28,585 nucleotides of DNA, taken from IMG/VR virus record IMGVR_UViG_3300030419_007499, positions 43,123 through 71,707 of that record; one strand, given 5' to 3'. Numbering within the stretch: the first letter of the stretch is position 1; each line of letters starts with the position of its first letter. The notes beneath the pieces are model-generated. The model did not search any database. It saw only the letters and a program-made list of their open reading frames with translations, and had not been told where the DNA came from. This DNA is from a virus. The translations under genes and the position numbers were made by a program. Shown in pieces: positions 1 through 28,585 of the stretch.

Positions 1-1
1 T

Positions 2-763
2 GAATTATGCCAAGCAATGGATGAAGTAGATACTGTTTTTCATTGTGCCGCGCTAGCTCGAGTTCAACCATCTATTGAGAATCCACAAAAATATCACAAA
101 GCAAATGTAGATGGAACATTTAACGTTCTTTTGTCCGCAAGAGATAGCAGAGTTCGCAGAGTTGTGTATAGTGCCTCTTCGTCAGCGTATGGAGATCAAT
201 CCCAAAGTCCACAGGTAGAGACTATGCCTACTGCCCCAATAAGCCCATATGGATTACAAAAACTCATAGGAGAACAATACTGTTTTGTTTTTTCAAAATG
301 TTATGGATTAGAAACTGTAAGTTTAAGATATTTTAATGTGTACGGAGAGAGACAAGTTGTTGGTGGAGCCTATTCTACAGTTGTTGGTATATTTTTAAAA
401 CAAAAAGAAGATGGCCAAAAATTAACCATTACGAACGATGGAGAACAAAGAAGAGACTTTACTTATGTCGGAGACGTCGTAGAAGCTAATTTTTTAGCCT
501 CTCAAAGCGATAAAGTTGGACAGGGAGAAGTAATTAATATAGGAAAAGGGAGCAACTATTCAGTTAATGAAATCGCAGAAATTATCGGAGGAGAAACAGA
601 AAATATAGGCGAAAGATTTGAGCCCAGGCAAACACTAGCAGATAATTCTCGCGCAAAAGAGCTTTTAGGATGGACGCCCAAAACCGATATTAAAGATTGG
701 ATAAATTCGGCTTTTTTCGTGCCTTTCGAATCTGAAGATTCCATCCTTCCAATTGGGCAATAA
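2..763 (+). CDS. NAD-dependent sugar epimerase/dehydratase, 5' end missing
   Basis: The reading frame is open to the left edge, so the N-terminal NAD-binding glycine motif lies outside the window. What remains is a typical extended short-chain dehydrogenase of the UDP-glucose 4-epimerase type. It shows VFHCAALARV near the start, a YSASSSAYGD segment, the catalytic YxxxK as SPYGLQKLIGEQY, then SLRYFNVYG and RRDFTYVGDVV, which binds the nucleotide sugar. The C-terminal GWTPKTDIKDWI is usual for the family. It probably makes or interconverts a nucleotide sugar for glycosylation of virion or host surface. With the GDP-mannose dehydratase at 7745 and the cupin at 16002 it forms a scattered sugar set. 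The exact substrate cannot be told. Confidence 0.85.
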   Translation, partial: ELCQAMDEVDTVFHCAALARVQPSIENPQKYHKANVDGTFNVLLSARDSRVRRVVYSASSSAYGDQSQSPQVETMPTAPISPYGLQKLIGEQYCFVFSKCYGLETVSLRYFNVYGERQVVGGAYSTVVGIFLKQKEDGQKLTITNDGEQRRDFTYVGDVVEANFLASQSDKVGQGEVINIGKGSNYSVNEIAEIIGGETENIGERFEPRQTLADNSRAKELLGWTPKTDIKDWINSAFFVPFESEDSILPIGQ

Positions 764-768
764 ATGTG

Positions 769-797
769 TTGACTTTGTCTTAGATTTGATATATCAT
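769..797 (+). promoter_or_regulatory. Sigma-70-like promoter upstream of nrdA
   Basis: TTGACT (769-774), a 17-base spacer, then TATCAT (792-797). Unlike most promoters here it would leave a leader of about 40 bases before the nrdA start at 844. A second motif (825-833) lies inside that leader. Confidence 0.65.
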
Positions 798-824
798 TTC
801 TATCTTCAGTTAGCTTAAACTGCA

Positions 825-833
825 AGTGTAAAT
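825..833 (+). promoter_or_regulatory. AGTGTAA-type motif upstream of nrdA
   Basis: AGTGTAAAT, 11 bases before the nrdA ATG, matches the recurring AGTGTAA(T/A) motif of this genome. No -35 is seen at the usual distance. With the promoter at 769 it may give nrdA two start sites. Confidence 0.45.
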
Positions 834-843
834 ACTTGAGCAT

Positions 844-3285
844 ATGAATATCAACGTAAAAAAACGCAACAATAGACTAGTCCCCTTCGAAGTAGAAAAA
901 ATTAACAGATCAGCAGAGAGAGCCTGCGAAAATTTAGAAAACGTTTCAGCCAGTGAAATCGTCTTAGACGCAAAAATAAAGCTTTACGACAAGGTAAAGA
1001 CGTCAGAAATTGACAAATCTTTGATTTCTTCAGCTAGTTCAAAGATAGAAAAAGAGCCAAATTATAATTACGTAGCCGCAAGACTACTTCTTAATACAAT
1101 TTACAAAGAAGTTTTTGGAGAGGGTGTAGATAGTCAAGCGTTTGAACTACAATATCATAAGTCTTTTATTACAAATCTCAAAAAGCTTATAAAAGAAGGA
1201 ATTGTTGATCCAAAGTTAGCCGAGTTTGATCTTAAGAAAATTTCGGAGTCAATAGACACACAAAGAGATTTAAGTTGGAAATATTTAGGCATCCAAACTA
1301 TTTATGATAGATATTTACTTCACATAGATGGACGCAGAATGGAAAGTCCTCAAGGCTTTTTTATGAGAGTCGCTATGGGATTAGCGTTAGCTGAAAAAGA
1401 AAATAGAGAAGATTGGGCAATTAAGTTTTACAATACCCTTTCTTCTTTTGACTTAATGTCTAGCACTCCAACTTTATTCAATAGCGGTACAGTGCATCCG
1501 CAACTTTCTTCATGCTACCTAAATACATTTGAAGATTCTATTGATGGAATTTTTGATGGTCTCTGGCAAGAAGCTCGTAAAAGCAAGTTTGCTGGCGGCT
1601 TAGGCATGGATGTCACCCCATACAGGGCAAGAGGATCTTATATTAAGGGCACAAACGGCGAAAATCAAGGTCCAGTATATTTTTGGAAACTCTATGGAGA
1701 TATGCTTGTTGCAGTCAACCAAGGGGGTAAAAGAAAAGGTGCGGGATGCGCATATTTAGAAACTTGGCATGCAGACATAGAAGACTTCCTAGAGCTTCGC
1801 AAAAATGTGGGCGACGAAAGGATGAGATCTCACGATATGAATACTGCTAATTGGATTCCTGATCTTTTTCTTAAGCAAGTCGAACAAGATAAAGATTGGT
1901 ATTTGTTTAGCCCAAATGAAACTCCAGAACTTCATGAAATCTATGGAGAAGATTTTGAATCTAAATATTGGGAATATGTCGAAAAAGGCAAAAACGGAGA
2001 GCTTAGAGTTTTTAAAGAAGTACGAGCAAAAGAGCTTTGGAAAAAAATGCTAAAAGCTTTATTTGAAACTGGCCATCCATGGATGACATTTAAAGATCCA
2101 TCAAATATTAGATACTCAAACCAACACGTGGGCACTGTCCACTCGAGTAATTTGTGCACCGAAATACTTTTACATACAAAACCCACAAAATACAGCGATG
2201 GCAATTTACGAGGAGTTGAAGAACACGGAGAAACTGCGGTTTGCAATCTTGCGTCGATTAATTTAAAAAATCATCTCAAAAAAAGAACTCTAGATTTCGA
2301 CAAAATACAAAAAACAGCGGAAATAGGAATGAGAATGTTGGACAATGTTGTAGACATTAATTTTTATCCAACAAAAGAATCGGAAAACGCGAACGTACGC
2401 CATCGTCCAGTTGGATTAGGCAGTATGGGTTGGCATGACGTATTTTATGCTCTTGATGTAGACTACTCAAGCAATGAAGCTGTTGAATGGTCAGATAAAA
2501 TTTATGAGCACATAAGCTATTCAGCTATTTTAGCCTCTAGCAAATTAGCAAAGGAAAGAGGTAAATACTCCACGTATCAAGGTTCTTTGTGGGACCAAGG
2601 AGTGTTACCTATTGATACATATAAAAATTTATTTAAAACAAGAGGCCAAAGACCTAGAACCACAACAAGCTTAGATTGGGATGCTGTTAGAAAGCATATC
2701 TCAGAGCACGGCATGAGGAATAGCAACACAATGGCCATCGCGCCAACAGCAACAATTTCCTACATTTGCGGTTGTTCACAATCTATTGAGCCTAATTTTG
2801 GAGTTATTTTTGTGTACTCTACTCTTTCTGGAGAGTTTACTCAAATTAATGAATATTTTGTAGAAGATATTAAAAAAGCTGGATTATGGAGTCAAGAATT
2901 TATAGATGCGATCAAATCAGTTGATGGGGACTTATCCAAACTAGAGAATACTATCCCAGACAAAATCAAGGAAAAGTATAAAACCGCATTCCATCAAGAT
3001 CAGTTAAAGCTAATAGATTGTGCCGCAGCAAGACAAAAATGGATTGACCAAGGGCAAAGTCTAAATTTGTATAATAACAAAACCAGCTTAAAGTTTTTAA
3101 ATGATATGTACATGCATGCATGGAAATCTGGACTTAAAACAACTTATTACTTAAGAAGCACCGCTGCAAGTGTAGTAGAGAAATCAACAGTTTCTAACCA
3201 AAAAAAAGAATACACGGAAGAGGAAGTTATGGCCTGTTCTATTGAGGCAATGAAAAATGGCGAAGAGTGCGAAGCCTGTCAGTAG
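844..3285 (+). CDS. nrdA: Ribonucleoside-diphosphate reductase alpha subunit, class I
   Basis: The 813-residue catalytic subunit reduces ribonucleotides to deoxyribonucleotides for phage DNA synthesis and works with NrdB (3766). One ATP-cone regulatory domain fills about residues 1-95. The catalytic set is complete: C224 and C467 are the redox pair and N436-L-C438-T-E440 is the active-site loop with the thiyl cysteine. The Tyr pair of the radical pathway is Y768-Y769 in TTYYLRS. The C-terminal tail ends ECEACQ, providing the swinging CxxC that is re-reduced by thioredoxin or glutaredoxin. Motifs are intact over normal length, so it should be active. The dUTPase sits between it and nrdB. Only the partner subunit has an unusual residue. 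Confidence 0.96.
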   Translation: MNINVKKRNNRLVPFEVEKINRSAERACENLENVSASEIVLDAKIKLYDKVKTSEIDKSLISSASSKIEKEPNYNYVAARLLLNTIYKEVFGEGVDSQAFELQYHKSFITNLKKLIKEGIVDPKLAEFDLKKISESIDTQRDLSWKYLGIQTIYDRYLLHIDGRRMESPQGFFMRVAMGLALAEKENREDWAIKFYNTLSSFDLMSSTPTLFNSGTVHPQLSSCYLNTFEDSIDGIFDGLWQEARKSKFAGGLGMDVTPYRARGSYIKGTNGENQGPVYFWKLYGDMLVAVNQGGKRKGAGCAYLETWHADIEDFLELRKNVGDERMRSHDMNTANWIPDLFLKQVEQDKDWYLFSPNETPELHEIYGEDFESKYWEYVEKGKNGELRVFKEVRAKELWKKMLKALFETGHPWMTFKDPSNIRYSNQHVGTVHSSNLCTEILLHTKPTKYSDGNLRGVEEHGETAVCNLASINLKNHLKKRTLDFDKIQKTAEIGMRMLDNVVDINFYPTKESENANVRHRPVGLGSMGWHDVFYALDVDYSSNEAVEWSDKIYEHISYSAILASSKLAKERGKYSTYQGSLWDQGVLPIDTYKNLFKTRGQRPRTTTSLDWDAVRKHISEHGMRNSNTMAIAPTATISYICGCSQSIEPNFGVIFVYSTLSGEFTQINEYFVEDIKKAGLWSQEFIDAIKSVDGDLSKLENTIPDKIKEKYKTAFHQDQLKLIDCAAARQKWIDQGQSLNLYNNKTSLKFLNDMYMHAWKSGLKTTYYLRSTAASVVEKSTVSNQKKEYTEEEVMACSIEAMKNGEECEACQ

Positions 3286-3291
3286 ATTATA

Positions 3292-3300
3292 GGTGTAATA
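3292..3300 (+). promoter_or_regulatory. GTGTAAT-type motif upstream of dut
   Basis: GGTGTAATA directly after the nrdA stop, 12 bases before the dut ATG at 3312. It belongs to the second, -35-less motif class. Its position inside the longest possible upstream frame argues against a dut start before 3312. Confidence 0.5.
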
Positions 3301-3311
3301 TTATCTTACCT

Positions 3312-3734
3312 ATGAACATAGAAATTAAAAAGCTACATGACGATGCTTATCTTCCGTCGAGAAATAGCTCTGGCGATGCTGGGTACGATTTGTACGCAAT
3401 TGGCCACGATGTTGTTAGAGCTGGAGAAAGAAAACTTGTAAACACAGGGGTTAGCATTGCCATTCCCCATGGGTATTATGGCAGAATTGCCCCTAGATCA
3501 GGTTTGGCCCTTAATCATGGGATAGATATTTTAGCTGGAGTTGTTGATTCTGGATACAGAGGGGAAATTTGCGCGCTTTTAGTCAACCTAGGGGACAAAA
3601 ACTTTGCTTACAGAAAAGGAGATAGAATAGCCCAACTTATTATCGAAAAATGCCACGACGTTAGTTGGAAGCAAGTTCAAGAACTTAATGGTACGCATAG
3701 AGGCGACGATGGATTTGGAAGTTCTGGGGATTGA
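3312..3734 (+). CDS. dut: Deoxyuridine 5'-triphosphate nucleotidohydrolase (dUTPase)
   Basis: This is a trimeric-type dUTPase of 140 residues. It hydrolyses dUTP to dUMP, keeping uracil out of DNA and feeding thymidylate synthesis by ThyX (6312). All five family motifs are visible in order: SSGDAGYDLYA, APRSGLALNHG, the uracil-binding GIDILAGVVDSGYRGE, KGDRIAQLII and the C-terminal P-loop-like RGDDGFGSSG. The start at 3312 gives MNIEIKKLHDDAYLP, the normal family beginning; a longer frame from 3267 would run through the end of nrdA and the promoter motif. Its stop codon lies inside the -35 element of the nrdB promoter. Confidence 0.95.
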   Translation: MNIEIKKLHDDAYLPSRNSSGDAGYDLYAIGHDVVRAGERKLVNTGVSIAIPHGYYGRIAPRSGLALNHGIDILAGVVDSGYRGEICALLVNLGDKNFAYRKGDRIAQLIIEKCHDVSWKQVQELNGTHRGDDGFGSSGD

Positions 3735-3759
3735 CATACAAACCAATATCTGTTATAAT
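3731..3759 (+). promoter_or_regulatory. Leaderless promoter of nrdB
   Basis: Perfect consensus TTGACA (3731-3736), 17-base spacer, TATAAT (3754-3759). The nrdB ATG begins at 3766, only 6 bases after the -10, so the expected transcription start falls on the start codon. There is no room for a ribosome binding site. The -35 overlaps the dut stop codon. Confidence 0.85.
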
Positions 3760-3765
3760 ATTTAA

Positions 3766-4770
3766 ATGAAGAGCGGAAATCTCCTAGAAAAAGAAACTGC
3801 AGGCGTTAACCAAATCTTGCCCCACAAACACAAATGGGCTTGGGAATTGTACGAACAGGCAATAAAAAACAATTGGGTTCCAACTGAAGTCCCAATGGCT
3901 AAAGATGTCCAAAATTGGAAAAACTCCAAATCAGATTTAAGCGAAGACGAAAGATTAGTAATCAAAAGATGTTTAGGTTTTTTTGCTGGCAGCGAATCTC
4001 TAGTCGCCAACAATTTAATGACTCTTGCCAAGTTTATTACTGATCCAGAATGCAGGCAGTATATGGCTCGACAAATGTATGAGGAGTGTTTACATAATCA
4101 TACTATTGTTTATATATGCGACAGTTTAAGTTTAGATATTAAAGAGGTTTACGAAGCTTATGCGAGCATTCCTTCCATCAAGGAAAAAGACGAGTTTTTA
4201 ATGGAGGTTACAAGCGACCTCAATAGGCAAGAATTTTCAACACAAACGCTAGAAGGCAAAAGAGAGCTTATAAAAGCTGCGTTTACCTACTGGATTGTTT
4301 GCGAAGGAACTTTCTTTTTTAGTGGTTTTGCTATGCTTTTAGCATTATCAGATAAAATCCCAGGAATTGCCGAACAAATTCAATACACCCTCAGAGATGA
4401 AAGTTTGCACATTAAATTCGGTACAAATCTTCTCAATAAACTTAAAGAGCAATATCCATCAACTTGGACCAAATCTTTTGAAAAAGAACTAACAAAGATA
4501 GTGCAAAAAGCGGTAGAGTTAGAAATCAAATATGCCGAAGATGTTTTGCCTAGAGGGATTTTAGGCTTAAATTCTTCAATGTTTGTTAGTTATATGCAGT
4601 TTATAGCCAACAGAAGACTTGAAGCGCTAGATATGGAGTTTAGATACGAAAGCGATTCTAACCCGTTCCCTTGGTTAAGTGAGGTGATTGATCTTAAAAA
4701 GCAAAAGAATTTCTTTGAAACTAGAGTGATCGACTACCAAGATCATTCTGCACTAGAAGATGATTTTTAA
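3766..4770 (+). CDS. nrdB: Ribonucleotide reductase beta subunit, class Ic-like, radical Tyr replaced by Ile
   Basis: The 334-residue metallocofactor subunit supplies the oxidising equivalent to NrdA. The dimetal ligands are all present: E77 (GSESL), E107 and H110 (YEECLHNHT), E180 (CEGTFFF), E212 and H215 (LRDESLH). A Glu rather than Asp as first ligand and the overall sequence (KWAWELY, NNWVPTEVPM, GFF.GSESLV.NN, LPRGILGL, KNFFETRV) resemble class Ic proteins such as that of Chlamydia trachomatis, which uses a Mn/Fe centre and has Phe where others carry the radical Tyr. Here that position, four residues after H110, is Ile114 (codon 4105-4107). A tyrosyl radical at this site is therefore impossible. 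The radical-free Mn/Fe mechanism is inferred, not shown. Confidence 0.95.
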   Translation: MKSGNLLEKETAGVNQILPHKHKWAWELYEQAIKNNWVPTEVPMAKDVQNWKNSKSDLSEDERLVIKRCLGFFAGSESLVANNLMTLAKFITDPECRQYMARQMYEECLHNHTIVYICDSLSLDIKEVYEAYASIPSIKEKDEFLMEVTSDLNRQEFSTQTLEGKRELIKAAFTYWIVCEGTFFFSGFAMLLALSDKIPGIAEQIQYTLRDESLHIKFGTNLLNKLKEQYPSTWTKSFEKELTKIVQKAVELEIKYAEDVLPRGILGLNSSMFVSYMQFIANRRLEALDMEFRYESDSNPFPWLSEVIDLKKQKNFFETRVIDYQDHSALEDDF

Positions 4771-4805
4771 TTTTTTTTAAAAAAAATAGATAAATTTAAT
4801 TTTAT

Positions 4806-4814
4806 GTGTAATAT
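4806..4814 (+). promoter_or_regulatory. GTGTAAT-type promoter motif, 7 bases before start
   Basis: GTGTAATAT; the TGTAAT core (4807-4812) lies 7 bases before the ATG at 4820. No -35 is visible. An A/T-only tract (about 4771-4800) precedes it. Confidence 0.55.
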
Positions 4815-4819
4815 ATGAT

Positions 4820-5287
4820 ATGGCATTACAAGTAACAGTTACAGGAGATAATGGGCTAGATATTAGCTATTGGAAGATTTCAGACATATCTAATCAATTT
4901 GACGGGAATAAGATAGACCTCAGATTTAGCATGAATGGCTATAAAGACGCAGATTGGAGAGCTAAAGATGCATCAGCAAAAACTTTGACATTTCATGTTT
5001 TAAGTCAATTTGACGGAAGCCCAGCCGTTCTTTATAACGACTCAGACGAATCCAATGGCGACATTCCAGTGGGAAAAAGCGTTGGAGACGTAAAGACGGC
5101 GGCAGTTCCTGCAGGCACCAACCCTGCAGACAGGTCGGCTACAATCTTAAATAATACAAGCGGAGATCTCAGGGCACCATTGTACGCATGGCTTAAAACG
5201 CACAACGCCACCGCAACAGACGGCCCAGCAGATGATTACGGAAACGGTTCTCAGGTCGTAAACTGGTCTTCTGCCACAGACGTTTAA
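4820..5287 (+). CDS. Hypothetical protein, possible virion component
   Basis: A 155-residue protein beginning MALQVTVTGDNGLDISYWKI, rich in Thr, Asn, Asp, Ala and Gly, with no signal peptide or membrane segment. The alternating pattern of the first 60 residues suggests beta-sandwich structure, and small proteins opening in this way are common among phage tail-associated genes. That resemblance is by eye only. It stands alone, with a GTGTAAT motif in front and a strong intrinsic terminator behind, which suggests separately controlled and probably high expression, as for an abundant virion protein. No catalytic motif was recognised. Confidence 0.75.
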   Translation: MALQVTVTGDNGLDISYWKISDISNQFDGNKIDLRFSMNGYKDADWRAKDASAKTLTFHVLSQFDGSPAVLYNDSDESNGDIPVGKSVGDVKTAAVPAGTNPADRSATILNNTSGDLRAPLYAWLKTHNATATDGPADDYGNGSQVVNWSSATDV

Positions 5288-5303
5288 TAACCCTTAAAAC
5301 TAA

Positions 5304-5337
5304 ATGCCCCAGTTAACTGTTGCTGGGGTATTTTTTT
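5304..5337 (+). terminator. Intrinsic terminator
   Basis: A hairpin with arms ATGCCCCAG (5304-5312) and CTGGGGTAT (5323-5331, one G-U pair) has a 10-base loop and is followed by a run of T to 5337. It closes the transcript of the 4820 gene 17 bases after its stop. From here to 5456 there is only A/T-rich sequence without a gene. Confidence 0.88.
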
Positions 5338-5456
5338 ATCGGACTGGGCAATAATTCCCAAATTTTTTGTAAATATTTCCCATAAATATTTTTTTTAAAA
5401 AAGTTTTAATAAAAACACTAGTAAGCAGCTAAATTTCACATTGGTATGGTTTTTGC

Positions 5457-5466
5457 TGTAATATTA
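5457..5466 (+). promoter_or_regulatory. TGTAAT-type promoter motif
   Basis: TGTAATATTA (5457-5466), 10 bases before the ATG at 5473. A poor -35 (TTCACA, 5435-5440, 16-base spacing) can be proposed. The motif lies inside the longer frame that starts at 5446, which supports the 5473 start. Confidence 0.5.
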
Positions 5467-5472
5467 ATTACC

Positions 5473-5991
5473 ATGAACATTATTCATCGTATATCTAAAG
5501 TCGGACTAGTCGCAATTATTGCGTCAGTACTATCAACAGTCGAGGCTGGCCCTAAAAAGGGCAAAGAAAAGCCCGATAAACCTCGCCCCGAAAAGAAAAT
5601 TGATAGGGAGAAAGTCAAAGAGCGCTTAAAAGCTGCATTTGACAAGCGCAAAAAGCGCCGCGGAGACGCAAAAAAGAGAGGTAGCGAGGTTCGAAGCAAA
5701 GGCAGAGCATGGGGCAAGCTAGTCAGAAATGACGAGAAAATAAAAGAGCTTAAAAAAGATTTTGAAAAAGCCTCTGAAAAAATCAAGTTAGGTTTTGACA
5801 AGTCAAAGTGGAAAGATGCCACGGACGAACAAAAAGAAGCCTTACGCGAAAAAATGAGAGCTGCTCGTAAAGAGTGGGAAGTATTAGCTAAAAAGCACAG
5901 AGAAGAAGTTCGCAAGCGTATGGTCGAAATCAGAAAAGAATTTGCTAATAAACGCGACAAAGTTATTGATGGCAACAAGCCAGGAGAATAA
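5473..5991 (+). CDS. Secreted Lys/Arg/Glu-rich coiled-coil protein
   Basis: A 172-residue product that starts MNIIHRISKVGLVAIIASVLSTVEAGPKKG. This is a Sec signal peptide with a hydrophobic core at about residues 9-20 and probable cleavage after VEA. The mature part is extremely rich in Lys, Arg and Glu, with long helical heptad-like stretches (residues 50-165) and no cysteine. Such a protein would be exported to the periplasm or outside and could bind nucleic acid or anionic surface polymers. Secreted proteins of this composition are common in Verrucomicrobiota/Planctomycetota, so it may have a host origin. No known family was recognised and no enzyme motif is present. Confidence 0.8.
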   Translation: MNIIHRISKVGLVAIIASVLSTVEAGPKKGKEKPDKPRPEKKIDREKVKERLKAAFDKRKKRRGDAKKRGSEVRSKGRAWGKLVRNDEKIKELKKDFEKASEKIKLGFDKSKWKDATDEQKEALREKMRAARKEWEVLAKKHREEVRKRMVEIRKEFANKRDKVIDGNKPGE

Positions 5992-5994
5992 TAC

Positions 5995-6011
5995 TTGACA
6001 TATATTGTCAA
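5995..6011. repeat. Inverted repeat over the -35, possible operator
   Basis: TTGACA-TATAT-TGTCAA: perfect 6-bp arms around a 5-base centre, with the left arm being the -35 hexamer itself. A dimeric repressor bound here would block the promoter. Function is inferred from position only. Confidence 0.4.
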
Positions 6012-6022
6012 TCTGCTATAAT
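5995..6022 (+). promoter_or_regulatory. Leaderless promoter of the 6030 membrane-protein gene
   Basis: TTGACA (5995-6000), 16-base spacer, TATAAT (6017-6022). The ATG at 6030 lies 7 bases after the -10, so the mRNA would be leaderless or nearly so. A 6-bp inverted repeat overlaps the -35. Confidence 0.85.
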
Positions 6023-6029
6023 ATTCCGC

Positions 6030-6263
6030 ATGAAAGCATTCTTAAACTATGAGTACATGATTACTCCAGGAGTCCTTAAGATTCTATCTTACATCGGAAT
6101 GGTATTAGCAGTCATTATTGGCTTGTTTACCGCGTTTACAGCTGAGCTATTTACTGGACTCGGCACAGCAGTTCTCGGGCCAATCGTTGTGCGTATTTAC
6201 GCAGAACTAATGCTTGTTATTTTTGAAGTACATAAAGAACTTAAGAAAATAGCAAATAAGTAG
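6030..6263 (+). CDS. Small DUF4282-like membrane protein
   Basis: A 77-residue protein with two hydrophobic segments, about residues 13-35 and 40-65. The beginning NYEYMITPGVLKILSYIG and the end VVRIYAELMLVIFEVHKELKKI match the layout I associate with DUF4282, a family of small inner-membrane proteins of unknown role found in bacteria and some phages. It is preceded by a strong consensus promoter and stands as a single gene before the thyX promoter. A role in the membrane, for example in lysis control or superinfection exclusion, is possible but nothing in the sequence decides it. Confidence 0.75.
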   Translation: MKAFLNYEYMITPGVLKILSYIGMVLAVIIGLFTAFTAELFTGLGTAVLGPIVVRIYAELMLVIFEVHKELKKIANK

Positions 6264-6273
6264 TAAAAAATGA

Positions 6274-6302
6274 TTGACTATCGGCTGGGTAGTTGGTATA
6301 AT
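6274..6302 (+). promoter_or_regulatory. Near-leaderless promoter of thyX
   Basis: TTGACT (6274-6279), 17-base spacer, TATAAT (6297-6302). The thyX ATG is at 6312, 9 bases after the -10, leaving at most a 2-3 base leader. Confidence 0.85.
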
Positions 6303-6311
6303 AACTAGCAC

Positions 6312-6947
6312 ATGAACGTTAGTTTAGTATCAGTTACCCAGCCTTTTCTTTCAGAACTCAAAAGCCCAGAAGACATAATTGCGTATTGCGCTAGAGTTTC
6401 GAACCCTTCAAACCAATTAAACACAGAAACTGCCCCGAAACTATTAAAATTTTTAGTAAAACATAAACATTGGTCACCATTTGAGATGGTGGATATGACC
6501 ATGGAAATTAAAACAAGCCGAGCTATCGCGGCTCAAGTTTTAAGACACCGTAGCTTTTCTTTTCAAGAATTTAGTCAAAGATATTCTCAGGCGCAAGTTT
6601 TAGAAAAACTAGAATTGCGAAAACAGGCAGAGAAAAACAGGCAAAGCAGTGTTGATAAATACGAAAATCCAGTTTTACAAACGAAGGTCAGAGAGCACAT
6701 AGCCAAAGGAGTCAGCTTATACAATAATTTAATTGAAGACGGAGTAGCAAAAGAGTCTGCAAGAATGATTCTGCCTCTCACAACAGAAACAACAATGTAC
6801 ATGAAGGGCAGTATAAGAAGTTGGGCTCATTATATAGATTTAAGAACGGAACAAAATACACAAAAAGAACATAGGGAAATAGCACAAGCTTGCAAGCAAA
6901 TTTTTCAAGAAAACTTCCCAGCAGTAAGTGAAGCATTATGGACTTAA
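6312..6947 (+). CDS. thyX: Flavin-dependent thymidylate synthase
   Basis: A 211-residue ThyX that converts dUMP to dTMP with methylene-tetrahydrofolate, NADPH and FAD. The diagnostic RHRx7S motif is RHRSFSFQEFS (R78 to S88), followed by QRYS. The usual Asn-Glu of the motif reads Gln-Glu here. ESARMILPLTTETTMYMKGSIRSWAHYIDLR toward the C-terminus is also typical of the family. It completes a dTTP route with dUTPase (3312) and dCMP deaminase (22302), both of which yield dUMP. The stop overlaps the next gene by 10 bases, so the two are probably co-transcribed from the promoter at 6274. Confidence 0.95.
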   Translation: MNVSLVSVTQPFLSELKSPEDIIAYCARVSNPSNQLNTETAPKLLKFLVKHKHWSPFEMVDMTMEIKTSRAIAAQVLRHRSFSFQEFSQRYSQAQVLEKLELRKQAEKNRQSSVDKYENPVLQTKVREHIAKGVSLYNNLIEDGVAKESARMILPLTTETTMYMKGSIRSWAHYIDLRTEQNTQKEHREIAQACKQIFQENFPAVSEALWT

Positions 6948-7741
6948 AAGAAGAAATAATGTCAGAAATCCATAGATTATATGGAAAAGATGGATATCAA
7001 GGCGTAGATAATTGGCATTCAGTCAGGAGGGAGCAAGCCTGGAACAATCTACACCTAAAAAAAGAAAAAAAGCAAGAAATGTATGAGGCCTTACAGGCTT
7101 CAAGAGGGTTAAATTTATCCGCATTAATGTCATTTGAAGAAAATATTAATTTAACAAAAAAAGAAATGAGCCTTCCGTTTGAAGGCAGAGAACAATTTAG
7201 GTTAGATTTACTAGCCACTGCAATAAAGTACGATTCTAAAAACGACATCTGCGTACTAGATGAAGTGGACACTGTCTATGAGCTTGGTTTTCGCTGGCCA
7301 AGATTATTAAAACACTACCAAGAAGCAGGAAAAAAAGCTGTTGGTTATGATGTAGTAAAATTAAATGTTTTAATAGGGCAGTACTTAGGATATGATTGTC
7401 AATTTCACGATCTATCATCTGATGAGCCTTTATTTTTCGAAGAAAACAGCCTCATAATCGCTTATGACGTTTTTGAGCACTTGCCAGATCCGCGCAAGGC
7501 AATTAAAAAAGTTTATGATGGAATGCAGGAAAATTCTTTTTTCCACATAGAAGTTCCAACCGAAAGTTTTAATAATATTCGCTTGGGTCATTTTTATGCA
7601 TTTAAAAATGGAGAATTAAGAAAAGTTATAGAAGACTTTGACAAAGGCAGAAGCAGATTTGAGATTTTGCTATCTAATCCATATAGACCTCAAGGCATAG
7701 CCACCGCAGTCCCCCAATCAATTTTATGCACAAAACCATAA
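6938..7741 (+). CDS. SAM-dependent methyltransferase-like protein
   Basis: A 267-residue protein. Residues 105-210 read as a class I methyltransferase fold: YELGFRWPRLL in the place of the glycine-rich SAM loop (degenerate), VGYDV as the acidic beta-2 end, then the characteristic DVFEHLPDPRKAIKKVYDG and FFHIEVPTE. This DxxEHl.dP block is typical of Methyltransf_23/UbiE-like small-molecule or sugar methyltransferases. The first 100 residues are charged and helical and unassigned. The start overlaps thyX by 10 bases and gmd follows 3 bases after the stop. Given that neighbour, a sugar or glycan target is plausible, but the substrate is unknown. Confidence 0.72.
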   Translation: MDLKEEIMSEIHRLYGKDGYQGVDNWHSVRREQAWNNLHLKKEKKQEMYEALQASRGLNLSALMSFEENINLTKKEMSLPFEGREQFRLDLLATAIKYDSKNDICVLDEVDTVYELGFRWPRLLKHYQEAGKKAVGYDVVKLNVLIGQYLGYDCQFHDLSSDEPLFFEENSLIIAYDVFEHLPDPRKAIKKVYDGMQENSFFHIEVPTESFNNIRLGHFYAFKNGELRKVIEDFDKGRSRFEILLSNPYRPQGIATAVPQSILCTKP

Positions 7742-7744
7742 TAT

Positions 7745-8800
7745 ATGAATAATCAACCCAAAAAAACACTAATAACAGGAATACTCGGCCAAGATGGAGC
7801 AAACATGGCTGAGTACTTATTGTCTCTCGACGAACAAATAGAAGTTTACGGAATGATGCGTAGATCATCGAACGTAAACGAAACTAACATACTATCGTTT
7901 AAAGATAACCCAAGATTTTCTTTGGTATATGGAGATTTAACAGATGAAATATCTGTAGATAGGCTCGTCAAAGATATACAGCCAGATTATTTTATTAATT
8001 TTGGCGCAAATTCATTTGTTGGTTGTAGCTGGGACATGCCCTTACAAGTCTTCGATGTAAACACGCTTGGAGTGATTAGAGCCCTCGAGGCAATTAGAAA
8101 ATTTAAACCTGATTGTAGATTTTATAGTGCAGGAAGCTCTGAAGAGCTTGGAGACGTTGATTATTCACCACAAGACATAAACCACCCAATCAAGCCAAGA
8201 AGTCCATACGGAGCATCTAAAGCCGCAGCAAGGCACATTGTAAAAGTATACAGAGAATCTTATAGCTTATATGCGATACATAGCATACTATTCAACCACG
8301 AAGGGCTACGTCGTGGAGAGGAGTTTGTTACGCGCAAAATTACAAAAGCTGTAGCAAAAATAGCCACCGCAATAGCGAATAACGAAGATTTTGAGCCTAT
8401 AAAATTAGGAAATGTAAATTCACAAAGAGATTGGTCGGACTCCGAAGACTTTGTAAAAGCTATCTGGCTAATGCTTAATCAAGAACAGCCAAAAGAATAT
8501 GTTTTATCAAGCAATGAAACGCATAGCATTAGAGAATTTGTCGAAAAGGCATTTGGATATGCTTACATATCTGGAGATTGGCACGGCGAAGGCCTTGATG
8601 AAAAGTTCTTACATGAAGGCAACAACGTTCCACTAGTTGAAATTAGTAAAGACTTTTATCGCCCAGCTGAAGTGGAACTACTTTATGGAGACTCTACTCC
8701 CGCAAGGAGAGAACTCAAGTGGGCACCAGAAGTTTCTTTTGACAATTTAGTGCAGCGTATGGTAGAATATGACTTGGAATTAGAGCATGCCAAAAGGTAG
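7745..8800 (+). CDS. gmd: GDP-mannose 4,6-dehydratase-like enzyme
   Basis: A 351-residue extended short-chain dehydrogenase that would convert GDP-mannose to GDP-4-keto-6-deoxymannose, the precursor of GDP-fucose, rhamnose or perosamine. The NADP loop TGILGQDGANMAEYLL closely matches the Gmd form TGxxGQDGxxL, and YGMMRRSSN follows as in Gmd. The catalytic centre has YSAGSSEELG and SPYGASKAAA. SILFNHEGLRRGEEFVTRKIT is the family's substrate loop, close to the usual FNHESPRRG. RDWSDSEDFVKAIWLML and FYRPAEVELLYGD are also diagnostic. Length is normal. It likely supplies deoxysugars to modify virion or host glycans. The stop overlaps the next gene by 14 bases. Confidence 0.9.
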   Translation: MNNQPKKTLITGILGQDGANMAEYLLSLDEQIEVYGMMRRSSNVNETNILSFKDNPRFSLVYGDLTDEISVDRLVKDIQPDYFINFGANSFVGCSWDMPLQVFDVNTLGVIRALEAIRKFKPDCRFYSAGSSEELGDVDYSPQDINHPIKPRSPYGASKAAARHIVKVYRESYSLYAIHSILFNHEGLRRGEEFVTRKITKAVAKIATAIANNEDFEPIKLGNVNSQRDWSDSEDFVKAIWLMLNQEQPKEYVLSSNETHSIREFVEKAFGYAYISGDWHGEGLDEKFLHEGNNVPLVEISKDFYRPAEVELLYGDSTPARRELKWAPEVSFDNLVQRMVEYDLELEHAKR

Positions 8801-9152
8801 AAAAAAAACATTCGAGCAAAAACTAATTGAAAAATTAGTAGTTTGCCCACATCCAAACTCTCCAAGCTCTGAGATCAACTCATTTTGGGGCAGGGAGATG
8901 AAGATACTGAAGTCAGTTTTACAACAATTTCCAAATAAAGAGTTTTGGGAAAAAGTAACATTTGAAAAAAAATTCAAAAGTTTGGCTACAGTTTTAGGAG
9001 ATGTTGGAAAAATTTTCATAAAGAGAAAATACAGTGAGTTTCATTATAAGCCTAAGGAATTTAATATGCCAAAAATTTATGATGAGACTTTTGGAGAGGA
9101 TTTAGAAATAGAAAAGAAAAAAAGATCAATAAAGGATTATTTTAATGAGTAA
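8787..9152 (+). CDS. Hypothetical protein upstream of the recombinase
   Basis: A 121-residue, Lys-rich (predicted basic) protein with no signal or membrane segment. It has a basic N-terminus (MPKGRKKTFEQKL), a single Cys, and a central helical part SFWGREMKILKSVLQQFPNKEFWEKV. It overlaps gmd by 14 bases and the recombinase by 8, so it is almost certainly translated with the replication genes. A DNA-binding replication or recombination accessory, such as a helicase-loader-like factor, would suit the place, but I do not recognise a family and offer this only as a guess. Confidence 0.75.
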   Translation: MPKGRKKTFEQKLIEKLVVCPHPNSPSSEINSFWGREMKILKSVLQQFPNKEFWEKVTFEKKFKSLATVLGDVGKIFIKRKYSEFHYKPKEFNMPKIYDETFGEDLEIEKKKRSIKDYFNE

Positions 9153-10239
9153 AGACGTATTAACAGCAGAAGAACAGATTGAGAGTTTTTTAAATGATAA
9201 AAAAAATCGACAGTACCACTATAACCACCTAAAAGAAGAAGATTATAAGATTTCTTCTGGCAGTCTTAATTTGGACTTAGCTATGGATGGTGGTCTAGGC
9301 TGTGGAATACACAGGTTCACAGGAGTTAATGAGGGCGGGAAAACTAGTTGCGCATTAGCTTTTGCAAAGCACTTTCAAAGTCACTTTGGAGACATAGGAA
9401 AGATAATTTACTTTAAAGCCGAGGGAAGATTATCAAGCGATATGGTAAAAAGAGCAGGAGTAAACACTGACGAGAGAAACTGGTGCGTTATTGCTTGTAA
9501 TATTTTTGAGAAAGTTTTTGATCTCATTCGTGACTTAGTTCAAAACAATCAAGAAAAGCGTAAGTATATGTTCATAATAGACAGTATGGATGGTTTATGT
9601 CGCCAAGCAGATTATGACAAAGCTTTTGGAGATGCAGAACAAGTTGCGGGAGGAAGTTTAATATCTTCAGTTTTTCTTAAAAAACAATCGCTACCAATAG
9701 CTATGAACGGACATATCGCAATCATAACAAGTCAAGTTCGCGTAGAGATACCTACTGGTTTTAGCAGGACTGGAGCTAAGCCAAAATCTGCTGGAGGACA
9801 CGCGGTTAAGCATTATGCCAACAATATATTAGAATTTGAAGAAAGATACAACGCTGACATTTTCTGGGAGAATCCAAATGCAGAAACGGCAGATAAAAAA
9901 GGAAACCCAACTGGACACACATGCAAAATAACTTTCAAAAAGAGCGTGAACGAAAAAACTGGGGCAAAAGTTAGATATCCAATTAAGTACGGAAGAAGCA
10001 ACGGAAATTCAATATGGATCGAAAGAGAACTTATAGATATGATGCTTCTTTGGGGATACTTCGACAAAAGCGGGGCATGGATTAAGTTCTCAGAAGATAT
10101 TTATGAAAAATACAAAGATCTAGGATTACCAGAAAAAATACAAGGAGAACCCAAACTATTAAATCTTTTACAAGAGAACAAAGAGTTGTCTAAAGCTTTA
10201 ATTGACGAGTTTAAAGAAGATATTTTAAAAAATGAATAA
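9145..10239 (+). CDS. UvsX/RecA-like recombinase
   Basis: A 364-residue ATPase of the RecA fold. The Walker A motif is GVNEGGKTS (residues 60-68), preceded by SGSLNLDLAMDGGLGCGIHRFTG, the usual RecA/UvsX lead-in. Walker B is in MFIIDSMDGL. The segment with HIAIITSQVRVEI and GGHAVKHYANNILEFEER matches the L2/C-terminal core arrangement of phage UvsX proteins. Expected role: strand exchange in phage recombination, repair and recombination-primed replication. IIYFKAEGR replaces the more usual YIDTE, with the Glu retained. An AAAGG about 9 bases before the ATG is a possible ribosome binding site. It overlaps both neighbours by 8 bases, in one replication operon. Confidence 0.88.
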   Translation: MSKDVLTAEEQIESFLNDKKNRQYHYNHLKEEDYKISSGSLNLDLAMDGGLGCGIHRFTGVNEGGKTSCALAFAKHFQSHFGDIGKIIYFKAEGRLSSDMVKRAGVNTDERNWCVIACNIFEKVFDLIRDLVQNNQEKRKYMFIIDSMDGLCRQADYDKAFGDAEQVAGGSLISSVFLKKQSLPIAMNGHIAIITSQVRVEIPTGFSRTGAKPKSAGGHAVKHYANNILEFEERYNADIFWENPNAETADKKGNPTGHTCKITFKKSVNEKTGAKVRYPIKYGRSNGNSIWIERELIDMMLLWGYFDKSGAWIKFSEDIYEKYKDLGLPEKIQGEPKLLNLLQENKELSKALIDEFKEDILKNE

Positions 10240-10894
10240 CCTCCAAAGACATGATTTGTTTATTTCATCTGTTTGGACTAAAAAAATTCCCGACTCTCAA
10301 GAAATTAATAAAAATTTATTAAAAGATATATTTGAGAATAAATCAGAAAGCTCTGATCCAAATGTGTACGGAGGAAGAGAGACTGCCTTAAAATCAACAG
10401 AGCACCTTACTAAACTTTTTAATTACGCTGAATTGTTAGCTAAAGAAATTGCTGATTTTATGGGGGTTATCAGCGAAACAGGAAGGCGACCAGAGGTTTC
10501 TTGTTTTTGGGGAAATATAAATAAAGAAAAAGAATTTAATCCACCACATGTTCACGCGAACAGCAGTTTATCTGGAGCTTATTATGTAAAAGTGCCAGAT
10601 AGTGCTGAGCAAACTGAAGATCAATGCGTGCCAGCGGGGAATATTTGTTTTCACGATACTAGATTGGAAAAGTGTGCAACAACACCTCTTTACGAAGAGA
10701 GTTTAGGATACTTAGATTTAGCCAATTATTCTTTTCAAAAGGGTAAAAAACACAATCCTTGGCTAGATAATGTCGCTAAATTTAAGCCAGAAGAAGGATT
10801 AATGATAATCTTTCCATCATGGCTTTTACATTATGTAGAGCCAAACTTATCAAGCGAAGACAGAATCGCTATATCTTTTAATATTTCTTTTTAA
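10232..10894 (+). CDS. 2OG-Fe(II) oxygenase, TIGR02466-like
   Basis: A 220-residue protein of the putative prolyl-hydroxylase group common in marine phages. The core of the double-stranded beta helix is visible: an iron-binding region PPHVHANSSLSGAYYVKVP, then NICFHDTR, and the distal part EGLMIIFPSWLLHYVEPN with the second His. The Arg in EDRIAISFNISF is in the place of the 2-oxoglutarate anchor. It would hydroxylate a protein or another substrate using O2 and 2-oxoglutarate; the target is unknown. It overlaps the recombinase by 8 bases and stops 4 bases before the small nuclease gene. It has no Shine-Dalgarno sequence, so translation may be coupled to the upstream gene. Confidence 0.85.
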   Translation: MNNLQRHDLFISSVWTKKIPDSQEINKNLLKDIFENKSESSDPNVYGGRETALKSTEHLTKLFNYAELLAKEIADFMGVISETGRRPEVSCFWGNINKEKEFNPPHVHANSSLSGAYYVKVPDSAEQTEDQCVPAGNICFHDTRLEKCATTPLYEESLGYLDLANYSFQKGKKHNPWLDNVAKFKPEEGLMIIFPSWLLHYVEPNLSSEDRIAISFNISF

Positions 10895-10898
10895 TAAA

Positions 10899-11309
10899 AT
10901 GGAATTTAAAACAATATCTGGCTCAATCAAACGAGTCAAAAATATAAGAAAAAGAATCATAGACTGGGACTCGCCCAGTAAAAGTAAACGACAAAGAGAA
11001 GTAAAAAAATTTTTAAAAAAATTCTGGCAGAGCCATGTTGTCTTTGAAGAATTTCCAGTTGCAGGCACTAGGCTCAGCATTGACTTTTACAACGCTAATA
11101 AAAGAATAGCCATAGAAGTTCAAGGATCGCAACATACAAAGTATAATAAATTTTTTCATGGAGGTCATAAAAACAACTATTTAGAACAACTTAAAAGAGA
11201 TGAAATAAAATTTAAATTTTGTGAATTAAATGAAATTTCATTAATCGAGATATATGATTCAGATGAAATTAACCTTTCTTTATTTAAAAAGTTTGACATC
11301 ACACTATAA
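10899..11309 (+). CDS. Small PD-(D/E)XK endonuclease (Vsr/DUF559-like)
   Basis: A 136-residue protein with the core of a PD-(D/E)XK nuclease: E in VVFEEFPVAGT, D in LSIDFYN, and E-x-Q in IAIEVQGSQHTKY, then LEQLKRDEIKFKFCELNEISLIEI, which matches the later strands and helices of Vsr/DUF559-like enzymes. The N-terminal 45 residues are very basic (KRVKNIRKRI, SKSKRQREVKKFLKKF) and may bind DNA. It could be a nicking enzyme, a Holliday junction or branch nuclease, or a repair enzyme. The position in the recombination/replication block favours branch processing, but that is inference. The -35 of the next promoter lies inside its 3' end. Confidence 0.8.
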   Translation: MEFKTISGSIKRVKNIRKRIIDWDSPSKSKRQREVKKFLKKFWQSHVVFEEFPVAGTRLSIDFYNANKRIAIEVQGSQHTKYNKFFHGGHKNNYLEQLKRDEIKFKFCELNEISLIEIYDSDEINLSLFKKFDITL

Positions 11310-11321
11310 ATAGTGTAAAAT
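11293..11321 (+). promoter_or_regulatory. Leaderless promoter of the 11328 gene
   Basis: TTGACA (11293-11298), 17-base spacer, TAAAAT (11316-11321); ATG 6 bases later at 11328. The sequence also contains TAGTGTAAAAT, so the two motif classes coincide here. The spacer holds a perfect inverted repeat. Confidence 0.85.
11301..11316. repeat. Perfect 16-bp palindrome between -35 and -10, operator candidate
   Basis: ACACTAT-AA-ATAGTGT: two 7-bp arms with a 2-base centre, filling the promoter spacer. The place is typical of repressor binding sites. The right half ATAGTGT is the same string that begins several of the AGTGTAA motifs elsewhere in the window. Confidence 0.5.
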
Positions 11322-11327
11322 ATATGT

Positions 11328-11597
11328 ATGAACGCAGAAGATATTGATCCAGATAATTTGCCACTATTTCAAATACCAGAGTCTTTTTTGAAAAAAATTT
11401 TCGAATTGACTGGAAGTGGCTCTGAAGGCAGGGGATTTGTGTTGTCTTATGTGGCGCAAGACGGCAGACCATTAGTTTATGCAAGAGCGGACACACAAAT
11501 AATTGAAATGGGCCTTCGTAAAACCTTAGAAAAATATTTGGCAGAAGTAGAAAGAGCCGAAGATGCGCAAAATTTAAATTCAGAAAACGAAGAATAA
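11328..11597 (+). CDS. Small acidic hypothetical protein
   Basis: An 89-residue acidic protein with no signal peptide or membrane segment. A central part GSEGRGFVLSYVAQDGRPLVYARADTQIIEMGLRKTLEKYL looks like a short beta hairpin followed by an amphipathic helix, and the tail ends in Asn/Glu repeats. I do not recognise a family. It has its own leaderless promoter with a palindrome in the spacer, and sits immediately before the helicase promoter, so it may be an early or regulatory product. Small acidic proteins in such places are often host-takeover or inhibitor proteins, but no motif supports a specific role. Confidence 0.7.
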   Translation: MNAEDIDPDNLPLFQIPESFLKKIFELTGSGSEGRGFVLSYVAQDGRPLVYARADTQIIEMGLRKTLEKYLAEVERAEDAQNLNSENEE

Positions 11598-11600
11598 GTC

Positions 11601-11629
11601 TTGACGGTAGCTAAAATTTAGTCTATAAT
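11601..11629 (+). promoter_or_regulatory. Leaderless promoter of the helicase-primase operon
   Basis: TTGACG (11601-11606), 17-base spacer, TATAAT (11624-11629). The helicase ATG at 11636 follows after 6 bases. It would drive helicase, primase and RecB-like nuclease, whose coding regions overlap. Confidence 0.85.
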
Positions 11630-11635
11630 CAGTTC

Positions 11636-13126
11636 ATGATTTTTTCGCTAGAGCTAGAAAGACAATTGCTTGCTGGTTTAATTAAATACCCTCACAAATA
11701 TTCGGATATTTCAACACTTACTACTTCCGAGGATTTTTATTCAGAAGATTCAGTTGTTCATAAAACAATCTTTAATACTCTCGCCCAAGCTATAGAAAAT
11801 GGCGAAAATGTAAATGAGGCTACGGTCGCCCACAGAGTATTATCTTTAGGGATTTCGTTTGAAGATAATATAGGTATCGGCGATTATATTAATTCTTTAG
11901 GATTAATAAAAATAAGCGAAAACTCTATTTTACATGTAGCAAAAGAATTAAAAAAGATGACCGTAAGAAGGCAGCTTGCTTCTTGTGGAGAGAGAATTTC
12001 AAAAACCATGCATAAACTAGATTCTTCGGAATCTTTTAATGACATAGTGTCTAAAGCCGATAAGCTTTACAACGGACAAGTTAATTTATATGATGTTGGC
12101 GATAGAAAGCCAGAAAACATTTTTGATGAAATGAAAGAATGGATTGAGTTTAGGGGGGAAAATCCAATTGAAGAGTTTGGCATGATGGGACCTCATAAAA
12201 GAGTCAATGAACTATATGGCTCTTTATTGAGGCCTGGCAATATTACAGTAATATGCGCCCGAGCTGGAGTTGGAAAAACGCAATTCTGCATGGACTTTGC
12301 AACAAAAATAAGCGCAGATTATAGTGTTCCAGTTCTACATTTTGACAATGGAGAAATGAGTAAAGAAGAATTGATAGTGAGGCAATGTGCTGCATTATCA
12401 AAAATACCAGTTCATCTACTTGAAACAGGCTTGTGGCGCCAAGCTGGCAACGATATAGTTAAAAAAGTAAGAGAAGTCTGGAATAAAGTTAAGGACATGA
12501 AGTTTTTCTATTACAATGTTGCGGGAATGAGCTCGGAAGATATGATCAACTTATTAAAAAGATTTTATTTTTCCGAAGTTGGCAGAGGAAAGCAAATGAT
12601 ATTTTCTTTTGATTATATTAAAACCACTTCCGAGTCAAACGAAAAAAACAGATCCGAATGGGAGCTAGTTGGGAACATGGTTCAAAGATTTAAAGATTGT
12701 ATTCATAGAGATATAAAGTTCGATGGAGAGCCAGTAATATCTATGATTACAAGTGTTCAAAGCAATCGACAGGGAATTGTGAACAATCGTCGTGCAGAAA
12801 ATATTGTTGATGATGAATCTATATTTTCTTTGTCAGATCGAATTATTCAGTTTGCATCACACGCATTTATATTACGCAAAAAGACTGAAGATGAAATGGA
12901 ACAAGAACCAAATTTTGGTACCCACAAGTTTAAATGTGTTAAGTATAGGCATCTTGGACAAGATGTAAACGGCGCGGTTAATCCAATTAGAATGCCAGAC
13001 GGTTCGTTACAACAAAATTATATTCATCTTGATTTTAATAATTTTCACATTACAGAAAAAGGCGATCTCCGAGACTTAGTGAGATACCTAAACCAAAACC
13101 CACAAATTGTCGAAGATGGAAACTAA
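11636..13126 (+). CDS. dnaB: Replicative DNA helicase, DnaB-like
   Basis: A 496-residue hexameric helicase. The N-terminal DnaB domain is at about residues 1-110, beginning SLELERQLLAGLIKYP, the usual first helix. The RecA-like motor domain starts near residue 185 with LYGSLLRPGNITVICARA. Walker A is ARAGVGKT (208-215), LHFDNGEMSKEEL is the H1a region with catalytic Glu, Walker B is MIFSFDYIK, and the SVQSNRQG region and RIIQFASHAFILRKK correspond to the later DnaB motifs. It unwinds the replication fork and should pair with the primase encoded next, whose start lies within its last codons. The length is typical for phage members. Confidence 0.92.
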   Translation: MIFSLELERQLLAGLIKYPHKYSDISTLTTSEDFYSEDSVVHKTIFNTLAQAIENGENVNEATVAHRVLSLGISFEDNIGIGDYINSLGLIKISENSILHVAKELKKMTVRRQLASCGERISKTMHKLDSSESFNDIVSKADKLYNGQVNLYDVGDRKPENIFDEMKEWIEFRGENPIEEFGMMGPHKRVNELYGSLLRPGNITVICARAGVGKTQFCMDFATKISADYSVPVLHFDNGEMSKEELIVRQCAALSKIPVHLLETGLWRQAGNDIVKKVREVWNKVKDMKFFYYNVAGMSSEDMINLLKRFYFSEVGRGKQMIFSFDYIKTTSESNEKNRSEWELVGNMVQRFKDCIHRDIKFDGEPVISMITSVQSNRQGIVNNRRAENIVDDESIFSLSDRIIQFASHAFILRKKTEDEMEQEPNFGTHKFKCVKYRHLGQDVNGAVNPIRMPDGSLQQNYIHLDFNNFHITEKGDLRDLVRYLNQNPQIVEDGN

Positions 13127-14171
13127 CACCACAGATGTTAAATCAGTCCTAGAAAAATTAGGCTATAGATTGTCCGACTTTGGAGATTCATGGCGCACAA
13201 GCGCATTATATAGAGGCGGAGATAATCCAACTGCTTTAAAAATATATAAAAACTCAGGAGTCTGGACAGATTATGTAGATGGCAATAAGAGTATGCCGTT
13301 AGCGGCATTAGTGCAAAAAACTTTAGGAACAACTGATACGAAAATAATAAGCGAATACATTAACACAGAAAAAGATAATAATTTTACATATAATAAAAGG
13401 AGCTCGAAAATACAAATGGAAGAAACTTACCCAGAAGAAGTATTAGACAGGTTATTACCTCATTATAAATTTTATAATTCAAAAAAGATTAGCGACGAAA
13501 CACTAAAATTTTATAAATGTGGCTTAGCAACCACAGGCGCAATGAATAATAGGTATGTTTTTCCAATATACAATGATGCGGGCAAAATATGTGGATTTTC
13601 TGGTAGGAACGCCTCCAACAATGTTAATCGCGCAAAATGGAAACACATGGGCAGAAAGACTAACTGGAGCTATCCTCTTTACCTCGGCGCAGGAGCAAAG
13701 TTAGAAATACTAGAGTCCATAGATCAAAAAAAAGAAGTTATCCTTGTTGAGAGTATTGGAGACTCAATGGCCTTGTTTGAAAATGGTTATAAAAATAACT
13801 TAGTAACTTTTGGGCTAGATGCTTCTCCAAAATTAATGACGACTTTAATTACGCTAAATCCAGAAAAAATTATTATTGCTACAAATAATGATTCGTCATC
13901 AGACAAAAACCGCGGACTAGAAAGCGCAGTTAAAATCTTTATAAAACTATTAAAATATTTTGACATTAACTCTTTAATCATAAAACCCCCAAGCAGAAAT
14001 GATTTTGGAGCCATGCAGGAACTAGAAATAAGCTTTGATAATTGGTATAATAGATCTCCAGACAAAAATAAAATGTATAAATACATATTAAATTGTGCAC
14101 AAAAATTTGGTAAAACAGTTTTTTCTCCAACGAAGCAAAAGCTTATTGAATCTAGAATCCTAAATGAATAA
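13116..14171 (+). CDS. DNA primase, Toprim type
   Basis: A 351-residue primase. The N-terminal 60 residues follow the outline of a CHC2-type zinc domain (DSWRTSALYRGGDNPTALKI, then WTDYVDGNKSMPLAALVQ) but have no zinc-binding cysteines. The middle holds YVFPIYNDAGKICGFSGRN, the usual lead-in to Toprim. The Toprim domain has the catalytic Glu at E212 (ILVESIGDS) and an Asp motif reading NND (257-259) where DxD is normal. NRGLESAVKIF follows. It should lay down RNA primers for the polymerase at 17046. Start at ATG 13116 overlaps the helicase by 11 bases; a TTG at 13107 is the only earlier choice. Phage primases of this type are common, and the missing Cys may mean altered template recognition. 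Confidence 0.87.
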   Translation: METNTTDVKSVLEKLGYRLSDFGDSWRTSALYRGGDNPTALKIYKNSGVWTDYVDGNKSMPLAALVQKTLGTTDTKIISEYINTEKDNNFTYNKRSSKIQMEETYPEEVLDRLLPHYKFYNSKKISDETLKFYKCGLATTGAMNNRYVFPIYNDAGKICGFSGRNASNNVNRAKWKHMGRKTNWSYPLYLGAGAKLEILESIDQKKEVILVESIGDSMALFENGYKNNLVTFGLDASPKLMTTLITLNPEKIIIATNNDSSSDKNRGLESAVKIFIKLLKYFDINSLIIKPPSRNDFGAMQELEISFDNWYNRSPDKNKMYKYILNCAQKFGKTVFSPTKQKLIESRILNE

Positions 14172-15213
14172 ACTTTCTGCAAGCAGAATTAAAGTCGCCC
14201 AAACTTGTTCTTGGCAGTATTGGGCTAAGTATATATTAAAGCTACCAGACAAATCAAACGACGGCGCTAAAAGGGGAAGTATATGCCATTTAGTATTTGA
14301 ATGCCTAGGAAATCCTAGGCATAAAAAACATTATACAAAAATTTTAAAAAATAAAAATATATTTGCGTCAAGAGCGGTAGAGAGATTAGTCATGAGACAT
14401 GCGGTTAGAGAGAAAGTCGACGATAAGGAGAATATCTCTTTGATTAAAGATATGACACTAAATGGCCTACAATATGATTTCTTCGGAAAAGAAAACGGAA
14501 AGCCGACCGAATCAATTTCAGAAAAAGAATTTAATATAAAGATAGATAAGGATGGGAAAAAATATGCGATTAGAGGCTTTATAGATAAGTTGTTCTTGTA
14601 CAAGAGAAAAAGCTTAGCAATAATTCGTGACTTCAAGAGTAGTAAACAAATATTCAAAGGCAAAGAAGTTACAAACAACTTACAAGACTTAATGTATTGT
14701 CTTGCGGTTAAGCACTTATATCCAGATTACTTAAAAAGGCGCTCTGAATTTGTCTTTTTGAAGTTTGATCTTTCTAAAGATATGTTTGGAAAGGCTGGAA
14801 AAGGGCTATTAGAAATGAGCGCTATTGATGGAGACGAGCTAGAAGGATTTGAATATGAACTTACCGAAATACAAAAATATTTAGATAATTTTAACATTGC
14901 CTGTGCGAAAAGCAGTTTTGCTGCAGACCAAGATTATCCAAAAGACGGAACTTTTGGCGGACCATTAGTATGCGGAAAGGAGGGACATAAAAAGCGCAGA
15001 GGAGAGTTTTTGTTAGATGCTCAAGGGAGCAAAATAGAAAATTACATTTGTCCCGTTCGAAAACCAATGGAGTATTATGTTTTGTTAGACAAAGATGGAA
15101 AAATCTTAGCTTCAAGTTTTAAAAAAGATAAAAAAAACTTGCAACTTAAAAAACAAAAAGGCCAAAGAATAGAACTCAGAAAATACGGCGGCTGTCCCAG
15201 ATGGGAAAAATAG
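14164..15213 (+). CDS. RecB/Cas4-like PD-(D/E)XK nuclease
   Basis: A 349-residue exonuclease-type protein. The beginning SASRIKVAQTCSWQYWAKYIL is the usual first helix with a Cys, followed by the GSICHLVFE motif (H42). The active site has D141 in IRGFIDKLF and D156-F-K158 in IIRDFKSSK, followed by Q174 and Y178 of QDLMYCLAV. The C-terminal third adds VCGKEGHKKR, YICPVRKP and GGCPRW, giving three spaced cysteines that, with C15, recall the iron-sulfur cluster of AddB/Cas4-type nucleases. Likely role: DNA end processing in replication and recombination. The start overlaps the primase by 8 bases. Cas4 proper is unlikely because no CRISPR genes are near. Confidence 0.86.
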   Translation: MNKLSASRIKVAQTCSWQYWAKYILKLPDKSNDGAKRGSICHLVFECLGNPRHKKHYTKILKNKNIFASRAVERLVMRHAVREKVDDKENISLIKDMTLNGLQYDFFGKENGKPTESISEKEFNIKIDKDGKKYAIRGFIDKLFLYKRKSLAIIRDFKSSKQIFKGKEVTNNLQDLMYCLAVKHLYPDYLKRRSEFVFLKFDLSKDMFGKAGKGLLEMSAIDGDELEGFEYELTEIQKYLDNFNIACAKSSFAADQDYPKDGTFGGPLVCGKEGHKKRRGEFLLDAQGSKIENYICPVRKPMEYYVLLDKDGKILASSFKKDKKNLQLKKQKGQRIELRKYGGCPRWEK

Positions 15214-15215
15214 TA

Positions 15216-15244
15216 TTGACTTCAATTGTTATTTGTGGTAACAT
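15216..15244 (+). promoter_or_regulatory. Leaderless promoter of the PHP-cupin-exonuclease operon
   Basis: TTGACT (15216-15221), 17-base spacer, TAACAT (15239-15244), then 6 bases to the ATG at 15251. Confidence 0.8.
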
Positions 15245-15250
15245 ATTCTT

Positions 15251-16015
15251 ATGTTGCCTTTATTCAAAAGCCACTTTTCTATTGGTAAATCAATATTAAC
15301 TTTAAATTTACCGTCACAATGTACCGACGGAGGACCAGACAGCATATTTAAAATAGCTAACGACAATAATCTCGACGAACTCATTTTAGTAGAAGACTCC
15401 TTTAATGGCTTTTTACAAGCAAAGAAAAATGCAGAGGAATTAGAGATTCAGCTAATATTTGGCATAAGATTTGTAATTGCTGAAGATATCGACGAAAAAC
15501 TAAGCAAAGATAACAACAACCAACACAAAATTATTATCTTTGCAAAAAACGACGAAGGGATAAAGTCTTTATATAAAATATACAACAGGGCCTTTGCGAG
15601 AGGATTTGGTCATTTAGATTACAAATCTCTTAAAGAGCTTTGGAACAAAAATCTAAAGTTGGCAGTTCCATTTTATGATTCTTTTTTATTTGCAAATTTA
15701 ATTTCTTTTTCTAACTGCGTTCCAGACTTTACTTTTTGTAAACCAACTTTTTTTATTGAGAGCAATAACTTACCTTTTGACTTTTTAGTCGAACCAATAG
15801 TAAAGAAGTACTGCAAAGAAAATAAGTTTTCAATACAAAAAGTAAAGACAATTTATTATAACAAAAAAAGAGACGCAAAAGCCTTTCAAACATACAAATG
15901 CTTATGCTCTAGAGGTTTTGGTAGGCAAAAAACTTTAGAGGAACCAAACTTAGACCACTTTGGTAGTGATGAGTTTTGTTTCGAAAGCTGGCAAAAAGAA
16001 AATGAAAATAGATAA
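15251..16015 (+). CDS. Stand-alone PHP domain of DNA polymerase III alpha, degenerate
   Basis: A 254-residue protein that matches the first quarter of bacterial DnaE and nothing else. Recognisable in order are LFKSHFSIGKSILTLN (the LHxHSxYSLLDG motif), FNGFLQAKKNAEELEIQLIFGIRF (the usual G..EFYKAAKKAGIKPIIGCE), IIIFAKNDEGIKSLYKIYNRAF (LLAKNxxGYxNLxKL) and a C-terminal LEEPNLDHFGSDEFCFES that equals the DnaE region before the palm. Most PHP metal ligands are lost: the first His is Lys, the TDHG block is EDSF and the GCE Glu is Arg. So it is probably a structural partner that rebuilds the polymerase with the core at 17046, rather than a nuclease. Overlaps the cupin by 14 bases. Confidence 0.8.
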   Translation: MLPLFKSHFSIGKSILTLNLPSQCTDGGPDSIFKIANDNNLDELILVEDSFNGFLQAKKNAEELEIQLIFGIRFVIAEDIDEKLSKDNNNQHKIIIFAKNDEGIKSLYKIYNRAFARGFGHLDYKSLKELWNKNLKLAVPFYDSFLFANLISFSNCVPDFTFCKPTFFIESNNLPFDFLVEPIVKKYCKENKFSIQKVKTIYYNKKRDAKAFQTYKCLCSRGFGRQKTLEEPNLDHFGSDEFCFESWQKENENR

Positions 16016-16382
16016 ACCAAAATACGTAGAAAAAGATTGGGGATCAGAAACTTGGTTCGCTAATAATCTAGAACATAATTACTGCGGTAAAATTCTAGAA
16101 ATTAAAAAGGGGCATTCGACGTCAATGCATTTTCACATTAATAAGCACGAAGTTTTTTATATCCTTGAAGGAATACTAGAAGTAATCTGGATAGATACAG
16201 AATCTGCCGAAGAACACATTATATATGTTCCACAAGGCATGTCAATGGAAATGCCTCAAGGTGTACCACATAGCTTAATTGCAAGCGAAACAGATGTAAA
16301 ACTCATAGAAGCAAGCACATTCCACCGTGATGAAGATAGTTACCGCTTGTGGAAAACAAGCAAGCCAATAACCAAAGCATGA
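16002..16382 (+). CDS. Cupin protein, mannose-6-phosphate isomerase-like
   Basis: A 126-residue single-domain cupin. The metal motif is HFHINKHEVFYILEG (H-x-H, then E), with the second part MPQGVPHSLIA supplying the last His. The beginning KPKYVEKDWGSETWF and YCGKILEIKKGHSTSMH resemble the C-terminal cupin of type II phosphomannose isomerase and stand-alone phage cupins near sugar genes. It may bind or isomerise a hexose phosphate, feeding GDP-mannose to the gmd enzyme at 7745, but it is placed between two polymerase pieces. The start at 16002 gives the family beginning; the upstream extension from 15960 is in PHP coding sequence. Its stop overlaps the exonuclease start as ATGA. Confidence 0.82.
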   Translation: MKIDKPKYVEKDWGSETWFANNLEHNYCGKILEIKKGHSTSMHFHINKHEVFYILEGILEVIWIDTESAEEHIIYVPQGMSMEMPQGVPHSLIASETDVKLIEASTFHRDEDSYRLWKTSKPITKA

Positions 16383-17020
16383 AAGACGAATTATTAAGAT
16401 ACAACAACAAGCAAAAATATTTAATTTTTGATTTTGAAACTTGCAATTTAAACCTAGTCAACCCAAGTAATCGCCCATGGCAGTTATCATTTATCATTGC
16501 AACAAAAGATAAAGTTTTGGAAAAGCATGACCACTTCTTAAAATGGAAAGACTTAAAGGTTTCCGAGGGAGCTAAAGCTGCAACTAGATTTGATTATACA
16601 AAATATAAGATTAAGTCAGAAGAGCCATTACCAATACTTAGAAAATTTGATAAAGTGCTTTACGATAAAAAATATAAAATTGTTGGGCACAACTTATTAG
16701 GCTTTGACATTTATGTGCATAATGCTTTAAGAAAGACATTAGGATTAAAAAGTGATTTTTCGTATTTACACAGACTAATAGATACAAACTGTCTTGCCAA
16801 AGCATACAGAGAAGATATTAAATTCGATGTAAAGGATTCTTTTTTAAGTTGGCAGTTTAGGTTGGATGGATATATAAAAAGAGGCTTAAAGACTAATTTA
16901 GCAGCAATGCTTAAGGAATTTGATATAAACTTCGATAAAGACAAACTACATGATTCAATGTACGATATTCAAATGAATTTAGAAGTGTTTAAAAAGCTTC
17001 TTTGGAAGATTGACATTTGA
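16379..17020 (+). CDS. DEDDh 3'-5' exonuclease, DnaQ-like (probable proofreading subunit)
   Basis: A 213-residue exonuclease of the DnaQ superfamily. Exo I is YLIFDFETCNLN (Asp and Glu), Exo II is IVGHNLLGFDIYV, and Exo III is KLHDSMYDIQMNLEVF with His and Asp spaced as in DEDDh enzymes. It lies immediately before the polymerase core gene, so it probably removes misincorporated bases for that polymerase, as epsilon does for alpha in bacteria. The start at 16379 forms an ATGA overlap with the cupin; an ATG at 16349 also exists in frame but lies inside cupin coding sequence. There is no obvious clamp-binding or alpha-binding tail of the epsilon type. Confidence 0.87.
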   Translation: MKDELLRYNNKQKYLIFDFETCNLNLVNPSNRPWQLSFIIATKDKVLEKHDHFLKWKDLKVSEGAKAATRFDYTKYKIKSEEPLPILRKFDKVLYDKKYKIVGHNLLGFDIYVHNALRKTLGLKSDFSYLHRLIDTNCLAKAYREDIKFDVKDSFLSWQFRLDGYIKRGLKTNLAAMLKEFDINFDKDKLHDSMYDIQMNLEVFKKLLWKIDI

Positions 17021-17038
17021 GTTTTTTTATGTTACTAT
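17010..17038 (+). promoter_or_regulatory. Leaderless promoter of the polymerase core gene
   Basis: TTGACA (17010-17015), 17-base spacer, TACTAT (17033-17038), 7 bases to the ATG at 17046. It begins inside the exonuclease 3' end and shows that the longer frame from 17010 is not the real start. Confidence 0.8.
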
Positions 17039-17045
17039 TATTTTT

Positions 17046-19631
17046 ATGAGCTTCACTAAAGACTTTTCTACATATCAAGATTGCGCACCACCTGGGGTGA
17101 GGTTGCCAAAAATCGAAATTGAGAGTAGGTATTATAACGAGTTAAATCTCTCAGAAGATACTTCTAATTATGATTTTTTAAGAGCTCTTTGCCTAGATGG
17201 AGTAAAGAAAAAAGGGATTGACAAAAAGAAAAATTCAAAAGAATATTACGCCAGAGTTCGAATGGAGCTCAAAATTTTAAAAGATTTAGGATTTATTGAT
17301 TACATACTTTTAAATTGGGACATATTACATTTTTGTCAAGAACAAGATATTCCCACTGGACCAGGCCGTGGTAGTGCAGCGGGTTCTCTTGTGTTATTTT
17401 TAATTGGTGTTACACAAGTAGACCCAATTAAATACGATCTTTTCTTTGAGAGATTTGTGAGTAAATCTAGAGCCAGAAAAATAGAAAAAGACGGAGTTAC
17501 TTTCCTAGATGGATCACTACTTGCTGATGTAGACAATGATATCGCATACGAAAGACGCGCAGAAGTAATTGACTATATAAAAAGAAAACATCCAAATCGA
17601 ACATGTAAAATTTTAACCCTTAATACGTTAAGTGGCAAATTATGTATAAAAGAATGCGGCAAGATCGTTGGATCTTACTCAGAACAAGAAGTTAATGAGG
17701 TAAGCGATACTATACCCAAAAAATTTGGAAAAGTTGCACCATTAACTCAAGCTTATAATGAAAGTGAACAATTCAAAGAATGGGTAGACCAGAACCAAGA
17801 GATTTTTGAAGTCGCTAAAAAGTTAGAGGGTTTAAATAAAAACACTGGGGTTCACCCATCTGGTATTGCAATTTCATATTATCCATTAGACGAGATTTGC
17901 CCATTACAGCAAACTAATGATGGTGAGTTGGTAAGTGGATATGATATGAATTGGGTTGCAGAGCTCATGGTCAAGTTCGATATTTTAGGTCTCAGAACAT
18001 TGAGTGTCATTTATGATGTTTGTAAACAATTAAACTTCGACATGAACGAAGTAAACCTAGAAGACAAAAATATATATAAGAATTTAAGAAATGAATTTAG
18101 GCATCCACAAGGCTTGTTCCAGATAGAAGCTTATACAAACTTTAATGTTTGTAAAAAGATTGCCCCTAAAAACTTGGAGCAGCTTAGTGCTGTAGTCGCA
18201 ATAGCTAGGCCAGGTGCATTGGAATTTACAGACAGCTATGTTGAATACGCTAAGTCTGGCGATTTTCAAAGCGTGCATCCAGTGTTTGATGAAATCTTGG
18301 ATTATACTGGAGGGATTCCATTATATCAAGAACAGTTAATGAAGATGGCTGTAAAGGTTGGTTTTACACTCGACGAAGCGGAACAGTTAAGAAGGATTGT
18401 CGGTAAAAAGAAAGTCGACCAAATGCCCGCATGGAAAGAAAAGATCTTTGAAAAAGTTGAACAAAACAGATTAACCAATGCTTGGACAGGCCATCGTGGA
18501 GATGAAGTCGCCGATGTTTTATGGCAAGTTGCAGAAGATAGCGCAAATTATTCATTTAACAAATCCCATTCAATAGCATATGCAACTCTAGCAGCATGGA
18601 CAACTTATTTAAAATTTAAACACCCCAAAGAGTTTTTCTTAAGTCTACTTAAGATGACCCAGTTTGAGCCTGCTCCGCATGAGGAGATAGCTAAAATAAC
18701 CACAGAGCTTCCTTATTTTGGAATTGAGTTACTCCCGCCAGATTTAGGCAGGTCGGATATGGACTTTAAGATAGAAGGCGACAACATTAGATATGGGCTT
18801 AATAGCATAAAAGGAGTTAGCCAGAAGACTTTACAAGCGTTAAAAGATTTTAGAGAATCAGAAACGCCAACAAAGTACGATATTTTTATAAGCGCAAAAC
18901 AAGCGGGAATCAATATTGGAGTTTTATCTGCTTTAATACAAGCTGGAGCGCTAAATGCATATAAAACTAAACGCTCACGACTCGTGTTAGAAGCACAATC
19001 ATTTAATTTACTCACCGATAGAGAAAAGAGAAATTTTGTACAATTGGGAGAAAAATTTAAATATGACGTGTTAAAGACGATAGAGGCAGCGACAAAAGGA
19101 GAATTACTTGCAGATGACAACAGGAGACTAATGTCTGACAGCAGGTTTGTAACTTTTAAAAAGAAGTATAGCAAGTATAAAGAAATTTGGGAAAAGAACA
19201 GGCTATATGAAGACTTTGCCAATTGGTTTTTTGAGAAAAAACTTTTAGGCTACTCTTATAGCGTGAAATTAAAAACTGTTTTCTCAAAAGAAAAGCCTCT
19301 CATGAATACCTATGAAGTTCAAGCGTCTGAAAATAATGAAAGAGTATACATGGTAGGAGTAGTAGAGGATTGTTTCAAGAGACAAAGTAGAAATGGCAAT
19401 AAATATGCCAAGCTAGAAGTCTCCGACGAATTAGGTTTTATAAACGGTATGTTGCTAGATACAGCTAGACAAACAAAGCTAACAGAATATCTTAATCAGA
19501 ATGATAACAAATTACCAAAAAAAGAAAGCGTTGTATATCTTGAAGGACGCAAAGGAGATGACATAATCTTTTTAGATAAAGTTGTTATATACGATGACAA
19601 AATCTACATGAAATTAAGTGATTTAAAATAG
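17046..19631 (+). CDS. dnaE: DNA polymerase III alpha subunit core, lacking the PHP domain
   Basis: An 861-residue C-family polymerase that starts about where the palm begins in DnaE. Seen in order: YARVRMELKILKDLGFIDYIL, the GPGRGSAAGS motif (105-114), the catalytic ADVDND (D161, D163), the third catalytic Asp in KFDILGLRTL (D312), IPLYQEQLMKMA, GHRGDEVADVLWQVAEDSANYSF with NKSHSIAYATLAAWTTYLK, then the helix-hairpin-helix region YGLNSIKGVSQKTLQAL. An OB-fold-like part near the end has VYMVGVVEDCF. Family members carry PHP at the N-terminus; here it is a separate gene at 15251. All three catalytic Asp are kept, so it should be the phage replicase. Own promoter at 17010; Clp gene follows after 14 bases. 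Confidence 0.94.
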   Translation: MSFTKDFSTYQDCAPPGVRLPKIEIESRYYNELNLSEDTSNYDFLRALCLDGVKKKGIDKKKNSKEYYARVRMELKILKDLGFIDYILLNWDILHFCQEQDIPTGPGRGSAAGSLVLFLIGVTQVDPIKYDLFFERFVSKSRARKIEKDGVTFLDGSLLADVDNDIAYERRAEVIDYIKRKHPNRTCKILTLNTLSGKLCIKECGKIVGSYSEQEVNEVSDTIPKKFGKVAPLTQAYNESEQFKEWVDQNQEIFEVAKKLEGLNKNTGVHPSGIAISYYPLDEICPLQQTNDGELVSGYDMNWVAELMVKFDILGLRTLSVIYDVCKQLNFDMNEVNLEDKNIYKNLRNEFRHPQGLFQIEAYTNFNVCKKIAPKNLEQLSAVVAIARPGALEFTDSYVEYAKSGDFQSVHPVFDEILDYTGGIPLYQEQLMKMAVKVGFTLDEAEQLRRIVGKKKVDQMPAWKEKIFEKVEQNRLTNAWTGHRGDEVADVLWQVAEDSANYSFNKSHSIAYATLAAWTTYLKFKHPKEFFLSLLKMTQFEPAPHEEIAKITTELPYFGIELLPPDLGRSDMDFKIEGDNIRYGLNSIKGVSQKTLQALKDFRESETPTKYDIFISAKQAGINIGVLSALIQAGALNAYKTKRSRLVLEAQSFNLLTDREKRNFVQLGEKFKYDVLKTIEAATKGELLADDNRRLMSDSRFVTFKKKYSKYKEIWEKNRLYEDFANWFFEKKLLGYSYSVKLKTVFSKEKPLMNTYEVQASENNERVYMVGVVEDCFKRQSRNGNKYAKLEVSDELGFINGMLLDTARQTKLTEYLNQNDNKLPKKESVVYLEGRKGDDIIFLDKVVIYDDKIYMKLSDLK

Positions 19632-19640
19632 TGTAATTTT
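19630..19640 (+). promoter_or_regulatory. AGTGTAAT-type promoter motif before the Clp gene
   Basis: AGTGTAATTTT, overlapping the polymerase stop codon; the TGTAAT core ends 8 bases before the ATG at 19646. No good -35 is seen. Confidence 0.55.
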
Positions 19641-19645
19641 TAATA

Positions 19646-22036
19646 ATGGATAAAAATCAAATCAATTTTACGCCAAAAGCGCAAAAAATAGTGAAAAAAG
19701 CCAAAGCCGAAGCTTTTTCACTCAATACCAAGTCTGCTGATTTGGAACATCTTTTTCTTGCGTTTCTTGATTTAGAAAATTCTATAATCAACGATATCCT
19801 CGAAGACGTCGAACTTAACAAAGATGAATTAAGACAATTAGTCATTAAAGAATTTAAAAAAGACACAATACAGCTAGAGCCCAACGAAAAGATAACATAT
19901 AGTGTGAACATTAAAAACGCGCTAACTAACGCTAGAAAGCTTGCATTAAAATTAGGGCATTCATATGTAAGTTGTGAACATTTATTTTATAGTTTTTTAA
20001 AAATTGAACAGTGCCCCGCAATTGAATTTTTTGAAACACTAGGCATCGACACCAACGAAGTTCTAAATAAACTTGAAAAATATTTCGACATTGAAGAGTT
20101 GGAGCAAGAAGAAACGGAGCCCCCACAGGCAAATGATAAAGCTCCTATTGCATTATCTTCCTTTGCAGTAAACTGTAACGCTGTCGCTTACGAGCAAGGC
20201 TATGACCCTATGATTGGCAGAGAAAAAGAAGTTGAAGAGCTTGCCGAAATTTTATGCAGAAGAAATAAAAATAATCCAATTTTGCTCGGTGAAGCAGGCG
20301 TAGGAAAGACCGCTTTGGTTGAAGCTCTAGCTCAAAAAATAGTAGCCCGAGAAGCTCCAGAGTTTCTGCTAAGTAAACAAATTTTTTCTTTAGACTTGGG
20401 CTCCTTAATAGCTGGTACGAAATATCGCGGACAGTTCGAAGAAAGACTTAAAAAAATTATCGAAGAACTCTCAACAAATGAAGAGTTTATTATTTTTATC
20501 GACGAGATACATACTTTGATTGGAGCTGGCGGAGCCGAAGGAACTATGGATGCAGCAAATATGCTAAAACCCTTGCTTGCGAGGGGAAAAGTTAGATGCA
20601 TAGGAGCGACAACAATTTCTGAATATAGAAAAACAATCGCAAAAGATGGAGGCCTAGACAGAAGGTTTGAAAAACTACATATATCTGAGCCAACAAAAAC
20701 CCATGCAATAAAAATACTAGAAGGGTTAAAGTCAAAATACCAAGAGTTTCATAACGTTGTTTATAAAGACCATCACTGTGAACTTGCAGTTAATTTATCT
20801 AGTAGGTATATTACTGACAGATATTTGCCAGACAAAGCGTTGGACGTTATTGACCAAGCTGGAGCTAAAACTAAAACAAGATGTTACAAAAGGCCAGAAA
20901 TAGCAAAAAACCTAGAAAAGCTAATGGAAACTTGCGAGACAGAAAGTGAGCTTAAGAAAATGACAAAAAGATATGAGGAGGTAATGATTGAATGGGCCTC
21001 AAAAATTGCGTCAAAGCCGCCAAAAGTGACTGACGATGACATTTATAGAGTGATATGCCAAAAAGCTAAGATACCACTTTCCGAACTAAAACAAGACGAA
21101 GCTAAAGTTTTTCTAAATTTAGAAAAAAATCTAAACAAATTGATTATTGGCCAAAGTGATGCAGTTAAAAAAGTTTCTCTTTCAATTTTAAGAGCTAAAT
21201 CTGGAGTAAGAGACGAAAATAAACCGATTGGAAGCTTTTTATTACTAGGAACTACGGGAGTTGGTAAAACTTTTACCGCAAAAATGTTGGCAAAGTCTGT
21301 ATTTGGAGGTGAAGATAATATGATTCGCGTAGACATGAGTGAATTTGCAGAAAAATCTTCTGTGAGCAGACTCATAGGCGCATCACCAGGCTACGTTGGC
21401 TTTGAGGATGGTGGCTATCTTACAGAAGCGATAAGAAAAAACCCGTATGCGGTAGTTTTATTTGATGAAATTGAAAAAGCTCACCCAGAAGCTTATCAAA
21501 TTTTATTACAAATAATGGACGAAGGCGAACTCAAGGACTCAAATGGAAAAATTGCCAATTTCAAAAACTCCATTATCTTGCTTACAGGTAATATTGGGCA
21601 CAACTCATTTAACTCTCAAAAGACCATGGGTTTTGGCGGTAAAGATGAACAGCCCACATTTGCGGAAAGCAGAATTAACGTAATGGGTGAAGCAAAAAAG
21701 TTTTTTAAACCAGAGTTTGTTAACAGATTAGACGAGATTATTATCTTTAAACCTCTCTCTAAAGAGAATAACAAAAAAATAGCACGCCTAGAGCTAAAAA
21801 AACTATCCGAAAGACTAGCAAAACAAGATATACATATAGAATATACGCCTAAAGTCTTGGATTTTTTAGTGGAAAAGGGCACCAGCGCTAAAAATGGAGC
21901 TAGATTTCTAAAAAGAGCTATTCAAAAAAATGTTGAAGACAAAATATCCACAGCAATTCTTAACAAAAGAAAAGGCCACAACCAAACACTAAAAATAACA
22001 AAAAAGGGTGGACAACTCGTGGTCGCGGAATTATAA
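19646..22036 (+). CDS. ClpC/ClpA-like AAA+ unfoldase
   Basis: A 796-residue class I Clp ATPase. Two N-terminal Clp repeats lie at about residues 6-145. The first AAA+ module has Walker A GEAGVGKT (215-222) and Walker B IIFIDEIHTL. A very short middle domain follows (YEEVMIEWASKI region), so it is not a ClpB disaggregase. The second module has Walker A GTTGVGKT (535-542), Walker B VVLFDEIEKAH and FFKPEFVNRLDEIIIF. Before the latter, TMGFGG sits where ClpC carries its ClpP-docking xGF loop, so it may dock on host ClpP. Expected role: ATP-driven protein unfolding and perhaps targeted degradation of host or phage proteins. No clpP was found in the window. Confidence 0.93.
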   Translation: MDKNQINFTPKAQKIVKKAKAEAFSLNTKSADLEHLFLAFLDLENSIINDILEDVELNKDELRQLVIKEFKKDTIQLEPNEKITYSVNIKNALTNARKLALKLGHSYVSCEHLFYSFLKIEQCPAIEFFETLGIDTNEVLNKLEKYFDIEELEQEETEPPQANDKAPIALSSFAVNCNAVAYEQGYDPMIGREKEVEELAEILCRRNKNNPILLGEAGVGKTALVEALAQKIVAREAPEFLLSKQIFSLDLGSLIAGTKYRGQFEERLKKIIEELSTNEEFIIFIDEIHTLIGAGGAEGTMDAANMLKPLLARGKVRCIGATTISEYRKTIAKDGGLDRRFEKLHISEPTKTHAIKILEGLKSKYQEFHNVVYKDHHCELAVNLSSRYITDRYLPDKALDVIDQAGAKTKTRCYKRPEIAKNLEKLMETCETESELKKMTKRYEEVMIEWASKIASKPPKVTDDDIYRVICQKAKIPLSELKQDEAKVFLNLEKNLNKLIIGQSDAVKKVSLSILRAKSGVRDENKPIGSFLLLGTTGVGKTFTAKMLAKSVFGGEDNMIRVDMSEFAEKSSVSRLIGASPGYVGFEDGGYLTEAIRKNPYAVVLFDEIEKAHPEAYQILLQIMDEGELKDSNGKIANFKNSIILLTGNIGHNSFNSQKTMGFGGKDEQPTFAESRINVMGEAKKFFKPEFVNRLDEIIIFKPLSKENNKKIARLELKKLSERLAKQDIHIEYTPKVLDFLVEKGTSAKNGARFLKRAIQKNVEDKISTAILNKRKGHNQTLKITKKGGQLVVAEL

Positions 22037-22037
22037 T

Positions 22038-22047
22038 AGTGTAATTA
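22038..22047 (+). promoter_or_regulatory. AGTGTAAT-type promoter motif before the holin-like gene
   Basis: AGTGTAATTA, with TGTAAT at 22040-22045 exactly 7 bases before the ATG at 22053. A TATAAT also occurs at 22032-22037. Confidence 0.55.
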
Positions 22048-22052
22048 TTATT

Positions 22053-22247
22053 ATGAACTTACTCAGAGGAAAAAAGACATATCTCACAGCCGCTGCGGCG
22101 GTGATATTCGCTCTTGTTCTTTTCTTTTTAGGACAATTGGGCGGTGTATTAACCACATTGTTTATTTTGGGCGTAGCTATAGCAGTATTTTTGCGCCAGG
22201 GAATCAATGACTTGGCTGCAAAAATATCAGAAAAACAAAAAGAATGA
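22053..22247 (+). CDS. Small holin-like membrane protein
   Basis: A 64-residue protein: a basic N-terminus MNLLRGKKTY, a hydrophobic segment at residues 10-30, a Gly turn (GQLGG), a second hydrophobic segment at 34-52, then a charged tail LRQGINDLAAKISEKQKE. The GKKTYLTAA beginning and the LRxGI ending are common in small phage membrane proteins, some called holins. Two transmembrane segments and a charged C-terminus fit a class II holin, but no endolysin was found nearby, so this is tentative. The start at 22053 is set by the promoter motif; an upstream in-frame ATG at 22008 lies in the Clp gene. A terminator follows. Confidence 0.72.
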   Translation: MNLLRGKKTYLTAAAAVIFALVLFFLGQLGGVLTTLFILGVAIAVFLRQGINDLAAKISEKQKE

Positions 22248-22257
22248 AGATTAAAGC

Positions 22258-22286
22258 TTGATTTTTTTAAAACTCCGTAGTATCAT
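22258..22286 (+). promoter_or_regulatory. Promoter embedded in a terminator hairpin
   Basis: TTGATT (22258-22263), 17-base spacer, TATCAT (22281-22286). The -10 is within the loop of the hairpin at 22269-22298. Transcripts starting here would begin about 22293, lack the left arm and so escape termination, with about 9 bases before the dCMP deaminase ATG at 22302. Confidence 0.65.
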
Positions 22287-22301
22287 ATGCGGAGTTTTTT
22301 T
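22269..22301 (+). terminator. Intrinsic terminator ending the Clp/holin transcript
   Basis: Arms AAAACTCCG (22269-22277) and CGGAGTTTT (22290-22298) form a perfect 9-bp stem with a 12-base loop, and the T run extends to 22301, touching the next start codon. Confidence 0.85.
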
Positions 22302-22730
22302 ATGCCGAATCAAGAACTATTAGATATCACCTACATGAAAATGGCCCGATGTTGGGCGGCTCTTTCTAAAGCTGAAAGAAAACAAGTTGGTTGTTTGATT
22401 GTTAAAGATGGAGCGATTATAAGTGACGGGTATAACGGAACCCCCTCTGGGTTTGATAATATTTGCGAATATGAATCTTCCGTAGGAACCTTAGTTACCA
22501 AACCAGAAGTTCTTCACGCAGAAAGCAATGCTATCTCAAAACTAGCCAAATCTACCCAAAGTTCTAATGGTGCAGTTTTATACGCAACTTGTTCTCCATG
22601 CCTTGAGTGTTCGAAATTAATTATTCAATGTGGAATATCTAGAGTCGTTTATGGGGAAAAATACAGAAGCAATCAAGGTATAGAGTTATTGAAAAAAGCT
22701 GGTATTAAAATATTATTTCTAAATGAGTGA
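22302..22730 (+). CDS. dCMP deaminase
   Basis: A 142-residue zinc-dependent deoxycytidylate deaminase that makes dUMP, the ThyX substrate. The zinc/catalytic motifs are H72-A-E74 (VLHAESNAI) and P99-C100-x-x-C103 (CSPCLECSKLI). The region GYNGTPSGFDNICEY binds the nucleotide in this family, and YMKMARCWAALSKAERKQVG is the normal beginning. The ATG at 22302 is chosen because an earlier ATG (22287) directly abuts the -10 and cannot be transcribed from this promoter. With dUTPase and ThyX it completes dTMP supply. The stop overlaps the next gene by 8 bases. Confidence 0.94.
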   Translation: MPNQELLDITYMKMARCWAALSKAERKQVGCLIVKDGAIISDGYNGTPSGFDNICEYESSVGTLVTKPEVLHAESNAISKLAKSTQSSNGAVLYATCSPCLECSKLIIQCGISRVVYGEKYRSNQGIELLKKAGIKILFLNE

Positions 22731-23055
22731 GCCTAAAACAGTATTTCTAGAATGTCCCATTTGTAATTTTTTATCAGAAACAGACGGTGCTACCGTATAC
22801 AACGAAGTAACGCTAAAAAATACATACGGCGGAGAAGTAATAGTTTCAAGTGGAGAAGTACAAGATCTTATTTTTTGCGAGAAGTGTACGACTGTTATAT
22901 GGCCCAAAGAATATGCCCCTAAAAAACCTAATATTTTTTATGAGAAACCGAAAAAGCCAAGAAAAAAAACTACAAAAAAGCGCTTGACAAAGAAGAAAAA
23001 ATCGGGTAAAATAGACGCTTCAAAAGATGAAAATGAAGACATCGAGAAAAGTTAA
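22723..23055 (+). CDS. Small zinc-ribbon protein with Lys-rich tail
   Basis: A 110-residue protein. Two Cys pairs, CPIC near residue 11 and CEKC near residue 52, with a beta-rich spacer, form a probable zinc ribbon. The C-terminal 40 residues are a run of Lys/Arg/Pro (KPKKPRKKTTKKRL...) that could contact nucleic acid, then an acidic end. No specific family was recognised; nucleic-acid or RNA polymerase binding is possible. It overlaps dCMP deaminase by 8 bases. The promoter for the following gene is embedded in the codons of the Lys-rich tail, so part of that tail's sequence also has a regulatory task. Confidence 0.75.
   Translation: MSEPKTVFLECPICNFLSETDGATVYNEVTLKNTYGGEVIVSSGEVQDLIFCEKCTTVIWPKEYAPKKPNIFYEKPKKPRKKTTKKRLTKKKKSGKIDASKDENEDIEKS
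22984..23012 (+). promoter_or_regulatory. Promoter inside coding sequence, for the 23027 gene
   Basis: TTGACA (22984-22989), 17-base spacer, TAAAAT (23007-23012). The expected start is near 23019, giving a leader of about 8 bases to ATG 23027 or 14 to ATG 23033. Confidence 0.75.
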
Positions 23056-23248
23056 TCGAATCGTAAAGGCCATTTCGGCCAATGGGGGTCGAATCTTTGG
23101 TTTGACCACAGCAAAGGAAGCCCTAAACGCTCGTTTTGTTAGCGAATCGCCGCAATACGTAACCGTTTATGATAACAATGCCCAACGTGAACGCAAGCTC
23201 CATAAGTCTACTCTTAAGAGTTTTCGCTCAGGTACTACTGTTATCTAA
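23027..23248 (+). CDS. Small basic protein, possible SH3-like beta-barrel
   Basis: A 73-residue basic protein (71 if the second ATG at 23033 is used). The order is a short helix (NRIVKAISANGG), then alternating strands (RIFGLTTAK, ALNARFV, YVTVYDNN, RERKLHKSTLKSFR). It resembles short phage proteins with an SH3-like barrel, in which ANGGRxF is followed by a strand with an N-x-R, but this is by eye. It may bind nucleic acid. It has its own consensus promoter in the gene before it and a strong terminator after it, forming a one-gene unit overlapping the upstream gene by 29 bases. This suggests high expression. Confidence 0.7.
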   Translation: MKMKTSRKVNRIVKAISANGGRIFGLTTAKEALNARFVSESPQYVTVYDNNAQRERKLHKSTLKSFRSGTTVI

Positions 23249-23273
23249 AGGTTTTCTTAAAACATTACTACTC

Positions 23274-23306
23274 AAGGCTCCTTTTTGGAGCCTTTTTTTG
23301 TTTTTT
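23274..23306 (+). terminator. Intrinsic terminator
   Basis: AAGGCTCC (23274-23281), loop of five T, GGAGCCTT (23287-23294), then a long T run interrupted by one G to 23306. It separates the 23027 gene from the structural-type block; the next promoter motif starts 2 bases later. Confidence 0.92.
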
Positions 23307-23307
23307 A

Positions 23308-23317
23308 GTGTAAATAT
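23308..23317 (+). promoter_or_regulatory. AGTGTAAA-type promoter motif
   Basis: AGTGTAAATA with the core TGTAAA (23309-23314) 7 bases before the ATG at 23322. It follows the terminator at once and has no -35; the position where one should be is the terminator stem. Confidence 0.6.
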
Positions 23318-23321
23318 TTTC

Positions 23322-23579
23322 ATGAAAGGTCAGCCACATTCTTTATTTCAAGTCGCAGGAAGCGCAATTGATCCTGGAACAGGTAATGCAATTTATATAA
23401 CATCAATTCATAACGGAACTGATTCCGTCATCGCTGCAGGAGTTACTCTTTCCTCTAGCGATAATATTATATTAGGTAAAAATGCATGCCTAACATTTAA
23501 CCCACCAATGAGATGCGCTACTAGTGAAACAGCTACGCCTGGTACAGGGGTTACTGTAACATATTTCATAGCAAAATAA
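23322..23579 (+). CDS. Small hypothetical protein, possible virion component
   Basis: An 85-residue protein rich in Ser, Thr, Gly and Ala, with a beta pattern (GSAIDPGTGNAIYITSIHNGTDSVIAAGVTL). It has two Cys and no signal or membrane segment. A longer frame upstream passes through the terminator and promoter, so the start at 23322 is preferred. It heads the block that runs through the mini-MscS gene to the structural-type proteins, so a capsid decoration or head-tail role is plausible but not shown by any motif. Confidence 0.72.
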   Translation: MKGQPHSLFQVAGSAIDPGTGNAIYITSIHNGTDSVIAAGVTLSSSDNIILGKNACLTFNPPMRCATSETATPGTGVTVTYFIAK

Positions 23580-23589
23580 AGGGCACGCA

Positions 23590-23919
23590 ATGGAACAAGA
23601 AGTAATTCAGCAGGCCGCAGAAGGATTTATTGGCAAATATGGTTGGCTTTTGTTAGCTGGTGCAGCCACAATAATTTTTAAAGACATTGTTTCACAGTTC
23701 GCAGCAGGTTTGACAATTTGGTTTAGCAAAGAATATACTCCAGATGACATAGTTTTAATAGGTGGTAGAAAAGCTAGAATTGTTAGAGTCGGCATGAAAA
23801 GCACAACTTTTTACTTTCCAGATACTAGCACTAAAAAGACTGTATCCAACGCAACTTTCACAGGTTTAGATATCGAAAGAAAAATAGAGGACTGGGAAGA
23901 TGATGCAAAGAAAAAATAA
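23590..23919 (+). CDS. Mini-MscS-like membrane protein (copy 1)
   Basis: A 109-residue protein resembling only the pore helix and beta domain of MscS-type mechanosensitive channels. The segment GWLLLAGAATIIFKDIVSQFAAGLTIWF matches TM3 with its bend (bacterial LALQGSLSNLAAGVLLVMF). The part YTPDDIVLIGGRKARIVRVGMKSTTFYFPDTSTKKTVSNATF matches the beta domain (GEYVDLGGVAGTV...STT...DG...IPN). TM1-TM2 and the C-terminal alpha-beta cage are missing, so whether it forms a channel is unknown. A second copy is at 27278. The start follows a weak AAAGGG. The gene overlaps the next by 20 bases. Confidence 0.75.
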   Translation: MEQEVIQQAAEGFIGKYGWLLLAGAATIIFKDIVSQFAAGLTIWFSKEYTPDDIVLIGGRKARIVRVGMKSTTFYFPDTSTKKTVSNATFTGLDIERKIEDWEDDAKKK

Positions 23920-25009
23920 AGAATTAATCGTAGATTTTTCGGATAAAATTCGTGAAAAATCTTTTTCTACTTCTAGGCCTGGCCCAAAGTCGGCCGCACA
24001 AACTCCTGCAAAACCCGAGGAGAGGAAAAGAGGCTCTAAAGTTAACAAACCAGAATCGGCAGCAACAAACAAAGCATCAATAACATTCTCAGAAAAAACA
24101 ACGCAAGCGTTAAAGAATAAAGTTGTCGAACATAATAAAAAATACTCCAAGAAAGTCACTCTAGGGCAACTTAAAAAAGTTTACAGACGAGGGGCTGGCG
24201 CATTTTCTACTTCCCATAGGCCAGGCCAGTCCAGAGCCTCTTGGGCCATGGCTAGAGTTAATATGTTTTTAAAAATGATGCGCGGAGGAAAAGTAAAAGA
24301 ATCTTATAAAAAAGCGGATCAAGACATAGCAAAGGCAAGTGAAATATTGTTTGATTCAGAAGGTAAAAAGAATCCACCTTTAAACAAGCCATTCAGAACT
24401 CCAAAAGGACCGAAAAAATTCTCTGTTTATGTTAAAAATGAAAAAGGCAATATTGTAAAAGTTAACTTTGGCGATCCAAACATGGAGATTAAACGTGATG
24501 ACCCTGCTCGTCGAAAAAGTTTTCGTGCCCGACATAATTGCGACAACCCAGGCCCAAAAACTAAAGCACGTTATTGGTCGTGCCGCATGTGGAGCAAAAA
24601 AAGCGTCACTCAGGTGACCAAAGGTTCCACAGAGCAGGAGTTTTATACAGAGTTTTTAGATTTACAAGATTATATTTTAGAAGTTTTTCCAGAGTATGCC
24701 TCGGCAGAAGTTATTAACGAAAAAGATGATTGCGGTTGCGGCTGTGAGCATTCTGAAGCTGCGCATGAAGGCGAAGTAAGAATGCTAAAAGCTCAACTTA
24801 AAAAAGCTTATGATCAAATAGCGGAAATGGTACAAATGCTTCAGTCTATGCCAGACGATACAGATGTTGAAGCATGGCTGCAATCTAAGATTACTAAAAT
24901 TTCGGACTATACTAACAGTGTTCACGGCTATATGAAATATTATGAAGACGATGAAACGAACACTGCTTATGAAATGGACGAAGATGAAATGAAGGACATG
25001 CAAGAATAA
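23900..25009 (+). CDS. Phage structural/prohead-associated protein (conserved)
   Basis: A 369-residue protein made of recognisable phage blocks. Residues 70-125 contain TLGQLKKVYRRGAGAF, then RPGQSRASWAMARVNMFL, and residues 180-225 contain FGDPNMEIKRDDPARRKSF followed by RARHNCDNPGPKTKARYWSC; both recur in tailed-phage proteins, especially T4-like marine phages. A short CGCGC cluster (about 276) comes before a coiled-coil region (EVRMLKAQLKKAYDQIAEM). The end, SKITKISDYTNSVHGYMKYYEDD, resembles the tails of phage prohead-core or structural proteins. The N-terminus is basic and disordered. I infer a head-assembly or virion role; no enzyme motif was seen. It is probably co-transcribed with the mini-MscS gene. 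Confidence 0.83.
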   Translation: MMQRKNKELIVDFSDKIREKSFSTSRPGPKSAAQTPAKPEERKRGSKVNKPESAATNKASITFSEKTTQALKNKVVEHNKKYSKKVTLGQLKKVYRRGAGAFSTSHRPGQSRASWAMARVNMFLKMMRGGKVKESYKKADQDIAKASEILFDSEGKKNPPLNKPFRTPKGPKKFSVYVKNEKGNIVKVNFGDPNMEIKRDDPARRKSFRARHNCDNPGPKTKARYWSCRMWSKKSVTQVTKGSTEQEFYTEFLDLQDYILEVFPEYASAEVINEKDDCGCGCEHSEAAHEGEVRMLKAQLKKAYDQIAEMVQMLQSMPDDTDVEAWLQSKITKISDYTNSVHGYMKYYEDDETNTAYEMDEDEMKDMQE

Positions 25010-25032
25010 ACCTCAAAAGTAAAAGGTAACCC

Positions 25033-25098
25033 ATGTGCACGAATAAAGACTGCTTTAATGACACTTGCCAAGGAGAGTGCACAAAAAAATCTAAGTAA
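25033..25098 (+). CDS. Cys-rich microprotein, 21 residues
   Basis: A short frame MCTNKDCFNDTCQGECTKKSK with four Cys at residues 2, 7, 12 and 16. It lies exactly between the structural gene (stop 25009) and the next gene (ATG 25100), with one base to the latter, and has AAAAGG 7-8 bases upstream, one of the few Shine-Dalgarno-like sites in the window. A metal-binding or disulfide microprotein is possible; alternatively it is a leader peptide that couples translation to the 25100 gene. No homologue was recognised. Confidence 0.45.
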   Translation: MCTNKDCFNDTCQGECTKKSK

Positions 25099-25099
25099 C

Positions 25100-25303
25100 A
25101 TGCCATTACCTTCAAAAAGAAAAGACGAAAAACAAAGCGAATTCATGTCACGCTGCATGAGCGACGACATAATGAAAAAAGAATATAAAGACAATAAGCA
25201 AAGAGTTGCCGTTTGCTTAACTCAATACCGCACTAGGAAAAAGTCCAAAGGGAAGGCGTCCTGGGATGATGTAAGAAAAGGCGACACTCTGGGCTTGATT
25301 TAA
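25100..25303 (+). CDS. Small conserved phage protein
   Basis: A 67-residue protein starting MPLPSKRKDEKQSEFMSRCMSD, with KQRVAVCLTQY later. This pattern (MPLPxxRKxE...FMxRCM...xQRxAVCxxxW/Y) is frequent in tailed phages, both as a free small protein and as a segment near prohead-protease or structural genes, so the start at 25100 is preferred over the longer frame from 25058. The C-terminus is basic and ends WDDVRKGDTLGLI. A virion-assembly-associated role is inferred from that pattern and neighbours. The last codons overlap the -35 of the next promoter. Confidence 0.8.
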   Translation: MPLPSKRKDEKQSEFMSRCMSDDIMKKEYKDNKQRVAVCLTQYRTRKKSKGKASWDDVRKGDTLGLI

Positions 25304-25322
25304 TGATTTTAATCCATATAAT
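25295..25322 (+). promoter_or_regulatory. Leaderless promoter of the 25328 gene
   Basis: TTGATT (25295-25300), 16-base spacer, TATAAT (25317-25322), and the ATG at 25328 just 5 bases later. The -35 overlaps the end of the previous gene. Confidence 0.75.
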
Positions 25323-25327
25323 CTAAT

Positions 25328-25579
25328 ATGGAATTAAGACAAGGATATCTTCAGAGCACATATAATCATTACATCGCAGAAAGAGACAAACATTTACTTG
25401 ATTTAGAAGTCTATCTCTCTAACCCTGTGGGAGTTGGGGAACACTCAGATATTGGAGAAGAGATTAGAAAAAAAGTTGAACAAGTCGACAGATACGATTC
25501 TATTATTTCCACTTTAATTGCCAGATATGGAGATCAAATGTTAGATAAATCTCAAGAAGATCAAAACGCCAAAAATTAA
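25328..25579 (+). CDS. Small conserved phage protein, helical
   Basis: An 83-residue, mainly helical acidic protein. The part VYLSNPVGVGEHSDIGEEIRKKVEQVDRYDSIISTL recalls a short family found in marine T4-like phages and cyanophages, in which an NPVGVGEHPD-like motif links two helices. Its function is unknown. No signal or membrane segment is present. It has a leaderless promoter of its own, and its stop codon overlaps the TTAAGT arm of an inverted repeat leading to the pseudopilin gene. Confidence 0.78.
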   Translation: MELRQGYLQSTYNHYIAERDKHLLDLEVYLSNPVGVGEHSDIGEEIRKKVEQVDRYDSIISTLIARYGDQMLDKSQEDQNAKN

Positions 25580-25588
25580 GTGTAAAAA
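25579..25588 (+). promoter_or_regulatory. AGTGTAAA-type motif within an inverted repeat, before the pseudopilin gene
   Basis: AGTGTAAAAA, with TGTAAA at 25581-25586 exactly 7 bases before the GTG at 25594. The arms TTAAGT (25576-25581) and ACTTAA (25588-25593) form an inverted repeat around it. Confidence 0.55.
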
Positions 25589-25593
25589 CTTAA

Positions 25594-26574
25594 GTGAAAA
25601 AAGGTTTCTCATTGATAGAGCTGCTTGTTGTAATAGCTATTATTGCCATTCTTGCTGCTTTGCTTTTGCCAGCTTTATCTTCTGCCAAGCAAACAGGCTG
25701 GCAAGCACAATGCATAAACAACCAAAGACAGCTTAATCTTGCTTATGCAGAATTTGCTGCTGATCATGAAGACAGATTTCCTTATGCCTCTGCTTGGAGA
25801 AACGAGCCTACAGGTATGTGGGCATGGGTAGCTGACAGTATGAGTGGAAATGGAGCTTGGGGACAAACTGATAGACCTTTATTTTGGTCGCCGTTGAAAC
25901 CTTATGCTGGCATGGGTATTTTTGGATGCCCAGGCGACAAATCTACAGTAGTGTGGCAAGAGAAAAAAAAGAATACTACTAATTGGGTTGATGTGGTCAA
26001 AAAAAGACCTCGTTCATATAGCGTAAACATTTTTGTTGGCGGGTGGTCTGGCTGGCCATTTGAAGCTGATACGCAATACAAAATATATCATACATATGAT
26101 GATATAAAAGATCCATCTAATATTTTTTCTTTTATTGAAATGCCTCCTGCTTCTATAAATGCTGGTAACTTTAGAGTACCACCGACTTTAAGAGGCAAAG
26201 AGAGTGCATTCTCTATGGATTGGCCAGGGGTTTATCATAATAACGGTTCTGTCGTTTCGTTTGTAGATGCACATGTAGAATTTAGAAGATGGCTAGAAGA
26301 AGATACTAAAGTTATCCCAGAAGCCGTACAGAATCCCACCACAATAAAAGATCTAGTTATTAGTCCAGATAATAGAGATATAAAATGGCTAGGAGATCGA
26401 GCGACAGAACCATATCCAAACACTCATGCTTGGAAAAAAGTAATGAACGGAATATCAAGATACGATAGACCGTGGAACACTAGAGATGTAGATGGAAAGC
26501 GTTATGACTCATGGGGTTGGTACTGGAATGATAGCTGGGGCCATCACCCAACCTGGAAACCATATATTCAATGA
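25594..26574 (+). CDS. Type II secretion-like pseudopilin, H-X9-DG type
   Basis: A 326-residue protein with GTG start. The N-terminus [27 protein letters not shown] is a textbook class III signal, cut before Phe by prepilin peptidase, leaving the hydrophobic assembly helix with Glu5. The following [33 protein letters not shown] and the C-terminal [17 protein letters not shown] match the pseudopilins that are very abundant in Planctomycetota, Verrucomicrobiota and Lentisphaerota; the signature H-X9-DG here reads H-X9-DA. The C-terminus is Trp-rich. As the phage has no pilus machine in the window, it would use the host's. Its stop overlaps the next start (ATGA). The phage promoter motif in front argues against contamination. 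Confidence 0.9.
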
Positions 26575-27263
26575 AAAAACTATTACCATTATTATTCGCG
26601 GCTTCTGTTATAGCAGAAGATAATCCATATCAAGTTATTTCAGATCGAAACGCTTTTGAGTTGATGCTTAACCAACCAAAAGCTGTTTTACCCCCAATAA
26701 CTGATGTTCGCAAGCCTAATTTGTACCTTACTGGGCTAACACAATTTAAAGGCGTCAGAAAAGCTCACTTAGTTCTTAGAGAAGCGGGTCAGCCCGATAA
26801 ATTTGTGTCGCTCAAATTAAATGAGAAACAGAATGGAGTAGAATTAAAAAAAATATTAAATAATTCTGCTATTATTTCAAATAATGGACAACAGCAGTTA
26901 ATTTCTTTCGAAAACAATGGATTACCAACAATAATAACAAAATCTGTTAAGACCTCTAAGTCAACAGTAGCAAAAAAAGACAAAAAAGACGATAAAAAAG
27001 AGTCAAAAAGTGAAAAAACCCCCGCTCCAGCAGGGCCTAGTATCGTAAAAGTTCCTTCTAGAAATAGGGGAATTACTGACCCTAGAATGCAAAAGGCAAT
27101 GGAGAGGGGGCTAGAATATGTCTCCAGAATAGAAGATCCTGAGAAAAAACAAGCTATGCTAGAAAGAATAGAAAAGTTTCAAAGAGGCGATTATGACCAA
27201 GAAATAAAAGAAAGAATGAAGAGGTACGAGGAATATAGAAAAAGCCGTGAACGTAAAAAATAA
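26571..27263 (+). CDS. Secreted protein, possible GspC/PilP-like domain
   Basis: A 230-residue protein with a short signal peptide [19 protein letters not shown]. Residues 20-125 show an RNAF motif, a Pro linker ([11 protein letters not shown]), [19 protein letters not shown], then a strand pattern ending [14 protein letters not shown]. This order is like the HR/PilP-type domain of GspC and PilP, periplasmic parts of type II secretion and type IV pilus machines. The identity is tentative. From about residue 130 it is Lys-rich and disordered, then helical and charged ([27 protein letters not shown]). It is translationally coupled to the pseudopilin (4-base overlap), which strengthens the pilus/secretion link. 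Confidence 0.7.
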
Positions 27264-27272
27264 GTGTAATAT
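27263..27272 (+). promoter_or_regulatory. AGTGTAAT-type promoter motif before mini-MscS copy 2
   Basis: AGTGTAATAT, the TGTAAT core (27265-27270) exactly 7 bases before the GTG at 27278. An ATG at 27274 is closer but out of frame, so spacing supports the GTG start. Confidence 0.58.
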
Positions 27273-27277
27273 TATGA

Positions 27278-27700
27278 GTGGAGCAACAACTCATAAACCC
27301 CGAAACAAAAAAAGTTATAGAACATTTGATAGGTTCATATGGCTGGTTTATTCTTTTTGCCTTTTTAGCTATTTTAGGTAAAGATGCACTACATAAGGCT
27401 GCAGAAGGGGCTATGGTGTGGATAGGCAATGATTTCCAAAATGATGATATTTTATACATTTCTGGCAGGCAAGCGCGTATAGTTCGTGTTGGTTTTTTTA
27501 AAACAATTTTCTACATGACAGACCGTAAAACAAAAATGGTTGTCCCAAATGATAGGTTAAAAATGCTTGTTGTGGAAAAAACTTTGCCAAAAAATGGAGG
27601 ATTTCCTTATTTATATAAAGGGGGAGAAGCTGGATATGAAGAACAAATTCAAAAAATTCATGAAACAGATAAGCTCCCAGAAGCCCCTAAAAAGAAATAG
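27278..27700 (+). CDS. Mini-MscS-like membrane protein (copy 2)
   Basis: A 140-residue paralogue of the 23590 protein. GSYGWFILFAFLAILGKDALHKAAEGAMVWI is the pore-helix-like segment, and FQNDDILYISGRQARIVRVGFFKTIFYMTDRKTKMVVPNDRL the MscS beta domain, including the VPN that is typical of MscS proteins. The two copies share YGW, KD, DDI, GRxARIVRVG, TxFY, TK and VxN. A C-terminal extension of about 30 residues (GGFPYLYKGGEAGYEEQ...) is unique to this copy. The start is GTG. It ends by overlapping, tail to tail, 14 bases with the minus-strand phosphoesterase. Function as a channel, holin-like pore or osmotic valve is open. Confidence 0.75.
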   Translation: MEQQLINPETKKVIEHLIGSYGWFILFAFLAILGKDALHKAAEGAMVWIGNDFQNDDILYISGRQARIVRVGFFKTIFYMTDRKTKMVVPNDRLKMLVVEKTLPKNGGFPYLYKGGEAGYEEQIQKIHETDKLPEAPKKK

Positions 27701-28424
27701 TTTGAATTATCTTATTTTGTTTATATAAATTAAAATTTCCTGCATAATCTTCGATTATACAAGTTTCCTTGTCTAAGTAATCTCCTGTATTTAAATAAAG
27801 CGACTCGCCATCCTTGATCATAGCTGGAGTATGTAGGTGTCCACAAATAACCGCTCTACAGCCTTGTTTTTTTGCCGCTCGAAGCAGCTGCTTTTTAAAC
27901 TTTCTTTTTTTATTTTCCCATGAAACACATCGCTTTTCTGCTTCATGTATTATTTCATTTAATAAGCAAGTAATTTTTTTTACAATAAATAAATCAGTAA
28001 AATAAGCAAATCGTCGAAAATGTTTTGTAAAAAATTTATTAAGAAAGTCATGTTTATCTCCATGGGAGATTAAAATTTTATTATTGTTTGTAGTATATAC
28101 GTGCTCCCTTTTGATTATGATATTTGCAAAGTTGAAGCATACGTTAGAGTTGTTAATAAATTTAGCGAAAAAGTCATCATGATTCCCAAAAATATAATAA
28201 ATTTCAGCGCCTTTTTCTGCGGCCTCTAACATTTTTTGAATAAAAATATTATATTCTTTTTCCCATTTCCAATTGTACAGTAACTCCCATGCGTCAAAAA
28301 TATCACCTACTAAAAATATTTTTTCAAATTCTTTGTTTTGCAGAAAATTAAGTAGCTCTTTAATTTTTGGTGATCTTTTTCCGAGATGTATATCGCTGAT
28401 AAATAAAGCTTTATATTTTGTCAT
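27687..28424 (-). CDS. LpxH-like metallophosphoesterase
   Basis: A 245-residue calcineurin-like phosphoesterase on the minus strand. Metal motifs are complete: SDIHLG (D11, H13), GDIFDAW (D41), GNHDD (N81, H82), HGDKHD (H121, D123) and GHLHTP (H196, H198), with YLNTGDYLD near the end. This set, and DAW after the GD motif, is that of LpxH/YbbF-type UDP-2,3-diacylglucosamine pyrophosphatases of lipid A synthesis and their relatives. The fit is to the superfamily branch; true LpxH activity is not proven, and one Cys-rich stretch differs. If it acts on lipid A precursors it would change the host outer membrane. It follows the small gene at 28426 with one base between. Confidence 0.87.
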   Translation of the reverse strand: MTKYKALFISDIHLGKRSPKIKELLNFLQNKEFEKIFLVGDIFDAWELLYNWKWEKEYNIFIQKMLEAAEKGAEIYYIFGNHDDFFAKFINNSNVCFNFANIIIKREHVYTTNNNKILISHGDKHDFLNKFFTKHFRRFAYFTDLFIVKKITCLLNEIIHEAEKRCVSWENKKRKFKKQLLRAAKKQGCRAVICGHLHTPAMIKDGESLYLNTGDYLDKETCIIEDYAGNFNLYKQNKIIQTISF

Positions 28425-28425
28425 T

Positions 28426-28584
28426 TTAAGCCGATGGATACTCTAAGTCATTTTCTCTACATTTTTTTTCCGTTTCAGTTAATACAACTTCACTCATTGA
28501 ATTAATTGTTTTAGCTTCGGGATAATGATTATAAAAAAAATAAGGACTGTTTCCATAGCTTCTGTCGATATCTTCGGAAGTCAT
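28426..28584 (-). CDS. Small hypothetical protein, possibly 5'-truncated
   Basis: A minus-strand frame beginning at an ATG 1 base from the window edge and running 52 residues: MTSEDIDRSYGNSPYFFYNHY, then PEAKTINSMSEVVLTETE, ending KKCRENDLEYPSA. It is acidic and aromatic in its first half. Whether this ATG is the true start cannot be seen because the window ends. It stops one base before the phosphoesterase ATG, so the two are probably co-transcribed from a promoter outside the window. No family was recognised. Confidence 0.55.
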   Translation of the reverse strand: MTSEDIDRSYGNSPYFFYNHYPEAKTINSMSEVVLTETEKKCRENDLEYPSA

Positions 28585-28585
28585 A

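Follow-up and report, generated by a model that had tools for sequence, protein, structure and literature searches.

A 28,585-nt stretch of an uncultured virus genome (the window; positions 43,123 to 71,707 of the 71.7-kb IMG/VR record IMGVR_UViG_3300030419_007499, here G000) raises the question whether its promoters stand so close to start codons that the mRNAs begin at the start codon itself. The eight sites behind the original prediction, each comprising a TTGAC or TTGAT box, a 16-17 bp spacer and a -10 box with the start codon 5-9 bases on, could all be read in the sequence (Table 1). Their spacer is 17 bp at six sites and 16 bp at 5995 and 25295. Scanning the first 20 kb for promoters in general showed hardly any enrichment (76 sites vs 63.5 ± 8.0 in shuffles), so the signal of these promoters, termed class A, resides in their placement and quality. 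The motif was present 4-10 nt before the start of 8 of the 34 curated window genes, while in 2,000 dinucleotide shuffles such genes numbered 0.07 on average and never more than 3, and chance is indeed a poor explanation of the matching spacings. Across five genomes of the same clade, 102 sites were found 0-15 nt before starts (58 of them at exactly 6 nt), whereas 3.5 were expected and the opposite strand had 5. Given these two comparisons, the equal rate in shuffled sequence that would have spoken against the original prediction was not observed.

Table 1. Promoter elements and selected genes in the window. Distances run from the end of the element (for class A, the end of the -10 box) to the start codon.
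Feature	Position	Strand	Remark
Class B GTGTAAA	826..832	+	11 nt before nrdA ATG 844
Class B GTGTAAT	3293..3299	+	12 nt before dUTPase ATG 3312
Class A TTGACA-17-TATAAT	3731..3759	+	6 nt before nrdB ATG 3766
NrdB	3766..4770	+	Pfam Ribonuc_red_sm
Class B GTGTAAT	4806..4812	+	7 nt before ORF 4820
Class A TTGACA-16-TATAAT	5995..6022	+	7 nt before DUF4282 gene ATG 6030
Class A TTGACT-17-TATAAT	6274..6302	+	9 nt before thyX ATG 6312
Class A TTGACA-17-TAAAAT	11293..11321	+	6 nt before ORF 11328; overlaps class B element 11313-11319
Class B GTGTAAA	11313..11319	+	8 nt before ORF 11328
Class A TTGACG-17-TATAAT	11601..11629	+	6 nt before DnaB-like helicase ATG 11636
DnaB-like replicative helicase	11636..13126	+	Pfam DnaB_C/DnaB; most telling conserved leaderless gene (predicted)
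Class A TTGACT-17-TAACAT	15216..15244	+	6 nt before PHP gene ATG 15251
PHP-domain protein	15251..16015	+	Pfam PHP
Class A TTGACA-17-TACTAT	17010..17038	+	7 nt before PolIII alpha ATG 17046
DNA polymerase III alpha	17046..19631	+	Pfam; PHP and exonuclease are separate genes
Class B GTGTAAT	19631..19637	+	8 nt before Clp ATPase ATG 19646
Clp-family AAA+ ATPase, class B gene	19646..22036	+	Pfam/NCBIfam
Class B GTGTAAT	22039..22045	+	7 nt before ORF 22053
Class B GTGTAAA	23308..23314	+	7 nt before ORF 23322
Class A TTGATT-16-TATAAT	25295..25322	+	5 nt before ORF 25328
Class B GTGTAAA	25580..25586	+	7 nt before pseudopilin gene GTG 25594
Class B GTGTAAT	27264..27270	+	7 nt before MscS-like gene GTG 27278

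The window derives from an uncultured clade of large tailed-phage genomes, in which leaderless-type promoter placement is kept across dozens of distant relatives; among INPHARED isolates, none exceeded 35% identity to the window's PolIII alpha. We compared the window record with 52 IMG/VR relatives (53 records, 2,078 starts). Class A promoters were found near 208 starts vs 7.5 in shuffles, with the consensus CTTGACa-17-TGnTAnnaT, that is, sigma-70-type TTGACA/TATAAT boxes and a spacer of 17 ± 1 bp (exactly 17 in 186 of the 208). The modal gap between the end of the -10 box and the start codon is exactly 6 nt (110/208), which would place +1 on the A of the AUG. The base before the ATG is mostly a pyrimidine (76% at gap 6 and 81% at gap 7, compared with 44% in operon-internal genes), as expected of a -1/+1 initiator. 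TA-led genes (sensu Zheng 2011) are recognized by a -10-like TANNNT some 10 bp ahead of the start, in excess of shuffles, and the 208 class A promoters agree with this description.

Despite strong divergence of the encoded proteins, promoter conservation in the clade is gene-specific. Counting distinct upstream regions of orthologs, class A precedes the helicase in 26 of 28 regions (TTGA[CT] in 28/28), the PHP gene in 45/45 and NrdB in 11/11. The promoter at 17010 upstream of PolIII alpha is shared by only 2 of 42 orthologs, those of G000 and of one close relative (L051), and as no ThyX ortholog was found in the fetched relatives, the site at 6274 is not general to the clade. At the orthologs of ORF 11328 the conserved element is of another kind, since GTGTA is kept in 22/27 and TTGA[CT] in 3/27. 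For NrdA in the relatives class A lies 11-13 nt from the start, a distance that would leave a short leader. Other class A genes encode a clamp loader, endonucleases and a dNMP kinase, and the class as a whole covers DNA metabolism and arrays of small ORFs.

The original prediction recognized a single promoter type; its sigma-70 class is real, but it missed a second class, GTGTA(A/T)(T/A), which lacks sigma-70 boxes and precedes a different gene set. This class B element was found near 174 of the same 2,078 starts vs 10.2 in shuffles, and its logo consists of the core and AT-rich flanks, with no -35 or other upstream box. It typically ends 7-9 nt before the start codon, with a modal gap of 7 nt, at which a pyrimidine precedes the AUG in 59 of 59 cases. 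The distances are broader than those of class A (1-21 nt upstream of Clp, where GTGTA occurs within 35 nt in 37 of 43 distinct upstream regions), which would give part of the class B mRNAs a short leader. Class B genes in the clade include tail fibres, a minor tail protein, protease, glycan, surface and Clp genes, and in the window the element also leads NrdA and dUTPase.

A strict Shine-Dalgarno (SD) sequence was found in none of the 382 class A and B genes. The claim that SD sequences are nearly absent thus stands for these genes, but not clade-wide, where a strict SD stands before 7.7% of all starts vs about 2% in shuffles. Similarly, the idea of a leaderless transcriptome would apply to starts at class A and B promoters but does not extend to genes inside operons, of which less than 1% have either motif and some have an SD. 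Among genes that resemble the first of a transcription unit, only about 29% match strict A or B and 5% have a strict SD, indicating that other signals exist.

For the class A promoters, leaderless initiation has strong support in their conserved placement, in the mode at exactly 6 nt, in the pyrimidine expected of an initiator and in the lack of SD sequences. It is very probable, in our judgement, that in this clade two classes of promoter open many transcription units with leaderless mRNAs; we read A as early and dependent on the host sigma factor, and B as late and dependent on a phage one. Host RNA polymerase would begin the class A transcript on the A of the AUG, the early class comprising the DNA metabolism genes and small-ORF arrays, and class B would resemble T4 late promoters in being read with a sigma factor that the phage encodes. 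Translation would begin at the 5′-terminal AUG without SD pairing of the ribosome, and downstream genes of an operon would depend on coupling or on weak SDs. A Sigma70_r2 protein is carried by 21 of 24 clade records, and one of these proteins has sigma factors as its best fold matches in the PDB; the 71.7-kb G000 record yielded no sigma gene. We read this co-occurrence, the sole basis for the pairing, as suggesting that a phage sigma factor recognizes class B. T4 gp55 itself was considered as the class B sigma and dropped, because the conserved clade sigma, a protein of about 245 aa, has no detectable sequence match to it.

Short intergenic gaps are general in phages, and a compact genome might by itself bring promoters near start codons while transcripts start elsewhere or have ordinary leaders. 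However, of the 41 class A sites in intergenic regions of at least 100 nt, 23 still stand 4-10 nt before the start, which argues that the placement is not due to compaction, and the preference for exactly 6 nt also makes this explanation highly improbable. The T4 and SPO1 control stretches show no site at 4-10 nt, but these and P-SSM2 contain so few class A sites that they serve only as illustrations. Another alternative to strictly leaderless mRNAs is mRNAs with leaders of 1-10 nt, in which RNA polymerase would start a few bases before the AUG and the ribosome would use the short 5′ end. Gaps of 8-12 nt do occur in a minority of genes (NrdA, about 12 nt in relatives; ThyX, 9 nt; several class B genes), but the modal gaps of 6 nt (A) and 7 nt (B) and the -1 pyrimidine point to +1 on the A of the AUG for the majority, and we consider very short leaders unlikely as the general rule.

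The promoter role of class B is putative, and the missing -35 box and the broader distances would also suit an operator, an RNA processing signal or a translation signal. We find such a non-promoter role doubtful, since the geometry is promoter-like (the element ends 7 nt before the AUG, with the invariable pyrimidine), the motif is rare before operon-internal genes, divergent pairs occur and sigma factors are encoded in the clade. The pattern may also simply reflect a host lineage where leaderless genes are the norm, which would make it ordinary for that host; this explanation is compatible with two promoter classes, and we hold it to be a real possibility, if somewhat short of an even chance. 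A number of phyla commonly have leaderless genes (PMC3160421, PMC12340547), and on the host-like contigs of a Woesebacteria MAG that also holds clade contigs, about 16 of 60 genes are preceded at 4-9 nt by a -10 box, while 2 have an SD. Yet clade helicases are found in MAGs of many phyla, class B would be left unexplained, and the pseudopilin gene points to Verrucomicrobiota, where only 6 of 20 pattern hits open long ORFs. The Verrucomicrobiota hits looked promising at first, but as most of their ATGs open no long ORF, this phylum was rejected as a demonstrated leaderless host; a genome scan for the host by the pseudopilin gene found nothing.

The classic leaderless phage transcript is the lambda cI mRNA, which starts at its AUG; there a single gene is concerned, whereas the arrangement in the clade is genome-wide. 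T4 late promoters consist of a -10-only element, TATAAATA, without a -35 box, are read by the sigma factor gp55 and have structural genes among their targets. Class B resembles them as a -10-only element without a -35 box and in its putative dependence on a phage-encoded sigma-70-family factor; its targets include tail and surface genes, but also Clp and, in the window, NrdA and dUTPase. Its core is GTGTA(A/T)(T/A) and does not conform to TATAAATA, it sits at the start codon, and the conserved clade sigma, with its cysteine-rich linker, gave no detectable match to gp55. For leaderless phages as such there is precedent in the Thermus phage phiYS40, whose middle and late transcripts are leaderless (as reviewed in PMC3594737). 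It shares with the clade systematically leaderless mRNAs, which here are predicted from sequence, and differs in that its thermophilic host belongs to a lineage known for leaderless genes and that leaderless mRNAs are reported for its middle and late genes, while the clade has putative early and late classes with full -35 and -10 boxes in class A. TA-led genes of Deinococcus-Thermus and Actinobacteria lack an SD and have TANNNT some 10 bp ahead of the start codon, which is where their transcription begins (PMC3160421, PMC12340547, PMC3898074). The clade is like them in -10 placement and SD absence, but TA-led genes are cellular and often have only a -10 box, whereas the viral promoters have a full TTGACA box, a 17-bp spacer and an extended -10. 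Promoters of this kind are also present on contigs of other uncultured viruses. In IMG/VR, promoters with gaps of 6 and 16 nt were sampled by exact pattern and compared by the fraction that opens an ORF among the matches listed; the outcome suggests that leaderless promoters are a common feature of uncultured viruses outside the clade.

These results make a sequence-only but statistically strong case that a phage clade lacking cultured members has leaderless expression as a standard way to begin its transcription units. They offer an annotation rule for such genomes, by which the end of the -10 box plus 6 nt marks the start codon and points to early genes, and they put forward class B as a candidate for a new type of phage promoter, together with sigma factors that might read it. 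It thereby becomes testable whether translation of leaderless mRNAs is native to the hosts or imposed by the phage. We regard as evenly balanced the further proposal that two promoter systems, an early one using the host sigma and a late one using a phage sigma with the new GTGTA(A/T)(T/A) element, both fire on the AUG and leave most transcription units leaderless throughout infection. If they do, the phage would exploit or reprogram 5′-AUG (70S-type) translation.

The original prediction had taken eight sigma-70-type promoters close to start codons as signs of a leaderless phage transcriptome. All eight (class A: a TTGAC/TTGAT box, a 16-17 bp spacer and a -10 box shortly before the codon) were found in the window, with gaps of 5, 6, 6, 6, 6, 7, 7 and 9 nt between the -10 box and the start codon. 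Scanned for generic promoters, the first 20 kb yielded 76 sites versus 63.5 ± 8.0 by chance, an excess so small that counts of promoter words alone prove nothing; the significance resides in promoter placement. The motif lay 4-10 nt before the codon at eight of 34 curated starts; when these upstream regions were dinucleotide-shuffled 2,000 times, the mean was 0.07 and the maximum 3. Directly preceding the dCMP deaminase gene, a promoter-like site (TTGATT-17-TATCAT) lies within a terminator-like hairpin (ACTCCG...CGGAGT, then a T run), with terminator and promoter on the same bases.

The source is an IMG/VR virus record of 71,707 bases, of which the window is bases 43,123-71,707. It encodes enzymes of nucleotide metabolism (NrdA, dUTPase, NrdB, ThyX and dCMP deaminase), a RecA-like protein, a DnaB-like helicase, a PDDEXK nuclease and a Clp ATPase. 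DNA polymerase III is split in three genes, all present in nearly all relatives, and there are two small membrane proteins in the one phage genome. No close isolate was found in INPHARED, where the best polymerase matches were below 35% identity. Scanning IMG/VR recovered 52 relatives on contigs of up to 205 kb, most at 60-69% identity and one, L051, at 85%.

Across 53 records and 2,078 starts, each the first ATG picked mechanically, a choice that can only dilute the signal, class A preceded 208 starts versus 7.5 in shuffled upstream regions, and 27 of 8,543 internal in-frame ATGs. The consensus was CTTGACa, 17 bp, TGnTAnnaT; among the 208, the spacer was 17 in 186 and the gap 6 in 110 and 7 in 39. 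Five long genomes carried 102 sites 0-15 nt before starts, where 3.5 were expected and the opposite strand had 5. Genome compaction as the cause of this placement is excluded, as 23 of 41 class A sites in intergenic regions of at least 100 nt lay 4-10 nt before the codon. The reported rarity of Shine-Dalgarno sequences holds for class A and class B genes, none of which has a strict one, but not throughout, since 7.7% of all starts do; AAAGGA-type sequences occur in a minority of the other genes. In two genomes, small ORFs are lined up in arrays in which every ORF has a separate class A leaderless promoter; these arrays are likely early host-takeover regions.

Conservation was counted gene by gene, with each distinct upstream region taken once. 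Class A was found upstream of the helicase in 26 of 28 records (TTGA(C/T) in 28/28), of PHP in 45/45 and of NrdB in 11/11, most commonly with a gap of 6 nt, and was practically missing from operon-internal genes (primase 0/29, RecA 0/15, exonuclease 1/48). Because the sequence between the boxes differs among relatives, the boxes themselves appear to be under selection. The promoter claimed for the polymerase is present in the window but is a local feature, seen in 2 of 42 orthologs (the window's own record and L051); in relatives, the polymerase gene begins directly next to that of the exonuclease. NrdA transcripts of the relatives would carry a short leader, as their promoter is 11-13 nt away from the start codon.

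If the -10 hexamer occupies positions -12 to -7, +1 falls on the A of AUG when the gap is 6. Bacterial RNA polymerase prefers a pyrimidine at -1 and a purine at +1. The base preceding AUG was a pyrimidine in 76% of class A genes at gap 6 and 81% at gap 7 (C 61%), compared with 44% of operon-internal genes and 65% of other intergenic starts, which supports predicted initiation of class A transcripts at the A of AUG.

A second element, GTGTA(A/T)(T/A) (class B), has an AT-rich flank and no -35 box. It preceded 174 starts versus 10.2 in shuffles, with a modal gap of 7, at which a pyrimidine precedes the codon in 59/59; its single-base variants (CTGTA.., GTCTA..) were not enriched. It is conserved upstream of Clp (37 of 43 distinct upstream regions) and of the small gene at 11328 (22/27). 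Back-to-back divergent class B elements form putative, near-palindromic bidirectional promoter regions. In long genomes, class B genes include tail fibres, a minor tail protein, a protease and nucleotide-sugar genes, and the class A set has a clamp loader, endonucleases, a dNMP kinase and long small-ORF arrays. We infer that class A marks early and class B late genes, an imperfect split, since NrdA and dUTPase of the window carry class B elements.

A Sigma70_r2 protein is encoded in 21 of 24 clade records and was not found in the window's own record. One sigma-70-family kind is conserved, of ~245 aa with a Cys-rich linker; the clade has two more sigma-like kinds. The conserved kind had no match among isolated phages, nor to T4 gp55 by profile comparison. 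The best PDB matches of its moderate-confidence model (mean pLDDT 66) were sigma-factor chains, at a best E of 8e-4 and low TM-scores. That this protein reads class B is our guess from their co-occurrence.

Coordinates of features in the window and in related records
Record	Coordinates	Feature
Window	15251-19631	PHP protein (15251), DnaQ-like exonuclease (16379), alpha subunit (17046)
Window	22258-22302	Hairpin with promoter-like site
Window	23590-23919	Small membrane protein, MscS beta-domain match
Window	27278-27700	Small membrane protein resembling the former by eye; class B element
Window	25594-26574	Pseudopilin gene; GTG start, class B element
L084	17543-18322	~245-aa sigma-70-family protein
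L075	18969-19679	~245-aa sigma-70-family protein
L097	12971-13714	~245-aa sigma-70-family protein
L089	17317-18015	~245-aa sigma-70-family protein
L101	10335-11072	~245-aa sigma-70-family protein
L092	3750-3801	Divergent class B pair
L094	10603-10648	Divergent class B pair
L056	13394-13440	Divergent class B pair
G007	106-152 kb	Small-ORF array
G017	4-28 kb	Small-ORF array

Helicase relatives sit in MAGs labelled Lokiarchaeota, Flavobacteriaceae, Woesebacteria, Verrucomicrobiales and others, a spread that looks like binning noise. The pseudopilin, which none of the fetched relatives encodes, best matched Verrucomicrobiota (E 5e-20, over at most 240 residues); its match to Patescibacteria covered the N-terminus only (E 3e-15). 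On host-like contigs of the Woesebacteria MAG (L115, L370 and L114, with MreB, TopA and DprA), TATAAT-like -10 boxes lie 4-9 nt before ATG starts and the cellular genes are almost devoid of Shine-Dalgarno sequences; judging from these sequences, this Patescibacteria lineage may have many leaderless genes. Among the matches listed in an IMG/VR sample (L126-L245), TTGAC-N18-TATAAT-N6-ATG opened an ORF of at least 50 codons in 73 of 130 cases (56%), versus 19 of 121 for its 16-nt-gap counterpart, and only 28 of these 120 largely unrelated viral contigs shared a protein with the five clade genomes compared. Leaderless promoters therefore also occur outside the clade.

Deinococcus-Thermus and Actinobacteria commonly have leaderless genes whose -10 box adjoins the ORF (PMC3160421, PMC12340547, PMC3898074), most middle and late mRNAs of Thermus phage phiYS40 are leaderless (PMC3594737), and leaderless phage transcripts were described as frequent in the AR9 paper (PMC5312081). 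New are the clade itself, the gene-by-gene conservation of promoter placement, and the complete sigma-70 promoter layout next to the AUG together with a second, -35-less class placed alike; the finding is therefore a variant of a known phenomenon.

Follow-up and report, generated by a model that had tools for sequence, protein, structure and literature searches.

Published pairings of the radical-column residue with the first metal ligand distinguish the R2 (beta) proteins of class I ribonucleotide reductases: Tyr/Asp in Ia and Ib, Phe/Glu in Ic, and Tyr/Glu in Id (PMC8463856). In class Ic proteins (R2c), all four carboxylate ligands are Glu, the first included, and Y222 and W51 carry the electron that turns Mn(IV)/Fe(IV) into the active Mn(IV)/Fe(III) center; Y222 is conserved in R2c and not in R2lox, and the choice of metal is not fixed by the identity of the first ligand alone (PMC4118035). 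R2lox proteins form a cross-link between V72 and Y162 (PMC6060897), whereas R2c proteins are reported to be without this Val-Tyr cross-link (PMC3824934).

Aliphatic residues at the radical column have also been described. A 2013 paper, citing Hogbom 2010, notes R2c proteins in which the position is Leu, Ile or Val; some apicomplexan R2_e2 proteins are reported to have Ile and Val there as well (PMC3824934). A bioRxiv preprint of February 2026 reported 269 viral class I alpha sequences from GOV 2.0 that cluster outside the RNRdb references, with NrdAz as the closest RNRdb clade. In their beta subunits the radical Tyr is replaced by Ile or Val, in contrast to Phe or Leu in the Ic references. This clade was named subclass Ic-like and kept apart from Ic over its Ile/Val; no member had been characterized, and the cofactor was left open as Mn/Fe, another or none (PMC12918982).

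Here, we analyze an nrdB gene from an IMG/VR virus record that encodes Ile at the radical column, and compare the protein with described R2 proteins through its ligands, relay residues, relatives and predicted fold.

The nrdB gene lies in a nucleotide-metabolism block

The window, the whole stretch of DNA that was analyzed, is 28,585 nucleotides long and covers bases 43,123–71,707 of a 71.7-kb virus record (IMGVR_UViG_3300030419_007499) that may be incomplete. Its nrdB gene (3766–4770, plus strand, as are nrdA, the dUTPase gene, thyX and every nrdB feature given below) is a complete ORF with an ATG start, and its 334-aa product is the radical-generating R2 (beta) subunit of a class Ic-like ribonucleotide reductase. 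NrdB matches Pfam PF00268 in a profile search (2e-74), scores 441.9 bits against NCBIfam NF005550 (cut-off 309), and is the sole R2 found in the whole 71.7-kb record. Upstream, nrdA (844–3285) encodes the catalytic R1 (alpha) subunit with one ATP cone (Pfam ATP-cone, lgN and lgC). NrdA carries the catalytic motifs SSCYLN at 222, NLCTE at 436, AVCNLAS at 465 and TTYYLR at 766 as well as a C-terminal CEAC, and the nrdA adjoining nrdB is predicted to be catalytically complete. Its nearest solved structure is 5im3 (E = 3e-259), which we take to be a NrdAz-type enzyme.

A dUTPase gene (3309–3734; TIGR00576, 1.6e-48) sits between nrdA and nrdB, and thyX, encoding a flavin-dependent thymidylate synthase (6312–6947; TIGR02170, 1.5e-55), follows downstream in the same nucleotide-metabolism block. 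Searches of the 71.7-kb, possibly incomplete record found neither NrdI nor a terminase. On either side of the block are two nucleotide-sugar epimerase/dehydratase-like genes; the one at 17–763 matches NDP-sugar epimerases, and the one at 7745–8800 resembles GDP-mannose dehydratase by eye only. Elsewhere in the window, DNA polymerase III alpha is apparently split among several ORFs (15251–19631), comprising a polymerase-like N-terminal piece (15251–16015), an exonuclease subunit (16349–17020) and a core with NTPase, finger and HHH_6 regions (17010–19631). The virus also encodes a full ClpA/ClpB-like AAA+ protein (19646–22036; Clp_N, two AAA modules and ClpB_D2-small) and a protein (25594–26574) with N-terminal matches to a pilin family and to several unknown PHROGs that begin with a short pilin-like stretch.

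An aliphatic residue occupies the radical column throughout a viral clade

Nucleotides 4081–4119 encode residues E106–C118 of NrdB (EECLHNHTIVYIC). Within this span, the ATT codon at 4105–4107 encodes Ile114 at the radical-tyrosine column (C. trachomatis (Ct) F127; E. coli Y122), four residues past ligand H110 in the arrangement E107-CL-H110-NHT-I114, just as the first-pass annotation had read it; the HTHT-like motif described there is spelled HNHT in NrdB. Aligned to the C. trachomatis R2c structure 1syy (E = 7e-111), which is gap-free in this region, Ile114 falls opposite F127. The F127Y mutant entry 2ani aligns to NrdB identically, and the Phe of 6y2n is likewise aligned with Ile114.

In a first IMG/VR scan, 32 viral contigs with relatives 61–81% identical to NrdB all had Ile or Val at the radical column. 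The same held for 98/98 distinct NrdB sequences of the clade, which diverge to a pairwise identity of 55% and carry Val (75) or Ile (23). On the tree, Ile and Val are exchanged about three times, counted as letter-state minus group-state changes, and never give way to Tyr, Phe or Leu. Ile/Val at this column is a conserved trait of what appears to be a functional protein. A sequencing or assembly error, or a misaligned radical position, has a negligible chance of explaining Ile114 and is refuted by the gap-free alignment of the EExxHxxTxxY motif with solved R2c structures and by the Ile or Val in all 98 clade sequences.

The absence of Tyr from the radical column supports the earlier claim that no canonical tyrosyl radical forms at this position. 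The idea that an Ile at this column is exceptional is not supported, since prior reports record Leu, Ile or Val there (PMC3824934, PMC12918982).

The first ligand is paired with the radical-column residue

To place this substitution among relatives, we compared 251 distinct R2 sequences from viral contigs, species genomes and the genomes of two phyla, those of a Verrucomicrobiales MAG and a Simkaniaceae MAG, with identical cores removed. Without exception, the first ligand and radical column were paired as Asp-Tyr (77), Glu-Val (75), Glu-Phe (58), Glu-Ile (23) or Glu-Leu (18); Tyr thus occurs with Asp only (77/77), and Phe, Leu, Ile and Val with Glu only (174/174). As read from the aligned residues, this agrees with the pairings published for Ia and Ic. 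The search for Ile or Leu in other R2 proteins that the first-pass annotation had suggested was thereby carried through, with Ile/Val in the 98 viral-clade sequences and Leu in 18 of the 251.

The genome scans were ranked on similarity to the query and sampled part of R2 diversity. Because the 251 sequences are interrelated, many coming out of overlapping scans, and the tree holds only one supported independent pair that tests the association of Asp/Tyr versus Glu/non-Tyr, the perfect pairing is a description rather than a statistical proof. Environmental R2 proteins can be sorted simply by sequence on this basis, as Glu with non-Tyr or Asp with Tyr.

NrdB groups with class Ic proteins by phylogeny and predicted fold

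We built a tree of 76 representatives from which the radical and first-ligand columns were excluded. Distant phage R2 outgroups gave pathologically long branches and were left out of this tree; its midpoint root serves for drawing only, and no direction between Tyr and Phe/Ile/Val is read from it. The viral Ile/Val sequences lie on one side of a branch with support of 97/98, beside Phe-type R2c. The Leu-type group, whose genomes belong to the phylum of the Verrucomicrobiales MAG, makes up a separate clade (100/100), and the remainder of the tree consists of Tyr-type and Phe-type sequences (Chlamydiae, Verrucomicrobia and some viral contigs), with the Phe-type 6y2n placed within the Tyr-type group. 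The alignment, one of the checks named in the first-pass annotation, placed no other Tyr at the radical position.

Among 50,697 phage-collection records, none held a relative more than 60% identical to NrdB, and hence no isolate of the Ile/Val clade was found. One viral contig (L198) encodes a Phe-type R2c 74% identical to that of C. trachomatis, and three others (L201, L209 and L211) encode Phe-type R2c with Phe at the Ct Y222 column, so without the usual relay Tyr. A further record named Acinetobacter phage MD-2021a (L166, CAKLQH020000007.1) has nrdAB near hcpC, phzF-like and LysR-family genes and looks like a bacterial chromosome rather than a phage.

An AlphaFold2 model of NrdB from 39 loci reached a mean pLDDT of 83.6 and a pTM of 0.83, with the C-terminal tail from residue 307 at low confidence; a first model from 10 rows was poor (pLDDT 67.7). 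In a Foldseek search of the PDB, the first 14 matches were 6y2n and 13 R2c chains from C. trachomatis, among them Mn/Fe forms and one F127Y. Class Ia and Id structures followed R2c with E-values weaker by roughly at least 8 orders of magnitude, the Id structures falling below all R2c (E about 1e-9 versus 1e-20). The model backs the fold assignment and not the fine geometry because the superposition rmsd is high (8–9 Å). By sequence and by predicted fold, the closest solved structures are Mn/Fe class Ic proteins, and the sequence matches, NF005550 and Foldseek all bear out the earlier placement of NrdB, with its Glu first ligand, closest to class Ic.

These comparisons bear on whether NrdB might use a metal-centered oxidant other than Mn/Fe, either a class Id-like Mn2(III/IV) center or a stable high-valent Fe2 center held by the same ligand set. 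Class Id likewise combines a Glu first ligand with a metal-based oxidant (PMC8463856), and the identity of the first ligand leaves the metal open (PMC4118035), yet class Id retains an activity-essential Tyr at the radical column (PMC8463856) and NrdB groups with R2c and not with Id structures both in sequence and in Foldseek. We regard such a center as unlikely. Class Id itself is disfavored, as it requires the Tyr/Glu pairing and NrdB has Ile114.

Metal ligands and relay residues are conserved across the clade

Alignment to Ct R2c confirmed the earlier observation that all six metal ligands remain. The first, E77 (3994–3996), aligns to Ct E89 and is Glu as in class Ic, in contrast to Asp in Ia/Ib. 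The E107-x-x-H110 motif (4084–4095) corresponds to Ct E120/H123 and E180 (4303–4305) to Ct E193, while D211-E212-x-x-H215 (4396–4410) combines the pathway Asp (Ct D226) with the last two ligands (Ct E227/H230). The relay is likewise present: W37 (3874–3876) is the counterpart of Ct W51 and E. coli W48, Y207 (4384–4386) that of Ct Y222, the R2c-specific activation relay, and Y324 (4735–4737) that of the C-terminal pathway tyrosine Ct Y338. Every ligand together with W37, Y207 and D211 is invariant among the 98 Ile/Val sequences, and Y324 is found in 97 of them, the remaining one being gapped there.

The strict wording of class Ic (Phe/Glu) does not describe NrdB, which has Ile at the column. 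NrdB does possess other class Ic features: a non-oxidizable radical-column residue, carboxylates that are all Glu (E77, E107, E180 and E212) and the W37/Y207/Y324 relay.

The loss of the radical Tyr could in principle mean that this R2 has decayed or serves without catalysis, as a scaffold comparable to yeast Rnr4, or that it is an R2lox-type oxidase, as R2lox also is without the Tyr and uses Mn/Fe. This is very improbable: the six ligands, relay residues and C-terminal Tyr are conserved clade-wide at 55–81% identity, a search of the possibly incomplete record found no second R2, an intact nrdA lies next door, and residue 184 is Phe, in contrast to Ala in R2lox. Y324, F184 and the paired nrdA exclude R2lox.

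Class Ie proteins have lost carboxylate ligands (VPK/QSK) and have NrdI as their activase. With 6/6 ligands intact, no Tyr, and no NrdI in the possibly incomplete record, NrdB is disfavored as a member of this class, which one report describes as retaining Tyr as a DOPA site and working without a metal cofactor (PMC8902622). The first-pass annotation had offered a Mn/Fe class Ic cofactor or one of the newer types; the former is the better supported, and the newer types (Id and Ie) are disfavored, both keeping Tyr.

The residues around the metal site differ from those of Chlamydia

Beyond the ligands, four residues near the metal site mark the clade. Residue 105 (Y105, 4078–4080) is Tyr or Trp clade-wide; relatives of the Tyr type almost always have Phe there, as do most of the Phe type. 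C179 (4300–4302), which adjoins ligand E180, is an invariant Cys in the clade, and other relatives have, with few exceptions, Met or Phe. V80 (4003–4005) and Y175 (4288–4290) occupy the columns of the R2lox cross-linking residues V72 and Y162 and occur in 98/98 and 97/98 clade sequences. The clade-specific Cys179, Tyr/Trp105 and Thr208 show predicted metal surroundings that are unlike those of Chlamydia R2c, which counts against a Chlamydia-type Mn/Fe center.

The oxidizing equivalent might reside on another near-metal side chain such as Y175, or Y175 might form a cross-link with V80, comparable to Y162-V72 of R2lox, and so yield a different second-sphere cofactor. The near-invariance of the two residues and their alignment with the R2lox pair (PMC6060897) speak for this, as do the Tyr-type relatives, which have mostly Ala and Phe at the two columns. 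Against it, Ct R2c shares the pair (V92/Y188) and yet R2c is reported without the cross-link (PMC3824934), and NrdB keeps the C-terminal Tyr and F184, both missing from R2lox. We consider it improbable. Equally improbable, in our estimate, is a non-Chlamydia cofactor in which, the radical pocket having shrunk to Ile/Val, Y175, with V80 and Cys179, would carry the oxidizing equivalent or be oxidatively modified, and which would bring the class I radical cofactors to six kinds.

Proposed cofactor and mechanism

From the sequence comparisons, we infer the activity, metals and electron route of NrdB: it is probably a working class Ic-like R2 with a metal-centered oxidant, most likely Mn(IV)/Fe(III). 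A class Ic mechanism is the simplest because the Glu first ligand, an inert radical-column residue and both relay residues are kept. In such a mechanism, the metal pair bound by E77, E107, H110, E180, E212 and H215 would react with O2, and one electron delivered via Y207 and W37 would yield a stable high-valent metal center, most likely Mn(IV)/Fe(III). This center, and not a tyrosyl radical, would store the oxidizing equivalent, which would then pass by way of W37/D211 and Y324 into NrdA, to its TTYY tyrosine pair and catalytic cysteine. Ile/Val114 would do no more than replace the radical Tyr by a small aliphatic residue that is chemically inert, comparable to Phe in Chlamydia and Leu in the Verrucomicrobiota clade. 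The metal that the virus needs to make DNA precursors would bear on how it competes in metal-poor seawater.

Comparison with known systems

Among characterized proteins, NrdB most resembles C. trachomatis R2c (1syy, 4d8f and 4m1i; Mn(IV)/Fe(III)), with which it shares about 50% identity, the six ligands and the equivalents of W51, Y222, D226, Y338 and F197. In contrast to C. trachomatis R2c, the NrdB clade has Ile/Val for Phe127, Cys179 for Met192, Tyr/Trp105 for Phe118 and Thr208 for Ile223, and the C-terminal tail of NrdB ends in DDF. The Leu-type Verrucomicrobiota R2 clade (L180–L197) also combines a Glu first ligand with an aliphatic radical-column residue, Leu; it is nonetheless a separate clade, about 39% identical to NrdB, with His105 and Phe175. 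R2lox shares with NrdB the Glu first ligand, the absent radical Tyr and the columns of the V80/Y175 pair, and differs in having no C-terminal Tyr, Ala for F184 and no NrdA partner. The Tyr-type class Ia-like R2 proteins of Betaproteobacteria and their relatives (L037, L053 and others) belong to the same family, PRK07209, at 45–50% identity, and every one sampled pairs Tyr at the radical column with Asp as the first ligand.

The marine viral subclass Ic-like clade, which is not known to differ from NrdB in sequence, is alike in having a viral nrdB beside nrdA and Ile/Val at the radical column. We infer that the NrdB clade is the Ic-like clade of the preprint on two features, compared here in place of accessions: the Ile/Val signature and an NrdA that resembles NrdAz. 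Ile/Val R2 proteins have already been described, and NrdB is a further member of a recently described group. What this analysis adds is the clade-wide count of residue pairing, the invariant Cys179 and Tyr/Trp105 and the near-invariant Val80/Tyr175, along with the conservation of the relay, the tree position beside R2c and the neighboring Leu clade in Verrucomicrobiota.
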